Positions 1-64,000 of a stretch of DNA of 64,000 bases are shown in pieces. The translations under genes and the position numbers were made by a program. Below the pieces are notes generated by a model. It had not been told where the DNA came from. It worked only from the letters and a program-made list of their open reading frames with translations, and searched no databases. The number at the start of each line of letters is the position of its first letter. Within the stretch, counting starts at the first letter, position 1. The DNA is from Piscinibacter sp. HJYY11 (GTDB lineage Bacteria; Pseudomonadota; Gammaproteobacteria; Burkholderiales; Burkholderiaceae_C): assembly GCF_016735515.1 (NCBI RefSeq), contig NZ_JAERQZ010000001.1:1426001-1490000 (forward strand), given 5' to 3'.

Positions 1-2
1 AT

Positions 3-347
3 TGCGTGGTGACCGAGTTCCGCAAGCTCGACCTGCTGCGCGCCGCTGCGCAGAAGGCGTCGCGCCAGCTCGGCTACCTGCGCATGTGGAGCATCCATCC
101 CGACCAGATCCAGCCCATCGTCGAGAGCTTCGCCCCCACGGTCGCCGAGACCGACCAGGCGATCGAGATCCTGATGGCCGCGCAGGCGGCCGACTGGGCG
201 CCGATCAGCCACCGCGACACCCTGCACGACCGCGCGAGCTTCCGCTACTTCTGGCATGTGCTCGAACGCGCCCGGCAGACGGGCCAGGACCTGCCGGCGC
301 AGGTCGAAGAGCTGTTTTTCGCCGACACCCCGGGAGCGGCGTCGTGA
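3..347 (+). CDS. HpcH/HpaI aldolase/citrate lyase beta-like protein, C-terminal part (cut by window edge)
   Basis: This is the C-terminal end of a CitE-like (HpcH/HpaI) CoA-ester lyase; the N-terminus lies outside the window. The visible 114 residues include the motif MWSIHPDQIQPIVESF, typical of the end of the CitE fold, followed by a helical tail (AAQAADWAPI). Family members cleave or hydrolyse malyl-, citramalyl- or related CoA thioesters. In many Burkholderiales a CitE-like gene stands next to acnB near other TCA-cycle genes, which fits this position. The active-site residues are not in view, so the substrate cannot be judged. The reading frame is open to the window edge, so a GTG at position 6 is an internal codon, not a start. 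Confidence 0.75.
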   Translation, partial: CVVTEFRKLDLLRAAAQKASRQLGYLRMWSIHPDQIQPIVESFAPTVAETDQAIEILMAAQAADWAPISHRDTLHDRASFRYFWHVLERARQTGQDLPAQVEELFFADTPGAAS

Positions 348-657
348 ACTCCTTCACGCCCGCGGTTTTCGGCTTGGCGAACAAATGTTTCAGCGCCGCG
401 ACCGTGCGCGCTTGTGCCGCTAGCACGTTGCGCACGCGGCGTGGGAAGGCCTCGGGCGTCGTGTTCGTGACTTCACGCACACCCACGCGGCCGGCGTTGC
501 CCGTGCATGCCGCACCAAGCGCTGACACGCTGCACCGCACGCGCGCACGCCCCGCAAAGTCAGCCCAGCAAATTGTTTCAATCCGGGATTCCGCCCTGGA
601 AAGCCGTTGTGAGTGCCCCTTCACAATCCGTGCTTCCTCAACACCAGGAGTGGATCC
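348..657. other. Intergenic region before the exported-protein gene
   Basis: This 310-bp stretch lies between the CitE-like gene and the small exported-protein gene. I see no RNA gene, no strong terminator and no convincing promoter. The downstream ribosome binding site AGGAG is at 646-650, 7 nt before the ATG at 658. Open frames across it on either strand have no recognisable content and look like GC-driven shadows. Confidence 0.4.
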
Positions 658-1101
658 ATGACCTCCCGCATCGCACTTGCCGTTGCCGTGTCCTTCGCCC
701 TCGCTGGCGGCGCCGCCATGGCCCAGACGGCCGCCAAGCCCGCTGCGAAGAAACCGGCCGCCGCCGAGAAGCCGCTGCCCCAGGCCGACCAGGCCCAGCT
801 CGACGCTGCCGAGCGCACGCACTTCGGCGTCTACGAATGCGACTTCAAGCAGACGATCGACGTCTCGATGAACCCGAAGTACCCGGGCTACGTCGACGTC
901 AAGTTCAAGAAGGACACCTGGACGATGAAGCCCAGCGTCTCGTCCACCGGCGCGTTGCGCCTGGAAGACGTCAAGGGCCGCACCCTGCTGCTGCAGATCG
1001 CCAACAAGTCCATGCTGATGGACACCAAGATCGGCCAGCGCCTGGTCGATGCTTGCGTGCACGAGAAGCAGCGTGCCGCCATGGAGGCCTCGAAGTCGTG
1101 A
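658..1101 (+). CDS. Exported small protein, possibly MliC-like (C-type lysozyme inhibitor fold)
   Basis: A 147-residue protein with an N-terminal signal peptide (hydrophobic ALAVAVSFALAGGAAMAQ, cleavage probably after AMA or AQ), then a Lys/Ala/Pro-rich linker and a compact domain of about 85 residues. That domain has two cysteines (VYECDF and VDACVH) that could form one disulfide, and the segment PSVSSTGALRLED. This resembles the MliC/PliC lysozyme-inhibitor layout (Y-x-C near the start, V-S-S/A-x-G in the middle, Cys near the end), but the match is weak and was made by eye. The ATG at 658 is chosen over an in-frame ATG at 613 because it has AGGAG at 646-650 and starts directly with the signal peptide. 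The gene sits 120 bp before acnB and may share its transcript. Confidence 0.7.
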   Translation: MTSRIALAVAVSFALAGGAAMAQTAAKPAAKKPAAAEKPLPQADQAQLDAAERTHFGVYECDFKQTIDVSMNPKYPGYVDVKFKKDTWTMKPSVSSTGALRLEDVKGRTLLLQIANKSMLMDTKIGQRLVDACVHEKQRAAMEASKS

Positions 1102-1221
1102 TTCGACGGGCTTCTCCGGGTGCGCACGCAAACGTCATGACCGCATGGCAAGACCCTGCTCGCTCCGCGCGCAGGAATCTTGCTTCCCCTTTTTCTTGCT
1201 TTGCACCACCCGGAGACCTCC

Positions 1222-3816
1222 ATGCTTCAAGCCTATCGCCAACACGTTGCTGACCGCGCCGCGCTCGGCATCCCGCCGCTGCCCCTGACCGCCCAGCAGA
1301 CGGCCGAGGTCATCGAGCTGCTCAAGGCTCCCCCGGCCGGCGAAGGCGAGTTTCTGCTGGACCTCCTGACCCACCGCGTGCCCCCGGGCGTGGACGACGC
1401 GGCCAAGGTCAAGGCCTCCTTCCTCTCCGCCGTCGCCCATGGCGACGTGACGGTCGCCCTCATCTCCAAGGCCAAGGCCACCGAGCTGCTCGGCACCATG
1501 GTCGGCGGCTACAACGTGCAGCCGCTGGTCGACCTGCTCGACCACGCTGACGTCGCCTCGGTCGCCGCCAATGCGCTGAAGAAGACGCTGCTGATGTTCG
1601 ACTTCTTCAACGACGTCGCCACCAAAGCCAAGGCTGGTAACGCCAAGGCGAAGGAAGTCATCCAGTCCTGGGCCGACGCCGAGTGGTTCACCTCGCGCCC
1701 CGAAGTCGCGAAGAAGATCACCGTCACCGTCTTCAAGGTGCCCGGCGAAACCAACACGGACGACCTGTCGCCGGCCCCCGATGCGTGGAGCCGCCCCGAC
1801 ATCCCGCTGCACTACCTCGCGATGCTGAAGAACACCCGCCCCGACGCGGCCTTCAAGCCCGAGGAAGACGGCAAGCGCGGCCCGATGCAGTTCATCGAAG
1901 ATCTGAAGAAGAAGGGCCACCTCGTGGCCTACGTGGGCGACGTGGTCGGCACCGGCTCTTCGCGCAAGTCGGCCACCAACTCGGTGATCTGGGCCACCGG
2001 CGAAGACATCCCCTTCGTGCCGAACAAGCGCTTCGGCGGCGTCACCCTCGGCGGCAAGATCGCCCCGATCTTCTTCAACACCCAGGAAGACTCCGGCGCG
2101 CTGCCGATCGAGGTCGATGTCTCGAAGCTCGAGATGGGCGACGTGATCGACGTCTATCCCTACGACGGCAAGCTCGAGAAGAACGGCCAGACAGTCGCCA
2201 CCTTCGCGCTCAAGAGCGACGTGCTGCTCGACGAAGTGCGTGCCGGCGGCCGCATCAACCTCATCATCGGCCGCTCGCTGACCGCCAACGCGCGCGAATT
2301 CCTCGGTCTGCCCGCCTCCACCGTGTTCCGCCTGCCCAAGGCACCGGTCGACAGCGGCAAGGGCTTCACGCTCGCGCAGAAGATGGTCGGCCGCGCCTGC
2401 GGCCTGCCCGAAGGCCAGGGCATCCGCCCGGGCACCTACTGCGAGCCCAAGATGACCACCGTCGGCTCGCAAGACACGACGGGCCCGATGACCCGGGACG
2501 AGCTGAAGGACCTGGCCTGCCTGGGCTTCAGCGCCGACATGGTGATGCAGTCCTTCTGCCACACCGCGGCCTACCCGAAGCCGGTCGACGTGAAGATGCA
2601 CCGCGAGCTGCCGGCCTTCATCAGCAACCGCGGCGGCGTGGCCCTGCGCCCGGGCGACGGCGTGATCCACAGCTGGCTCAACCGCCTGCTGCTGCCCGAC
2701 ACCGTGGGCACCGGCGGCGACTCGCACACCCGCTTCCCGATCGGCATCTCCTTCCCCGCCGGCTCGGGCCTCGTCGCCTTCGCAGCGGCGACCGGCGTGA
2801 TGCCGCTCGACATGCCCGAATCGGTGCTGGTGCGCTTCAAGGGCGAGCTGCAGCCGGGCGTCACCCTGCGTGACCTCGTGCATGCGATTCCGCTCTACGC
2901 GATCAAGCAAGGCCTGCTGACGGTCGCCAAGGCCGGCAAGAAGAACATCTTCTCGGGCCGCGTGCTCGAGATCGAAGGCCTGCCGAACCTGAAGGTCGAG
3001 CAAGCCTTCGAACTGTCGGACGCTTCCGCCGAGCGCTCGGCCGCCGGCTGCACGATCAAGCTCAACAAGGAGCCGGTCGCCGAGTACCTGCAGTCGAACG
3101 TCGTTCTGATGAAGAACATGATCGCCAACGGGTATGCCGACGCCCGCACCCTGCAGCGCCGCATCGAGAAGGTCGAAGCCTGGCTCGCCAACCCGCAGCT
3201 GCTCGAAGCCGACAAGGACGCCGAGTACGCCGCCGTCATCGAGATCGACCTGGCCGACATCAAGGAGCCGATCGTCTGCTGCCCGAACGACCCGGACGAC
3301 GCCAAGTTCCTGTCGGAAGTGCAAGGCACCAAGATCGACGAAGCCTTCATCGGCTCGTGCATGACCAACATCGGCCACTTCCGTGCGGCTGCCAAGCTGC
3401 TCGGCGGCCAGCGCGACATCCCGGTCAAGCTGTGGGTGGCCCCGCCGACCAAGATGGACCAGGACGAGCTGATCAAGGAAGGCCACTACGCCGCCTTCGG
3501 CACCGCCGGCGCGCGCACCGAGATGCCGGGCTGCTCGCTGTGCATGGGCAACCAGGCGCAGGTGCGCGAGGGCGCGACGGTGATCTCCACCTCGACCCGC
3601 AACTTCCCGAACCGCCTGGGCAAGAACACCAACGTGTTCCTCGGCTCGGCGGAGCTCGCGGCCATCGCCTCGCGCCTGGGCAAGCTGCCCTCGCCGGCCG
3701 AGTACCTGAAGGAGATGGGCATCATCGACGCCGACAAGGCGAGCGTGTACCGCTACCTCAACTTCAACCAGATCGACGAGTACGTCGAGACGGCGAAGTC
3801 GGTGACGACGGCCTGA
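1222..3816 (+). CDS. acnB: Aconitate hydratase B (bifunctional aconitase / 2-methylisocitrate dehydratase)
   Basis: A full-length AcnB of 864 residues (the family norm is about 865). It interconverts citrate and isocitrate through cis-aconitate in the TCA cycle and can hydrate 2-methylaconitate in the methylcitrate cycle. The N-terminal HEAT-like domain ([22 protein letters not shown]) is diagnostic of the B class. The [4Fe-4S] ligands are visible as Cys713 ([10 protein letters not shown]) and Cys771/Cys774 ([10 protein letters not shown]). The ATG at 1222 has GGAG at 1212-1215; a longer frame from 1180 lacks the canonical N-terminus. A second aconitase, AcnA, is encoded at 45 kb. In other bacteria AcnB is the main growth-phase enzyme and its apo form binds mRNA; whether that holds here is unknown. 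Confidence 0.98.
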
Positions 3817-3840
3817 TCGCTCAGCGCTCACAAGCCAAAA

Positions 3841-3867
3841 GCCCGCGGCTCACACCGCGGGCTTTTT
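3841..3867. terminator. Bidirectional Rho-independent terminator between acnB and sbcB
   Basis: A perfect 8-bp stem, GCCCGCGG (3841-3848) with CCGCGGGC (3855-3862), closes a 6-nt loop. It is followed by TTTTT on the forward strand and preceded by AAAA, so it can end transcripts from both convergent genes. Confidence 0.9.
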
Positions 3868-3875
3868 CATTTGGT

Positions 3876-5309
3876 TCAGTCGCGCTCGGGGGCGATCTCG
3901 GTCGCGTAGTCGACGAGCGCGCCCAGGATTTCCTGCGCCCGCTCGTCGGCCTCGGGCTCGAGCTGGTCGATGCGCTCGAAGAACGCTTCCAGCGTGAGCG
4001 CCCCACCGGCGCCGTCGTGCAGCTTGTGGGCGCAATGCTCCTGCCACTGCAGCCGCTCGACATCGTTGAGCGTGTGCGGGAAGTTGCGCGCGCGGTAGCG
4101 GAACAGAAGCTCGTCGAGCCGCTTGTCGGCAAACACCGGGCGTTTCTCCGCCAGTTGCTCGGGCGTCAGGCCACGCAGGCGCTGCAGGGTGCGGCGGTCT
4201 TCGTTGCCGACGAATCCGCCGTAGAGGTCTTCGTCGACATCGGGCTTGCCCTCCACTTGCGGGCGGTCGAACACCGCGGGCCACATGCCGGCGAGCAGCT
4301 GGCCTTTCTGCGCGCACAGCTCCGCGTGTCGCAGGCCCAGCGCCACGTCGACGCCCCACTTCGCCGCCACGGCATCGCTCAGCGTCTTGAGGTTGCCCAC
4401 CACGATGGGCGACTTGTTGATGTGGATGGTCTTGATCGGCAGGCGCGCCACGCCCTCGGGCAGCGCATCGGCCTTGCTGAACATGCGCTCGCGGATCGCC
4501 TCCACGCCGAGGGTGAAGAGCTCGCTCGGGTCGGTGGCCAGGTCCCACACAATGACTTCGTTCTTGTTGGTCGGGTGCGGCGCGAGCGGCCACACGAGCG
4601 CCATGCAGCCGCGCTCCACGCCGTACATGCCCGAGACGTGCAGGAAAGGCTTGCCCACGCCCATTTCGCGGATCACCTCGTCTTTGCGGCGCAGGCGCAG
4701 GCAGAAGTCCCACAGCTTGGGCTGGCGCGTCTTGATGAGCCGGGCCACTGCGATGGTGGCGCGCACGTCGGAGAGTGCATCGTGCGCCGCTTCGTGGAGC
4801 AGGCCGTTGGCCTTGGTCAGGTGCTCGAGCTTGAACGAAGGCCGGCCATCCTCGTGCACCGGCCACTCGATGCCTTCGGGCCGCAGCGCCCAGGTGACGC
4901 GCACCACGTCGAGCAGGTCCCACCGGCCGCACTCGTTCTGCCACTCGCGCGCATAGGGGTCGATGAGGTTGCGCCAGAAGAGATGGCGGGTCACTTCATC
5001 GTCGAAGCGGATGGAGTTGTAGCCCACGCCGATGGTGCCGGGCGTCGCCAGCTCCTTCTCGATCAGATCGGCAAACGCATGCTCGGGCAGGCCCTGGGCC
5101 AGGCACACCTGCGGCAGGATGCCGGTGAGCAGACACGACTCGGGGTCGGGCAGGTAGTCGGGCGCGGGCTGGCAATACACCATCACCGGCTTGCCGATCT
5201 CGTTCAGATCCGCATCGGTGCGCACGCCCGCAAACTGCGAAGGCCGGTCACGGCGCGGCACACGACCGAAGGTTTCGTAGTCGTGCCAGAAGAAGCTCAT
5301 TTCACTCAT
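3876..5309 (-). CDS. sbcB: Exodeoxyribonuclease I
   Basis: A 477-residue exonuclease I (E. coli 475). It degrades single-stranded DNA 3' to 5' and acts in recombination, repair and replication-fork processing. The DEDDh exonuclease residues are in view: DYETFG near the N-terminus (residues about 9-14), the Asp in SIRFDDEV, and HDALSDVRAT, which supplies the His and last Asp. The C-terminal half carries the SH3-like and helical ExoI-specific region. The start at 5309 (MSEMSFFWHDYETFG) is preferred; a second ATG at 5300 gives MSFFWHDYETFG and is also possible. The much longer in-frame extension to 5585 runs through the structured repeat upstream and is not a real N-terminus. The gene converges on acnB across a shared terminator. 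Confidence 0.96.
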   Translation of the reverse strand: MSEMSFFWHDYETFGRVPRRDRPSQFAGVRTDADLNEIGKPVMVYCQPAPDYLPDPESCLLTGILPQVCLAQGLPEHAFADLIEKELATPGTIGVGYNSIRFDDEVTRHLFWRNLIDPYAREWQNECGRWDLLDVVRVTWALRPEGIEWPVHEDGRPSFKLEHLTKANGLLHEAAHDALSDVRATIAVARLIKTRQPKLWDFCLRLRRKDEVIREMGVGKPFLHVSGMYGVERGCMALVWPLAPHPTNKNEVIVWDLATDPSELFTLGVEAIRERMFSKADALPEGVARLPIKTIHINKSPIVVGNLKTLSDAVAAKWGVDVALGLRHAELCAQKGQLLAGMWPAVFDRPQVEGKPDVDEDLYGGFVGNEDRRTLQRLRGLTPEQLAEKRPVFADKRLDELLFRYRARNFPHTLNDVERLQWQEHCAHKLHDGAGGALTLEAFFERIDQLEPEADERAQEILGALVDYATEIAPERD

Positions 5310-5350
5310 GGGCTTGGAATCTAACAGGCGCCTTGTGTTGTTCGGCGCGA

Positions 5351-5461
5351 GCGTGCGGGGCTGGGGTATCGCACTCCGCTCATGTCCCCCGCAAGAGATC
5401 ACTCCCGTGATCCCTTGCTCCTCCTTTACTTCGCTCCGTGCGACACCCCAGCCCCGCACGC
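5351..5461 (+). repeat. Structured palindromic intergenic element, copy A
   Basis: A 111-bp element bounded by a 24-bp terminal inverted repeat (5351-5374 with 5438-5461, 23 of 24 positions paired). Inside is a second hairpin: GCAAG (5391-5395) pairs with CTTGC (5414-5418), and GATCAC (5397-5402) pairs with GTGATC (5407-5412) around a TCCC loop. No transposase is encoded. Copy B nearby is the same design inverted, so this is probably a REP/MITE-like dispersed element. Confidence 0.75.
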
Positions 5462-5504
5462 CACCACGGCCGCGAAATACATCTTTCGCAGGGCAGAGCG
5501 TCTC

Positions 5505-5617
5505 GCACATCGGGCCTGGGGTGAGGGGCGCAGTGAAGTAAAGGAGGAGACGAGGCTCGCGGGAGCGATCCTCGTCGGGGGACATGAACGGAGCCCCTCA
5601 CCCCAGGCCCGATGTGC
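5505..5617 (-). repeat. Structured palindromic intergenic element, copy B (inverted)
   Basis: A 113-bp element with a perfect 25-bp terminal inverted repeat (5505-5529 with 5593-5617). Its 63-nt core, read on the reverse strand, aligns without gaps to the core of copy A at very roughly 75-80% identity by eye. The inner hairpin is kept (GACGAG 5549-5554 with CTCGTC 5571-5576, loop TCCC on the reverse strand), with paired base changes relative to copy A. Confidence 0.75.
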
Positions 5618-5715
5618 CGCTCTGTCATCCCCCATATCCGCGCCATCTGTACTGCCAGCCGCGCACCCCCATCAGCTAAGCTACCCCGTCCCCTTCCGCA
5701 AACCGTTCAAGAGAC

Positions 5716-6798
5716 ATGACTCGCGCCTACAACTTCAGCGCCGGCCCCGCCGTCCTCCCCGAATCCGTGCTCCGCCAGGCCGCCGACGAGATGCTCGACT
5801 GGCAAGGCTCCGGCATGTCGGTGATGGAGATGAGCCACCGCGGCAAGGAGTTCATGTCGATCCATGCGCAGGCCAAGGCCGACCTGACGGAGCTCTTGAA
5901 TCTGCCGAGCAACTACAAGATCCTCTTCCTGCAGGGCGGCGGTGTCGGCATGAACGGCATCATCCCGATGAACCTGCTCGGCAACAAGAAGAGCATCGAT
6001 GTCATCAACACCGGCTCGTGGGCCAGCAAGTCGCTGAAGGAGGCGAAGAAATACGCCCAGGCCAACGAAGCCGCCACCAGCGAGCCGCAGCACTACACCT
6101 GCATCCCGCCGCGTGACACCTGGAAGCTCGACCCCGAGGCCGCCTACGTGCACATCTGCAGCAACGAGACCATCGGCGGCGTGCAGTACCACTGGGTGCC
6201 TGACACCGGCAACGTGCCGCTCGTGGCCGACATGTCGTCCGACATCCTCTCGCGCCCCATCGACGTGAGCCGCTACGGCCTCATCTTCGCCGGCGCGCAG
6301 AAGAACATGGGCCCCTCCGGCATGACGCTCGTGATCGTGCGCGACGACCTGCTCGGCCGCGCCCTGCCCATCACGCCCAATGCCTTCGACTTCAAGCAGC
6401 AGGCCGACCACGACTCCATGCTCAACACACCGCCCACCTACGCGATCTACATCGCCGGGCTCGTGTACCAGTGGCTGAAGAAACAAGGCGGCCTCGCCGC
6501 GATGGAAGCGCACAACCGGAAGAAGGCCGCACTGCTGTACGACCTGCTGGACGCGACGCCCTTCTACAAGAGCCCCGTCGCGCGCAGCGACCGTTCGCTG
6601 ATGAACGTGCCCTTCACCCTGCCCACCGAAGAGCTCACCACCACCTTCCTCAAGGGCGCCACCGAGCGCGGCATGGTGCAGCTCAAGGGCCACAGCTCGG
6701 TGGGCGGCATCCGGGCCTCGATCTACAACGCCATGCCCCTCGAGGGCGTGCAGGCGCTCGCCCAGTACATGAAGGAATTCGCAGCCCGCCATGGCTGA
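5716..6798 (+). CDS. serC: Phosphoserine aminotransferase
   Basis: A 360-residue class V aminotransferase that converts 3-phosphohydroxypyruvate and glutamate to phosphoserine (serine biosynthesis) and acts on the equivalent intermediate in pyridoxal phosphate synthesis. The N-terminus [15 protein letters not shown] is diagnostic. The PLP Schiff-base lysine is Lys196 in [12 protein letters not shown], and the C-terminal substrate motif [16 protein letters not shown] is intact. The length matches the family. In related genomes serC often sits upstream of pheA or hisC; here it is followed by a terminator and the giant repeat gene, so it appears monocistronic. Confidence 0.97.
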
Positions 6799-6864
6799 GG
6801 CCTCAGGGCGCCGCGGCCCCTCCATATAGAGAACGCGAACAGCTTCACGACCTCCGGATGCACA

Positions 6865-6897
6865 GGCCCCGTCGGCAACGACGGGGCCTTTGTCGTT
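6865..6897 (+). terminator. Rho-independent terminator after serC
   Basis: A perfect 10-bp stem, GGCCCCGTCG (6865-6874) with CGACGGGGCC (6879-6888), closes a GCAA tetraloop. It is followed by the T-rich tract TTTGTCGTT. Confidence 0.9.
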
Positions 6898-6988
6898 CTG
6901 GGCACCCGTTCGTGACGGATGTCTCGCGCGCTCGTTCAAGCACCCCCGTGCACACGGAAAAGAGGCCACTAAGGCCTGCACATCACCC

Positions 6989-7016
6989 TTAAGTCCGGGG
7001 GGGTGTTCACCGATAT
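6989..7016 (+). promoter_or_regulatory. Possible sigma-28 (FliA)-like promoter with a G7 spacer tract
   Basis: TTAAGTCC at 6989-6996 resembles the sigma-28 -35 element TAAAGTTT (5 of 8). ACCGATAT at 7009-7016 resembles the -10 element GCCGATAA (6 of 8). The spacing is within one base of the E. coli rule. Seven consecutive G (6997-7003) fill part of the spacer. This is a motif match by eye only. Confidence 0.4.
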
Positions 7017-7190
7017 TCCGACGGACTGGGAAGAGAGGAAGACCTGTGGACGGTGCATTCGCGCCTCACCACCACACCCCCTCCCGACCCACGAAAGACA
7101 GCAAACGAACAACTTTCCGTCTCGAGCGCCGCGACCCAGGTTCAAGGAAAAGCCGACGTCGCCGACCGAAAAACTGCAACAGGAACCCAC

Positions 7191-10100
7191 ATGGCCACCA
7201 TCATCCCCGCACTGAGCACCCAGCAGATCGCCGGCTTGTCGACCCGATCGATCGCTGGGCTGACCACAGAAGACTGGGCGGCGTTCCGCACTGACCAGAT
7301 CGTGGCCCTGACGACCGCACAGATGGCGGCCATCACGACCACCGGCATCGGTGCGCTGAACAGTGACCACATGATGGCGTTCGAGACGAACGACCTGCGC
7401 GCCCTGACGAGCACCGCCGTCCGCGCGCTGAACAGCGACCAGATCGGCGCCCTGTCGACCGACCAGGTCGGCGCCTTTACCACCGCCCAGGTGGCCGCGC
7501 TCACCACCGAGCAGCTCTCGTCGCTCGCCACGCAAGACCTCAACGCCTTCAGCACCGCGCACTTCGCCGCGATGTCGTCGTCGCAGTTGATGAACCTCAC
7601 CAGCGACCAGATCGCGCACCTGCAGACTGATGACCTGCGCGCCATCTCGACCGCCGCGATCCGCAGCTTCAACAGCGACCAGTTCACCGCGCTCACCTCC
7701 GACCAGATCGGCGCGCTGACCTCGGCCCAGATCACCTCGCTCACCACCGCCCAGATCGCAGGCCTCGGCACCGCCGACCTGAACGCGCTGACCTCCGACC
7801 AGATCCCGCGCCTGACGACGGCCCAGATCGCCGCGCTCAACAGCGACCAGCTGCCCTACATGCAGACGGCCGACATCGTTGCGCTGACGACTGCCCAGGT
7901 CGCCGCGCTGAGCGCCGGCCAGGTCGGCTACCTCACGAGCGACCACATCGCCGCGATCGAGACCGCTGACCTGCGCGTGCTCAACACCGCCTCGATCCGC
8001 GGCCTCACGAGCGAACAGCTCGCCGCCCTGAGCAGCGACCAGATGGGTGCGCTGACCACGGCCCAGACCGCCGCGCTCACCTCCGACCAGATCAACACGC
8101 TGACCACGCAAGACCTGAATGCGCTGGGCACCGCGCACTTCGCCGGCCTCACCGCCGCCCAGGTCGCCGGCCTCACCAGCGACCAGATCTCGCGCCTGCA
8201 AAGCGATGACCTGCGCTCGCTGAGCAGCAACGCGATCCGCGCGCTCACCAACGACCAGCTCGCCGCCCTCACGTCCGACCAGGTGCCGCTGCTGACCACG
8301 GCCCAGGTCTCGTCGCTGACCACCGCCCAGATCGGCGGCCTCGGCACCGCCGACCTGAACGCGCTGACCTCCGACCAGATCCCGCGCCTGACGACCGCCC
8401 AGATCGCCGCGCTGAACAGCGACCAGCTGCCCACGATGGAGACGGCCGACATCGCCGCCCTGACCACGGCACAAGTCGCCTCGCTGAGCGCTGCTCAAGT
8501 CGGCTACCTGACGAGCGACCACGTCGCCGCCATCGAGACCGCTGACCTGCGTGCCCTGGGCACCGCCGCCGTCCGTGGCCTCACGAGCGAGCAGCTCGGT
8601 GCCCTGAGCTCCGACCAGATCGGCGCGCTGACCACGGCCCAGACCGCTGCCCTCACGTCCGACCAGATCAACACCCTGGCCACCCACGACCTGAACGCGC
8701 TGGGCACCGCGCACTTCGCCTCGTTCACCGCCGCCCAGGTGGCCGGCTTCACCAGCGACCAGATCTCGCGCCTGCAGAGCGATGACCTGCGCTCGCTGAG
8801 CAGCAACGCCATCCGTGCGCTCACCAACGAGCAGCTCGGCGCCCTCACCTCCGACCAGGTGCCGACGCTCACCAGCGCCCAGGTCTCGTCGCTGACGAAC
8901 AGCCAGATCGCCGGTCTCAGCACCGCCGACCTGAACGCGCTGACGTCCGACCAGATCCCGCGCCTGACGACCGCCCAGATCGGCGCCCTGAACAGCGACC
9001 AGCTGCCGACGATGCAGACGGCCGACATCGCTGCGCTGACGACCGCCCAGGTCGCCGCCCTGCGCTCCGACCAGGTCAGCTACCTGACGAGCGACCATGT
9101 CGCCGCCCTCGAGACGGCCGACCTGCGTGCCCTCTCGACTGCCGCGATCCGCAACCTGACGAGCGAGCAGCTCGGCGCCCTGAGCAGCGACCAGATGGGT
9201 GCGCTGACCACGGCCCAGACCGCTGCGCTGACCTCCGACCAGATCAACACCCTGGCCACGCAAGACCTGAATGCGCTCGGCACCGCCCACTTCTCTGCCC
9301 TCACGGCAGCACAGGTGGCCGGCCTGACGAGCGACCAGATCTCGCGCCTCGAAAGCGATGACCTGCGCTCGCTGAGCAGCAACGCGATCCGCGCGCTGAC
9401 CAACGAGCAGCTCGGTGCCCTCACCTCCGATCAGGTCCCGACGCTCACCAGCGCCCAGGTCTCGTCGCTCACCACCGCCCAGATCGGCGGCCTGAGCACC
9501 GCTGACCTGAACGCCCTGAGCTCGGATCAGATCCCGCGCCTGACGACGGCCCAGATCGCTGCCCTGAACAGCGACCAGCTGCCGACGATGCAGACCGCCG
9601 ACATCGCCGCGCTGACGACCGCACAAGCCGCGACGCTGAGCGCCTCGCAAGTGAGCTACCTCACGAGCGACCACATCGCCGCGATCGAGACCGCTGACCT
9701 GCGCGCCATCAACACCGCCGCGATCCGCGGCCTGACCAGCGAGCAGCTCGGTGCCCTGAGCTCCGACCAGGTGGGTGCCCTGACGACCGCCCAGACCGCT
9801 GCGCTGACCTCCGACCAGATCAACACCCTGGCCACGCAAGACCTGAACGCGCTCGGCACCGCCCACTTCGCGTCGCTCACCGCGTCGCAAGTGGCGGGCC
9901 TCACCACCGACCAGATCTCGCAACTGCAGAGCGACGACCTGCGCTCGCTGAGCAGCAACGCGATCCGCGCGCTCACCAACGAGCAGCTCGGCGCCCTCAC
10001 GTCCGACCAGATCCCGACGCTCACCTCGGCCCAGGTCTCCACGCTGACCAATGCCCAGATCGCCGGCCTCGGCACCGCCGACCTGAATGCGCTCACGTCC

Positions 10101-13100
10101 GACCAGATCCCGCGCCTGACCACCGCCCAGATCGGCGCGCTGAACAGCGACCAACTGCCGTACATGCAGACCGCCGACATCGTCGCCCTGACGACGGCCC
10201 AGGTGGCCGCGCTGAACAGCGACCAGGTCGCCCTGCTGACCAGCGACCACATCGCCGCCTTCGAGACGGCCGACCTGCGGGCCCTGTCGACCGCCGCCCT
10301 GCGCAACCTCAGCACCGACCAGATCAACGCGCTGAGCAGTGACCAGTTCTCCGCGCTGACGACCGCGCAAGTCGCCGCGCTGACAGCCCAGCCGCAGTTC
10401 GAGAACATCACCACCAACGACCTGAACGCGCTCGGCACCCAGCACTTCGCTGCGATGACGGCGTCCCAGATCCAGGCGCTGACCACCGACCAGGTCTCGC
10501 GCCTCGAGACCCAGGACCTGCGCGCCATCACGACCGCCGGCATCCGCGCGCTGGGCTCCGACCAGCTCGCCGCGCTGACCTCCGACCAGATTGGCGCGCT
10601 GACCACGGCCCAGGTGTCCTCGCTGACCACCGCCCAGATCGGCAGCCTCGGCACCGCCGACCTGAACGCGCTGACCTCCGACCAGATCCCGCGCCTGACC
10701 ACGGCCCAGATCGCCGCGCTCAACAGCGACCAGCTGCCCTACCTGCAGACGGCCGACGTCGCCGCGCTGACCACGGCACAAGTCGCCTCGCTGAGCGCCG
10801 CTCAGGTCGGCTACCTGACGAGCGACCACGTCGCCGCCATCGAGACGGCTGACCTGCGCGCCCTGAACACGGCCGCGATCCGCGGCCTGACCAGCGAGCA
10901 GCTCGGTGCCCTGAGCTCCGACCAGATGGGTGCGCTGACCACGGCCCAGACGGCTGCGCTCACCTCCGACCAGATCAACACGCTCGCCACGCAAGACCTG
11001 AACGCCTTCGGCACCGCCCACTTCTCTGCCCTCACGGCAGCGCAAGTGGCCGGCCTGACGAGCGACCAGATCTCGCACCTGCAGAGCGATGACCTGCGCG
11101 CCCTGAGCAGCAATGCGATCCGCGCGCTGACCAACGACCAGCTGGCCGCCCTGACCTCGGACCAGGTGCCCACGCTCACGAGCGCCCAGGTTGCCTCGCT
11201 CACCACCGCCCAGATCGGCGGCCTCGGCACGGCCGACCTGAACGCGCTGACCTCGGACCAGATCCCGCGCCTCACCACCGCCCAGATCGGCGCCCTCAAC
11301 AGCGACCAGCTGCCGACCATGCAGACGGCTGACATCGCTGCGCTGACGACCGCCCAGGTCGCCTCGCTGAGCGCTGCTCAAGTCGGCTACCTGACGAGCG
11401 ACCACATCGCCGCCATCGAGACCGCCGACCTGCGTGCGCTGAACACGGCTGCGATCCGCGGCCTCACCAGCGAGCAGCTCGGTGCCTTGAGCTCCGACCA
11501 GATGGGTGCGCTCACCACGGCCCAGACGGCCGCGCTGACCTCTGACCAGATCAACACCCTGGCCACGCAAGACCTGAACGCGCTCAGCACCGCCCACTTC
11601 TCTGCCTTCACGGCAGCGCAGGTGGCCGGCCTGACCAGCGACCAGATCTCGCGCCTGCAGAGCGATGACCTGCGCGCCCTGAGCAGCAATGCGATCCGCG
11701 CGCTGACCAACGACCAGCTCGCCGCCCTGACCTCCGACCAGGTCCCGACGCTCACGAGCGCCCAGGTCGCCTCGCTCACGACCGCCCAGATCGGCGGCCT
11801 GAGCACCGCCGACCTGAACGCGCTGAGCTCGGACCAGATCCCGCGTCTGACGACCGCCCAGATCATTGCGCTGAACAGCGACCAGCTGCCGACCATGCAG
11901 ACGGCCGACATCGCTGCGCTGACGACCGCCCAAGTCGCCGCACTGCGCTCCGACCAGATCAGCTACCTCACGAGCGACCACATGGCCGCCATCGAGACGG
12001 CCGACCTGCGCGCCCTGTCGACGGCCGCGATCCGCAACCTGTCGAGCGAACAGCTGGGGGCTCTCTCGAGCGACCAGATGGGCGCCCTGACGACCGCCCA
12101 GACGGCTGCGCTGACTTCTGACCAGATCAACACCCTGGCCACGCAAGACCTGAACGCACTCGGCACCGCCCACTTCTCTGCCTTGACCGCAGCGCAAGTG
12201 GCCGGCCTGACGAGCGACCAGATCTCGCGCCTGCAGAGCGATGACCTGCGCGCCCTGAGCAGCAATGCGATCCGCGCGCTGACCAACGACCAGCTCGCCG
12301 CCCTGACCTCGGACCAGGTGCCCACGCTGACGAGCGCCCAGGTCGCCTCGCTCACCACCGCCCAGATCGGCGGCCTGAGCACCGCCGACCTGAACGCCCT
12401 GACGTCGGACCAGATCCCGCGTCTGACGACCGCCCAGATTGCTGCGCTGAACAGCGACCAGCTGCCGACCATGCAGACGGCCGACATCGCCGCCCTGACG
12501 ACCGCCCAGGTCGCCACCCTGAGCGCCGCTCAGGTCGGCTACCTGACGAGCGACCACGTCGCGGCCATCGAGACGGCTGACCTGCGTGCTCTGGGCACCG
12601 CCGCCGTCCGTGGCCTGACCAGCGAGCAGCTCGGTGCCTTGAGCTCCGACCAGATGGGTGCCTTGACCACGGCCCAGACCGCCGCGCTCACCTCGGACCA
12701 GATCAACACGCTGGCGACGCAAGACCTGAACGCGCTCGGCACCGCCCACTTCTCTGCCTTGACCGCAGCGCAAGTGGCCGGCCTGACGACGGACCAGATC
12801 TCGCGCCTGCAGAGCGATGACCTGCGCTCGCTGAGCAGCAACGCCCTCCGCGCGCTGACCAACGAGCAGCTCGGCGCCCTGACCTCCGACCAGGTGCCCA
12901 CGCTCACGAGCGCCCAGGTTGCCTCGCTCACCACCGCCCAGATCGGCGGCCTGAGCACGGCTGACCTGAACGCCCTGACCTCGGACCAGATCCCGCGTCT
13001 GACGACCGCCCAGATCGCCGCCCTGAACAGCGACCAGCTGCCCACGATGCAGACCGCTGACATCGTGGCCCTGACGACCGCCCAGGTCGCCACCCTGAGC

Positions 13101-16100
13101 GCCGCTCAGGTCGGCTACCTGACCAGCGACCACGTCGCCGCCTTCGAGACCGCCGACCTCCGCGCGCTGAACACCGCCGCCATCCGTGGCCTGACCAGCG
13201 AGCAGCTCGGTGCCTTGAGCTCCGACCAGATGGGCGCCCTGACGACGGCCCAGACCTCGGCCCTGACATCCGACCAGATCAACACCCTGGCGACGCAAGA
13301 CCTGAACGCGCTCGGCACCGCCCACTTCTCTGCCTTGACCGCAGCGCAAGTGGCCGGCCTGACGACGGACCAGATCTCGCGCCTGCAGAGCGATGACCTG
13401 CGCTCGCTGAGCAGCAACGCGATCCGCTCGCTGACCAACGAGCAGCTCGGTGCCCTCACCTCCGACCAGGTCCCGACGCTCACCAGCGCCCAGGTCTCGT
13501 CGCTCACCACCGCCCAGATCGGCGGCCTGAGCACCGCTGACCTGAACGCCCTGAGCTCGGACCAGATCCCGCGCCTGACGACCGCCCAGATCGCCGCCCT
13601 GAACAGCGACCAGCTGCCAACCATGCAGACGGCCGACATCGCCGCGCTGACGACCGCCCAGGTCGCTGCCCTGAGCGCCGCTCAGGTCGGCTACCTGACC
13701 AGCGATCACATGGCTGCGATCGAGACCGCCGACCTGCGTGCCCTGAGCACGGCGGCTGTCCGTGGCCTGACCAGCGAGCAGCTGGGCGCCCTGACGAGCG
13801 ACCAGATGGGTGCCCTGACGACCGCCCAGACCGCTGCGCTGACCTCCGACCAGATCAACACCCTGGCCACGCAAGACCTGAACGCGCTCGGCACCGCCCA
13901 CTTCTCTGCCCTCACGGCAGCCCAGGTGGCCGGCCTGACGAGCGACCAGGTGTCGAGCCTGCAGAGCGATGACCTGCGCGCCCTGAGCAGCAACGCCCTG
14001 CGCGCGCTGACCAACGAGCAGCTCGGTGCCCTGACCTCGGACCAGGTGCCGACCCTGACCTCGGCCCAGGTCTCGTCGCTGACCACCCAGCAGATCGCTG
14101 GCCTGAGCACCGCCGACCTGAACGCCCTGAGCTCGGATCAGATCCCGCGTCTGACGACCGCCCAGATCGCCGCGCTGAACAGCGACCAGCTGCCCACCAT
14201 GCAGACCGCTGACATCGCCGCCCTGTCGACCGCCCAGGTCGCCGCCCTGAGCGCTGCTCAAGTCGGCTACCTGACCAGCGATCACATCGGCGCGATCGAG
14301 ACCGCCGACCTGCGTGCCCTGAGCACGGCGGCTGTCCGTGGCCTGACCAGCGAGCAGATCGGTGCGCTCTCCAGCGACCAGATGGCGGCGCTGACCACGG
14401 CCCAGAGCTCGGCCCTGACGTCCGACCAGCTCAACACCCTGGCCACGCAAGACCTGAACGCCTTCAGCACCGCCCACTTCTCCGCCTTCACCGCGGCGCA
14501 AGTGGCCGGCCTGACGACCGACCAGATCTCGCGCCTGCAGAGCGACGACCTCCGCTCGCTGAGCAGCAACGCGATCCGTGCCCTGACCGACGAGCAGCTC
14601 GGCGCCCTGACGTCCGACCAGATCCCGACGCTCACCAGCGCCCAGGTCTCGTCGCTCACGACCCAGCAGATCGCCGGCCTGAGCACCGCCGACCTGAACG
14701 CCCTGAGCTCGGATCAGATCCCGCGCCTGACCACGGCCCAGATCGCCGCGCTGACCAGCGACCAGCTGCCGACCATGCAGACGGCCGACATCGCCGCGCT
14801 GACCTCGGCCCAGGTCGCCGCCCTGAGCGCAGCTCAAGTCGGCTACCTGACGAGCGACCACATCGCGGCCATTGAGACCGCCGACCTGCGCGCCCTGTCG
14901 ACCGCGGCCATCCGCGGCCTGTCGAGCGACCAGCTCGGTGCGCTGAGCTCCGACCAGGTGGGCGTGCTGACCACCGCCCAGGCGGCGGCGCTGACCACCG
15001 ACCAACTGCCGACCCTGGCCACCCAGGACCTCAACGCGCTGGGCACCGCCCACTTCGCTGCGCTGAGCTCGGCACAGGTCGAGTCGCTGGTCTCCGACCA
15101 GATCCGCAGCCTGCAGACCGATGACCTGCGTGCCATCACGACGACGGCGATCCGCGCGCTTGACTCCGACCAACTGGCCGCCCTCACGTCCGACCAGGTG
15201 GGCGCGCTCAGCACCCAGCAAGTCGCATCGTTGACCACCGACCAGGTGCCGACGATCACGACGGAAGACCTGCGTGCCCTGAGCAGCCAGCAGATCGCCT
15301 CGCTCACCACGGCGCAGGTCCGCACGCTGACCTCGGACCAGATCGCCTCGCTGAACAGCGACGATGTGGTGGCCCTGACCACGGCACACTTCGCCGCGTT
15401 CACGACCGACCAGCTCCAGGCCTTCACGACCGACCAGGTGTCGTCGATCGAGACCAACGACCTGCGTGCCCTGTCCGGCGCCTCGCTGCGTGCCCTGACC
15501 GATGCCCAGCTCGCCGAGCTGACGTCGGATCAGTTCCAGCAGCTGGGTGGTGCGGTGAACCAGTTCACCAGCGACCAGATCATGGGCCTGGCCACGCAAG
15601 ACCTGAACGCCCTCACCGCGTCGCAGTTCCTCGTGATGACCACCTCGCAGATCAACGCGCTGACGACCGAGCAGATCAACAACCTGCAAACGGCCGACAT
15701 CCGTGCCATCACGACCGCCGGCATCCAGCAGTGGGACCAGGCCCAGATCGAAGCGATCAGCACCGCGAACTTCGCCCAGCTGACCAACGCCCAGATCGCC
15801 GCGCTGACCACCGCACAGGCCCAGTTCCTGACGACCGACCAGATCGTGGCCCTGACCACCGACCAGGTCGTCGCGCTGGAAACGGCCGACATCGCGGCGA
15901 TGAGCATGGCGCAGATCTCGGCCTTCGAAAACGCTGACATCGGCCGCATGTCGGCTGCCCAGCTCGACGCGTACCTGGCGGCTTCGCCGGTCGTGCTCGA
16001 CCTCGACGGCAACGGCGTGAGCACCACGGCGGCCGCCAACGGCGTCAACTTCGACCTGAACGCGAGCGGCAACACCAGCCAGCGCTACGGCTGGGTCGAC

Positions 16101-16649
16101 GCCAAGGACGGCCTGCTCGTGATGGACCGCAACGGCGACGGCAAGATCAACGACGGTACCGAGCTCTTCGGTGTCGCCACGGTCAAGGCCGACGGCACCC
16201 GCGCGGGCAACGGCTACGAAGCGATGAAGATCGAGGACAGCAACGCCGACGGCAAGCTCTCCGCCGATGACGCACGCTTCAACGAGCTGCGCCTCTGGGT
16301 CGACGCGAACCAGGACGGCAAGACCGACGAAGGCGAACTGCGCGGCCTGGCCGACTTCGGCATCGTCTCGCTCGACCTGAACGGCATTGCCGGCACGGCG
16401 ATGGACAACGGCAACCTGTTGGGCATCACCTCGAGCTACACGACCGCCGACGGCGCCAAGCACGACATGGCCGACGTCTGGTTCGCGAAGGATGCGCCGA
16501 AGCTCGACGAGCTGCTGGCCGCTGCACCGAGCGACGTGCTGCCGAGCGCTGCACCGGCTGCCGCCCCGGCACCGGCTCGCGACGTCGCCACCGGGTCGGT
16601 CGACAAGAGCCTGCTGCCTGACGACAACAACAACCTGCCGCTGATCTGA
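7191..16649 (+). CDS. Giant Ser/Thr-rich octapeptide-repeat protein with C-terminal EF-hand-type calcium domain, probable type I secretion substrate
   Basis: A 3152-residue protein. From about residue 7 to 2925 it is an unbroken array of roughly 365 octapeptides of consensus x-A-L-[TS]-[TS]-x-[QD]-[ILV], for example AALTSDQI and PRLTTAQI. Variant octads ending in D-L (ETADL, ATQDL, QSDDL) recur at fixed places, building a 24-octad (192-residue, 576-bp) superrepeat. From about residue 2935 there are four acidic calcium loops: DLDGNG (2937), DRNGDG (2979), DSNADG (3016) and DANQDG (3038), a domain often found near the C-terminus of type I-secreted proteins. The tail is Ala/Pro-rich and ends NNLPLI. 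There is no N-terminal signal peptide, no cysteine-rich region and no GGxGxD nonapeptide. The ATG at 7191 is chosen because AGGA (7181-7184) precedes it; an upstream ATG at 7053 lacks repeat-like sequence. I cannot assign the octads to a named family. A type I secretion system is encoded at 31-36 kb. Confidence 0.85.
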   Translation: MATIIPALSTQQIAGLSTRSIAGLTTEDWAAFRTDQIVALTTAQMAAITTTGIGALNSDHMMAFETNDLRALTSTAVRALNSDQIGALSTDQVGAFTTAQVAALTTEQLSSLATQDLNAFSTAHFAAMSSSQLMNLTSDQIAHLQTDDLRAISTAAIRSFNSDQFTALTSDQIGALTSAQITSLTTAQIAGLGTADLNALTSDQIPRLTTAQIAALNSDQLPYMQTADIVALTTAQVAALSAGQVGYLTSDHIAAIETADLRVLNTASIRGLTSEQLAALSSDQMGALTTAQTAALTSDQINTLTTQDLNALGTAHFAGLTAAQVAGLTSDQISRLQSDDLRSLSSNAIRALTNDQLAALTSDQVPLLTTAQVSSLTTAQIGGLGTADLNALTSDQIPRLTTAQIAALNSDQLPTMETADIAALTTAQVASLSAAQVGYLTSDHVAAIETADLRALGTAAVRGLTSEQLGALSSDQIGALTTAQTAALTSDQINTLATHDLNALGTAHFASFTAAQVAGFTSDQISRLQSDDLRSLSSNAIRALTNEQLGALTSDQVPTLTSAQVSSLTNSQIAGLSTADLNALTSDQIPRLTTAQIGALNSDQLPTMQTADIAALTTAQVAALRSDQVSYLTSDHVAALETADLRALSTAAIRNLTSEQLGALSSDQMGALTTAQTAALTSDQINTLATQDLNALGTAHFSALTAAQVAGLTSDQISRLESDDLRSLSSNAIRALTNEQLGALTSDQVPTLTSAQVSSLTTAQIGGLSTADLNALSSDQIPRLTTAQIAALNSDQLPTMQTADIAALTTAQAATLSASQVSYLTSDHIAAIETADLRAINTAAIRGLTSEQLGALSSDQVGALTTAQTAALTSDQINTLATQDLNALGTAHFASLTASQVAGLTTDQISQLQSDDLRSLSSNAIRALTNEQLGALTSDQIPTLTSAQVSTLTNAQIAGLGTADLNALTSDQIPRLTTAQIGALNSDQLPYMQTADIVALTTAQVAALNSDQVALLTSDHIAAFETADLRALSTAALRNLSTDQINALSSDQFSALTTAQVAALTAQPQFENITTNDLNALGTQHFAAMTASQIQALTTDQVSRLETQDLRAITTAGIRALGSDQLAALTSDQIGALTTAQVSSLTTAQIGSLGTADLNALTSDQIPRLTTAQIAALNSDQLPYLQTADVAALTTAQVASLSAAQVGYLTSDHVAAIETADLRALNTAAIRGLTSEQLGALSSDQMGALTTAQTAALTSDQINTLATQDLNAFGTAHFSALTAAQVAGLTSDQISHLQSDDLRALSSNAIRALTNDQLAALTSDQVPTLTSAQVASLTTAQIGGLGTADLNALTSDQIPRLTTAQIGALNSDQLPTMQTADIAALTTAQVASLSAAQVGYLTSDHIAAIETADLRALNTAAIRGLTSEQLGALSSDQMGALTTAQTAALTSDQINTLATQDLNALSTAHFSAFTAAQVAGLTSDQISRLQSDDLRALSSNAIRALTNDQLAALTSDQVPTLTSAQVASLTTAQIGGLSTADLNALSSDQIPRLTTAQIIALNSDQLPTMQTADIAALTTAQVAALRSDQISYLTSDHMAAIETADLRALSTAAIRNLSSEQLGALSSDQMGALTTAQTAALTSDQINTLATQDLNALGTAHFSALTAAQVAGLTSDQISRLQSDDLRALSSNAIRALTNDQLAALTSDQVPTLTSAQVASLTTAQIGGLSTADLNALTSDQIPRLTTAQIAALNSDQLPTMQTADIAALTTAQVATLSAAQVGYLTSDHVAAIETADLRALGTAAVRGLTSEQLGALSSDQMGALTTAQTAALTSDQINTLATQDLNALGTAHFSALTAAQVAGLTTDQISRLQSDDLRSLSSNALRALTNEQLGALTSDQVPTLTSAQVASLTTAQIGGLSTADLNALTSDQIPRLTTAQIAALNSDQLPTMQTADIVALTTAQVATLSAAQVGYLTSDHVAAFETADLRALNTAAIRGLTSEQLGALSSDQMGALTTAQTSALTSDQINTLATQDLNALGTAHFSALTAAQVAGLTTDQISRLQSDDLRSLSSNAIRSLTNEQLGALTSDQVPTLTSAQVSSLTTAQIGGLSTADLNALSSDQIPRLTTAQIAALNSDQLPTMQTADIAALTTAQVAALSAAQVGYLTSDHMAAIETADLRALSTAAVRGLTSEQLGALTSDQMGALTTAQTAALTSDQINTLATQDLNALGTAHFSALTAAQVAGLTSDQVSSLQSDDLRALSSNALRALTNEQLGALTSDQVPTLTSAQVSSLTTQQIAGLSTADLNALSSDQIPRLTTAQIAALNSDQLPTMQTADIAALSTAQVAALSAAQVGYLTSDHIGAIETADLRALSTAAVRGLTSEQIGALSSDQMAALTTAQSSALTSDQLNTLATQDLNAFSTAHFSAFTAAQVAGLTTDQISRLQSDDLRSLSSNAIRALTDEQLGALTSDQIPTLTSAQVSSLTTQQIAGLSTADLNALSSDQIPRLTTAQIAALTSDQLPTMQTADIAALTSAQVAALSAAQVGYLTSDHIAAIETADLRALSTAAIRGLSSDQLGALSSDQVGVLTTAQAAALTTDQLPTLATQDLNALGTAHFAALSSAQVESLVSDQIRSLQTDDLRAITTTAIRALDSDQLAALTSDQVGALSTQQVASLTTDQVPTITTEDLRALSSQQIASLTTAQVRTLTSDQIASLNSDDVVALTTAHFAAFTTDQLQAFTTDQVSSIETNDLRALSGASLRALTDAQLAELTSDQFQQLGGAVNQFTSDQIMGLATQDLNALTASQFLVMTTSQINALTTEQINNLQTADIRAITTAGIQQWDQAQIEAISTANFAQLTNAQIAALTTAQAQFLTTDQIVALTTDQVVALETADIAAMSMAQISAFENADIGRMSAAQLDAYLAASPVVLDLDGNGVSTTAAANGVNFDLNASGNTSQRYGWVDAKDGLLVMDRNGDGKINDGTELFGVATVKADGTRAGNGYEAMKIEDSNADGKLSADDARFNELRLWVDANQDGKTDEGELRGLADFGIVSLDLNGIAGTAMDNGNLLGITSSYTTADGAKHDMADVWFAKDAPKLDELLAAAPSDVLPSAAPAAAPAPARDVATGSVDKSLLPDDNNNLPLI
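7365..15431 (+). repeat. 576-bp tandem superrepeat inside the giant gene
   Basis: The codon pair Asp-His in the octad xxLTSDHx falls at 7365, 7941, 8517, 9093, 9669, 10245, 10824, 11400, 11976, 12552, 13128, 13704, 14280 and 14856. Every interval is 576 bp except one of 579, where an octad near 10385 has nine residues (LTAQPQFEN). That gives 13 full intervals plus a final unit that decays. Units between about 10.8 and 14.3 kb are the most alike. The first and last units are divergent. Confidence 0.92.
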
Positions 16650-16659
16650 CGGCCATGAC

Positions 16660-16711
16660 CAAGACACCGACGCACCTGCCCCTCCGGGTGGGTGCGTCGG
16701 GTGAGGTCTTG
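16660..16711. terminator. Hairpin between the two repeat-protein genes
   Basis: CCGACGCACC (16667-16676) pairs perfectly with GGTGCGTCGG (16691-16700), and CAAGAC (16660-16665) with GTCTTG (16706-16711). No T tract follows, so it may be a weak terminator, an mRNA-stability element or a processing site rather than a strong stop. Confidence 0.5.
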
Positions 16712-16734
16712 TCACTCACGCCCGGCTGACGACC

Positions 16735-19700
16735 ATGAAGTTCTCGCTCGGCAAGATCGTGACGGGCACCTGGGTGTTCTACGCACTCCGGTCCAAGGTC
16801 ACGCGCTGGAGCTCGTTCGACACCTCCGCCACCGCCGGCGGCGGCAATGGCGGCGCCGGTGGCGGCGGAGGGAGCAACTCGCCCTACGCCCTCACCGATG
16901 AACAGGTGCGCGCGCTCACGCCGTCGCAGATCGCCGCGATGACGACCGACGAGCTCAACGCGCTCACGGTCTCGCAGTTCGCCATGCTCACCGTCACGCA
17001 GTCGGGGGCGATCACGCCCACGCAGATGGTGGCGCTGGAGACGCAGGACTTCCGCGCGCTGGAGTCGGCCGACTTCCGCGGCATGTCGTCGGCCCAGATC
17101 CAGGCACTCACCACCGACCAGATCGGCCTGCTGGCCACCTCGCGCATCGTCGGCATCTCGACCGATGCGCTGCCGACCATGTCGACCACGCAGATCGCCG
17201 CGTTGTCGACCGCCCAGATCGCAGCCCTCACCACCGCCCAGGTGGCGGTGATGACCACGCAGCAACTGGCCACGCTCACGACCGACGAGCTCAACGTGAT
17301 GAGCACGGCGCAGTTCGCCGCGCTCACCACCACGCACATCGCCTCGTTCACCAGCGACCGCATCGCCGCGCTCGAAACGCAGGACCTGCGCGCGCTGGGC
17401 ACCGCCCAGTTCGCCGCGATGAACATCGGCCAGGTCAGCGCGATGCGCACCGACCAGGTCGCAACCCTCGAGACCCAGGACCTGCGCGCCATCTCGGTTG
17501 ACGCGGTGGCGGCCTTCAACGCCAGCCAGATGGCCGCGCTCGGCACCGCCCAGATCGCGGCGCTCACCAACAACCAGGTCCGCGGCCTCTCCACCCTGCA
17601 GGTGGCCGCGCTCGGCAGCGAAGACCTGGTGGCCCTGACCACCGCCCAGGTGGCCGCCCTCACCGTGGACCAGGTGGCCGCCCTCTCCGGCAGCCAGATC
17701 GCCGCGCTCGAGACGACCGACCTGCGCGCCATCGCAACCGGCATGCTGCAGACGCTGAGCACCGACCAGATCGCCGCGCTCACCACGATGCAGATCGCGT
17801 CGCTCACGAGCGCGCAGATGGGCGCGCTCACCAGCACCCAGCTCGGCGCGCTGGAGACCGCCGACGTGCGCGCACTCACCAGTGCCCAGGTGGCCGGCCT
17901 CACCCCCGCCCAGCTCGGCGCGATGACGAGCGACCAGATCGCAGCCCTCGAGACGGCCGATGTGCGCGGCTTCTCCACCGGCGTGCTGCAGTCGCTCAGC
18001 ACCGACCAGATCGCCGGCTTCAGCAGCGACCAGATGGCGGCGCTCACCACCACGCAGATCCGCGCGCTCACCAACACGCAGCTGGCCAGCCTGGACACGG
18101 TCGACCTGAACGCGCTCACCACCGAGCAGTTCGCCGCGCTCACGAGCACGCAGATCGTTGCGCTCACCACCGACCAGCTGCCGACCCTCTCGACGCAGGA
18201 CCTGCAGGCCATCAGCCTGCCGGTGCTCAACGCGATGACGGCCGAGCAGATCAACTCGCTCACGCCGCTGCAGCGTGCGTCGATGTCGACGGCGCAGATC
18301 GCGTCGTTCGGCACGCAGATGATCGCGAGCCTCGCGCCCGCCGACCTCAACGCCTTCAGCAGCGCGCACTTCGCCGCCTTCAACTCGAACCAGGTGCGCG
18401 CGTTCACCACCGACCAGATCGCCGCGCTGGAAACGCAAGACCTGCGCGCGATCAACACCGCCGGCATCCGCGCCTGGTCGACCGAGCAGATCGCCGCGAT
18501 GGGCTCCGACCAGATCGAAGCCCTCAGCACCGCGCAGCTCGTCTCGCTCACCACCGCCCAGATCGCCGGCCTCCTGCCCGAGGACCTGGGCGCGCTCAGC
18601 TCGGCCCAGCTTGGCGCCCTCACCAGCACCCAGGTGATGGCGCTCACCACCGCGCAGCTCGTCGCGATGGAGACGCAGGACCTCAACGCGCTCACCACGG
18701 CGCAGTTCGCCCGGCTCACCACCGCCCAGGTCAACGCGCTCACGCTCGACCAGGTCGCCAGCCTGGAGACGGGCGACCTGCGTGCACTGAGCACCTCGCA
18801 ATTCCGTGCGTTCTCGCCGGCGCAGTTCGATGCGCTCGGCACCCAGCATTTCGCCTCGCTCACCACGACACAAGCCGCGGCCATCACCTCGGCCCAGCTG
18901 CAATCGCTGAGCGACATCGACTTCAACGCGATGGGCACCGAGCACTTCGCGGCCTTCACCACCGCGCAGACCTCGGCCTTCACGCTCGGCCAGATCGCCG
19001 GCATGGAAACCGCCGACCTGCGCGCGCTCAGCACCGCCGCCCTGCGGGGCTGGACGACCGACCATTTCTCGGTGCTCAACACCGACCAGCTCGCCGCGCT
19101 GTCGACGGCGCAGGTCGCCTCGTTCTCCACCGCGCAGATCGCGGGCCTGGACCCGAGCACCCTCAACGCACTCACCACCGAGCAGATCGGCGCCCTCACC
19201 ACCACCCAGGTGGCGGCGCTGCGCCCCATCCAGGTGGCGCTGCTGGAGACGCAGGACCTCAATGCGCTGGGCACGGCGCAGTTCCGCGCGCTCACCACCG
19301 CCCAGATCAACGCGCTGACGCTCGACCAGGTGGCCAACCTGGAAACCGATGACCTGCGCGCCCTCAGCACCTCGGCACTGCAGTCGCTGTCGCCGACGCA
19401 GCTGCTCTTCCTGGGCACGCAGCACTACGAGGCGCTGACCACCCAGCAGGTGGCGTCGTTCAGCTCGTCGCAGATCAATGCGATGGACCAGCAGGACCTC
19501 AACGCCCTGACCACCCAGCACTACGCCGCGCTCACCAGCATGCAGGTGGCAGGTCTGTCGGCGGGGCAGTTCGCGGCACTGGAAACGCAGGACCTGCGTG
19601 CCCTGTCGACCAACGCGATCAACTCGCTGTCGGCCGTGCACCTCAACAGCATGAGCACCGAGCAGATCTCGCTGCTGAGCACCGCGCAGATCGCCGCGAT

Positions 19701-20553
19701 CTCCACGGCGGCGGTCGCCGGCCTCACGCCCGACCAGATCACCTCACTCACCACCACGCAGGTCGTGGCCCTGGAAACGGCCGACATCGCCGCGATGGAC
19801 ATGACGCAGGTCGCGGCCTTCGAAGCCGAAGACCTGACGGTGATGAGCAACGCGCAGATCGACGCGCTCTTCGCCGCCACCCCCATCGTGCTCGACCTCG
19901 ACGGCAACGGCGTGCGCACCACCGCGGCGGCCGATGGCGTGAACTTCGACCTGGGCGGCACCGGCACCGTGCACCGCGCGGGCTGGGCCTCGGCCACCGA
20001 CGGCCTGTTGGTGCTCGACCGCAACGGCGACGGCCGGGTCAACGACGGCAGCGAGCTCTTCGGCTCGGCCACCCGCACCGCCAGCGGCGGCCGCGTGGCC
20101 AACGGCTTCGAGGCCATGAAGCTCGAAGACAGCAACGGCGACGGCCGGCTCGCCGCCGGCGACGCCCGCTTCGGCGAACTCAAGCTGTGGGTCGATGCCA
20201 ACCAGGACGGCAAGACCGACGCCGGCGAACTGCACGGCCTGGCCGATTTCGGCATCGTCTCGATCAACCTCGATGCGGTGACGGGCACCGAGGTCGACAA
20301 CGGCAACCTGCTGGGCCTGGTGTCGAGCTACACGACCGCCGACGGCGCCGAGCACGCGATGGCCGACGTGTGGTTCGCCAAGGACCGCAGTGCCGACCTG
20401 CAGCTCGGCGAGCTGCTCTCCGCTCCCCCCGCCGAGCTGCTGCCCGGTGCGGCCGCCCCGGCGCCATCCCAGGCTCCTGCCGGCACGACGGCCGCCCCCA
20501 CCGCCATCTCGTACCCGAGCTTCGGCGACACCCGGCCTGCACCGCTGATCTGA
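16735..20553 (+). CDS. Second octapeptide-repeat protein with the same C-terminal calcium domain
   Basis: A 1272-residue paralogue of the upstream giant protein. The first 37 residues (MKFSLGKIVTGTWVFYALRS...) are not repetitive and have no clear signal peptide. They are followed by a Gly-rich linker (GGGNGGAGGGGGS, about residues 40-52). About 124 octads of the same consensus run to about residue 1045 (AALTTAQV, RALTSAQV, ALETQDLRA variants), but without the regular 192-residue superrepeat. The calcium domain starts near DLDGNG (Asp1054) and keeps the DRNGDG, DSNGDG and DANQDG loops. The tail is Ala/Pro-rich and ends in APLI, matching the PLI end of the larger protein. Both probably use the same exporter. 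The gene starts 85 bp after the first gene's stop, so co-transcription is possible. Confidence 0.85.
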   Translation: MKFSLGKIVTGTWVFYALRSKVTRWSSFDTSATAGGGNGGAGGGGGSNSPYALTDEQVRALTPSQIAAMTTDELNALTVSQFAMLTVTQSGAITPTQMVALETQDFRALESADFRGMSSAQIQALTTDQIGLLATSRIVGISTDALPTMSTTQIAALSTAQIAALTTAQVAVMTTQQLATLTTDELNVMSTAQFAALTTTHIASFTSDRIAALETQDLRALGTAQFAAMNIGQVSAMRTDQVATLETQDLRAISVDAVAAFNASQMAALGTAQIAALTNNQVRGLSTLQVAALGSEDLVALTTAQVAALTVDQVAALSGSQIAALETTDLRAIATGMLQTLSTDQIAALTTMQIASLTSAQMGALTSTQLGALETADVRALTSAQVAGLTPAQLGAMTSDQIAALETADVRGFSTGVLQSLSTDQIAGFSSDQMAALTTTQIRALTNTQLASLDTVDLNALTTEQFAALTSTQIVALTTDQLPTLSTQDLQAISLPVLNAMTAEQINSLTPLQRASMSTAQIASFGTQMIASLAPADLNAFSSAHFAAFNSNQVRAFTTDQIAALETQDLRAINTAGIRAWSTEQIAAMGSDQIEALSTAQLVSLTTAQIAGLLPEDLGALSSAQLGALTSTQVMALTTAQLVAMETQDLNALTTAQFARLTTAQVNALTLDQVASLETGDLRALSTSQFRAFSPAQFDALGTQHFASLTTTQAAAITSAQLQSLSDIDFNAMGTEHFAAFTTAQTSAFTLGQIAGMETADLRALSTAALRGWTTDHFSVLNTDQLAALSTAQVASFSTAQIAGLDPSTLNALTTEQIGALTTTQVAALRPIQVALLETQDLNALGTAQFRALTTAQINALTLDQVANLETDDLRALSTSALQSLSPTQLLFLGTQHYEALTTQQVASFSSSQINAMDQQDLNALTTQHYAALTSMQVAGLSAGQFAALETQDLRALSTNAINSLSAVHLNSMSTEQISLLSTAQIAAISTAAVAGLTPDQITSLTTTQVVALETADIAAMDMTQVAAFEAEDLTVMSNAQIDALFAATPIVLDLDGNGVRTTAAADGVNFDLGGTGTVHRAGWASATDGLLVLDRNGDGRVNDGSELFGSATRTASGGRVANGFEAMKLEDSNGDGRLAAGDARFGELKLWVDANQDGKTDAGELHGLADFGIVSINLDAVTGTEVDNGNLLGLVSSYTTADGAEHAMADVWFAKDRSADLQLGELLSAPPAELLPGAAAPAPSQAPAGTTAAPTAISYPSFGDTRPAPLI

Positions 20554-20557
20554 CGCG

Positions 20558-21418
20558 CTAGCGGCGCATGACCTTGATCAGCGCCGCCAGCTCCTCGTTC
20601 GCGAGCCCGGCGGCCTGCGCCCGCTTCAGCAGCCGGTCGGCCAGCTCGGGGAGCTCGGTGTTGAGCCGCGCCTCGCGCGAGAACTCGTGGATGCGCTGCG
20701 TTGCTTCCACCGAGATGCGCAGCGGGCTCTCCTTCATCGTGAAGTCGCCCGACTGGATCACCTGGCCCTCGAAGGCAAAGAAGGCGCCGAAGCTCGGCGA
20801 GATGTCCTGGACGAGCTGGCCGAAGCGGGCCACGTCGAGCCCCTGCGATTCGGCGATCAGCGCGCCATGCGCAAAGCCGATGAAGGCGCCGTACACGTAG
20901 GAGAGCGTCGCCAGGTCCATCGTGGCTGCGGCATCGGGCTGCTCGCCCAGGTGGGCGTAGTGCCCGCCGAGGTCGGCCAGCACGCCCTGCCACTGGGCGA
21001 ACGCCGCCGGGTCGCCCGAGATGAGGATGGGCGTGTCGGGCTGGCCCATCTGGCTGGGGGCGGCCTGGATGGCGCCGTCGAGGTAGGCCACGCCATGAGC
21101 CGCGCACCACGCAGCGGCGTCGCGTGCATCGGCGGGGCTGCCGGTCGTCAGCTGCACCAGCGTCTTGCCGGCCAGGGCGTCGGCCACGCCGGGCTGCGCC
21201 AGGATCTCGCGCACCGCCACGTAGTCGTACACGCACATCACCACCAGCGGGCTCGCCGCCACGGCGGCCGCGGCGGTGGGTGCGGTCGCCACGCCCTCGA
21301 GGCCCGCCGCCTTGGCGGGGCTGCGGTTCCACACCGTCACCTCGCGGCCTTTGTCTCTGAACAAGCTGGCCAGGGTCGCGCCCATCGCGCCCAAGCCAAT
21401 CACGGTCACTGCACTCAT
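20558..21418 (-). CDS. NAD(P)-dependent oxidoreductase of the 3-hydroxyisobutyrate dehydrogenase/imine reductase type
   Basis: A 286-residue two-domain dehydrogenase. The N-terminal Rossmann motif VTVIGLGAMGATLA binds the dinucleotide, and NRSPAKA at the end of the second strand suggests NADP(H). The motif GAIQAAPSQMGQPDTPIL stands where hydroxyacid dehydrogenases of this family have GxxxAxxG. The C-terminal half is all-helical (LSYVYGAFIGFAHGALIAESQG), typical of the imine-reductase-like subgroup. The usual catalytic Lys is not obvious, which favours imine reductase-like over hydroxyacid activity. It is transcribed away from an HxlR regulator across about 100 bp, a common pairing of regulator and target. 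It ends 5 bp after the repeat-protein gene on the other strand. Confidence 0.8.
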   Translation of the reverse strand: MSAVTVIGLGAMGATLASLFRDKGREVTVWNRSPAKAAGLEGVATAPTAAAAVAASPLVVMCVYDYVAVREILAQPGVADALAGKTLVQLTTGSPADARDAAAWCAAHGVAYLDGAIQAAPSQMGQPDTPILISGDPAAFAQWQGVLADLGGHYAHLGEQPDAAATMDLATLSYVYGAFIGFAHGALIAESQGLDVARFGQLVQDISPSFGAFFAFEGQVIQSGDFTMKESPLRISVEATQRIHEFSREARLNTELPELADRLLKRAQAAGLANEELAALIKVMRR

Positions 21419-21478
21419 GTGTTCGCTCCAAAAAGAAGTGGGGGAGCGGATGATGGGAGGGTGCTTTCCATTCATCAA

Positions 21479-21519
21479 GTACCTACAATTTTGTCTGTAC
21501 CCACCTGGAGGTTCGTACC
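21479..21519. promoter_or_regulatory. Three GTACC direct repeats with exact 18-bp spacing (candidate HxlR operator)
   Basis: GTACC occurs at 21479-21483, 21497-21501 and 21515-21519, each start exactly 18 bp after the last, between the divergent oxidoreductase and HxlR genes. The third copy abuts the HxlR start codon at 21521. HxlR proteins usually autoregulate and control a divergent redox gene, so this is a plausible binding array. Confidence 0.5.
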
Positions 21520-21520
21520 C

Positions 21521-21874
21521 ATGAGCAGCGACGACGTTCATTTCAACTGCGGCATCGGCCCGGCCTTCGCCGTCATCGGCGGCAAGTGGAAGGCGGTCAT
21601 CCTGTGGGAACTGCACGGCGCCACGCGCCGCTTCGGCGAGCTCAAGCGGCTGGTGCCCGGCATCACCGAGAAGATGCTGATCCAGCAGTTGCGCGAGCTC
21701 GTCGCCGACGGGCTGGTGTCGCGGGTGGACCGGGCGACCGTGCCGCCCCACGTGGAGTACTCGCTGACGCCGCTCGGGGTGTCGCTCAACCAGGCGCTGG
21801 GCCCGCTGGCGCAGTGGGGCACCGACTACGAGGCCCAGCGCGCGGCCTCGGGCGCGGCCGACACGCCGGTGTAG
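21521..21874 (+). CDS. HxlR-family winged-helix transcriptional regulator
   Basis: A 117-residue HxlR/MarR-like DNA-binding protein. It shows the family signature: IGGKWKAVILWEL, RRFGELKRLVPGITEKML (recognition helix), then LVSRVDRATVPPHVEYSLTPLG (the wing) and a C-terminal dimer helix. The N-terminus has the conserved cysteine (VHFNCGIGPAF) that in several HxlR proteins senses quinones, aldehydes or other electrophiles. It probably represses or activates the divergent oxidoreductase gene and itself. The ATG at 21521 has GGAGG at 21508-21512. Confidence 0.9.
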   Translation: MSSDDVHFNCGIGPAFAVIGGKWKAVILWELHGATRRFGELKRLVPGITEKMLIQQLRELVADGLVSRVDRATVPPHVEYSLTPLGVSLNQALGPLAQWGTDYEAQRAASGAADTPV

Positions 21875-21999
21875 CGCCCGCGGGCTCGGGGGAGAACCGC
21901 CCCCTTTCCGCCCCTATTCCGCCCGCTTGGCGCACCCCCGCGTCGATAGCATGCCTCGTCACCATTGGCCTGCGAGACGCGCCCTGCGGCGCCTGCAAC

Positions 22000-22800
22000 A
22001 TGCCCCACGCGCCCTTTTTCAGCGTCATCACCGCGACCCACCTGCGCTCGCCCCTGCTGGCGCGCAACCTGCGGTCGCTGCGGGCCCAGACCTTCCAGGA
22101 TTTCGAGCTCATCGTCGTGGCCGATGCGCTCGATGTCGGCACCGCCACCGTCTGCGCGGAGCTGCTGCGCGAGCAGGATGTCTTCATCAAGCGCGGTGGC
22201 CGCCGCGGCCCGGCGGAAAGCCGCAACGTCGGCATGTCGCTCGCGCGCGGCGAGTGGGTGGTCTTCCTCGACGACGACGACACCTTCGCCCCCGATCACC
22301 TGCAGAACGCGCATGCGCGCATCACCGCCGGCCCGGCCGCCAAGGTGCTGTTTTCCGACTTCGACGTGCTCACCGAAGACCGCTCGAAGGACCTGCACAC
22401 CGCCCTGTCGCGCAACCGCGTGAGCCTCGCGGCGCAGCCGATCGAGTCGCTGCACGTCAAGAACTTCATCCCGAACAACGCGCTCGTCTTCCACCGCATG
22501 GTGCTCGAAGGCGTCACCGTCGACCCGCACCTGGAGTCGCAGGAAGACTGGGACTTCCTGCTCGCCGTCTGCCAGAAGGCGATGCCGGTGCACTACGAAG
22601 GCGGCGGCGCGATCGTCCACAAGGACTACGTGAACCCCGGCACACGCCGCGGCACCTCGACCGCCGCCAACGACGCGACGGTGGTCGTCGACTTCCTGCA
22701 CACCTACCGCCGCTGGCGGGCCCCCACGCCCGAGCTGCAGGCCCAGCGCCAGCAGTTGATGCAGTCCGTCGGGCTGGCGCTGCCCACGGCCTGGCTCTGA
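22000..22800 (+). CDS. Glycosyltransferase family 2 protein
   Basis: A 266-residue GT-A-fold glycosyltransferase. It begins FFSVITATHLRSPLLARNLRSL, with the QTFQDFELIVVAD segment, then GPAESRNVGMSLARGEWVVFLDDDDTF, whose Asp cluster binds the metal and nucleotide sugar. QEDWDFLL supplies the likely catalytic acid region. It has no membrane segment, so it is probably a cytosolic or membrane-associated enzyme for a surface glycan or glycoprotein. The ATG at 22000 is chosen because the longer frame upstream lacks family sequence. It is followed closely by two more transferase genes and they probably form one operon (13- and 19-bp gaps). Sugar specificity cannot be read. Confidence 0.88.
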   Translation: MPHAPFFSVITATHLRSPLLARNLRSLRAQTFQDFELIVVADALDVGTATVCAELLREQDVFIKRGGRRGPAESRNVGMSLARGEWVVFLDDDDTFAPDHLQNAHARITAGPAAKVLFSDFDVLTEDRSKDLHTALSRNRVSLAAQPIESLHVKNFIPNNALVFHRMVLEGVTVDPHLESQEDWDFLLAVCQKAMPVHYEGGGAIVHKDYVNPGTRRGTSTAANDATVVVDFLHTYRRWRAPTPELQAQRQQLMQSVGLALPTAWL

Positions 22801-22813
22801 GGCGGGACGCACC

Positions 22814-23707
22814 ATGCCATTCGTCTCGGTCGTCATCCCCGCCAAGAACGCCGAAGCCACGCTGGGCGAGACGCTGGAAAGCCTGACCGCGCAGAGCTTC
22901 CGCGACTTCGAGGTCGTGCTCGTCAACGACGGCTCGACCGACGGCACCGCCGCCGTGGCCGCCTCGTTTGCCGAGCGCCTGTCGATCAAGGTCGTGACGC
23001 ACGAGAGCTCGCGCGGCGTGGCCGAATCGATCAACGACGGCCTGCGTGCCAGCGACTCGGAGTTCGTCGCCCGGCTGGACGCCGACGACCTGGCCGCACC
23101 ACAGCGCCTGGAGCGGCAGCTCAGCTTCCTGAGCAGCCGCCCGGGCATCGACGTGTGCGGCAGCCACATGCAGATCTTCGGCGTGGAAAACGGCCAGCGT
23201 GTCGACCGCCACGTGCTCGCCCACCCGACCGAGAGCGCCGAGATCCGCACCGCGCTCTTGCAACGCTGCGCGATCTCGCACCCCTCGGTGCTGTGCCGCC
23301 GCAGCACCTTTGAGCGCTTCGGCTTCTACGACCCGCGCTTCGACTTCGCCGAAGACTACGAACTCTGGTGCCGCGCGAGCCTGCTCGGCGCGCAGTTCGC
23401 CAACATCCCCGAGGTGCTGACGCACTACCGCAAGCACGCCGGCCAGGTCAGCAGCCAGAAGGCGCAGCTGCAGTACGAGCGCGACATCGCGATCAAGGCG
23501 CGCTACATGGCCGCCATGCTGCAGGGCGAGAACCCCGGCCTGCTGCCGCAGTTCATCGCATTGCAGACGCAATTCCGCTCGCGCGACATCGCCCTCACCG
23601 TGCTGCAGCAGTGCGGCCCGACGATGACGCGCCTGGCGCGCGCCGTGCCGCACAGCGACGAATACGCCCGCATCGTGACGGGCAGCCTGATGCGCCACCT
23701 GCGCTGA
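22814..23707 (+). CDS. Glycosyltransferase family 2 protein
   Basis: A 297-residue GT2 enzyme. Motifs in order are VSVVIPAKNAEATLGETLESL, VLVNDGSTDGT (nucleotide binding), SEFVARLDADDLA (metal-binding DxD region) and FAEDYELWCRASL (catalytic base region). The last 70 residues are helical and not typical of the core. The layout matches transferases that elongate O-antigen, exopolysaccharide or protein glycans. It starts 13 bp after the previous transferase gene and is followed 19 bp later by the GT11-FkbM gene. Donor and acceptor are unknown. Confidence 0.9.
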   Translation: MPFVSVVIPAKNAEATLGETLESLTAQSFRDFEVVLVNDGSTDGTAAVAASFAERLSIKVVTHESSRGVAESINDGLRASDSEFVARLDADDLAAPQRLERQLSFLSSRPGIDVCGSHMQIFGVENGQRVDRHVLAHPTESAEIRTALLQRCAISHPSVLCRRSTFERFGFYDPRFDFAEDYELWCRASLLGAQFANIPEVLTHYRKHAGQVSSQKAQLQYERDIAIKARYMAAMLQGENPGLLPQFIALQTQFRSRDIALTVLQQCGPTMTRLARAVPHSDEYARIVTGSLMRHLR

Positions 23708-23726
23708 ACCACGAGAACAACACACC

Positions 23727-25247
23727 ATGACACTTGCCCACGCCGAGCCCGCCGTCGCCCCGACCACGAGCCCGCGGCCGGTCATCCTCAACTGCGCCAA
23801 GGGCGGGATCGGCAACCAGCTCTTCCAGCATGTGTTCGCGCGCAGCCTCGCGCGCCGCGTGGGCGCCGACCTGGTGACCGACCTGAGCGCCTTCGACCAC
23901 GACCCCTACGGCCGCCAGGCCTGGGTGTGGAGCCTGGCGGGCGAGACCCGCACCGGCACCGTGGCCCAGCACGCCGGCGAAGGCTGCTTCGTGCTGAAGG
24001 AAGGTCAGATCCAGTCGCTGGAGCAGCTGCCGCAGATGCCCCAAGGCGTGCGCACGCTGGTGCTCACCGGCTACTGGCAACGCGACAGCCTGCTCGACGC
24101 CAAGGTCGTCGAAGAGACCTACGCGCAGCTCGCGCGCCGCGCCGGCGGCATGGTGTCGGCCGAGCTCGCACTGCAGATCCAGGGCAGCGCCGACGCGATC
24201 GCGGTCCACATCCGCCGTGGCGACTACGGCCACATGGGCCTGTGCAAGGACAGCTACTACCTCGCCGCCATCGAGAACCTCAAGCTCAACCACCCGCAGG
24301 CCGAGCTCTTCGTCTTCAGCGACGAGCCCAACTACGCGCGCCACCTGCTGCTGAGCGCGGGCCATGCGTTCACACCGGTGGCCAGCGGCAGCGACCTGGG
24401 CGACCTCTACCTGATGTCGCTCTGCCAGCATTTCGTGATCGCCAATTCGAGCTACTCCTGGTGGGCGGCCCGCTTCGGCGAGCACAAGGGCGGCACCGTG
24501 ATCTGCCCGAAGGAGTGGGTCACCATCGATGCCACGCCCTCGCCCTGCCCGGCGCGCTGGGTGCAAGTGGCCGGCGCAGTGCATCCCTTCAAGCTGGACG
24601 CGGCCGAGCTCGCCGCCAGCGCACAGAAGCTGCAGAAGCAACGCTTCGACGACGCCATCCGCGCCTGGTTTGCCACGCGCGGCGACCAGACCCTGCGCCT
24701 GGAGTTCCCCGAGCTCGACGCCGACAGCACCGTGCTCGACCTCGGCGGCTACAAGGGCGACTGGACGGCCGAGATCCACCAGCGCTATGGCTCGAACGTC
24801 TACGTCTTCGAGCCCATCAAGGGCTACCACGACAACATCTGCGCGCGCTTTGCCGCACACCCCAAGGTGAAGCCCTGCCAGTTCGGCCTGGGCGCGCAAG
24901 ACGCCACGCTGGACATGGGCCACTCGGCCGACGGCACCGGCGCCTTCATGAAGGCCTCGGTGAGCGAGAGCGTGACGCTGGTCGAAGCGGCGAAGTTCCT
25001 GCGCGAGCACCGCATCGAGCGCATCGACCTCCTGAAGATCAACATCGAAGGCGGCGAGTACGACCTGCTCGAGCACCTGATCGAAACGGGCGACATCAAG
25101 AAGGTGCGCCGCCTGCAGGTGCAGTTCCACGACTTCGTGCCGAACGCGATCGCGCTGCGCGCGAGCATCGTCGAGAAGTTGCAGGCGACGCACCGGCAGT
25201 CGTGGTGCTACTACTTCGTGTGGGAAGAATGGAAGCTGGCCGAGTAA
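23727..25247 (+). CDS. Fusion of alpha-1,2-fucosyltransferase-like (GT11) and FkbM-type methyltransferase domains
   Basis: A 506-residue two-domain protein. Residues about 18-290 are GT11: GGIGNQLFQHVFARSLA near the start, VHIRRGDYGHMG (donor-binding HxRRGD motif) and IANSSYSWWAARFG. Residues about 300-500 are an FkbM-type SAM methyltransferase: STVLDLGGYKGDWTAEI (SAM loop), VYVFEPIKGYHDNI and RIDLLKINIEGGEYDLLEHL, the last diagnostic for FkbM. GT11 enzymes add fucose in alpha-1,2 linkage, and FkbM enzymes O-methylate sugars among other substrates. The simplest reading is transfer and O-methylation of a deoxyhexose on the same glycan. The gene ends the forward transferase operon before a terminator. 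Confidence 0.88.
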   Translation: MTLAHAEPAVAPTTSPRPVILNCAKGGIGNQLFQHVFARSLARRVGADLVTDLSAFDHDPYGRQAWVWSLAGETRTGTVAQHAGEGCFVLKEGQIQSLEQLPQMPQGVRTLVLTGYWQRDSLLDAKVVEETYAQLARRAGGMVSAELALQIQGSADAIAVHIRRGDYGHMGLCKDSYYLAAIENLKLNHPQAELFVFSDEPNYARHLLLSAGHAFTPVASGSDLGDLYLMSLCQHFVIANSSYSWWAARFGEHKGGTVICPKEWVTIDATPSPCPARWVQVAGAVHPFKLDAAELAASAQKLQKQRFDDAIRAWFATRGDQTLRLEFPELDADSTVLDLGGYKGDWTAEIHQRYGSNVYVFEPIKGYHDNICARFAAHPKVKPCQFGLGAQDATLDMGHSADGTGAFMKASVSESVTLVEAAKFLREHRIERIDLLKINIEGGEYDLLEHLIETGDIKKVRRLQVQFHDFVPNAIALRASIVEKLQATHRQSWCYYFVWEEWKLAE

Positions 25248-25270
25248 GCCTCGGCAACGTTCCAAAAGAA

Positions 25271-25298
25271 AGCGGGCCTCGAGGGCCCGCTTCTTCTT
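25271..25298. terminator. Bidirectional terminator between convergent glycan operons
   Basis: AGCGGGCC (25271-25278) pairs with GGCCCGCT (25284-25291) around a 5-nt loop, followed by TCTTCTT and preceded by AAAAGAA. It separates the forward GT11-FkbM gene from the reverse-strand cluster. Confidence 0.85.
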
Positions 25299-25316
25299 GA
25301 CCGGTCGACCAGGCCC

Positions 25317-26672
25317 TCAGGCCGGCACCGCCCGCACCACGTACTGCAGCGGCAGCGCATCGTTCACCGCCTGCTGCGGGTCGATCCCCAGGGCCTCGGC
25401 CATCATGCGGATGGCCGGCAGCGCCTTGTCGCGCGCCGGCTCGTTGAAGATGCGCGGGCCACCCGCCTCGATGCGGAAGCCGGCGTTCTGGAACATCTCG
25501 AGCATGGTCACGCGGGTGAACCAGCGCAGGTGCGTGCGGTCCATCAGGCCGCCGTCGGTGTAGCGGAAGTCGCCGATCGCAAGCTTGGCCTGCACGCTCC
25601 AGTGCTGCGCATTGGGGATGCTCGCCACCACGCAGCCATCGGCCGGCAGCACCTTGCGGATGCGGGCCAGCAGGCGCCACGGGTCGCGCAGGTGCTCCAG
25701 CACGTCGCCGAAGACCCAGCAGTTGCGGGTCGACAGCTCGGCCAGCTCCTTGTCGCTCATGCCTTCGACATCGAGCGCGGTCACCTGCTTGCAGTGGCGT
25801 TTGGCGATCTCGGCGGCCTTGGGGTCGAACTCGATGCCCCAGTAGTCGGCCTCGCCGTTCTTCTGCTGGTAGGCCTGCGCCAGGGCGCCGGTGCTGCAGC
25901 CCACTTCCAGCACCTTGCGTTGCGCAGGCATCAGGTTCAGCAGGTCGGGGTTGTACGAGCCGGCGCGGGCGGCCATGTCGGCGGCCTCCTTCTTGCGCTT
26001 CTCGGCCATCTCGGCCATCCACTCTTCCAGGTGGTAGCCGCCGGTGCGGGTGCTGGTGCCCTGGCCGATGTGGTCGATGAAGACCTTCTTCGTGCCCATC
26101 AGCACGTCGTTGGCGCACCAGGGCAGGTTGCGCAGCAGCTCGGACTTGCCGGCGTCGTGCAGCGCACGCATCGGGGCCACCATCGGCGCACCGTGCTTGA
26201 TGGGCATCGGCCACTCGCGCATCACCTCCACGTTGCACAGCATGCAGGGCGGGTGCAGGTAGGCGATGGCGCCATAGGCGTAGTCGATGTCGAAACCGTC
26301 CCGGTTGACGTAGGCCACGCCGCCGGCGCCGTAGTCGCCGGGCTGCAGCACGGCCAGCAGCTCCTCGATGAAGCCTTCGCGCAGCACCACGATGTCGGTG
26401 TCGAGAAAGAGCACCGGGCCCGACAGGTTCAGGTTCTGGATGGCCCAGGCCATGCCGGGGCCGTGGTGGATGTTGTATTCCATCGCGTGCAGCTGCACGC
26501 CTTCGAAGCCGGCCGCCACCTCGCGGATCCTGGCGAGCGGCCCCGGCTCGGAGCCGTCGACGATGTGGATCGGGTTGCGCGGGTAGAACTGGCGGAACGA
26601 GCTCAGGAGGCCCAGCAGCAGCTCGGGCGAGTTGTACGAGACGGCGACGACGGGAATGTCATGCGGGTTCAT
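25317..26672 (-). CDS. Fusion of glycosyltransferase-like and class I SAM methyltransferase domains
   Basis: A 451-residue protein. Residues about 1-215 resemble a GT-A glycosyltransferase: IPVVAVSYNSPELLLGLL, then IVDGSEPG and GPVLFLDTDIVVL, which supplies a DxD motif. Residues about 235-440 are a class I methyltransferase: KVLEVGCSTGALAQAY (SAM motif I), YWGIEFDPKAAEIA, VFGDVLEHLRDPW and a late LRWFTRVTMLEMF segment, as in ubiquinone- or sugar-methyltransferase-like proteins. The two domains suggest transfer and methylation, or a methyltransferase that caps a chain. It is the last gene of the reverse-strand run and overlaps its upstream neighbour by 14 bp, so they are translationally linked. 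Confidence 0.85.
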   Translation of the reverse strand: MNPHDIPVVAVSYNSPELLLGLLSSFRQFYPRNPIHIVDGSEPGPLARIREVAAGFEGVQLHAMEYNIHHGPGMAWAIQNLNLSGPVLFLDTDIVVLREGFIEELLAVLQPGDYGAGGVAYVNRDGFDIDYAYGAIAYLHPPCMLCNVEVMREWPMPIKHGAPMVAPMRALHDAGKSELLRNLPWCANDVLMGTKKVFIDHIGQGTSTRTGGYHLEEWMAEMAEKRKKEAADMAARAGSYNPDLLNLMPAQRKVLEVGCSTGALAQAYQQKNGEADYWGIEFDPKAAEIAKRHCKQVTALDVEGMSDKELAELSTRNCWVFGDVLEHLRDPWRLLARIRKVLPADGCVVASIPNAQHWSVQAKLAIGDFRYTDGGLMDRTHLRWFTRVTMLEMFQNAGFRIEAGGPRIFNEPARDKALPAIRMMAEALGIDPQQAVNDALPLQYVVRAVPA

Positions 26673-27339
26673 GGGTTTCGTTCCTGGAGTTGTCGGTGGA
26701 CGCGGCGTCTTTCACGCGGCCCACGATGCGGCAGGGGTTGCCGGCGACGATGCTCATCTCGGGCGCCTCGAAGTTCGGCGTCACCACGGTGCCGGCCGAG
26801 ATCACGCAGCCGCGGCCGATGCGCGCGCCCTTGAGGATGGTGACGCGCGAGCCGATGAAGACGTCGTCGCCGATCACCACCGGCAGGGGCTTCGCATCGG
26901 GCTGTGCACGCAGGCCGAGCTCGAGCTGGTGGGAGTTGCTGTCGGCCACGTGCAGCTCGGGGCCCACGAGCACGCGCTCGCCGAAGGTCACGCTCGCGCC
27001 TTCGGAGAGGATGAACGCGCGGTTGTTGAACACGGTGCCGGCGCCGATCTGGATCAGCGACTCGGGCGTGCGCGACTCGACGTAGCTGCAGCCGTAGCTG
27101 CCCGGCGAACGCGGCACGCCGAAGACCGTGGTGGTCGACAGCACGATGCGGCCCAAGCCCTTGAACTGCGTGGGCGTGAGCAGGTTGATGCTGCGCCGGC
27201 CCTCGCCTACCACCGCGATGCGGCCGCGGTCGGAGGTGTGGAAGAAATACTGGATCAGGAAGCCGCGCACCATGGACTCGAGGTCCAGCGGGTTCGCCGC
27301 GAGGACCTTGGCGGTGAGGCGTTCGAAGAGCCGCTTCAT
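26659..27339 (-). CDS. Hexapeptide-repeat acyltransferase (left-handed beta-helix, WbbJ/LacA-like)
   Basis: A 226-residue protein whose C-terminal two thirds are hexapeptide repeats of a left-handed beta-helix (FGERVLVGPELHVAD, IGDDVFIGSRVTILKGA, IGRGCVISAGTVVTPNF, VAGNPCRIVGRVK). This is the layout of sugar O- or N-acetyltransferases that use acetyl-CoA. The first 70 residues are an unusual N-terminal part (MKRLFERLTAKVLAAN...). The start at 27339 is chosen because it begins just after the upstream stop (1 bp between the two genes); a longer frame to 27498 overlaps that gene. It probably acetylates a sugar of the glycan made by this cluster. Confidence 0.85.
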   Translation of the reverse strand: MKRLFERLTAKVLAANPLDLESMVRGFLIQYFFHTSDRGRIAVVGEGRRSINLLTPTQFKGLGRIVLSTTTVFGVPRSPGSYGCSYVESRTPESLIQIGAGTVFNNRAFILSEGASVTFGERVLVGPELHVADSNSHQLELGLRAQPDAKPLPVVIGDDVFIGSRVTILKGARIGRGCVISAGTVVTPNFEAPEMSIVAGNPCRIVGRVKDAASTDNSRNETHEPA

Positions 27340-27340
27340 C

Positions 27341-28303
27341 TCAGAAGTCGTGCGTGCGCAGGAAGGCGTGCCAGACCTCGTGGAACGAGGCCACCGCCAG
27401 CTCATCGCCCGCGGCCATGCGCGGCAAAAGCTCGATGAAAGGCAGCATGTCGGCCTGCGAGCGGTAGTACTGGCCCAGCATGCCGGCGAGCGCCGCATAC
27501 GAGGGGCGTGCCTGCTCGGGGGTGTACTTGCCGATCTCCACGCCGCCCATCACGAGCGCGGCGTAGCCGAGGTAGGCGCCCTTCATGTAGGGCCCGAAGA
27601 ATTTCGACGAGTTGCCGGCCGGCCCGGTGCGGAAATAGCCCAGGTGCTCGTGCACGTAGCCCACCGGCGCCACGAGGCTGGCCGCCATGAAGGCGCCCAG
27701 GTCCCAGAGGCCCGCGTACGAGACGGAGCCGAAAGCCGGCTTCATCAGCGCCGCGGTGGTGTTGGCGCGGAAGACGGCGTTGGAGAACTCGCCCAGCCAG
27801 TTCTTGCCCTCGATGGCGGTGGTGCTGAAGATCACCGAGTCGTCGAGCGAGAGCAGGCGGTTCGGGTGGCGTGCCACCGCGGGCGGCAGGGGCAGGTCGC
27901 TCTTGATCGGCAGGCCCTGCTCGTTGGCCGACCAGCGGCGGCTGATCGAGCAGCTGAAGGGGCTCGACAGGTGCGCCACCAGGTGGCGTTCGTAGAACTC
28001 GGGATAGATGACGTCGTCGTCGAGCAGCAGGTGGAAGAGCTCGCTGCGCTGGTTCCACACCTGCAGCAGGTTGAGCATGTTGGCGTAGCCGCCACCCTTG
28101 CGCGGGCCCTCGACGCACTCGATGTCGAGGCCGGCGCGCAGCGGGGCCAGTGCGTCGGAGAACAGCGCCTGGCGGTAGGCACCGCCGGGGCTGTCGTCAC
28201 TGAAGATGATCTTGCCGGCCTTGTGCGTCTGCGAGCGCAGGCACTGCAGCAGCTCGGGCAGGTACTGGGCCTTGTAGGCCGGGATGAGCGTCGTGATCTG
28301 CAT
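27341..28303 (-). CDS. Glycosyltransferase family 2 protein
   Basis: A 320-residue GT2-like enzyme. It opens with QITTLIPAYKAQYLPELLQCL and has IIFSDDSPGG for nucleotide binding and FHLLLDDDVIYPEFY for the DxD metal site. The C-terminal half is unusual and Phe/Tyr/Gly-rich (GYFRTGPAGNSSKFFGPYMKG), with no clear membrane helix. Genes on either side lie 1 bp away, so it is part of a tight operon with the amino-sugar genes upstream. Substrate unknown; it may add the 3-acetamido-3,6-dideoxyhexose made by the neighbouring enzymes. Confidence 0.85.
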   Translation of the reverse strand: MQITTLIPAYKAQYLPELLQCLRSQTHKAGKIIFSDDSPGGAYRQALFSDALAPLRAGLDIECVEGPRKGGGYANMLNLLQVWNQRSELFHLLLDDDVIYPEFYERHLVAHLSSPFSCSISRRWSANEQGLPIKSDLPLPPAVARHPNRLLSLDDSVIFSTTAIEGKNWLGEFSNAVFRANTTAALMKPAFGSVSYAGLWDLGAFMAASLVAPVGYVHEHLGYFRTGPAGNSSKFFGPYMKGAYLGYAALVMGGVEIGKYTPEQARPSYAALAGMLGQYYRSQADMLPFIELLPRMAAGDELAVASFHEVWHAFLRTHDF

Positions 28304-28304
28304 G

Positions 28305-29435
28305 TCAGGCGGCGAGCTTGTGCAAACGCGCGGCGACTTCGCGCACGGCCGCGATCACCTGGTCGGTCTGGGCGTCGGTCTGCGTCGGGCCGATGGGCAG
28401 GCTCAGCACTTCGGCGTGCATGGCTTCCGAGATCGGCAGGCTGCCGGCCTTCAGGCCCAGCGAGGCGTAGGCCGGCTGCAGGTGCGGCGCGACGGGGTAA
28501 TGGATCATGGTGTGCACGCCGAGCGCCGCGAGGCCCTGGGCCAGCGCGTCGCGCTGCGGGTGGCGCACGACGAAGAGGTGCCACACCGGCTCGTGGCCCG
28601 CCGGCACGACCGGCAGCGTCAGGCCGAGGCCGGCCAGGCCCTGCAGGTAGCGCTGCGCGATCTCGGCGCGGCGCTCGTTCTGGCCCTGCAGCGCGGGCAG
28701 CTTGGCGCGCAGCAGCGCGGCCTGCAGCTCGTCGAGGCGCGAGTTGTAGCCGATGACTTCGTTGTGGTACTTCACCCGCGAGCCGTAGTTGCGCAGCACG
28801 CGCAGGCGGTCGGCGATCTGCGGGTCGCTGGTGGTGACGGCACCGCCATCGCCGAGCGCGCCGAGGTTCTTGCCGGGGTAGAAGCTCCACGCGACCGCAT
28901 CGCCATGCGCGCCGACACGGCGGCCGTGGTAACGGGCGCCATGCGCCTGGGCACCGTCTTCCAGCACACGCAGGCCATGCTTGCGGGCGATGGCGACGAT
29001 CGGGGCCATGTCGGCCGCCTGGCCGTACAGGTGCACCGGCAGGATGACCTTCGTGCGCGGCGTGATCGCGGCTTCGATGCGGGCCACATCCAGGTTGAAG
29101 GTGGCCGCGTCGGGCTCCACCGGCACCGGCACGGCGCCGATGTGGCTCACGGCCAGCCAGGTGGCGATGTAGGTGTTCGAGGGCACGATGACCTCGTCGC
29201 CTTCGGTCACATCCATCGCGCGCAAGGCGAGCGTGAGCGCATCGAGGCCATTGGCCACGCCGATGCAGTGTTCAGCGTCGCACCACGCGGCGTATTCGGC
29301 TTCGAATTTCGCCACTTCCTGGCCGAGGATGTACCAGCCGGAATCGAGCACGCGGTCGAACGCGGCGCGCAGCTCTTCGCGCTGCGTCATCTGGATGGCC
29401 TTGAGGTCGAGGAAGGGAACGCTCGGGTGGGTCAT
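28305..29435 (-). CDS. fdtB: DegT/DnrJ/EryC1 aminotransferase, probable dTDP-3-oxo-6-deoxyhexose 3-aminotransferase (FdtB/QdtB/WxcK-like)
   Basis: A 376-residue PLP-dependent sugar aminotransferase. The Schiff-base lysine is Lys189 in [17 protein letters not shown]. Other family motifs are [36 protein letters not shown] and [18 protein letters not shown]. Together with the ketoisomerase and acetyltransferases upstream it would make dTDP-Fucp3NAc or dTDP-Quip3NAc from dTDP-4-oxo-6-deoxyglucose. RmlA/RmlB, needed to supply that precursor, are not in the window. The gene symbol reflects this context; FdtB and QdtB cannot be told apart by eye. Confidence 0.85.
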
Positions 29436-29448
29436 GGCGGGCAGAGGC

Positions 29449-29943
29449 TCAGGGTTTCTTGGCGAGGTAGACGTTGCGGGCGTAGTCGCCGCGCACCACC
29501 GAATGGGGCGGCACGTCTTTCGTGACCACCGCGCCGGCGCCGACCATGGCGCCCTCGCCGATCACGAGGCCGGGCAGGATCACCGCGCCGGCGCCGATGG
29601 AGGCGCCCGCCTTCACGACGGTGCGCGCGAAGGCATCGGGGTACTGCTTGGAGCGCGGGTAGCGGTCGTTGGAAAACGTCACGTTCGGGCCGATGAAGAC
29701 CTTGTCTTCGAGCGTGATGCCGTCCCAGAGGTAGTTGCCGCACTTCACCGTCACGTCGTCGCCGATCACGACGTCGTTCTCGATGAAGCAGTGGCTGTTG
29801 ATGTTGCAGTTGGCGCCGATGCGGGCGCCGGCCAGCACGACCGTGAACTGCCACACCGTCGAGCCGGCGCCAATGGCGGTGCACTGGCAGTCGGCGAGGC
29901 GATGGACAAACGGCTCGCTGGAGGGGGACGAGGGGCTGCTCAT
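29449..29943 (-). CDS. fdtC: Sugar N-acetyltransferase, left-handed beta-helix (FdtC/WlbB-like)
   Basis: A 164-residue hexapeptide acetyltransferase. Repeats run from [22 protein letters not shown] through [19 protein letters not shown] to [20 protein letters not shown] and the closing [19 protein letters not shown]. The [28 protein letters not shown] stretch is typical of WlbB/FdtC/PglD-type N-acetyltransferases that acetylate the amino group of UDP- or dTDP-amino sugars. With FdtB next to it, it probably completes dTDP-3-acetamido-3,6-dideoxyhexose. The start at 29943 has GAGGGG only 1 nt upstream, which is unusually close, so initiation may be weak or coupled. Confidence 0.8.
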
Positions 29944-29944
29944 G

Positions 29945-29996
29945 CCCCTCAGTACACCGCAGGTGAGTGCGCGCTGATGGCCGGAAAGCGAGGGGA
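29945..29996 (-). promoter_or_regulatory. Conserved two-block intergenic element, copy upstream of fdtC
   Basis: On the forward strand CAGTACACCGC (29950-29960) is followed after exactly 15 nt by GATGGCCGGAAAGCG (29976-29990). The same two blocks with the same spacing occur upstream of the TolC-like gene at 32365-32405. The genes it precedes are on the reverse strand. Its role is unknown; it may be a promoter or regulator site. Confidence 0.55.
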
Positions 29997-30020
29997 TTTG
30001 CCCCCCACTTCGCAGGCTCG

Positions 30021-30941
30021 TCAGGCCTTGGCCTGGCCGCTGATGCGGATGAAGTCGGCGTAGTCGCGGATGTAGTCCGCGTTGTCGTAGTAGTCGGAGG
30101 CGAACACGAGCAGCATCGCGTCGGCCGAATACTTGTACTGCACGCCCCAGGTCATGGGCGGCAGGTAGATGCCGCGGTCGGGCGAGTCGAGCAGCACCTC
30201 GACCTTGTGCTCGCCGTCGTCGGCCATCACGGCGCAGCTGCCGCGCACGCAGATCAGGAACTGGTGGCACTGGTGGTGGGCATGCTCGCCGCGGATCTCG
30301 CGGCTGGGCACGCCGAACACCATGAAGTAGCGCTTGGGCGTGAACGGCACCTGGCGGTCGAACTCGCCCACCGTGAGGCTGCCGCGCAGGTCGGGGATCA
30401 CCGGGAAGTGGTGAACCGTGACGCCCTTCACGGCCGTCTCTTCGATCTTGGCGCCGCCGCGCGAGCCGCCATGCAGGGGCGCGGTGCCGGGGCCGGGGGC
30501 CGCGTCGACGTAGCCGATGATGTTGGCGGGGTTGCCTTCGACGATGGCGCCGGGCGGCACCGAGCGCGAGACGACCGAGCCCGGCCGCACGATGGCCTTG
30601 GCACCGATCACCACGCCGGCCAGGATGCTGGCGTTGGCGCCGATCCAGGCGCCGGCCTTGACCACCGCCGCCGGCTGGCCGCCACCCGGGGCACCGGCAA
30701 ACGCCGCATGCGCGCCGATGTGCACCTGGCTCTCGATCACCGTGCCACGGCAGATGTGGGCACCGCTCTCGACCACGCAGTCGTCACCGATCACCGCCTG
30801 GGCATCGACGAAGGCGTGCGGGCCCAGCGTGGTGCCGCCGCCGACGGTGGCGCTCGGGTCGACCACGCTGTAGCGCTCGCGCTGTGCGCGGGCGGCGGCG
30901 TCGATCAGCGATTCGCGCTCGGTGTCGGTCATCAGGCCCAT
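30021..30941 (-). CDS. wxcM: Bifunctional acyltransferase / dTDP-4-oxo-6-deoxyhexose 3,4-ketoisomerase (WxcM/FdtA-like)
   Basis: A 306-residue fusion. Residues about 25-155 are a left-handed beta-helix acyltransferase ([56 protein letters not shown]). Residues about 175-300 are a cupin of the FdtA/QdtA type: [17 protein letters not shown], then [17 protein letters not shown], which carries the catalytic histidines, and [14 protein letters not shown]. The cupin isomerises the 4-keto sugar to the 3-keto form that FdtB aminates. Xanthomonas WxcM has the same two-domain layout. The start at 30941 is supported by GAGGA 7 nt upstream; a second ATG lies at 30932. A separate FdtC-like acetyltransferase follows. 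Confidence 0.87.
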
Positions 30942-30975
30942 GAAGGCGTCCTCGGGTCGGTCGGAGTTGAAGAAT

Positions 30976-32319
30976 TCACTTGAGCTGGGCCTGGACCCCC
31001 AGGCCCAGCGACCAGAGCAGCGCGTTGGACTGCTGGCCGTCGTAGAGCGCGTTCACGTAGCTCACGCGCAGGTTGTAGTGGTCGCCTTCGGAGGCCATCA
31101 CGTCGAACAGTGACCGGCGGCCGAGCTGCTGCCACTGCTGCAGGGTGAAGTTGCGCAGGCGCTCGCTGTCGCGCAGCACCTCCACCACGCGGCGCGCACG
31201 GTCGAAGGACGACATGGCCTGGTCGTGCACCTCGGTCATGCGCGAGCGCTTGGACTCGAGCGCATCGGCGCGCTGCAGGCGGGCCGCTTCGGCGCGCTTG
31301 CGCGATGAATCGACCGCATGGCCGACGGGCGCGTTGAAGATGGGCATGCTGACGTTGATGCCGGCCGACCAGGTGCCGGAGTTGCCGACCCCGCGCACCT
31401 CGCTCCCGCTCACCGTGGCGCTGACCTGCGGCCAACGCTGGGCCTTCACCGATTCGGCAAACGCCTTCGAGGCTTCGGCCTGGGCGGTGAGCTGGGCGAT
31501 GTCGGGGGCGCCCTCGGCCTGTGCGAGCACGTCAGGCAGGTTGGGCACGCTCATCAGCGTGACCGGCACCACCGGGTTGGCGGGCAGCTGCTCGCCGACG
31601 AAGCGGCGCAGGCGTGTCTCGACCTGGCGCACGGTGGACAGGGTCTGGGCGTAGGAGACCTCCGCCTGCTTCTGGTTCTTCTGCGCCTGCACGAGCTCGC
31701 TCTGGCGGCCACGGTCGGCGCGCACGATGGTCTGCAGCGCCTCGACCAGGCAGCTCATCTTGCGGGCGTACTGCTGGTAGACCTGCGCCTGCTGGTGGTA
31801 GCGGCTGCGCTCGATGGCGAGCGACACGGTCTGCAGCGCCACCTGCTCCTGGGCGTTGATGTGGCCGAAGCGGGCCGCTTCGGCCAGGCTTTCGCGCCAG
31901 TCGGTGAGGTCGGAGATGCGGCCACCGTCGAAGATGGGCACGGTCACGCTGAAGGTGCCGCGGCCCTGCTTGCCGCGGGCTTCTTCCACGCCGCCGACTT
32001 CGGAGCGCGTGCTGCCGATCGTGCCGCCCACGTTGACCGTGGGAAAGCGGGTCGCGCGGGTTTCCTTGACGTCGATCGCAGCGGCTTCGGCCAGCAGCTT
32101 GGCGGCACCGATGGCCTGGCTGCGGCGCAGGGCTTCGCGCACGAGGTTGTGCAGGTTCTCGCGCGGGTCACTGCCGCCGGCGCCTTCGATGGGGGTCGCA
32201 TCGGTGCGGGCTTCGGCCGCGCTTTCGTCGATGCAGTTGGCGTCTGCCGGCATCACGGCCAGCAGCGCGAGCACGGCGGCGAATGCAGGCAGGAGTTGTT
32301 GGACGGTGGGTTTGATCAA
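30976..32319 (-). CDS. TolC-family outer-membrane efflux protein of the type I secretion system
   Basis: A protein of about 447 residues with a signal sequence ([20 protein letters not shown]) and the long-helix architecture of TolC-type proteins: two halves rich in Ala/Gln/Arg coiled-coil sequence ([38 protein letters not shown]) and the [21 protein letters not shown] strand-helix junction typical of the family. It forms the outer-membrane channel. The start is uncertain: TTG at 32319 has GGAG 6 nt upstream and is preferred; a GTG at 32331 adds four residues but has no ribosome binding site. It follows hlyD-like and ABC genes on the same strand, 169 bp after hlyD. Confidence 0.85.
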
Positions 32320-32359
32320 GACGGGCTCCACGGGGGCTGCGTACTACAGGGACAGCACT

Positions 32360-32411
32360 CCCTTCAGTACACCGCGGAACACGGGGCCTCGATGGCCGGA
32401 AAGCGGGGGGA
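32360..32411 (-). promoter_or_regulatory. Conserved two-block intergenic element, copy upstream of the tolC-like gene
   Basis: CAGTACACCGC (32365-32375), exactly 15 nt, then GATGGCCGGAAAGCG (32391-32405), identical in both blocks to the copy at 29950-29990. It lies in the 169-bp gap between the hlyD-like and tolC-like genes. Confidence 0.55.
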
Positions 32412-32488
32412 AATGGCCGCCAATTCGGAGCGAGCGCTCCGGAACGTGCTCAGCGCGCGGGCTGGCGTACCCGCCAGCCGAGGGGCCG

Positions 32489-33715
32489 TCATCTTTCGCG
32501 GAACGCTTCTTTGGACTTCAGCATGGGGCGCAGGATGAAGCTCAACACCGAGCGCTCACCCGTGCGCACTTCCACCTGCGCCGTCATGCCCGGCAGGATG
32601 GGCAGCGCCTTGCCGCTCTTGTCCTTCAGCGTGGAGCGGTCGCTGCGCATCATCACGCGGTAGTACGTCGAGTCGGGCGTGCCCTTGTCGGCCTCGCCCA
32701 GCGCATCGGGGCTGATGTATTCGATCTTGCCGTGCAGGCCGCCGTAGGTGTTGTAGTCATACGCGGCGAGCTTGACCTCTGCCTTCTGGCCCACGCGCAC
32801 GAAGCCCACGTCGCTCGGCTTGAGTCGCGCCTCCACCAGCACGCGCGAGCCGATGGGCACGATCTCCATGATGGCCGCGCCCGGCCCCACCACGCCGCCG
32901 ATGGTGTTGATGCGGATGTTCTTCACCAGGCCGCGCACCGGCGAGGTGAGCACGGTGCGGCGCAGCACGTCGGCACGGCCGGCGAGTTGCTCGTCGAGCA
33001 GCGAGAGCTCGGTCTGGGCGCGCACCAGCTCGCCGCTCGCGTCCTGGCGGAACTTGTTGATGCGCTCGCGTGCGTTGAGCTGCAGGTCGTTGACCTGGCG
33101 GCGCAGGCGCATCACCTCCACCTCGCTCATCAGGCCCTTGGCCGACATGGCCTCCGAGACGCCCAGCTCCTTCATCAGCAGCTGCACGTTGCGCGCGTTG
33201 GTGTGCAGCGCTTCGTCGAGCGCCAGCTTGCGGGCGTTGAAGGAGTCGGTCTCGGCTTCCACCAGCGAGGCCACGGCCTTCACTTCATCGGGGAACTTGA
33301 GCGCACGGCCATTGGCTTCGGCCGTGAGGCGGGCGATGGTGGCGAGCAGCGCCACGCGCTTGGCCTCGCCTTCGTTCTGCTGCGACTCGAAGCGGGTGGG
33401 GTCGAGCTGGGCCAGCTCCTGCCCTTCGAACACCTGCGTTCCTTCGCGCACGTGCAGCTCGCGCAGGATGCCGCCTTCCAGGCTCGCGATCACCTGCTCG
33501 CGGCCCTCGGGCACCACGCGGCCATCGGCGCGGGTGATCTCGTCGACCTTGGCGAGCGCAGCCCAGGCCACGCCGGCCACCAGAATCACCGCGATCAGGT
33601 ACAGCGTGAGGTTGGTGCCGGGCAGGGAGTCGACCACCATCGCGGCGCGCACGTCGGCCACGTAGGCCATCTCCTGGCCGCTCGGGTCCTTGGGTTTGCG
33701 TTTCCAGAAGGCCAT
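32489..33715 (-). CDS. HlyD-family periplasmic adaptor of the type I secretion system
   Basis: A 408-residue membrane-fusion protein. One N-terminal transmembrane helix (LTLYLIAVILVAGVAWAAL, about residues 37-55) is followed by the lipoyl half-motif DGRVVPEGREQVIASLEGG, a coiled coil of about 150 residues, and the second lipoyl/beta-barrel part (RTVLTSPVRGLVKNI, VLVEARLKPSDVGFVRVGQ). ILPGMTAQVEVRTGERSV near the C-terminus is the classic end motif. It bridges the ABC exporter and the TolC channel. The ATG at 33715 has GGGAGG 6 nt upstream; a longer frame from 33742 runs into a dispersed repeat. It is 86 bp after the ABC gene. Confidence 0.93.
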   Translation of the reverse strand: MAFWKRKPKDPSGQEMAYVADVRAAMVVDSLPGTNLTLYLIAVILVAGVAWAALAKVDEITRADGRVVPEGREQVIASLEGGILRELHVREGTQVFEGQELAQLDPTRFESQQNEGEAKRVALLATIARLTAEANGRALKFPDEVKAVASLVEAETDSFNARKLALDEALHTNARNVQLLMKELGVSEAMSAKGLMSEVEVMRLRRQVNDLQLNARERINKFRQDASGELVRAQTELSLLDEQLAGRADVLRRTVLTSPVRGLVKNIRINTIGGVVGPGAAIMEIVPIGSRVLVEARLKPSDVGFVRVGQKAEVKLAAYDYNTYGGLHGKIEYISPDALGEADKGTPDSTYYRVMMRSDRSTLKDKSGKALPILPGMTAQVEVRTGERSVLSFILRPMLKSKEAFRER

Positions 33716-33730
33716 GTCAAGCCTCCCGCC

Positions 33731-33792
33731 GGGCCGCCCCAAGGGAGGCTGGCGCCCCCTCGGGGGGCAGTGAGCGAAGCGAGCGTGGGGGC
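33731..33792. repeat. Dispersed GC-rich palindromic repeat (REP-like)
   Basis: The segment holds the palindrome GCCCCCTCGGGGGGC and the string TGAGCGAAGCGAGCGTGGGGG. I recall very similar intergenic sequences recurring in Burkholderiales genomes. It sits in the 86-bp gap between the ABC and hlyD-like genes, where it could affect mRNA stability or relative expression. Confidence 0.55.
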
Positions 33793-33801
33793 GTCGTCAT
33801 A

Positions 33802-36066
33802 TCAAACAGAAGCTTGACGCTGCACCGGCTGTGTCGACGGGTGCAGGTGGACGTTGGGCGACGTGGTGGTCTCGGGCGTCGCCGTGGCTGCAGGCTTGGC
33901 GCCCGACAACGCCGCCAGCACCTGGGCCTTCGGCCCGTCGAGCACGACCTTGCCGCCATCGACCACCACGACACGTTGTGCGAGCTCGAGCACCGCCGGG
34001 CGGTGCGTGACCATCACCACGGTGCGTGTGCCCAGCGCTTCGTTGAGCTGGCGCAGGAAGAGGGTTTCGCTTTGCGCGTCCATCGAACTGGTGGGCTCGT
34101 CCATCAGCAGGATCTGCGGCTGCGTGACGAGGCAGCGCGCGAGCGCCACGAGCTGGCGCTGGCCGCCCGAGAGCAGGCCGCCCATTTCGCCGACCGGGAG
34201 CTCCCAGCCCTGCGGGTGCGAAGCGATCAGGCGGTCGAGACCGGTCACGCGGGCCACTTCGGCCAGGCGCGTCGCGTCGACCGAGACACGGCCCATCAGC
34301 ACGTTCTCGCGCAGCGTGCCCTTGAACAGGCGCGGCTCCTGCGAGACGAAGCCGACCTTCACGCGGAAATCGGCCGGGTCGATCTGGCGCAGGTCGATGC
34401 CGTCGACCTCGACCATGCCTTCGGTCGGCTGGTAGAGGCCGGCCAGGAGGCGCAGCACGGTCGACTTGCCGCTGCCGATGCGCCCGAGGATGGCGACCCG
34501 CTCGCCCGGCTCGAACTTGAGCGTCACGCCCTTGAGCACCTTCGGTGCCGCGGCGTCTTCGGCGGTGGGCGGGTAGGAGAAGCCGACTTCGCGCAGCGCG
34601 ATGCGGCCCTTGATCTCGTGGTTGGCCACGTAGGTCGCGCCGGGGGTGCGCTCGAGCGGCAGGCTCATCATCTGGTCGAGCGCCACCATCGCGGCGCGCG
34701 CGCCCTGGTAGCGAGTGGCCAGGCCCACCACGCTGTTGAGCGGCCCGATGGCGCGGCCGGCGAACATGATCGCGCCGATGACCGCACCGCCGCTGATGAC
34801 GCCGGCATGGATGAGGTAGACGCCGACGATCAGCATCACGAGCGTGACGAGCTGCTGCGACATCGCGGCGATGTTGTTGGTGAGGCCGCCGAGCGAACGT
34901 GCGCGCAGGGCCGTCTCGGCACCCGCAGCGGTGGCGTCTTCGTAGCGGCGCAGGAAGCGGCCCTGCGCGCCGGCGGCCTTCACGTCTTCCAGGCCCTCGA
35001 CCGCCTCGACGAGGAGGCCCTGCAGGTCAGCCTGGTGGGCCATGTGGGCGCTCATCGAGCGACGCAGCGACGACTGGATCACAAACGACACCAGGAGGAT
35101 CAGCGGCACGGCAAACACCAGCACCCAGCCGAGCGGGCCGCCGATCACGAAGGTCATCGCGATGAAGATCACGATGAACGGCAAGTCGCTCAAGGCCGAC
35201 AGCGTGGCGCCGGCGAAGAAGTCGCGCACCGTCTCGATCTGCGCGAGGTGGTGGGCATAGGAGCCGGCCGACTCGGGCCGGTGCTCCATGCGCACGCCCA
35301 GCGTCTGGCGAAAGAGCAGCGAGCCGATCAGCATGTCGGCCTTCTTGCCGGCGCGGTCGATCAGGCTGCTGCGCAGCTGGCGGGCGATGAGGTCGAAGCC
35401 GAGCGCGATGAAGCCGCCGGTCGCCAGCGCCCACAGCGTGACGAAGGCCTGGTGCGGGATCACCTTGTCGAACACGACCGCAGTGATGAGGCCGCTGGCC
35501 AGCATCAGCACGTTGCTCAGCGCCGCGGCCAGCAGCGCGGAGCGGTAATAAGGAATGAAGCGGCGCAGCGTGCCCCACAGCCAGTGCGCACCGGGGTCGA
35601 GCAGGGCCTCGTCGCCAAGGTTCACGGCCGCCTGAGGCTTGGGCGAGGCCACGAAGGCAAAGCCGGTGTATTCGCCCACGAGCTCGGCCTCGGTCGCCTT
35701 GCAGGCGTGGCTCTCGGGGCCGGGCATGATGACGTCGTAGGCGTCGGCGCCCTTGTCAGCCGCGTGGCGGGCCACGAGGATGGCGCAGTCGCCGTTCTTC
35801 AGCAGCAGCACCGCCGGCAGCAGCAGCGAGTGGATGTCGGAGATGCGCTTCTGGATCAGGCCGGCGTTGAAGCCCGCCTCGCGCATGATGCGCACCGCCT
35901 GGTCGGGGCCGAGGTTGCCCTCCACCGGCGTGTTGGCCAGCAGCGACTCGGCCGAGCGCTCGCGCCCATGGTGCTTGCACAGCCAGACGATCGCCTGCGC
36001 CAGCGCATCGTCGGCATGCAACGAGCCTGCGGGCGGTGCGATGAAAGGTTCCTGGCGTGCGCTCAT
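33802..36066 (-). CDS. Type I secretion ABC transporter (permease/ATPase) with a degenerate C39-like domain
   Basis: A 754-residue HlyB/LapB-type exporter. The N-terminal 140 residues form a C39-like domain, but the catalytic Cys position reads DDALAQAIVW, so it should bind rather than cut the substrate. Residues about 165-440 hold the six-helix permease (LLAAALSNVLMLASGLITAVVF, DLPFIVIFIAMTFVI and others). The ATPase has Walker A GRIGSGKST, signature LSGGQRQ, Walker B ILLMDEPT and the His switch VTHRP. The C-terminal tail is Pro/Thr-rich and low in complexity. It heads an ABC-HlyD-TolC set and is preceded by a GT41 gene. The exporter class suits large RTX-like proteins with an uncleaved C-terminal signal, such as the two octad proteins in this window. 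Confidence 0.93.
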   Translation of the reverse strand: MSARQEPFIAPPAGSLHADDALAQAIVWLCKHHGRERSAESLLANTPVEGNLGPDQAVRIMREAGFNAGLIQKRISDIHSLLLPAVLLLKNGDCAILVARHAADKGADAYDVIMPGPESHACKATEAELVGEYTGFAFVASPKPQAAVNLGDEALLDPGAHWLWGTLRRFIPYYRSALLAAALSNVLMLASGLITAVVFDKVIPHQAFVTLWALATGGFIALGFDLIARQLRSSLIDRAGKKADMLIGSLLFRQTLGVRMEHRPESAGSYAHHLAQIETVRDFFAGATLSALSDLPFIVIFIAMTFVIGGPLGWVLVFAVPLILLVSFVIQSSLRRSMSAHMAHQADLQGLLVEAVEGLEDVKAAGAQGRFLRRYEDATAAGAETALRARSLGGLTNNIAAMSQQLVTLVMLIVGVYLIHAGVISGGAVIGAIMFAGRAIGPLNSVVGLATRYQGARAAMVALDQMMSLPLERTPGATYVANHEIKGRIALREVGFSYPPTAEDAAAPKVLKGVTLKFEPGERVAILGRIGSGKSTVLRLLAGLYQPTEGMVEVDGIDLRQIDPADFRVKVGFVSQEPRLFKGTLRENVLMGRVSVDATRLAEVARVTGLDRLIASHPQGWELPVGEMGGLLSGGQRQLVALARCLVTQPQILLMDEPTSSMDAQSETLFLRQLNEALGTRTVVMVTHRPAVLELAQRVVVVDGGKVVLDGPKAQVLAALSGAKPAATATPETTTSPNVHLHPSTQPVQRQASV

Positions 36067-36210
36067 GAAGGGGTGCCGGCGCGATCCAATGCGCAGGCGA
36101 TGACGGCAGAGTGAGTCCGTTTCATTGTGAGCGGCCGCCCCCGGCGCGGTGCCTCCAATAGAGAGGCGATTGCTGCACTATTCCGCGCTTCCCGCGCGGT
36201 CGGGCGGGCC

Positions 36211-38106
36211 TCAGCGGGCCCGGTATTCCAGTGCCAGGCGCTCGAATTCGTGCTCGATGTCACGCACGAGCTGGGGCACGTCGAAGAGCTTCGATTGCCG
36301 GCCCTGCTCGGCCAGGTAGCGCTTGTACGACGCCACGCGCAGGGGGTTGCGGCCCAGCTGCACCGCGAGCTTCTCGTAGTCGGCCAGCGAGAAGGTCACG
36401 AGGTCGGGCAGGCCCACGGCGGTGAGCAGGCTGCCGGCCATGCGCGAGATGTAGCTGCGGCCGCTGTAGGTGACGATCGGCAGGCCCATCCACAGCGCAT
36501 CGCTGGCGGTGGTGCCGGCGTTGTAGGGGAAGGTGTCGAGCATGAGATCGGCCAGCTGGAAGCGGGCCAGGTACTCGGGCGGCGCCACGCGCGGCGCGAG
36601 GATCATGCGCGACGGGTCGATGCCATGCGCATCGGCTTCGCTCCTCAGGTTGGCGAGCGCCCAGTCGTTGTCGGCCAGCAGCCACAGCACCGAGTTGGGC
36701 ACCTGCTGCAGGATGCGCAGCCAGCTGCGGAAGAGCTCGTCGGTGAACTTGAAGGTGTTGTTGAACGAGCAGAAGACGAAGGCGTCTTCCGGCAGGCCGT
36801 AGTCGGCGCGCTTGGGCGTCGGGCCGGCTTCGCGCTGGCGGTCGCTCACCTGGTAGCAGCTGGGCACGTAGATCGGCTTTTCCGTCATGTACGGCTGCAG
36901 CTCGGGCGGCATCACGAAACGGTCGGCCAGGATCCAGTCGACACCCGGCAGCGCGCAGGTGCCCGGCAGGCCGAGGTAGCTCACCTGCACGGGCGCCGGG
37001 CGCATGCCGACGATGGCCGGGCGGGCGCCGCTGGTGAGGCCTTGCAGGTCGACCAGGATGTCGATGCCGGCTTCAGCGATCAGGCGCGCGGCGGTCACGT
37101 CGTCGAGGCCGCCGATGGGCACGTAGTGGTCGATGGCGGCGCGGATGCGCGCGCGCAGCGGGGTGCCGTCGTCGCGGCTCCACGAGAAGGCGTAGACCTC
37201 GAAACGCTCGCGGTCGTGCAGCTCCAGCAGCTCGACCGACAAGAGGCCCACCGCATGCATGTGCAGGTCGCCCGAGAGGTAGCCGATGCGGATCTTGCCT
37301 TCGCGCTTCGGGCCGGCCTTGTGGAAGGGTTGGGCCGGCGGCTTGGGCGTGCGGTCGTGCACGAAGCGCTGGGCCACGAGCAGCTGCAGGGCCGGGTCGT
37401 CGCTCTGGCCGAGCATGGCCAGCACCGAGGTGCCCATCACCAGCTGGTTGGGCGTGACCTCGCCGACCGGCTGGTAGACCGGCCAGGCGCACTTCTTCTG
37501 GCGCAGGTGCACGTAGTGCTGGATCACGTCGTTCTGCGTGGGCTTCTTCTCCAGGCTCCTGACCATGTAGGCCTCGGCCTCGTCGTAGCGGCGCTGGGTC
37601 TCGTACAGGCGGGCCATGTTGTTCAGGCCGTGCAGCAGCAGCTCTTCCTCGATGCCGGGGGTCTCGACCACCTGTTTCCAATGGGCGAGGGCCTCGTCGG
37701 GGCGGCCCTGGCGTTCGACCTGGTGGCCGAGATTCAGGCGGGCCTGGTGAAAGACGGGGCTCAGGGCCAGCGCGCGCAGGTAGGCCTTTTCGGCATCGGC
37801 CGCGCGGTTCAGGCTGCCGAGCACGGTGCCCCAGTTGAAGCAGGCCACGTGGAGCATGGGCGACACGTTGTGCGCGATCCACACCTCGTACAGCTCGGCC
37901 GAGGCCGCCAGCTGGCCGCTTTGCTGCAGCAGCTGGTTGTGGTTCATCAGATCGCCCAGCCCCATCGCGCCCGTGCGTGCCAGGGCGAGCAGGCGCTGGT
38001 GCTCGGTGGGCACGGCCTGGGGCACCTGGAGGGCCTGAATCTGGTTCGCCGCCGCCTTGGGCGTCACCACGGGCGCCATCGGGGGTTTTGCGGTCGACTT
38101 TTTCAT
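36211..38106 (-). CDS. TPR-containing GT41 glycosyltransferase (SPINDLY/O-GlcNAc transferase type)
   Basis: A 631-residue protein. Residues about 50-215 are TPR-like helical repeats (ACFNWGTVLGSLNRAADAEK, ARLNLGHQVERQGRPDEAL, ARLYETQRRYDEAE). Residues about 270-620 are GT41: RIGYLSGDLHMHAVGLLSVE with the likely active-site His, IDILVDLQGLT, RPAPVQVSYLGLPGT, VFCSFNNTFKFTDEL, then LDTFPYNAGTTASDALWMG and VTYSGRSYISRMAGSLL, the hallmark of the family. GT41 enzymes O-glycosylate Ser/Thr of cytosolic proteins (GlcNAc or fucose in known cases; Caulobacter FlmG modifies flagellin). Its position directly before the type I exporter genes and in a window with two giant Ser/Thr proteins suggests it modifies a secreted protein before export. 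No clear ribosome binding site is seen before the ATG at 38106. Confidence 0.9.
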   Translation of the reverse strand: MKKSTAKPPMAPVVTPKAAANQIQALQVPQAVPTEHQRLLALARTGAMGLGDLMNHNQLLQQSGQLAASAELYEVWIAHNVSPMLHVACFNWGTVLGSLNRAADAEKAYLRALALSPVFHQARLNLGHQVERQGRPDEALAHWKQVVETPGIEEELLLHGLNNMARLYETQRRYDEAEAYMVRSLEKKPTQNDVIQHYVHLRQKKCAWPVYQPVGEVTPNQLVMGTSVLAMLGQSDDPALQLLVAQRFVHDRTPKPPAQPFHKAGPKREGKIRIGYLSGDLHMHAVGLLSVELLELHDRERFEVYAFSWSRDDGTPLRARIRAAIDHYVPIGGLDDVTAARLIAEAGIDILVDLQGLTSGARPAIVGMRPAPVQVSYLGLPGTCALPGVDWILADRFVMPPELQPYMTEKPIYVPSCYQVSDRQREAGPTPKRADYGLPEDAFVFCSFNNTFKFTDELFRSWLRILQQVPNSVLWLLADNDWALANLRSEADAHGIDPSRMILAPRVAPPEYLARFQLADLMLDTFPYNAGTTASDALWMGLPIVTYSGRSYISRMAGSLLTAVGLPDLVTFSLADYEKLAVQLGRNPLRVASYKRYLAEQGRQSKLFDVPQLVRDIEHEFERLALEYRAR

Positions 38107-38267
38107 GGAGCAAGCGGGGGCAGAGTGGGCTCATCCCATTGTGGGCAGCGGGCCACCCGGCCGATCGCGGCGAATGGGCCGGGAAACGCCGTCAAATCAG
38201 CGCCAGCGCGGCGCGCGCGCTCCCTAGACTCGAAAGCTGGCACCACCCACATTGGCGAGCTTCAACC

Positions 38268-40784
38268 GTGGCCAATCTCGACCCCCTGCTTCCCCACATG
38301 CGCCGCGTGCAAGTGGCCGAGCGCGACCTGTGCGACCTCAGCGTGCTGTGGCAGATGATCGAAACGAGCGCGGCCATCAGCTGCCCGGAAGAAGTCTCGT
38401 CGCTGATGCCCACGCTCGTGGACACCCGCGAGCGCTTCGACGCCATGCGCACCCGCCTGGTCGACCGCATGGTGGAGGAGAACCGCGCCGCCCTGGGCGA
38501 CGACCTCGGTGCCCGCGCGCAATGCGCGATCGACATCCTCGTGCGCAACCTCTACGAGCGCACCGCCGACGTGGGCTTTCTCGCGACCGACGGGCCGGTC
38601 ACCGACTTCTGCGCTGCCGATGCCGACACGCGTGCCGCTGAGCGCGAACGCCTGCGCACGCGGCTGCGCGAGTACCAGGCCAAATACACCGTCTACGACG
38701 ACATCGCCCTGCTCGGAACCGACGGCGAGGTGCTGCTGCGGCTCGACGACCGGCATGAGCTCGCGACCAGCCACGACCCCATCGCCGCGCAGGCGCTCGC
38801 CGCCGGCGCGTATGTCGAAGCCTTCGGGCTGAGCGACCTCGGCAGCGACCCCGCCCTGCCCTGCCTGCGCTACGCCCACCGCATCGTCAACACCCGCGGC
38901 CATGCCGTGGGCGTGCTGGTGCTGCGCTTCCGCTTCGCCGACGAGATGGAGCGCATCTTTGCCGACGTGAGCGACGCGCAAGGCCAGATCGCCATCGTGC
39001 TGCTCGATGATGCCAACCGCGTGATCATGAGCAACGACGAGGCGCATGTGCCGCTCGGCGCACGCTTCGCCACCCTGCCGCTCGGCAGCGTGGCGCTCAC
39101 GAGCTTTGCCGGGCGCGAATACCTGGCGGTGTGCTGCGCGAGCCACGGCTACCAGGGCTACGCGGGGCCGCGCTGGCGGGCCCTCGCGATGGTGTCGCTG
39201 CTCACCGCCTTCAACACCTCGGGCGACACCGGCGTCACCATGGCCGGCACGCAGCTCGCGACCGGCGAGCTCTCGGCGGTGGAGCGCGATGCCGACGCGA
39301 TCAACCGCGAGCTGCGCCGCGTGATCTGGAACGGCCGCCTGATGACGGGCCAGAGCGACGACGGGCGCATGCGCCTGAAAGCGGTGCTGCGCCAGGTCAG
39401 CCTCGCCGGCGTGCGCACCCGGCGGCGGCTGGAAAACGCGATCGTCGACCTCTCGGCCACCTCGTTCGGCCGCACCTGCCGCCAGGCGCAGCAGCTCGCA
39501 CGCCTGGCCGCCGACATCATGGACCGCAACCTCTACGAGCGGGCCAACGACTGCCGCTGGTGGGCGCTCTCGCCGGTGCTGCGCCGCGAGCTGGCCGCGC
39601 CCGACAGCGCCGAAAGCCGCGCCACGATGAATGGCGTGCTCGACCACATCAACGGCCTCTACACGGTGTACAGCCGGCTCGTGGCCTTCGACACGCAGGG
39701 CGTGATCCGCAGTGCTTCGCGCGCCGAAGGCGACCTGCTCGGAAGCCGCGTGCCCGAGGCCTGGCTGCAGCGGGTGCGCAGCCTGCAGGGCTCGCAGCAC
39801 TACGCGGTGAGCGAGTTCGGCCCGACGGCGCTGCACGACAACGGCGACACCTACGTCTACCTGGCCGCAGTGCGCGCCGAGCATGACGAGCGCACGCTCG
39901 TCGGCGGCGTGGCGATCGTCTTCAATGCGGCGCGCGAACTCTCGGCCATGCTGACCGACATCCTCGGCACCCGTGCCGGCCATGCCGCGTTCGTCGACGC
40001 CCACGGCCGCGTGCTCGCCGCCACCCACCCGGAGCTGGCCGACAAGGTGCGCCCGGCTGGCACCGGCGAGGCCGGCGAGCTGCTCGACCTCGACGGCGTG
40101 ATGTGGGCCTGCGCCAGCTCGCAAGCCGGCGGCTACCGCGAGTTCAAGAAGAGCGACGGCTACGACAACCAGGTGCGGGCCGTGGTCGGCCTGCAGATCG
40201 GCACCACCGAGCGGCGCGGCCTGCGCTTCAGCGACTACGAGCTGAGCACGCCGAACCCGCAGCAGCGGGGTGGGAACAGGCAAGAGAAGCGCGAGATGGC
40301 GGTGTTCCAGGTGGGCGGCGCCCGCTATGCGCTGGACTGCGATGCGGTGCTCGAAGTCGTCTCCACCCAGCAGGTGGTGCGCTCGCCGGGTGCGGCCTCA
40401 CTCGTGGTCGGCATGCTGCCGCTCGCCGGCGGGCCGGCCGGCGATGGCCGCGCGGTGCCGGTGATCTGCGCACGTCGCCTGACCGGCATCACACGCGCTG
40501 CGCGTGCCACCGATGGCGTGGTGCTGCTGCTGCGCCGTGGCCAGGGCAGCACGGCCTCGGTCTTCGGCCTGCGCGTGGACGACGTGCTGAGCGTGATCGA
40601 AGTACCCGGCCACGACCTGCACCCGGTACCGGCCGGCAGCGGCGGCTTCGCGGCCAGCCTCAAGGGCCTGGTCGACTGCCGCGCCTCCAACGGCGAGACG
40701 CACGAGAAGGTGCTGGTGCAGCTGCTCGACGCGCAGCGCCTGGCCGAGTCGCTCGGCCCCGCGCCGGTGGCCCTCGCGGCCTGA
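38268..40784 (+). CDS. CheW-domain protein with two repeated N-terminal sensor modules
   Basis: An 838-residue protein. Two related modules occupy about residues 1-370 and 370-660. Each opens with a helical part and a marker (ILVRNLYERTADVGFLATD and IMDRNLYERANDCRWWALS) followed by a Cache/PAS-like sensor segment (YTVYDDIALLGTDGEVLLRL and YTVYSRLVAFDTQGVIRSAS). The last 160 residues are a CheW domain (MAVFQVGGARYALDCDAVLEVV, VFGLRVDDVLSVIEVP). There is no transmembrane segment and no methyl-accepting signalling helix, so it is probably a cytosolic ligand-sensing CheW-like coupler. The start is a GTG at 38268; upstream in-frame sequence is not family-like. It is divergent from the GT41 gene. 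Its chemosensory partners are outside the window. Confidence 0.82.
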   Translation: MANLDPLLPHMRRVQVAERDLCDLSVLWQMIETSAAISCPEEVSSLMPTLVDTRERFDAMRTRLVDRMVEENRAALGDDLGARAQCAIDILVRNLYERTADVGFLATDGPVTDFCAADADTRAAERERLRTRLREYQAKYTVYDDIALLGTDGEVLLRLDDRHELATSHDPIAAQALAAGAYVEAFGLSDLGSDPALPCLRYAHRIVNTRGHAVGVLVLRFRFADEMERIFADVSDAQGQIAIVLLDDANRVIMSNDEAHVPLGARFATLPLGSVALTSFAGREYLAVCCASHGYQGYAGPRWRALAMVSLLTAFNTSGDTGVTMAGTQLATGELSAVERDADAINRELRRVIWNGRLMTGQSDDGRMRLKAVLRQVSLAGVRTRRRLENAIVDLSATSFGRTCRQAQQLARLAADIMDRNLYERANDCRWWALSPVLRRELAAPDSAESRATMNGVLDHINGLYTVYSRLVAFDTQGVIRSASRAEGDLLGSRVPEAWLQRVRSLQGSQHYAVSEFGPTALHDNGDTYVYLAAVRAEHDERTLVGGVAIVFNAARELSAMLTDILGTRAGHAAFVDAHGRVLAATHPELADKVRPAGTGEAGELLDLDGVMWACASSQAGGYREFKKSDGYDNQVRAVVGLQIGTTERRGLRFSDYELSTPNPQQRGGNRQEKREMAVFQVGGARYALDCDAVLEVVSTQQVVRSPGAASLVVGMLPLAGGPAGDGRAVPVICARRLTGITRAARATDGVVLLLRRGQGSTASVFGLRVDDVLSVIEVPGHDLHPVPAGSGGFAASLKGLVDCRASNGETHEKVLVQLLDAQRLAESLGPAPVALAA

Positions 40785-40926
40785 GGCCAGGCAGACCGGG
40801 GGCGGGCAAGCCCTGCCCTTGTCATCAGTAGTCCCCGCTCGCGAAACATCCTTTGCCCGGGTAAGCTCGCTCGAGTCCAACGAGCTGGCGCGCGCCTGCG
40901 CGCCCCCACAACACAAAGGAGACGAC

Positions 40927-41889
40927 ATGCGCCGCGACACCTTCCTGCACGCCCTGGCCGGGCTCGCCGCCATGGGCCTCGTGCCTTCGGCCGCCCACGC
41001 CGCCGCCAACCTCAAGATCCTGATCCCTGCCAACCCCGGCGGCGGGTGGGACCTGACCGGCCGCGCCCTGGGCAAGGCCCTGCAAGACGCCGGCGTGGCT
41101 GCCAGCGTCACCTTCGAGAACAAGGGCGGCGCCGCCGGTGCGCTCGGCCTGGCGCAATTCGCCAACTCCGCCAAGGGCGACCCGAATTCGCTGATGGTGA
41201 TGGGGGCCGTGATGCTCGGCGGCATCATCACCACCAAGCCGCCGGTGACGCTGGAGACGATGACGCCCATCGCCCGCCTCACCACCGAGTACGGCGTGTT
41301 CGTGCTGCCGGCCAATTCGCCGCTCAAGACCATGGCCGACGTGGTGGCCCAGCTCAAGAAGGACCCCGCCAGCGTGAAATGGGGCGGCGGCTCGCGCGGG
41401 TCCACCGAGCACATCGCCGCGGCCATGATCGCGCGTGAAGCCGGCGTCGACCCGGCCAAGATCAACTACGTGGCCTTCCGCGGGGGCGGCGAGGCGGTGG
41501 CCGCCATCCTGGGCGGCAACGTCACCGTGGGCGGCAGCGGCTTCAGCGAGTTCCAGCAGTACATCGACGCCAAGAAGATGACGGCCATCGGCATCACGGC
41601 GCCGAGCCGCGTGAAGGGCATCGAGATCGCCACGCTCAAGGAGCAGGGCCTCAACGTCGAGATCGGCAACTGGCGCGGCGTCTACGCCGGCCCCGGCATC
41701 ACGCCCGAGCAGCGCAAGGCCATCACCGACATGGTGCTGAAGGCCCTGCAGTCGAAGGCCTGGGCCGAGGCGCTCGAGAAGAACCAGTGGACGCCCGCGG
41801 TGCTGAGCGGCGCGGAGTTCGAGGCGTTCGTGAAGAAGGAGTTCGCGAGCCTGCGCGACACGATGACCAAAGCCGGCATGGTGTCGTGA
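40927..41889 (+). CDS. tctC: Tripartite tricarboxylate transporter substrate-binding protein (Bug/TctC family)
   Basis: A 320-residue periplasmic binding protein with a signal peptide (MRRDTFLHALAGLAAMGLVPSAAHAA). Bug-family landmarks are IPANPGGGWDLTGRALGKAL (ligand-binding loop), VTFENKGGAAGALGLAQFA and GGGSRGSTEHIAAAMIA. It captures a carboxylate such as citrate and delivers it to TctA/TctB. The ATG at 40927 has AAGGAG at 40916-40921; a longer frame from 40819 lacks a signal peptide. Its stop overlaps the next start (GTGA), which shows translational coupling in the tctCBA operon. The true substrate is not fixed; Bug proteins bind many dicarboxylates, tricarboxylates and aromatic acids. Confidence 0.93.
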   Translation: MRRDTFLHALAGLAAMGLVPSAAHAAANLKILIPANPGGGWDLTGRALGKALQDAGVAASVTFENKGGAAGALGLAQFANSAKGDPNSLMVMGAVMLGGIITTKPPVTLETMTPIARLTTEYGVFVLPANSPLKTMADVVAQLKKDPASVKWGGGSRGSTEHIAAAMIAREAGVDPAKINYVAFRGGGEAVAAILGGNVTVGGSGFSEFQQYIDAKKMTAIGITAPSRVKGIEIATLKEQGLNVEIGNWRGVYAGPGITPEQRKAITDMVLKALQSKAWAEALEKNQWTPAVLSGAEFEAFVKKEFASLRDTMTKAGMVS

Positions 41890-42401
41890 GCGAGGCGGCC
41901 TCGTCGACCCAGCGCCGGCAGCTGCTGGTCGGGCTGGGCACGCTCGCGCTCGCCGCCGTGATGGCGGTGGGCGCGTGGTTCATCCCGTCGACCGCGGGCT
42001 ACCAGGGCGTCGGGCCCAACTTCCTGCCCTGGGTGGTGAGCGCGGTGCTCGCGATCTGCGGCGCCCTGCTCTGCTGGCAGGCCACCCACGGCGGCTACCG
42101 CGAGGTGGACCCGCCCTCGGGCGCCGAGCGCGGCGACTGGAAAGCCTTCGCCTGGGTCTCGGCCGGCGTGCTCGAGATCGCGGCGCTCATCACCACCATC
42201 GGCTTCGTGCTCAGCTGCGCCATCGGCTTCATGCTGGCGGTGCGCGGGCTGCGGGGGTCCGAAGGGAAACCGGCCGGCGACCTGAGGCAGACGCTGATCG
42301 ACGGGCTGGTGGGCCTGGCGATCTCGGCGCCGGTGTTCTGGCTCTTCCGCAAGCTGCTGGGGCTCACGCTCCCGGGGCTTTCAGCCAGCGGCTGGATCTG
42401 A
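41886..42401 (+). CDS. tctB: Tripartite tricarboxylate transporter small membrane subunit TctB
   Basis: A 171-residue protein with four hydrophobic helices (LLVGLGTLALAAVMAVGAWF, FLPWVVSAVLAICGALLCW, VLEIAALITTIGFVLSCAIGF, LIDGLVGLAISAPVFWLFRK), the TctB pattern. It works with TctA as the membrane part of the tripartite transporter. The GTG start at 41886 overlaps the TctC stop by 4 nt, a coupled arrangement. TctA follows 12 bp downstream. Confidence 0.9.
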   Translation: MSEAASSTQRRQLLVGLGTLALAAVMAVGAWFIPSTAGYQGVGPNFLPWVVSAVLAICGALLCWQATHGGYREVDPPSGAERGDWKAFAWVSAGVLEIAALITTIGFVLSCAIGFMLAVRGLRGSEGKPAGDLRQTLIDGLVGLAISAPVFWLFRKLLGLTLPGLSASGWI

Positions 42402-42413
42402 AAGGCACGCGAC

Positions 42414-43922
42414 ATGGGCACCTGGGACCAGCTCCTCGCCGGCTTCGCGTCGGCCGCCACGCCGATCAACCTGATGTGGTCCTTCCTGGGCTGCGCGCTC
42501 GGCACCGCCATCGGCGTGCTGCCCGGCCTGGGGCCGGCGGTGACGATCGCCATGCTGCTGCCCATCACCGCCCAGGTGGAGCCGGCCGCATCGATGATCT
42601 TCTTTGCCGGCATCTACTACGGCGCGATGTACGGCGGCTCGACCACCTCCATCCTGCTCAACACGCCCGGCGAGACGGCCACGATGGTCACCGCGCTCGA
42701 AGGCTTCAAGATGGCCAAGAGCGGCCGGGCCGGCGCGGCGCTCGCCACCGCGGCCATCGGCTCCTTCGTCGCAGGCACGCTGGCGACGGTGCTGGTGACG
42801 CTCTTCGCGCCGCCGGTCGCCGAGTTCGCGGTGAAGCTCGGCCCGCCGGAGTATTTCTGCCTGATGCTGCTGGCGTTCACCACGGTGAGTGCGGTACTGG
42901 GCAAGAGCCGCTTGCGCGGCATCACCTCGCTCTTCATCGGGCTGGCGCTCGGCCTCATCGGCCTCGACCAGATCACCGGCCAGGTGCGCTACACCGGCGG
43001 AATCCCGGAGTTCCTCGACGGCATCGAGGTGGTGCTGGTCGCGGTGGGCCTCTTCGCGGTCGGCGAGACGCTCTACACCGCGCTGTATGAAGGCCGCACG
43101 GCCGCCACGCTCAACCGCATGGACAAGGTCCACATGACCCGCAGCGAGTGGAAGCGCTCCTGGCCGGCATGGCTGCGTGGCACGGCGATCGGCTTCCCCT
43201 TCGGGGCGGTGCCGGCGGGCGGCTCGGAGATTCCCACCTTCCTCAGCTATGCCACCGAGCGCAAGCTGTCGAAGCACAAGGAGGAGTTCGGCACCACCGG
43301 CGCCATCGAAGGCGTGGCCGGGCCGGAGGCCGCCAACAACGCCTCGGTGACCGCCACGCTCGTGCCGCTGCTCACGCTCGGCATCCCGACCTCGGTGACG
43401 GCAGCCATCCTCCTGAGCGCCTTGCAGAACTACGGCATTCAGGCGGGGCCGCAGCTCTTCCAGACTTCATCGGCGCTGGTGTGGGCGCTGATCGCCTCGC
43501 TGTACATCGGCAACGTGATGCTCTTGGTGCTGAACCTGCCGCTGGTCGCGATGTGGGTGAAGCTCTTGAAGATCCCGCGCCCGCAGCTCTACGCCGGCAT
43601 CCTGATCTTCGCCACCGTCGGTGTGTACGGCATGCGCCAGAGCGCCTTCGACCTGGTGCTGATGTGGGGCGTGGGCCTGGCCGGCGTGCTGATGCGCCGC
43701 TTCGACTTCCCGACCGCGCCGGTCATCGTCGGCATGATCCTCGGCCCGCTGGCCGAGGCGCAGATGCGCAACGCGCTTTCCATCGGCGAGGGCAGCTGGA
43801 CGGTGTTCATCGAGCGGCCGATGTCGGCCGGGTTGCTGGTGGTCGTGGCGCTGGCGCTGTTCGCGCCGTTCGTGATCGGGTGGATCAAGCGCCGCCGCGG
43901 CGTGCAGGCCGCAAGGCCTTGA
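42414..43922 (+). CDS. tctA: Tripartite tricarboxylate transporter large membrane subunit TctA
   Basis: A 502-residue permease with 10-12 predicted membrane helices. It has the TctA signature [19 protein letters not shown] (residues about 33-51), [19 protein letters not shown] and [19 protein letters not shown], which is the second half of the internal repeat. It moves the substrate delivered by TctC using an ion gradient. Its last 38 bp overlap the convergent AbiEii-like gene on the other strand, so the two transcripts can pair at their ends. A citrate-type transporter fits the two aconitase genes nearby, but the substrate is not proven. Confidence 0.95.
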
Positions 43923-44595
43923 TGCGCTGCCACAAGAGCGCACGCGGCACGCTCACCTGCATCACCGTCATGCAGCGCTCCAGCCGGCCTTCGCGGCCGA
44001 GCAGGTGGTCGACGGCCTTGCCAAGGTCGCGCTCCACGCTGTCGCCATAGGCCGCCTGCGCCTTGGCCAGGGCCTGCTTCATCAGCTTGCCCTTGGGCTG
44101 CATCATCGCGAGGTCGATCAGGTCGCGGCTGAACACGCTGTCGTCGGCCCAACGGTCTGAGTTGGCGAGCAGCTTGGTCGCCGCCATGTCGACACGCGTC
44201 AGGGCGGCGACACCCCCCACCAGGTCGTCGGGACCAGGAGGGTCGAGTTCGATGCGACCTTCCAGCACGATCTCGAACTTGATCTCCACCTCGTCGACCT
44301 TCAGCAGCGTGCGCAGCCCGTACTGGTCGGCACGCACCTCGCGCACGGGCTGCAGCGAGGCGCCGTCGCGCACGATGGCTTGCAGCCCCTGTGTGCCGGT
44401 GAGACGCTGGCGGAGCTCGCGGTAGCCCGCCAAGTCGGACACCACGAAGTCGATGTCCACCGATTCACGGTACTCGCCATAGCGCAAGGCGATGGCCGTC
44501 CCGCCTCCGAAGAGGCAACGATGCGCGAGCAGGAAAGGCGCGTCGAGCGCCTCCAGCACGGTCGCGATGCGGCGATGGTGGGCGCGCTCAAACAA
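43885..44595 (-). CDS. Nucleotidyltransferase, AbiEii/MNT-like toxin
   Basis: A 236-residue protein with the AbiEii-type nucleotidyltransferase core: [24 protein letters not shown], giving the GG and DxD elements, then [22 protein letters not shown] with a further acidic strand, and [32 protein letters not shown], the typical helical part. AbiEii proteins are nucleotidyltransferase toxins; related enzymes modify tRNA. The TTG start at 44595 overlaps the XRE gene's stop and has GGAGGG 7 nt upstream; a longer ATG frame from 44643 overlaps the XRE coding region. The XRE protein upstream takes the usual antitoxin place. Some family members have lost toxicity and this cannot be judged here. Confidence 0.83.
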
Positions 44596-45067
44596 GCAGA
44601 CGCCCTCCGCCCTCTTGACGGGCCAAAGCTTCCAGCAACGCACGCTCCCTGGGATCGAGCGCTTCGCGGTCGAGGTGGCGCCAGTGGCGCTCGTACAGGC
44701 TCAGTGCCTCGGCAGGGGTCAATTCGGTGAGCCCCGGCGCATGCCAGGCCAGGCGCTTGAGCTGCGGATAGTCGGCCAGCACGATGCGCTGAGGCACCGG
44801 CGGCGCCTCCGCCTTCGCGGGCATCACCACCACCCCGGCGACGTGGATCTCAAGGCCCAGCGCACCGAGCGCGTTGAGGTAGGCCCCCATCGTCACCGAC
44901 GGTTCACCGCCCTCGATGCGGTGCCAGGTCACGCGCGACATGCCCGCCGCCTCGGCGGCCGCCTGCGCGCTCACGCCCAAGGCCTTGCGCCGCGCGCGGA
45001 TGTCGAGGCCGAGCGCACCCAGGCGGGCGGCAGCGGCAAGGTCGGGGGTGGGGGCGCGGGCTGGCAT
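44588..45067 (-). CDS. XRE-family HTH protein, probable antitoxin of the AbiEii-like gene
   Basis: A 159-residue protein. The first part holds an XRE helix-turn-helix (DIRARRKALGVSAQAAAEAA and GMSRVTWHRIEGGEPSVTMGA). The C-terminal 80 residues (ALSLYERHWRHLDREALDPRERALLEALA) are helical and probably bind the toxin. It is transcribed with the nucleotidyltransferase gene and overlaps its start. The ATG at 45067 (MPARAPTP) is about 11 nt after the predicted -10 box, so translation would start almost at the mRNA 5' end; the ATG at 45079 lies inside the -10 box and is unlikely. A perfect inverted repeat around the promoter suggests autorepression. Confidence 0.82.
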   Translation of the reverse strand: MPARAPTPDLAAAARLGALGLDIRARRKALGVSAQAAAEAAGMSRVTWHRIEGGEPSVTMGAYLNALGALGLEIHVAGVVVMPAKAEAPPVPQRIVLADYPQLKRLAWHAPGLTELTPAEALSLYERHWRHLDREALDPRERALLEALARQEGGGRLLV

Positions 45068-45069
45068 AG

Positions 45070-45118
45070 TGTTTCTCATCTTAGGCATTCCTCGCCGTTT
45101 TGTCCACAATGAGAAACA
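45070..45118. promoter_or_regulatory. 10-bp inverted repeat flanking the toxin-antitoxin promoter (candidate operator)
   Basis: TGTTTCTCAT at 45070-45079 and ATGAGAAACA at 45109-45118 are a perfect 10-bp inverted repeat separated by 29 bp. One arm overlaps the -10 box of the reverse-strand promoter and the other lies just upstream of its -35. This is the expected layout for a looped or cooperative repressor site. Confidence 0.65.
45078..45106 (-). promoter_or_regulatory. Sigma-70-type promoter of the XRE/AbiEii operon
   Basis: On the reverse strand TGGACA (45106-45101, 5 of 6 to TTGACA) and TAAGAT (45083-45078, 4 of 6 to TATAAT) are separated by exactly 17 bp. The start site would be near 45071, only a few bases before the ATG at 45067, giving a leaderless or near-leaderless mRNA. 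Confidence 0.55.
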
Positions 45119-45219
45119 TATCCACCTGCAGGCTCGCCAACAGCCTTGACTCCCGGAGGACAAGCAGCAGCGGCACAATCAGCCGCTGTCCCTCCATCCC
45201 CACCCACAGGAGCATCGCC

Positions 45220-47943
<2,724 letters not shown>

Positions 47944-47956
47944 TCTCTCTGCACTG

Positions 47957-49108
47957 ATGCCCGAGCCGTTCAAGAACCTGCTCGGACCGCAGGTGGTCGC
48001 CGCGATGGCGAGCCACCTGCAACGTGCGGGCGCTGAAACCGGTGCGGCCTTCAACGCCAAACGCTTTCGCTCGCTCGCACTCAGCGGGCTGGAAGTGCTG
48101 GAGATGAAGGCCCGCGCGCAGCACCTCTGCAGCGCGCTCGAGAAGACCTTGCCAAGCGACTTCGACAGCGCCGCTGCGGTGATGGAAGGCGCGCTCGCGT
48201 CGATGGACCCGATCGACGACGCCACGCTCGACAGCCCCACCGGCGCGCGCGACGACGGCCTCGCCGGCTGGGCCGTGTGGCCGCTCACTGAATACGTGGC
48301 GCGGCACGGCCACGACAACGCGCCCCGCGCCCTGCAGGCCCTGCATGCGATGACGCAGCGCTTCACCGCCGAATGGGCGATCCGCCCGTTCATCCTGTCG
48401 GAGCCGGCGCTGTCGTTCGACACCCTCCAGCGCTGGAGCACCGACACCAGCCCGCACGTGCGCCGCCTGGTGAGCGAAGGCAGCCGCCCGCGCTTGCCCT
48501 GGGGCATGGTGCTCAAACCCCTGGTCGACGACCCCTCGCCCACCCTGCCCCTGCTGCGCCGGCTGATGGACGACGCCAGCCCCTACGTGCGGCGCAGCGT
48601 GGCCAACCACCTGAACGACATCGCCAAGGACCACCCGTATCTCGTCGAGGCCTGGCTGCAGGAGCACCTGCCGGGCGCCACGCCACAGCGGCTCGCACTG
48701 CTCAAGCACGCCAGCCGCACGCTGGTGAAGAAGGGCCACGCCGGCGTGCTGAAAGCCTTCGGCGTGGGCGACCGGTTCAAGGGCGAGGCGGGCCTCACGC
48801 TGTCGTCACGCCGGGCGAAGGTGGGCGACAGCCTGCTGCTCGCGCTGACGCTGCGATCGACCGCGAAGAAGCCGCAGCGCCTGGCCATCGACTACGCCGT
48901 GCACCACGTGAAGGCCAGCGGCGAGACCTCGCCCAAGGTCTTCAAGGGCTGGGTGGCGGAGCTGGCCGCGGGCGAGGCACGCGAGTTCCGCAAGCAGCAC
49001 TCGCTCAAGCCCATCACCACCCGCGTGTACTACCCGGGCACGCACCGCCTCGAGGTGCTGGTGAACGGGGCAGCGGTGGCCGAGGCGAGCTTCGAGTTGC
49101 GCATCTAG
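47957..49108 (+). CDS. alkC: AlkC-type DNA alkylation-repair glycosylase with C-terminal Ig-like domain
   Basis: A 383-residue protein. Residues about 1-250 are HEAT-like helical repeats of the AlkC/AlkD superfamily, with WAVWPLTEYVARHG and QRFTAEWAIRPFIL typical of AlkC, and repeats such as SPHVRRLVSEGSRPRLPWG and SPYVRRSVANHLNDIAKDHP. Residues about 265-383 form an all-beta domain (DRFKGEAGLTLSSRRAKVGD, VYYPGTHRLEVLVNGAAVAEA) resembling the Ig-like domain of the AlkC-alpha subgroup. AlkC removes 3-methylcytosine and 3-methyladenine from DNA. It starts 13 bp after acnA and may be co-transcribed. Confidence 0.85.
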   Translation: MPEPFKNLLGPQVVAAMASHLQRAGAETGAAFNAKRFRSLALSGLEVLEMKARAQHLCSALEKTLPSDFDSAAAVMEGALASMDPIDDATLDSPTGARDDGLAGWAVWPLTEYVARHGHDNAPRALQALHAMTQRFTAEWAIRPFILSEPALSFDTLQRWSTDTSPHVRRLVSEGSRPRLPWGMVLKPLVDDPSPTLPLLRRLMDDASPYVRRSVANHLNDIAKDHPYLVEAWLQEHLPGATPQRLALLKHASRTLVKKGHAGVLKAFGVGDRFKGEAGLTLSSRRAKVGDSLLLALTLRSTAKKPQRLAIDYAVHHVKASGETSPKVFKGWVAELAAGEAREFRKQHSLKPITTRVYYPGTHRLEVLVNGAAVAEASFELRI

Positions 49109-49239
49109 GGCCTGGCGTCGGATCACTCCGACAGCACGCCGCTGCCGGGTCTTGGGCGTTTCGGCGCGCCGTCCGGTTCGCGCCTCCTGCTCCTCGCCCT
49201 ACGCTGCAAGCTCCTCATTCGCAACGACAGGAGCACGCC

Positions 49240-49311
49240 ATGAAATCCGTTCTTCTCTGGGCGCTGGGCGTCCCCATTCCCGTCATCCTGCTGCTCTGGC
49301 TGATCTTCTGA
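49240..49311 (+). CDS. 23-residue hydrophobic membrane peptide
   Basis: A very short open frame with ATG at 49240, AGGAG at 49229-49233 (6-nt spacing) and TGA at 49309. The product is MKSVLLWALGVPIPVILLLW plus LIF, a single membrane segment. Similar short peptides with WALGVPIPxI occur in Proteobacteria as uncharacterised proteins, from recollection. It overlaps the end of the convergent aminotransferase gene by 29 bp. The good ribosome binding site and clean hydrophobic design support it as a gene. Confidence 0.6.
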   Translation: MKSVLLWALGVPIPVILLLWLIF

Positions 49312-50431
49312 GCGGCGCCTCGTCCTGCTCGGCCTCGCGGTAGAACAACCGCACGGCCGAGACCACGGCCTGCGCGTCGGCCAGCGTCATGTGCTCGCCG
49401 ATGGGCAGGCTGAGCAGGGTGGCGTCGATGCGGTTGCAGAACGCGCGCAGGTCAGGCTCGCCGAGGTACCGGTAGGCCCGCAGCTTGGGCAAGGCCACCG
49501 GGTAGTGCCGCCCCGTCTCGATGCCGTGCTCGGCCAGGTGCTTCATCAGCGCATCGCGCCGCGCCGTGCGCACGACGAACAGGTGGTACACCTGCCGCGC
49601 CCAGGGCTGGCGCACCGGCAGCACCAGGTCGCCCACACCGGCCAGCTCGCGCAGGTAGTGGTCGGCGATCGCGATGCGGTGCTCGGTCCACCCGCCCAGG
49701 TGCGGCAGCTTGGCGGACAGCACGGCCGCCTGCAGCCCGTCGAGCCGCGAGTTGCGGCCCTCGAATTCATGCTCGTGCTTGGCCAGACGCCCGTGGTTGG
49801 CGATCATGCGGCAGCGCTGCGCGAGGTCGGCGCGCTGCGTGGTGATGGCGCCGGCATCGCCGTAGGCACCGAGGTTCTTGCCCGGGTAGAAGCTGAAGCA
49901 GCCGACATCGCCGAGGCCGCCCACACGCTGCCCGCGCACTTCGGCGCCATGCGCCTGCGCGCAGTCTTCGATCACCGCCAGGCCATGCTCGCGCGCCAGC
50001 GCCATCAGCGCGTCCATGTCGCAGGGGTGGCCGTAGAGGTGCACCGCCACCAGCGCTTTCGTGCGCGGCGTGAGCTGCGCCTGCACCGAGGCCACGTCGA
50101 GCACGTAGCTCTCGCGGTGCACGTCGGCGAAGACCACGCGGTGCCCGCAGCGTGACACCGCCTCCGCACTGGCGATGAAGCTGTTGCCCGGCACGATGAT
50201 CTCGCTGCCCGGCGGCAAGGCCAGCGCCTCGATGGCGATCTCCAGCGCGTCGGTGCCGTTGCCCACGCCCACGCAATGCGCCGCACCGGCGTAGCGGGCG
50301 AACTGCTCTTCGAACGCGGCGACATGGGGCCCGCCGACGAAGGCCGAGTTGGCGATCACGGCGGCGATGGCGCTGTCGATGTCGTCGCGGATCGACTGAT
50401 ACTGCGCCTGCAGGTCGAGGAAGCGGATCAC
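49283..50431 (-). CDS. DegT/DnrJ/EryC1 sugar aminotransferase (WlbC/WbpE-like)
   Basis: A 382-residue PLP-dependent sugar aminotransferase. The Schiff-base lysine is Lys185 in [17 protein letters not shown]. Other motifs are RFLDLQAQYQSIRDDIDSAI, VGVGNGTDALEIAIEAL, EIIVPGNSFIAS and EGRNSRLDGLQAAVLSAKL. The GTG start at 50431 overlaps the upstream stop (GTGA) and has GGGAGG 7 nt upstream, which is better than the ATG at 50455. With the dehydrogenase upstream it could make a 2,3-diamino-sugar of the WlbA-WlbC (WbpB-WbpE) type, or another 3-amino sugar. It shares the family of FdtB at 28-29 kb but is a different gene. Confidence 0.87.
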   Translation of the reverse strand: MIRFLDLQAQYQSIRDDIDSAIAAVIANSAFVGGPHVAAFEEQFARYAGAAHCVGVGNGTDALEIAIEALALPPGSEIIVPGNSFIASAEAVSRCGHRVVFADVHRESYVLDVASVQAQLTPRTKALVAVHLYGHPCDMDALMALAREHGLAVIEDCAQAHGAEVRGQRVGGLGDVGCFSFYPGKNLGAYGDAGAITTQRADLAQRCRMIANHGRLAKHEHEFEGRNSRLDGLQAAVLSAKLPHLGGWTEHRIAIADHYLRELAGVGDLVLPVRQPWARQVYHLFVVRTARRDALMKHLAEHGIETGRHYPVALPKLRAYRYLGEPDLRAFCNRIDATLLSLPIGEHMTLADAQAVVSAVRLFYREAEQDEAPLRRSARAAG

Positions 50432-51531
50432 GAGGCTGCCTCCCATGCCGCCCATGCGGACGCCGGCACAGAAGCGCGCCGGCCGAGGCGGCTATGCCGG
50501 ACCCCCTGCACCGGCAGGGCCACTTCCTCGCCCGAAGCCATCGACTCGTACAGCGCGACCAGCAGCTCCAGGGTGCCGCGCCCTTCATGCCCATCGACCA
50601 GCGGCGCGGCACGGCCCCCCAGCACCTCCACCACGTGCTCGTAGAACGCCTGGTGCCCGAAGCCGTAGACGTTGGGCGGGTTGACGCTGAAGCGCGTGAG
50701 TGCGTCGGCATCGCCGGGCAACGGCTCGTTGAACTGCCAGATGCGCGTCTGGTTGACGGCGAAGCCCGCGATCTCCACCGCACCCGTCGAGCCCAGCACC
50801 GACAGCGAGCCCTCCATGTCGTGCGGGCGGGCCGCGGTGGTGGCCTCGATCACGCCCAGCGCGCCATTGCGAAAGCGCAGCGTGGCGACGGCCGTGTCTT
50901 CGGCTTCGATGCGGGCCAGGGCCGTGGCGCCACGCGCATGCACGCTCGCCACCGGGCCCATGAACCAGCGCAGCATGTCGACGTGGTGGCTCGCCTGGTT
51001 GGCCAGCACACCACCATCGAGCGCCCAGGTGCCTCGCCACGCGGCCTCGTCGTAGTAGGCCGCCTCGCGGCACCAGCGCACGCGCACCGTGCCCAGCACC
51101 AGTTGGCCGAATCGGCCGGCCTCGAGGGCCTCGCGCGCCCTGACGACCGGCACGTTGAAGCGGTTCTGCTTGACGACGAAGAGCTGCACGCCGGCACGCT
51201 CGCTTTCGTCGAGCATCGCGTCGGCATCGGTCAGCGTGAGCGCCATCGGCTTCTCGACGAGCACGTGGCGGCCACTGCGCATGGCCGCGATCGCGTGCTC
51301 GGCATGCTCGCCGCTCGGCGTGAGCACGGCCACCAGGTCGATGCCCCGCATGGCCAGCATCTCGGCAAGCGACTCGAAGGCGGGCACCCCGTGCCGGGCG
51401 CCGAACGCCTCGGCGCGGCCGGCGTGGTGGTCGCACACCGCGACCAGCCTCATGCCGGCCACGTGCTGCGTCAGGAGCTCGGCATGCCGTTTGGCGATGC
51501 GGCCGCAGCCGACAATGGCGACGTTGATCAT
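50428..51531 (-). CDS. Gfo/Idh/MocA-family sugar oxidoreductase (WlbA/WbpB-like)
   Basis: A 367-residue NAD(P)-dependent sugar dehydrogenase. The Rossmann motif INVAIVGCGRIAKRHAELL is at the N-terminus, EKPMALTLTDADAM supplies the EKP motif, and WALDGGVLANQASHHVDMLRWFMG holds the active-site His. VKQNRFNVPVV is typical of UDP-GlcNAc(A) 3-dehydrogenases such as WlbA and WbpB. The pair with the downstream aminotransferase, joined by a 4-nt overlap, fits oxidation at C3 followed by transamination. No acetyltransferase partner is adjacent; the acyltransferases in the 26-31 kb cluster could serve. Confidence 0.85.
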   Translation of the reverse strand: MINVAIVGCGRIAKRHAELLTQHVAGMRLVAVCDHHAGRAEAFGARHGVPAFESLAEMLAMRGIDLVAVLTPSGEHAEHAIAAMRSGRHVLVEKPMALTLTDADAMLDESERAGVQLFVVKQNRFNVPVVRAREALEAGRFGQLVLGTVRVRWCREAAYYDEAAWRGTWALDGGVLANQASHHVDMLRWFMGPVASVHARGATALARIEAEDTAVATLRFRNGALGVIEATTAARPHDMEGSLSVLGSTGAVEIAGFAVNQTRIWQFNEPLPGDADALTRFSVNPPNVYGFGHQAFYEHVVEVLGGRAAPLVDGHEGRGTLELLVALYESMASGEEVALPVQGVRHSRLGRRASVPASAWAAWEAAS

Positions 51532-51701
51532 GGGGGCGCAACTGCAGGTCCCGTGCCCGAGACAGTTGCAGGTTTGCCGACTTCAATGCTTGCAGCGAGC
51601 ACCGGGCCCTGCGCCGTAGTGCCGACTCTCCCGCCGCAGGGCGGATGCCACTTTTACCGGCGCGGTCTTCCCGTGATGTGCAAGCGTTGCCGACGCGAGC
51701 C

Positions 51702-52058
51702 TCAGCGCACGTGGCCGGCGAAGAGCGCTTCGGAGAACCCGACGGTCACCTCGCCGTCGCCCCACTCGACCACGGGCCGCTTGATCACGCTCGGCTGGCG
51801 CAGCATCAGCGCACGGGCCGAGGCGGCATCGGTCACCGCGGTCTTCTCGCCCTCGTCGAGCTTGCGCCAGGTCGTGCCCTGGCGGTTGACGAGCTTCTCC
51901 CAGCCGACGGCCTGCAACCAGCGCGAGAGCCGGGCCTCGGGCACGCCTTGTTTCTTGAAGTCGTGAAAGGCCACGTCGACGCCTTGCCCGGAAAGCCAAG
52001 CGCGCGCCTTCTTGACGGTATCGCAGTTGGGGATGCCGTAGAGCGTGATGGAGGTCAT
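51702..52058 (-). CDS. ArsC/Spx/YffB-family thioredoxin-fold protein
   Basis: A 118-residue protein beginning ITLYGIPNCDTVKKARAWL, the ArsC/YffB signature with Cys12 as the redox residue. VAFHDFKKQGVPEARLSRWL and RQPSVIKRPVVEWGDGEVTVGFSEALF complete the fold. It has one cysteine in the active-site segment, not CxxC, so it is closer to YffB/ArsC than to Spx. Proteins of this group are thought to be glutathione-dependent reductases; no arsenic-resistance genes are nearby, so an arsenate role is not supported. It is followed on the reverse strand by no close partner. Confidence 0.88.
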   Translation of the reverse strand: MTSITLYGIPNCDTVKKARAWLSGQGVDVAFHDFKKQGVPEARLSRWLQAVGWEKLVNRQGTTWRKLDEGEKTAVTDAASARALMLRQPSVIKRPVVEWGDGEVTVGFSEALFAGHVR

Positions 52059-52065
52059 CCGCGCT

Positions 52066-52569
52066 TTATAGCCCGTTGTCGGCGTCGTGCACGTCGCACA
52101 GCGGATCGGGCCCGTAGGACGTGTCCATCACCTTGCCCTGCGCGTCGATGCCCACCTGGAAGTACTGGCAGAACGGCGTCTCGTAGCGATAGGCCCAGAC
52201 GGTCTGCCGCCGTTCGGCGATGCCCACCACCCGCTGGTCGAACGAATGGCCGATCAGCGCCTGCACCTGGCTCGCGGCCATGCCGGGCTGCACCGCGTTG
52301 AAGTTGGCCTCGGTCAGCACCTGCTCCCAGCGCACCAGCTTGCCGGCCGCGTCGAAGTCGACCATGTAGGTGTGCCGGCCAAACGGGCCTCGCGCGAACT
52401 CGAGGCGGCGGCCACCGTCGGCCTGCGGGTACTCGCCGGTCGGCTCGCCGAGCGACTGGCGGGCCGCCTGGATCGAGGTGCCGGGGGAAAGCGACTGCGG
52501 GCCATAGCTCACGCAGCCCGCCAGCACGGCGGCCGCCAGCGCTGCGCCCAAGGCGTGGAACGACTTCAT
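52066..52569 (-). CDS. Lipoprotein with two SmpA/BamE-like motifs
   Basis: A 167-residue lipoprotein. The signal ends in the lipobox LAGC (ALAAAVLAGC), so Cys19 should be lipidated. Two short motifs, PGTSIQAARQSLGEPTGEY and PGMAASQVQALIGHSF, resemble the G-M-x-x-x-x-V-x-x-x-L-G element of SmpA/BamE-type domains. No AE at +2 is seen (the residue is Val), so outer-membrane sorting by Lol is likely. It sits 7 bp before the ArsC-like gene and shares its strand, so they may be co-transcribed. BamE itself is much shorter; this is a related family. Confidence 0.82.
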   Translation of the reverse strand: MKSFHALGAALAAAVLAGCVSYGPQSLSPGTSIQAARQSLGEPTGEYPQADGGRRLEFARGPFGRHTYMVDFDAAGKLVRWEQVLTEANFNAVQPGMAASQVQALIGHSFDQRVVGIAERRQTVWAYRYETPFCQYFQVGIDAQGKVMDTSYGPDPLCDVHDADNGL

Positions 52570-52724
52570 GAGAGATCCTTTCCGCGGTGCATGCAGGCAC
52601 CGAAGGCCTCATGGTAGGAAGCGCTCGTGCCCCCGTCCACACGGGGGACTTCTCCCCAACGACGGCGCGCCAGGGAACAGGCCTTGCCGAGTGGGCTCAA
52701 CTCCACTCGTCGAGAGCAGCTTGC

Positions 52725-55235
<2,511 letters not shown>

Positions 55236-55238
55236 CGA

Positions 55239-56270
55239 CTAGGCCCGCTGCGGCTTGTACTTGAAGACGGCGCGAATGACCCCGTGGTCGTTCGTGCCGT
55301 CGAGCTTGTGGTCGTCGAAATTGAGGTGGTCGTTGTTGACCACCAGCCCGTCGAACAGCCACACGCGCTTGCGGCTGTGGTCGTAGAACTGCTCGCTCAC
55401 CATGATGTGGTCGAGCGACTCGCGGATGCCCTCGTGCACGTGGGTGTAGTACACGTCGCGCGTGTCGCGGTACTCCTGCAGCGTCTGCGTGCTGTAGAGC
55501 GCGATGTCGCCGCCGCCGATGGAGTCGCCCACGAGATAGCGCGGCTGCTCGGTGAGGATGTTGGTGGTGTTGCTGAAGTGGCCGTCGTTGATGTCGCCGA
55601 GCACGATCACCGGCGTGTCGTTGCCCTTCATCTGCTCGGTGAGGATGAAGCGCAGCGCCGCCGCCTCGGCCGTGCGGCGGATGGTGGAGATGGCCGCGCC
55701 GATCGCGGTGGCGTGCTTGGCGTAGGTGTCGCGGTCTTCGCGGTACCAGCCTTCGTTGTAGATCTTCGTCGGGCCCTTCGACTTGAAATGGCACACGTAG
55801 AGGTGCACCTCGGGCTCGTCTTCGCGCGGCTTGATGGTGCAGTGCGCCACCGGGCGTGAGAAGCCGCGGATGCTCACGTCGATGAGCGGGGTCTGCGGGT
55901 CGTCGCCGTGCGAGCGCAGCACGAACTTGCTCGGAAACTGCTCGATCCACTGGGGCACGCCGCTCAACAGGCCCTTGCGCACGATGGCGGCGCAGACGAT
56001 CTTGCGGCCATCGGCATCGGGCGGGGCGACGAGGTCGTAGTCGGCGTCGAGGCCGGCGGCCTGCAACGCGCGCTTCATCGAATCGGCATGCCAGAGCTCC
56101 TGGAAGCCGAACACGTCGGACTTGAGGATGGTGAGCTGGCGCACCGTCCAGGCGATCTTGAGGTTGTACTCGGCTTCGGTCCAGCCGTCGCGGTCGGTGT
56201 AGAGCGGCCGGCCGGGCTCGTTGAGGTTGTAGAGGTTGAAGGTGGCGATGCTCAGCTCTCTCAGGTTCAT
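55239..56270 (-). CDS. Endonuclease/exonuclease/phosphatase-family protein
   Basis: A 343-residue EEP-fold metal-dependent enzyme. Motifs: LSIATFNLYNLNEPG (Asn), VFGFQELWH (metal-binding Glu), HLYVCHFKSKGP (His), PVIVLGDINDGHFSN (the D-x-N catalytic pair), SLDHIMVSE (Asp) and GTNDHGVIRAVF (final Asp-His). These fit a nuclease, phosphodiesterase or inositol-phosphatase-like role; substrate is not determined. The start at 56270 has GGAGG 5 nt upstream and is chosen over the longer frame. No signal peptide, so cytosolic. It converges on katE and is divergent from the MFS gene. Confidence 0.85.
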   Translation of the reverse strand: MNLRELSIATFNLYNLNEPGRPLYTDRDGWTEAEYNLKIAWTVRQLTILKSDVFGFQELWHADSMKRALQAAGLDADYDLVAPPDADGRKIVCAAIVRKGLLSGVPQWIEQFPSKFVLRSHGDDPQTPLIDVSIRGFSRPVAHCTIKPREDEPEVHLYVCHFKSKGPTKIYNEGWYREDRDTYAKHATAIGAAISTIRRTAEAAALRFILTEQMKGNDTPVIVLGDINDGHFSNTTNILTEQPRYLVGDSIGGGDIALYSTQTLQEYRDTRDVYYTHVHEGIRESLDHIMVSEQFYDHSRKRVWLFDGLVVNNDHLNFDDHKLDGTNDHGVIRAVFKYKPQRA

Positions 56271-56354
56271 GGCGGCCTCCGGGTGGTGACGCGAGAGTAG
56301 GCGACGCATGTGACAGGCGCGCAATCCCTACTCCTCTATATTCGGCCGGCCTCC

Positions 56355-57524
56355 ATGAAGAAGCCGATCGTCGTCACCGTGCTCGGCAGCGCCCAGACCC
56401 TGGCCTGGGCGTCGTCGTACTACATCGCCGCCCTGCTCGCCGCACCCATCGCCCGCGACCTGGGCCTGCGCGAGCCGACGGTGTTCCTCGCGTTCTCGCT
56501 GGCGCTGGTAGTGTCGGCCTTCGTCGGCCCCTGGGCCGGCCGCACCATCGACCGCCACGGCGGCCGGCAGTTGCTGATGGGCACCAATGTGCTGTTTGCC
56601 GCCGGCCTTGCCGGCCTCGCGCTCGCGCAGGGGCCGTGGACGCTCTTCATCGCCTGGGTCGTGCTCGGCCTTGCGATGGGCGCCGGGCTCTACGAGGCAG
56701 CGTTTGCCACGCTCGTGCGGCTGTACGGCCATGACTCGCGCAACGCCATCACCGGCATCACGCTCTTCGCCGGTTTCGCGAGCACCATCGGCTGGCCGCT
56801 CACCGCCTGGATGGAAACGACCTTCGGCTGGCGCGGCGCGTGCCTGGGCTGGGCAGGCCTGCACATCGTGCTGGGGCTGCCACTGAACGCGGCCTTGCCG
56901 AAGGCGCCCGCATCGCTGGCGCCCGCGCCGGCAGCAGCGGCGGCCGCGGCAGAGGTGCCGCCTGAAACGGAGCCCCAGCACCCGATGCTCGTGAGCGTGG
57001 TGCTGTCGTTCGTGTTCGCGGTGGCGTGGTTCACCAGCACCGCGATGGCGGCCCACCTGCCTCGCTTGATGCAGGCGCTCGGCGCAAGCCTTGCGGTCGC
57101 CGTGGCGGTGGGTGCGCTCGTCGGGCCGGCGCAGGTGGCGGGCCGCCTGCTCGAATTCGGCGTGCTGCGGCGTGTGCACCCCTTGCTGTCGGCGCGCCTC
57201 GCCAACCTCGCGCATCCGATCGGCGCGGTGGCCTTGCTCTTTGCGGGGCCGGCCCTGGCACCGGTGTTCGCGCTGCTGCACGGGGCGGGCAACGGCATCC
57301 TCACCATCGCCAAGGGCACGCTGCCGCTCGTGTTCTTCGGTCCGCAGGGCTATGGCGCGCGGCAAGGCTGGCTCATGCTCCCGGGGCGGGTGGCGCAGGC
57401 GTTTGCGCCGTTCGCGTTCGGCCTCGCACTCGACCGGTGGGGCGCGGCAAGCCTGTGGCTGTCGACCGCGCTCGGTCTCACCGCGTTCGTCGCCTTGATG
57501 GTGCTGAAGGCCGGCAGGCGCTGA
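56355..57524 (+). CDS. Major facilitator superfamily transporter
   Basis: A 389-residue, 12-helix MFS transporter with short loops. The motif GPWAGRTIDRHGGRQLLMG (between helices 2 and 3) matches the MFS loop signature G-x-x-x-D-R-x-G-R. An Ala/Pro-rich central loop (PKAPASLAPAPAAAAAAA) divides the two six-helix halves. No substrate can be read; such proteins may export drugs or take up small acids. The ATG at 56355 is preferred over the longer frame from 56310 because the mature helix pattern starts right after it. Confidence 0.85.
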   Translation: MKKPIVVTVLGSAQTLAWASSYYIAALLAAPIARDLGLREPTVFLAFSLALVVSAFVGPWAGRTIDRHGGRQLLMGTNVLFAAGLAGLALAQGPWTLFIAWVVLGLAMGAGLYEAAFATLVRLYGHDSRNAITGITLFAGFASTIGWPLTAWMETTFGWRGACLGWAGLHIVLGLPLNAALPKAPASLAPAPAAAAAAAEVPPETEPQHPMLVSVVLSFVFAVAWFTSTAMAAHLPRLMQALGASLAVAVAVGALVGPAQVAGRLLEFGVLRRVHPLLSARLANLAHPIGAVALLFAGPALAPVFALLHGAGNGILTIAKGTLPLVFFGPQGYGARQGWLMLPGRVAQAFAPFAFGLALDRWGAASLWLSTALGLTAFVALMVLKAGRR

Positions 57525-57527
57525 AGC

Positions 57528-57555
57528 AAAACGCCCCGCGGGCGCGGGGCGTTTT
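57528..57555. terminator. Bidirectional terminator between MFS and low-complexity genes
   Basis: AAAACGCCCCGC (57528-57539) pairs perfectly with GCGGGGCGTTTT (57544-57555) around GGGC, a 12-bp stem with T and A tracts in both directions, between convergent genes. Confidence 0.93.
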
Positions 57556-57578
57556 GACTGAGTTTCGACCTCAGCGCG

Positions 57579-58523
57579 TCACTTGCTCTTGGTCGAGCCG
57601 CTGGACGACGACGCGCCCCCAGCTTCGAGGCCGGTGGACGTCTGCGTGGTCGGCGAGGTGGCGCTTCCGTCGCTCAGCCCGGTGGTGCTGCTGCCCGCGC
57701 CTTGCGGTCCGGCGCCCGATTGCGAGCCCTGGCGGCTGCTGCGCCAGGTGTTGAACTCTTCCGAGAACTTCTTGTAGCGCTCCTGGCGCCATGACTGGTA
57801 GTCGTTGTCGAGGTTGCGCAGTTGCTCGCTGCGCCACTGGTGGTAGTCGGGGTCGTGGTGGTGGTCGCGACTTTGGCCTTGGCCCTGCCCCTGGCCGACC
57901 TCGGAACGGCCCCAGTCGGCGTGCTGGCCCCATTCGCGCTGGCCATAGGCCTGCTGGTCCTGGCCGTAGCCTTGCTGGCCATATCGCTGCTGGCCGCCGT
58001 AGCCCTGCGAGCCACCGTAGCCCTGCGATCCGTATCCGGACGATCCGTAGCGGCCCTGCGACCCGCGCTGGCCATACGGGTCGCCGCCTTGGCGGCCCGG
58101 GTCACCCTGGTTGCCGTAGCCATGCGAGCCGTAGCGCCCGTCGTCCCGCTGCCCAAAATCACGCTGCTGGCCATAGCCGCCACGGTAGCCCTCCTGCCGA
58201 CCGAAGCCCTGCTCCGCGTCGTAGCCCTGGGCGCCGTATTCGCCGCCGTAGCCACCGTAGCCGCCGCTGCCGATGCCGTACTCGGAGCCGCTGCCTTGCT
58301 GGCGGCCCGAGTCGAACTGGCGGCCGCCGCCGGTGTAGTAGTCGCCCGACTGCGCGCCGCGCTCGCTGCGCTGGTCCTGCTGGCCACTTTGGCGACGGAA
58401 ATCTCCGTAGTTGCTGCCGGATTCGCTGCGCTGGCCGCCTTGCTGCGCGCCTTGGCGGTCCTGGCCATAGTCGTCTGCGCCATAGCCGCCGTCTCGGCGG
58501 CTTTGATAGTCACGCTGGGTCAT
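57579..58523 (-). CDS. Low-complexity Gly/Gln/Tyr/Ser/Arg-rich protein with a conserved WR/YKKF helical segment
   Basis: A 314-residue protein with no signal peptide. Residues about 5-215 are low in complexity and rich in Gly, Gln, Tyr, Ser, Asp and Arg (GGYGGYGGEYGAQGY, RYGSSGYGSQGYGGSQG), resembling prion-like RNA-binding-protein tails. A non-repetitive segment (DPDYHQWRSEQLRNLDNDY then WRQERYKKFSEEFNTWR, about residues 230-275) looks like a short helical pair with repeated WR and Y/F. The C-terminus is Gly/Ser/Thr-rich. The start at 58523 has AAAGGAAA just upstream. I know similar uncharacterised proteins in Burkholderiales, from recollection. A role in condensate formation or stress is conceivable but not shown. 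Confidence 0.75.
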   Translation of the reverse strand: MTQRDYQSRRDGGYGADDYGQDRQGAQQGGQRSESGSNYGDFRRQSGQQDQRSERGAQSGDYYTGGGRQFDSGRQQGSGSEYGIGSGGYGGYGGEYGAQGYDAEQGFGRQEGYRGGYGQQRDFGQRDDGRYGSHGYGNQGDPGRQGGDPYGQRGSQGRYGSSGYGSQGYGGSQGYGGQQRYGQQGYGQDQQAYGQREWGQHADWGRSEVGQGQGQGQSRDHHHDPDYHQWRSEQLRNLDNDYQSWRQERYKKFSEEFNTWRSSRQGSQSGAGPQGAGSSTTGLSDGSATSPTTQTSTGLEAGGASSSSGSTKSK

Positions 58524-58690
58524 GTCGTTTCCTTTCATCTGGATCCGTTGCGATCGGCCACCCCGCGAAACCACGGCGAGCCGTGACGAATTCGCGGCAA
58601 TCGAGGTGCCGAGCCCACCGCGTCATCCGCACGAGCCGGAACACGCGTTGCTGCGCTCCAGGCATCCACCCACCGATGACAGGAGACCCC

Positions 58691-59479
58691 ATGAACGACA
58701 CCACCCGATCCCTCGCCATCGTCACCGGCGCCTCCTCGGGCATCGGCCGCGAGCTGGCATTCGAATGCGCCCGCAACGGTTTCGACCTGCTCATTGCCGC
58801 CGACCAAGGGCCGCTGGAAGAAACCGCCGACGCCCTGCGCGACCTCGGCGTCTCGGTGAGCACCGTGACAGCCGACCTCGCGACGCCTGCCGGCGTGGCC
58901 TTGCTGATCGAGCGCATCGGCGAGCAGCCCGTCGACCTGCTGCTCGCCAATGCGGGCCATGGCCTGGGGCGCGCTTTCCTCGACCAGGAGTTCGCCGACA
59001 TCCGGCACGTGATCAACACCAACATCACCGGCACGCTCGACCTGCTGCACCACGTGGCCCGCCGCATGCGCTCGCAGGGCCGCGGACGCATCCTCGTCAC
59101 CGGCTCGATCGCCGGGCGCATGCCAGGGAGCTTCCAGGCCGTCTACAACGGCACCAAGGCCTTCATCGATTCCTTCTGCTTCGCCTTGCGCGACGAGCTG
59201 AAGGACTCGGGCGTCACCGTCACCTGCCTGATGCCCGGGCCAACCGACACCGAGTTCTTCGAACGCGCCGACATGATGGACACGGATGTGGGCACCGGTC
59301 CGAAGGCGAGCCCGGCCGACGTGGCAAAGGCCGGTTTCGACGCGATGATGGACGGCGAGAGCGACGTCGTCGCCGGCTGGAAGAACAAGCTTCAGGCGCT
59401 GATGGCGAACATCACGCCGGATGAACTGCTGGCGCGGCGGCACCGCAAGATGGCGGAGCCCGGATCTGCGCGGCACTGA
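58691..59479 (+). CDS. Short-chain dehydrogenase/reductase
   Basis: A 262-residue classical SDR. TGASSGIGRELAFECARNG binds NAD(P), NAGHGLGRAF is the NAG motif, GSIAGRMPGS supplies the catalytic Ser and YNGTKAF the Tyr-x-x-x-Lys pair (here YNGTK). The C-terminal part (MPGPTDTEFFERADMMDTD) fits the DltE/YqjQ-like subgroup. Substrate unknown. The ATG at 58691 has AGGAG at 58681-58685. It is divergent from the low-complexity protein gene and convergent with the TetR gene across a terminator. Confidence 0.9.
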   Translation: MNDTTRSLAIVTGASSGIGRELAFECARNGFDLLIAADQGPLEETADALRDLGVSVSTVTADLATPAGVALLIERIGEQPVDLLLANAGHGLGRAFLDQEFADIRHVINTNITGTLDLLHHVARRMRSQGRGRILVTGSIAGRMPGSFQAVYNGTKAFIDSFCFALRDELKDSGVTVTCLMPGPTDTEFFERADMMDTDVGTGPKASPADVAKAGFDAMMDGESDVVAGWKNKLQALMANITPDELLARRHRKMAEPGSARH

Positions 59480-59494
59480 TGCCGCCCAATGACG

Positions 59495-59528
59495 AGAGGG
59501 TCAGCCGCTGCTCGCGCGCTGACCCTCT
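59495..59528. terminator. Hairpin between SDR and TetR genes
   Basis: AGAGGGTCAGC (59495-59505) pairs perfectly with GCTGACCCTCT (59518-59528) around a 12-nt loop. The following bases are TCGG, so the T tract is short; it lies between convergent genes. Confidence 0.65.
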
Positions 59529-59553
59529 TCGGCACTGTGGGCCCAACAGCTCG

Positions 59554-60255
59554 CTACCGAACGCGAGCCTTGGGGCGTTTGCGGGTCTGCTCCAGGCCGG
59601 CAGCCAGCATCGTCGCAAGTTCAGTGCACTGCGCCTTCACGACCGAGGGGTGCGTCACCAAGGTGTACTGCTCGTCGATGACGAGCATCGCCAAGCCATG
59701 CATGGCGCTCCACAGGTTGAACGTGAGGCCCTCGATGCCAGAGCTGTCAAGCTTTGCGCGCTCAAGCATGGCCGAAAAAATAGCATGCAATTCCTTCAGG
59801 GCATGATGCGACGCACTGCGCAGATCCGCATAGTCGTCGCGACGAAGGTTCTTGTCAGCGAACATCAAGCGAAACAGGTGCGAGTTCTCCACCGCGAAGC
59901 CAACATAGTTCTGGAAGATGATCTCCAGCGTCTCGGCGATCGAACCCGACAAAGTCGCCTGGCTCTTGCGACGCTGGCCCAGCAGCACGAAACCCTCGGC
60001 CGCGAGACTCGCCAACAGATGATTCTTGTCGGCGAAGTGATTGCGAATCGCTGCCTGGGAAACGCCGGCAAACTGGGCACAAGCTCGCAAGGTCACACCC
60101 TCGATGCCGCTGGTGCGCAAAAGGTGAGACGCACCGACGAGAAGCGCTGTGCGCAGGTTGCCGTGGTGATACCTTCTTTTCTTCTCGCCGGTTGCCGGCT
60201 CGACGGTCGGGCGGGCAGCGGAGCTGGTCGTTTGCTTGCGTCGGGCAGTTGCCAT
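59554..60255 (-). CDS. TetR-family transcriptional regulator
   Basis: A protein of about 233 residues with a TetR DNA-binding domain: HHGNLRTALLVGASHLLRTS, GIEGVTLRACAQFAGVSQAA and IRNHFADKNHLLASLA. The long Lys/Arg-containing N-terminal arm (MATARRKQTTSSAARPTVEP) precedes it. The C-terminal ligand domain (WSAMHGLAMLVIDEQYTL) resembles the TetR_C_33-type. The start is uncertain: ATG 60255 or ATG 60282, both without a clear ribosome binding site. It lies just downstream of a carotenoid-oxygenase-type gene on the same strand and may regulate it and the aldehyde dehydrogenase, as in many catabolic clusters. Confidence 0.88.
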   Translation of the reverse strand: MATARRKQTTSSAARPTVEPATGEKKRRYHHGNLRTALLVGASHLLRTSGIEGVTLRACAQFAGVSQAAIRNHFADKNHLLASLAAEGFVLLGQRRKSQATLSGSIAETLEIIFQNYVGFAVENSHLFRLMFADKNLRRDDYADLRSASHHALKELHAIFSAMLERAKLDSSGIEGLTFNLWSAMHGLAMLVIDEQYTLVTHPSVVKAQCTELATMLAAGLEQTRKRPKARVR

Positions 60256-60376
60256 GGACAAGAGCGGGCTGACAGCGGTCATGTCAGCGTCGTTACGGGC
60301 GATCGAGCATTTTAGTGTCGCGCCCAACAATGCATTCATTGCACACATTCAACGGGCAACGAGATCGCCCTCTCCG

Positions 60377-61957
60377 CTACGGACGACCAGCGTGCTCCAG
60401 TTGTGCCACCTTCTGGGTCGAGAGCCAGCATGCGTGCACACCAAACGGCACGCGGGCAGGCAGGTGGACGCGTGCGATCTCCGTCATCTCCTTCGCAGTG
60501 AAGATGACCAGGTCAGCACTCTCCTCCTTCATCAGCAGGTCGACGATGTAGCCATCGTCTTCATCTTTGCCGCCCTCTGCCGGAACGAACAGGGGCTCGC
60601 CACCCAGGAACCCGCTGTAGTCAAGGTACTGAAGTGGCTTCTCTTCCAGGAGGTCGTACTTCTGCACACCGCGACCCATGTAGCCGCTGCTCTCGTCGAG
60701 CAGGTAGGCATAGCGGCTCGGCTTGCCCGAGTACGCGAGGTTGATGGACGGTCGCTCGTAAGCACCCTCAAGCAGCACCCTGTCGTCCACCACCTTGCCG
60801 CTCTCGAGGTCGAGCACCCACTTGCGGAACTTCGCAGGGGGCTCCTCCGGGCTGTGGATGGGCAGGTGATCCGGGTACGCCTCGAACATGGGCGCAAAGA
60901 GGACGATCTGGTCCCTGCCGTCCTTGGAGCGCGTTTCCCAGCCGTTCACCATGTGCCAGATGAATCCGGGGTGGTCGCACGTGAACCAGCGGACGGCTTC
61001 GCCAGGCGACGGGAAGCGGTTGATGACACCCCAACGCAGCGGGTACGACGCGTCGAAGTGATAGATGCTCGAATGCGATGTCAGCCGTAAGCGCGAGCTG
61101 CGGATGGAAGTGTCGGGGAAGATGAGGAAGCGATCGGTGACGATGAAGTCGTGCAAGTAGGCCATGGCATCTTCAGACAGGGGCTGCTGATGCACCAGCT
61201 GGTGGTCGACCAGTCGACCGTTCTCGAGGCGCGAATAGAACACCCCGTGGTTGGTGCGATGGATGCTCAGGTTGTAGAACGTGTTGGTTGCCTGATCGAT
61301 GCGTGGGTGAGCCGTGAAAGGGCTCTTCAATGCGCCGCCCCAGTTCTCGAGCTTTCCGGTGCCGTCGAACACGACATTGCCACCCTCCAGCCGGCTGTTC
61401 AGCGCGAACGGATAGGCAGTCTCGTTCAGACAGTAGATCTTGCCGCCGTGGAAGTGCACTGCGGTGGATGCGGTTGACAGCTCGAGCGGGTCCAGCGCCG
61501 GCACCAGGCCGCTTGCCTTCTTGCTCTCCACGAGTTGAGCCTTGGCCATCGAGAGCTGGCCTCCGGCCACGAGGTCCCCCACCTGCATGTACACCTCGCC
61601 GCCCGCTCTTTCCTCCGCCTCGTAGCGAGGCGTGCGAAGAAAGAAGTTCGAGTAGGTGATCTCGCCGTCCTTGAACTGGATTTGGTGGAGCATGCCGGCA
61701 CCGTTGAAGGGGTGCAGCCGGGCCGTGGTCTTTTCGAACTGACGGTTCGCACCGTTGCGCAGGTAGATGCCCTTCAGATCGGTTGGCACGACTCCGGTGA
61801 CCTTCGCGGGCACGTGCCGGTGCTCCTTGCTGACCGGCTCATAGCCTCGCACGTTGTACGTGCTGGTCTGGTTGTGTGCGGCAATGCCGAGGCGCTCATA
61901 GAGCGCCCTGTCTTCGGCGCCGAAGACGGGCTCTGCCAGTGCTGCTGTGTCGCTCAT
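60377..61957 (-). CDS. Carotenoid-oxygenase-family protein (carotenoid/stilbenoid cleavage dioxygenase)
   Basis: A 526-residue Fe(II) dioxygenase of the seven-bladed carotenoid oxygenase fold. The four iron-binding histidines lie in FTAHPRIDQ, YLHDFIVTD, WHMVNGWE and VPFGVHACWLS. The N-terminus has YLRNGANRQF and LHPFNGAGMLHQIQF, typical of the family. Members cut double bonds of carotenoids, lignostilbenes or phenylpropenes to aldehydes; an aldehyde dehydrogenase gene lies 132 bp upstream on the same strand, so the product is probably oxidised next. No signal peptide. The start at 61957 has GAGAGGTG upstream. Confidence 0.9.
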   Translation of the reverse strand: MSDTAALAEPVFGAEDRALYERLGIAAHNQTSTYNVRGYEPVSKEHRHVPAKVTGVVPTDLKGIYLRNGANRQFEKTTARLHPFNGAGMLHQIQFKDGEITYSNFFLRTPRYEAEERAGGEVYMQVGDLVAGGQLSMAKAQLVESKKASGLVPALDPLELSTASTAVHFHGGKIYCLNETAYPFALNSRLEGGNVVFDGTGKLENWGGALKSPFTAHPRIDQATNTFYNLSIHRTNHGVFYSRLENGRLVDHQLVHQQPLSEDAMAYLHDFIVTDRFLIFPDTSIRSSRLRLTSHSSIYHFDASYPLRWGVINRFPSPGEAVRWFTCDHPGFIWHMVNGWETRSKDGRDQIVLFAPMFEAYPDHLPIHSPEEPPAKFRKWVLDLESGKVVDDRVLLEGAYERPSINLAYSGKPSRYAYLLDESSGYMGRGVQKYDLLEEKPLQYLDYSGFLGGEPLFVPAEGGKDEDDGYIVDLLMKEESADLVIFTAKEMTEIARVHLPARVPFGVHACWLSTQKVAQLEHAGRP

Positions 61958-62089
61958 CGTTTCACCTCTCTCATATTGGATGGCGCAGGCGCGCCCTTGG
62001 GGTCGTCATGCGCCAGGAACCGCGGTGGCAGGCCCAGGTCGCATGTGTTCATTGGGTGACGTGACAGGCCGGCGGCCTGCCTGGTAGCG

Positions 62090-63565
62090 TCAGAGTTGAA
62101 TGCAGACGGACTTCGACTCGGTGTACATCTCGTACGCAGCAGCCCCCATCTCGCGCCCCCAACCCGATTGCTTGTAGCCGCCGAAAGGCATTGCAGGGTC
62201 CATCACATGGTGGCAGTTGACCCACACCGTGCCGGCGTGCAACGCACGCGCGACGGCATGAGCCTTCGACACGTCGCGTGTCCAGACGCTTGCGGCCAGG
62301 CCATAGACGCTGTCGTTGGCCATGGCAACCACTTCGTCGATCTCCTTGAAGCGCGTGGCGACCAGCACCGGCCCGAAGATCTCCTCCTGGACCACTCGCA
62401 TCTTCTGGTTCACATGAGTCAGGATGGTCGGGCGGTAGAAGTAGCCCGGTCCACCCACCGCGTCGCCACCGACCGCCACACCGGCGCCTTCCTTCTTGCC
62501 AATCTCGACGTAGCCAGCAACGCGCCGCAACTGCTCTTCCGACACCAGCGGGCCGATCTGCGTTGTGGGGTCCAGACCCGGACCGGTCTTGAGAGCCGCA
62601 GCCACCGTCGCCAGTCGATCGATGAACTTGTCGTAGATCGACTCGTGCACGTACAGCCGGGAGCCCGCCGTGCAGATCTGGCCCTGGTTGAAAAAGATCG
62701 CGTGCGCCGCCCCGGCGACGGCCGCGTCGATGTCCGCATCGGCCAGCACGATGGTCGGCGATTTGCCGCCAAGTTCGAGCGAGATGCGCTTCAGCGTGTC
62801 GGCGCCCGAGCGCACGATGGTCTTGCCGACCTCCGTCGACCCGGTAAACGCGATCTTGTTGACCTCGTTGTGGCCCACAAGGGCGGCGCCGACCACGTGG
62901 CCCAGCCCCTGGATCAGGTTGAGCTGGCCGGCGGGCACGCCCGCTTCCTGCGCGATCTGCACCAGTGCGGCGGCCGTCAGAGGCGTCTGTTCGGCCGGCT
63001 TCAGGATCGATGCGCAACCGAACGCCAATGCCGGAGCCACCTTCCAGGCTGCCATCAGGAGCGGAAAGTTCCACGGCACGATCTGCCCGACCACGCCGAT
63101 GGGTGCACGCTGGGTGTAGGCCAGAAACTGCCCCTGGGGGCGGTTTGCCAGCGGGATCTGTTCGCCTTCCATGCGCATGGCCCAGCCGGCCATGTAGCGG
63201 AACACGCCTGCCGAGGACGGGATGTCGGCCATGCGGGCAGCCGTCACCGGCTTGCCGTTGTCGACCGATTCGAGGGTCGCCAGCTCTTCGCCGCGGGCCT
63301 CGATCAAGTCAGCGATGCGGTTCAGGACGCGCGAGCGCGCCGCTGGCGGTACCTTGGTCCATGGCCCGTGCTCGACGGCCAAGCGGGCGCTCTTGACTGC
63401 ACGGTCCACGTCTTCCGCGTCGCCGGCGGAGACCTGGGCGAAGGCCTTGCCCGTGGCCGGGTCGATCGTCTCCATCGTTCTTTCGGACGCGGAGTCCACC
63501 CATTCGCCGTCGATGAACTGCTTGAGCGGAGGAAGTTTGAGGTTCGGATGAGACATGGCGGTCAT
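62090..63565 (-). CDS. NAD(P)-dependent aldehyde dehydrogenase
   Basis: A 491-residue ALDH. APIGVVGQIVPWNFPLLMAA binds the cofactor, FTGSTEVGKTIV marks the dinucleotide site, LELGGKSPTIVL holds the general-base Glu, and FFNQGQICTAGSRLYV holds the catalytic Cys. The C-terminal MPFGGYKQSGWGREMG is standard for the class. The gene lies just upstream of the carotenoid-oxygenase-type gene and could oxidise its aldehyde product to an acid (for example an aromatic aldehyde). The start at 63565 (MTAMSHPN) is chosen; ATG 63556 is also possible. Confidence 0.93.
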   Translation of the reverse strand: MTAMSHPNLKLPPLKQFIDGEWVDSASERTMETIDPATGKAFAQVSAGDAEDVDRAVKSARLAVEHGPWTKVPPAARSRVLNRIADLIEARGEELATLESVDNGKPVTAARMADIPSSAGVFRYMAGWAMRMEGEQIPLANRPQGQFLAYTQRAPIGVVGQIVPWNFPLLMAAWKVAPALAFGCASILKPAEQTPLTAAALVQIAQEAGVPAGQLNLIQGLGHVVGAALVGHNEVNKIAFTGSTEVGKTIVRSGADTLKRISLELGGKSPTIVLADADIDAAVAGAAHAIFFNQGQICTAGSRLYVHESIYDKFIDRLATVAAALKTGPGLDPTTQIGPLVSEEQLRRVAGYVEIGKKEGAGVAVGGDAVGGPGYFYRPTILTHVNQKMRVVQEEIFGPVLVATRFKEIDEVVAMANDSVYGLAASVWTRDVSKAHAVARALHAGTVWVNCHHVMDPAMPFGGYKQSGWGREMGAAAYEMYTESKSVCIQL

Positions 63566-63592
63566 CTGCAGGTTGAGAACCGGGACGGAGGC

Positions 63593-64000
63593 TCACACGG
63601 GCTGCGGGTTGCCGAAGGGAACCCAGCTCTCGCCGTTGAAGCGCTGCAACCACAGCTTGTCGTACAGCTCGTGGTTGGTCGGCGTGGTGTTCAGCGCGAT
63701 ACCGGGCAACATCGTGGTGGTCCGGAAGCCCTTGAGATCACGCGCGTTCTTCATGATGTTCTCGCGCGTGAGGTCGTCGCCGCAGCGGCGCAGGATCTCC
63801 GTCAGGATCTGCGAACTCGAATGCCCGGATGCGATCAGCTGGTCGTTGGGGTCGTGGCTGGGCAACCTGCGCTTCACGAAGTCGCGCAGTTCCACGATGG
63901 ACGAGTCGGTGTTCCAGCGTGGGTCGGACGGCGACTTCGCCACGCCGATCGAGATCGCACCGATCACCTTGTCGGCGCCGGCCGGTCGCAGGATCGCCTG
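63593..64000 (-). CDS. Periplasmic substrate-binding protein of a branched-chain amino acid-type ABC transporter, C-terminal part (cut by window edge)
   Basis: The last 135 residues of a Leu/Ile/Val-binding-protein-like (type 1 periplasmic binding) protein; the N-terminus lies beyond the window. Visible segments are AISIGVAKSPSDPRWNTDS, ASGHSSSQILTEILRRCG and DLTRENIMKNARDLKGF, typical of the end of Leu/Ile/Val-like binding proteins in catabolic operons. It is 27 bp upstream of the aldehyde dehydrogenase gene on the same strand, so the two are probably co-transcribed. The context suggests uptake of the substrate broken down by the dioxygenase and dehydrogenase, but this is inference. Confidence 0.85.
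   Translation of the reverse strand, partial: QAILRPAGADKVIGAISIGVAKSPSDPRWNTDSSIVELRDFVKRRLPSHDPNDQLIASGHSSSQILTEILRRCGDDLTRENIMKNARDLKGFRTTTMLPGIALNTTPTNHELYDKLWLQRFNGESWVPFGNPQPV

Follow-up and report, generated by a model that had tools for sequence, protein, structure and literature searches.

The window (the whole 64,000-nucleotide stretch of DNA that was analysed) carries two giant octad-repeat genes, a type I exporter, a GT41 gene and a group of sugar genes, in the following arrangement.

7191..16649, + strand: giant ALTTAQ octad protein 1 (3152 aa; 192-aa super-repeats; SPM-like calcium domain from ~15972; tail DDNNNLPLI)
16735..20553, + strand: ALTTAQ octad protein 2 (1272 aa; C-terminal SPM-like domain from ~19876; tail PAPLI)
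20558..21430, - strand: 6-phosphogluconate-dehydrogenase/imine-reductase-like gene (ORF open to 21751)
21586..22800, + strand: GT2a, GT2 glycosyltransferase (domain from ~22021; true start unsure)
22814..23707, + strand: GT2b, GT2 glycosyltransferase
23727..25247, + strand: GT11 (fucosyltransferase-type) fused to FkbM methyltransferase
25317..26672, - strand: GT2MT, methyltransferase with a weak N-terminal GT2 match (19.8 bits, below the cut-off of 23.3)
26659..27498, - strand: hexapeptide-repeat acetyltransferase (start probably internal to the ORF, which overlaps GT2c)
27341..28303, - strand: GT2c, GT2 glycosyltransferase (25.3 bits against a cut-off of 23.3)
28305..29435, - strand: FdtB/QdtB-type sugar aminotransferase
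29432..29884, - strand: 150-aa ORF without a Pfam match, conserved in a Rhizobacter relative
30021..30941, - strand: acetyltransferase + FdtA ketoisomerase fusion (WxcM-like)
30976..32331, - strand: TolC-like outer-membrane channel
32489..33742, - strand: HlyD-family adaptor (TIGR01843)
33802..36066, - strand: LssB-type T1SS permease/ATPase (TIGR03375)
36211..38106, - strand: TPR + GT41 (O-GlcNAc-transferase-type) glycosyltransferase

As the first-pass annotation had described, all called genes from 38.1 to 25.3 kb are on the minus strand. The octad genes and three further transferase genes on the plus strand converge on this run. The 6-phosphogluconate-dehydrogenase-like minus-strand gene (~20.56-21.43 kb) sits between the octad genes and the plus-strand transferases; no homologue of it was listed in the compared exporter regions of relatives. 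The six or more transferases noted in that annotation are present, namely GT41, three GT2 enzymes (at 21.6-22.8, 22.8-23.7 and 27.3-28.3 kb by Pfam), the GT11-FkbM protein, GT2MT and the hexapeptide acetyltransferase.

Octad proteins, exporter and sugar genes

The two giant octad proteins recognized in the initial reading, in which the eight-residue repeats number in the hundreds, scored 2577.7 and 785.6 bits against PF20080 (ALTTAQ; cut-off 26.4), and chance composition was rejected on these scores; a literature search found no paper on this repeat. The ATG at 7191 agrees with the start of relatives (M-A-T/S-I-I-x-x-L-S-T), and a typical signal peptide was, as claimed, absent when judged by eye. 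The first protein (7191-16649) has 741 Ser/Thr in 3152 aa and zero Cys, and contains a super-repeat of 192 aa (24 octads) with 82% identity. The proposed C-terminal calcium domain proved to be a homologue of the calcium-binding fold of the FrpC self-processing module (SPM; E 7.8e-30). The reactive Asp that precedes Pro was replaced in 63 of 63 SPM-like copies (Thr in 49, Ser in 14); FrpC-type clip-and-link was rejected for ALTTAQ proteins on account of this substitution, and the published cleavage-and-linkage mechanism is not expected to operate. In contrast to FrpC/ApxIVA-type RTX proteins, octads fill nearly all of the ALTTAQ protein outside the SPM-like domain.

The exporter was complete, as annotated, with ABC, HlyD and OEP/TolC proteins all present. 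The ABC permease/ATPase (765.7 bits against the TIGR03375 cut-off of 693.1) and the HlyD adaptor (342.7 bits against 208.65 for TIGR01843) both scored as in LssB-type type I systems, while the channel protein was over the cut-off for Pfam OEP (114.7 bits) and under it for TIGR01844 (96.2 against 225.15). The locus differs from LssB-type systems in its linked GT41 and sugar genes and its ALTTAQ cargo. This pump probably exports the giant octad proteins. A PLI-type tail was found on the ALTTAQ proteins in 30 of 32 cases with an exporter orthologue and in 0 of 21 where the orthologue was not seen, in a comparison of sequences only from which 10 interrupted ORFs had been dropped by eye. A later case, G583, agrees with this pairing and the match extends across genera; by sequence, the type of C-terminal tail tracks the exporter. 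The orthologue occurred in only 1 of 114 ALTTAQ-negative family genomes, and a group of more distant ABC relatives (39-44%) had no link to ALTTAQ (4 of 12 positive, p=0.32).

The TPR-GT41 protein annotated at 36211-38106 scored 264 bits against PF13844, in agreement with its assignment. An alignment to XcOGT (2jlb) shows that it retains Lys in FNNTFK, His in HAVGLL and the DTFPYNAGTTASDALW stretch; this Lys and His are residues that we take to have catalytic roles in OGT. Elsewhere in the genome, at 0.12 Mb, another GT41 has ShlB beside it.

The dTDP-3-acetamido-3,6-dideoxyhexose pathway proposed earlier is represented, by homology, by an FdtA/C fusion (FdtA domain PF05523, 180.6 bits; fusion against WxcM-like 4mzu, E 3e-86) and an FdtB-like aminotransferase (against QdtB 3frk, E 5e-111; best match the transaminase 2oga, E 1.5e-128). 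Since only 13 of 29 exporter regions, several of them on short contigs, showed Fdt genes, the role of these genes is uncertain.

Conservation of the ALTTAQ-GT41 pairing

The check suggested at first pass, whether octad genes, exporter and GT41 co-occur across related genomes, came out strongly positive among 150 family genomes. ALTTAQ was present in 36; the exporter orthologue was found in 29, of which 28 were ALTTAQ-positive (28/8/1/113), and window-type GT41 in 25, all ALTTAQ-positive (ALTTAQ by GT41, 25/11/0/114), tables whose Fisher values take no account of relatedness among genomes. Eight of the ALTTAQ-positive genomes are without an exporter orthologue and 11 without a close GT41, some of them being incomplete. 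In each of the 24 genomes that carry both genes, GT41 comes first and on one strand with the ABC gene, at a gap of 9-394 bp (distance between tblastn ends). An ALTTAQ gene lies within 31 kb of GT41 on the same contig in 18 of the 25 genomes, as read by hand, where ~1.2% is expected per genome; in G133 and G149 the distances are ~430 and ~65 kb, and in five further genomes no ALTTAQ gene was seen near GT41.

Outside this arrangement, GT41 directly follows the ALTTAQ gene in Oxalobacteraceae loci, where it is fused to a nearly full-length homologue of the window's GT2MT and the exporters seen are distant relatives of the window's. Of 47 named loci, 32 have GT41 placed 131-335 bp behind an ALTTAQ gene, and 34 have it fused to a homologue (40-48%) of the window's GT2MT; by Pfam, one such fusion consists of GT41 and a methyltransferase, without a GT2 match. 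GT41 goes with the repeat protein even where the exporter seen nearby is a different one, and more than one GT41 clade pairs with ALTTAQ. In a draw across the phylum, GT41 at E<=1e-90 was found in 19 of 25 ALTTAQ-positive and 32 of 373 ALTTAQ-negative genomes, with 16 of the 25 positives falling in two genera of one family; the six positives without GT41 at this threshold were G204, G335, G341, G344, G417 and G532. Two ALTTAQ-positive genomes had no GT41 at more permissive thresholds, G024 (E<=1e-20) and G759 (E<=1e-10). The co-occurrence of GT41 with ALTTAQ held in a later draw from the order, with GT41 in 13 of 14 new ALTTAQ-positive genomes and close to ALTTAQ in 9 of the 14. Among exporter regions, the aconitase, exonuclease and Tct genes at the flanks have close counterparts only in G119, of the same genus, and weak matches (24-41%) elsewhere; AcnA is also common to two Rhizobacter loci (L076 and L077) among the named loci. 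Simple inheritance of the whole region was rejected on this restricted flank similarity.

In a structure model, each octad forms one short helix (positions 3-8) and the Ser/Thr at position 2, directly preceding it, is its cap. Position-2 Ser/Thr was not higher in genera with GT41 (38 against 7 without). In the same genus comparison, the median of position-3 Ser/Thr was 0.935 with GT41 and 0.56 without (p=0.007), in a test devised once part of the data had been seen, in which genus g366 counts on both sides (G874 with GT41, G711 without) and G817 (best E 5.5e-90) counted as GT41-bearing in the first version. There are counterexamples: position-3 Ser/Thr was 0.91 in G759 and 1.00 in G711, whose only GT41 is a 33% one elsewhere in the genome, and it was low in G048 (0.36) and G011 (0.55); the G493 array that adjoins GT41 has 0.36 at position 3 and 0.77 at position 4.

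Proposed glycosylation before export

Three known systems come close. In the consulted sections of the sources, serine-rich-repeat protein (SRRP) clusters with accessory Sec (Fap1, GspB, L. reuteri SRRPs) combine a Ser/Thr-rich repeat substrate and a dedicated exporter with a priming O-glycosyltransferase that acts before export and variable further transferases (PMC6973325; PMC5578698), and the window likewise holds substrate, exporter, candidate priming enzyme and variable transferases in a single cluster. The present locus differs in being Gram-negative, in having T1SS instead of SecA2/SecY2 and GT41 instead of GtfA/GtfB, in targeting that is probably C-terminal rather than N-terminal, and in an octad solenoid in place of Ser-rich stretches; none of SecA2/SecY2/Asp proteins or GtfA/GtfB was found by Pfam in the 37 window ORFs scanned, the exporter being a T1SS. 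For HMW1/HMW1C, the part of the source drawn on describes a cytosolic GT41-family enzyme encoded, as here, beside a high-molecular-weight adhesin and its exporter (PMC3983070). HMW1C is Asn-directed, has an AAD domain instead of TPR and serves Sec + TpsB export, whereas the window has TPR-GT41 and T1SS. Neither TpsB (ShlB/POTRA) nor a TpsA substrate was found by Pfam in the window's scanned ORFs. The substrate of FlmG in Caulobacter leaves by flagellar export. According to the sections used, FlmG joins TPR and glycosyltransferase domains and O-glycosylates flagellin in the cytoplasm, its TPR binding the substrate, which resembles the putative cytoplasmic O-glycosylation of an exported protein here and differs in substrate (flagellin) and sugar (pseudaminic acid) (PMC7591256).

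Because a GT41-type enzyme accompanies such repeat proteins in many other bacteria, it is probable that the octad proteins receive a sugar coat within the cell, prior to export. The first-pass annotation considered glycosylation before export plausible, and co-occurrence, adjacency and the tail-exporter match lend this comparative support; we judge it likely that the locus forms a system dedicated to glycosylation followed by export. By analogy, it is best read as a putative type I equivalent of the glyco-export of serine-rich-repeat proteins in Gram-positive bacteria. The enzymatic activity, acceptor residue, step order, glycan composition and surface role that we infer are as follows. The ALTTAQ giants would be made in the cytosol, where TPR-GT41 would bind them and put a first sugar on octad Ser/Thr, most likely at position 3, with which each short helix begins. 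The GT2, GT11 and methyltransferase enzymes would then extend or decorate this sugar, fed in part by the dTDP-3-acetamido-3,6-dideoxyhexose pathway. The LssB-type ABC/HlyD/TolC exporter would read the short C-terminal tail and secrete the protein in one step; outside the cell, calcium would fold the FrpC-SPM-like domain, and the sugar-coated octad solenoid may form a surface layer or adhesive matrix.

Among the alternatives, the ALTTAQ proteins may be T1SS-exported S-layer-like proteins whose ligand is a polysaccharide produced by the adjacent sugar genes, with GT41 acting in glycan synthesis or on another target. Genes of the Fdt, GT2 and GT11 types are characteristic of surface polysaccharides, the Caulobacter S-layer exporter reportedly adjoins O-antigen genes, and the sugar genes differ from locus to locus while ALTTAQ gene and exporter stay constant. 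We consider this explanation unlikely, as the GT41 family consists of protein glycosyltransferases, as no other gene adjoins ALTTAQ so constantly, even beside only distantly related exporters, as other loci have GT41 fused to a methyltransferase protein like the one found here, and as Pfam gave no match to a flippase (Wzx), polymerase (Wzy), phosphoglycosyltransferase or oligosaccharyltransferase (OTase) among the 37 scanned ORFs of the window. A mobile or ancestral island, co-inherited without functional coupling, would fit positives that are patchy over genera and Fisher tests that leave relatedness in; it is hardly credible given that the ALTTAQ-GT41 pair persists as arrangements change between lineages, that more than one GT41 clade takes part, that flanking housekeeping genes are close only in the same-genus genome and two Rhizobacter loci, and that tail and exporter match across genera.

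The octad Ser/Thr may instead be purely structural helix caps, with GT41 modifying flagellin or other cargo and the linkage incidental, a reading that is quite improbable. Position 2 directly precedes each modelled helix, where Ser/Thr would cap it, its Ser/Thr content is independent of GT41, and FlmG, a TPR-OGT, acts on Caulobacter flagellins in the part of the source drawn on (PMC7591256). Against this, ALTTAQ was present in 25 of 25 family genomes with window-type GT41 and adjoined GT41 in 32 of 47 named loci, and position-3 Ser/Thr tracks GT41, with exceptions. Flagellin modification, the alternative raised at first pass, is weakened because the flagellin genes (1.706 and 1.811-1.812 Mb) lie ~240-350 kb from GT41 (1.462-1.464 Mb), and was set aside on this distance. 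That GT41 is mainly a TPR chaperone or adaptor keeping the giant export-competent, glycosylation being marginal, seems very improbable; HMW1C is proposed, in the portion of the source used, to have chaperone activity too (PMC3983070), but the motifs shared with XcOGT are retained, and a pure chaperone hardly explains the fusion to a methyltransferase protein.

Glycosylation followed by type I export remains our preferred reading. A wider form of it, to which we give an even chance, is that ALTTAQ-GT41 represents widespread Gram-negative glyco-export: OGT-type priming would take one hydroxyl per octad (position 3), at hundreds of sites per molecule; the Oxalobacteraceae GT41-methyltransferase fusion, with its putative second glycosyltransferase domain, would both assemble a short glycan and cap it; a type I exporter would move the glycosylated solenoid across both membranes; and loss of GT41 would be followed by loss of position-3 Ser/Thr, so that the modification would be visible in the sequence.

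The GT41-type family is best known for O-GlcNAc in animals. If the proposed pathway is correct, Gram-negative bacteria would own a serine-rich-repeat-like glycoprotein pathway that uses T1SS, a set of bacterial TPR-GT41 genes would gain a substrate and PF20080 a function. The T1SS would have to pass a densely glycosylated chain, which would bear on how such channels handle modified cargo, and octad arrays would offer a natural scaffold of acceptors, a predicted site recurring every eight residues.

Locus content and the octad-repeat proteins

The genome of Piscinibacter sp. HJYY11 (5.62 Mb) is in two contigs, and the window carries the following genes of the locus:

7191-16649, + strand: ORF1, ALTTAQ octad protein with a PF20080 match
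16735-20553, + strand: ORF2, ALTTAQ octad protein with a PF20080 match
38.1-25.3 kb, - strand: gene run GT41, ABC, HlyD, TolC, FdtA/C, 150-aa ORF, FdtB, GT2, acetyltransferase, GT2MT

Reading of the gene order confirmed the claim of the first-pass annotation that the reverse-strand genes from 38.1 to 25.3 kb run in one direction and mix secretion and sugar genes. GT2MT is a methyltransferase that matches GT2 weakly, and the + strand GT2, GT2 and GT11-FkbM genes downstream of the octad genes converge with this run. Octads of the LTTxQIAA kind make up nearly the entire length of ORF1 and ORF2, and every one of the 110 PF20080 places listed in the genome lies inside these two proteins. ORF1 has a super-repeat of 192 residues (82% identity) and carries Ser/Thr at 69% of octad positions 2 and 85% of positions 3. 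The SPM-like domains (15972-16646 and 19876-20550, +) have the fold of the FrpC-type self-processing module, the reactive Asp of which is Thr/Ser in all 63 ALTTAQ copies read. The 150-aa ORF (29432-29884, -) between FdtB and FdtA/C matches nothing in Pfam up to E 1 and is found at 65% over 110 residues in a Rhizobacter relative (L077). The nearest named GT41 loci were from Rhizobacter metagenome genomes (78% identity), in a listing from which the genome's own or very near records may be left out.

Other genes were noted in passing. Eleven kb beyond GT41, a second DegT aminotransferase (47% to FdtB) and a Gfo/Idh/MocA oxidoreductase gene (49283-51531, -) are possibly another nucleotide-sugar pathway. 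An AbiEii-type nucleotidyltransferase (43885-44643, -; type IV toxin-antitoxin or defence-like) stands beside Tct transporter genes, with no partner identified. A second TPR-GT41 of the genome (G000:C1 ~118491-122389, or L070:8491-12389; 0.120 Mb) stands immediately after a gene for a ShlB/FhaC two-partner transporter. This resembles the arrangement of HMW1C, in which a relative of GT41 goes with the exporter of an adhesin (PMC3983070).

Co-occurrence of the repeat proteins, the exporter and GT41

Whether octad genes, exporter and GT41 co-occur, a question raised in the first-pass annotation, was answered positively in 150 genomes of the family, mostly one per genus. ALTTAQ was found in 36 of these (E<=1e-5), the ABC orthologue group in 29 (at least 875 bits; next match 608) and the GT41 orthologue group in 25 (at least 722 bits; next match 390), leaving out of the GT41 count a further copy in G101 that is split across two contigs. 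Counted as both, first only, second only and neither, the tables were 28/8/1/113 for ALTTAQ and ABC (p=4e-22), 25/11/0/114 for ALTTAQ and GT41 (p=3e-20) and 24/5/1/120 for ABC and GT41 (p=7e-22), with p values that ignore relatedness. As a control, ABC genes of 39-44% identity showed no enrichment (twelve family genomes, 4 with ALTTAQ). The sole genome with the ABC orthologue and no ALTTAQ, G043, is 80% complete.

The genes also lie close together. GT41 and ABC are on the same strand, 9-394 bp apart by tblastn ends, in the 24 genomes with both orthologues (own included), and an ALTTAQ gene was read by hand within 31 kb of GT41 on the same contig in 18 of 25. The distance is ~65 kb in G149 and ~430 kb in G133, and no ALTTAQ copy was near GT41 within the stretches fetched from G028, G052 (20 kb only), G116 (a 10.8-kb contig only, the genome's ALTTAQ place not being listed), G127 and G143. 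Of the five genomes with ABC outside the GT41 group, three (G046, G067, G139) have a GT41 of 37-38% no more than 8 kb from the exporter; in G101 a GT41 fragment lies where the contig ends, and the contig of G043 is 5.9 kb. Only 13 of the 29 exporter regions, the window's among them, showed Fdt genes; GT41 is thus constant from locus to locus, and it is the sugar genes that vary.

The association was also found across the phylum, where 25 of 398 genomes had ALTTAQ and GT41 at E<=1e-90 was present in 19 of these vs 32 of the 373 genomes without ALTTAQ (p=4e-14). Of the 25, 16 come from two genera, and only 5 of the 9 ALTTAQ genera have GT41. Stretches were fetched for 17 of the 24 non-own positives (leaving out G204, G276, G292, G335, G336, G344 and G417), and nine contained a GT41 match, only partial in G225 and G248; the stretch from G341 gave no octad array. 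ALTTAQ and GT41 share a contig, ~8 and ~26 kb apart, in G252 and G264. An order draw of 399 genomes, made afterwards, gave 14 new ALTTAQ genomes, 13 with GT41 at E<=1e-10 (all except G759). GT41 was on the ALTTAQ contig within ~13 kb in nine (G583, G650, G652, G705, G790, G793, G817, G818, G874) and on another contig in G619, G685 and G711, the sole GT41 of G711 being a 33% one; for G698 the ALTTAQ place was not seen. In the genome searches, the control genome Caulobacter vibrioides (the home of FlmG or a relative) had an ALTTAQ match too.

Among 47 GT41 loci from the named-genome scan, 32 have an ALTTAQ gene in front of GT41 on the same strand, its end 131-335 bp away, and in 34 GT41 is fused to a nearly full-length 40-48% homologue of the GT2MT protein. 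In the one fusion examined with Pfam, GT41 and methyltransferase were matched and a GT2 domain was not. Titles of the fused loci name Duganella, Rugamonas, Pseudoduganella, Oxalobacteraceae or, for L106 alone, Burkholderiaceae bacterium; two Malikia-type loci, L084 and L085 show adjacency without fusion. Adjacency is missing in 15 loci: nine (L076-L082, L119, L122) have the window-type order GT41-ABC-HlyD-TolC, L083 and L106 have a short upstream flank in which a C-terminal domain is nevertheless visible, L110, L112 and L113 are additional copies, their genomes having an adjacent one as well, and L117 (Massilia) has no ALTTAQ within 10 kb of GT41. HlyD and/or ABC genes were seen in seven Oxalobacteraceae loci (L091, L101, L102, L108, L109, L116, L121) and three Malikia-type loci; the exporter genes seen there share 25-32% identity with those of the window, apart from a partial ABC match of 38%, indicating that GT41 goes with the repeat protein and not with one exporter. 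In a tree of 67 GT41s, the window orthologues, Malikia, G513 and Oxalobacteraceae formed one 47-row clade (100/100) and G046, G067, G139 and G012 a second (100/100); the pairing with ALTTAQ therefore extends beyond one GT41 clade. Separately, single open frames of ~2460-3780 codons with two or three GT41 matches in tandem, apparent multi-GT41 fusions, were seen in ALTTAQ-rich genomes of the phylum draw (G252:C92:27053-35776, G276:C153:2077-9006, G213:C29:53626-57594).

The C-terminal tail of the predicted exporter cargo

In genomes with the exporter orthologue, 30 of 32 intact ALTTAQ C-termini end in [PVT][LIM][ILV], mostly PLI behind an acidic stretch, both exceptions being from G030; the count leaves out ten ORFs judged by eye to be interrupted (one from G013, eight from G030, one from G056). 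This tail was found in 0 of 21 proteins where the orthologue was not seen, by whole-genome search for G012, G058 and G138 and in the fetched stretch only for the remainder. None of thirty Oxalobacteraceae-type proteins ends in PLI; their tails contain W and in most cases are of the WFSVPNR type. The only order-draw genome with an exporter orthologue (59%) in its fetched stretch, G583, has the tail KHLPLI. The match between tail and exporter is the best sequence evidence that ALTTAQ proteins would be exported by this T1SS, and the predicted link of exporter and cargo is well supported.

A predicted acceptor position and comparison with known systems

The C-terminal 450 residues of ORF2 were modelled with AlphaFold2 from 26 sequences (mean pLDDT 85.7), and each octad forms a single short helix in the model. 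Positions 3-6 are always helical and positions 1-2 never in the 27 modelled octads, so that in the model the helix starts at position 3 and is capped by position 2. A designed protein, HeliScrew4 (PDB 9zem), has ALTTAQ-like octads with Pro frequent at position 3 and agrees with the modelled one helix per octad.

Among genomes with arrays read, the per-genus median of Ser/Thr at position 3 was 0.935 in 38 genera with GT41 (~E 1e-90 or better in the genome) vs 0.56 in the 7 genera lacking it (p=0.007, one-sided; p=0.005 with G817 moved to the other side; genus g366 is counted on both sides, and seven Oxalobacteraceae loci at 0.80-0.90 are left out), while position 2 gave 0.67 vs 0.75 (two-sided p=0.10). 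Low values were found in G055 (0.06-0.07, with Pro/Ala there; its 33% GT41, of another clade, is ~2 kb from its array), G532 (0.26) and G058 (0.32). Counter to the rule, G759 (0.91) and G711 (1.00) lack a good GT41, and G493 (0.23-0.36), G048 (0.36, 14 octads) and G011 (0.55) have one. The test was devised after the fact, and it is suggestive of position-3 Ser/Thr tracking GT41; the predicted acceptor position within the octad is moderately supported, and the composition of the predicted glycan is tentative.

In alignment with XcOGT, and in its match to human OGT, the window GT41 keeps the motif Lys, the motif His and the DTFPYNAGTTASDALW stretch, which have catalytic roles in OGT. Cytoplasmic modification of a protein that is exported has a precedent in FlmG, a TPR-OGT enzyme that binds its substrate via the TPR (PMC7591256). 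The literature searches made found no paper on a T1SS-GT41 system of this kind. SRRP clusters (PMC6973325) comprise substrate, exporter, priming transferase and variable further transferases, the same architecture as the window locus. Overall, comparative genomics strongly supports a link between GT41 and ALTTAQ proteins, and the window locus would work like an SRRP/accessory-Sec locus, yet falls outside that family.
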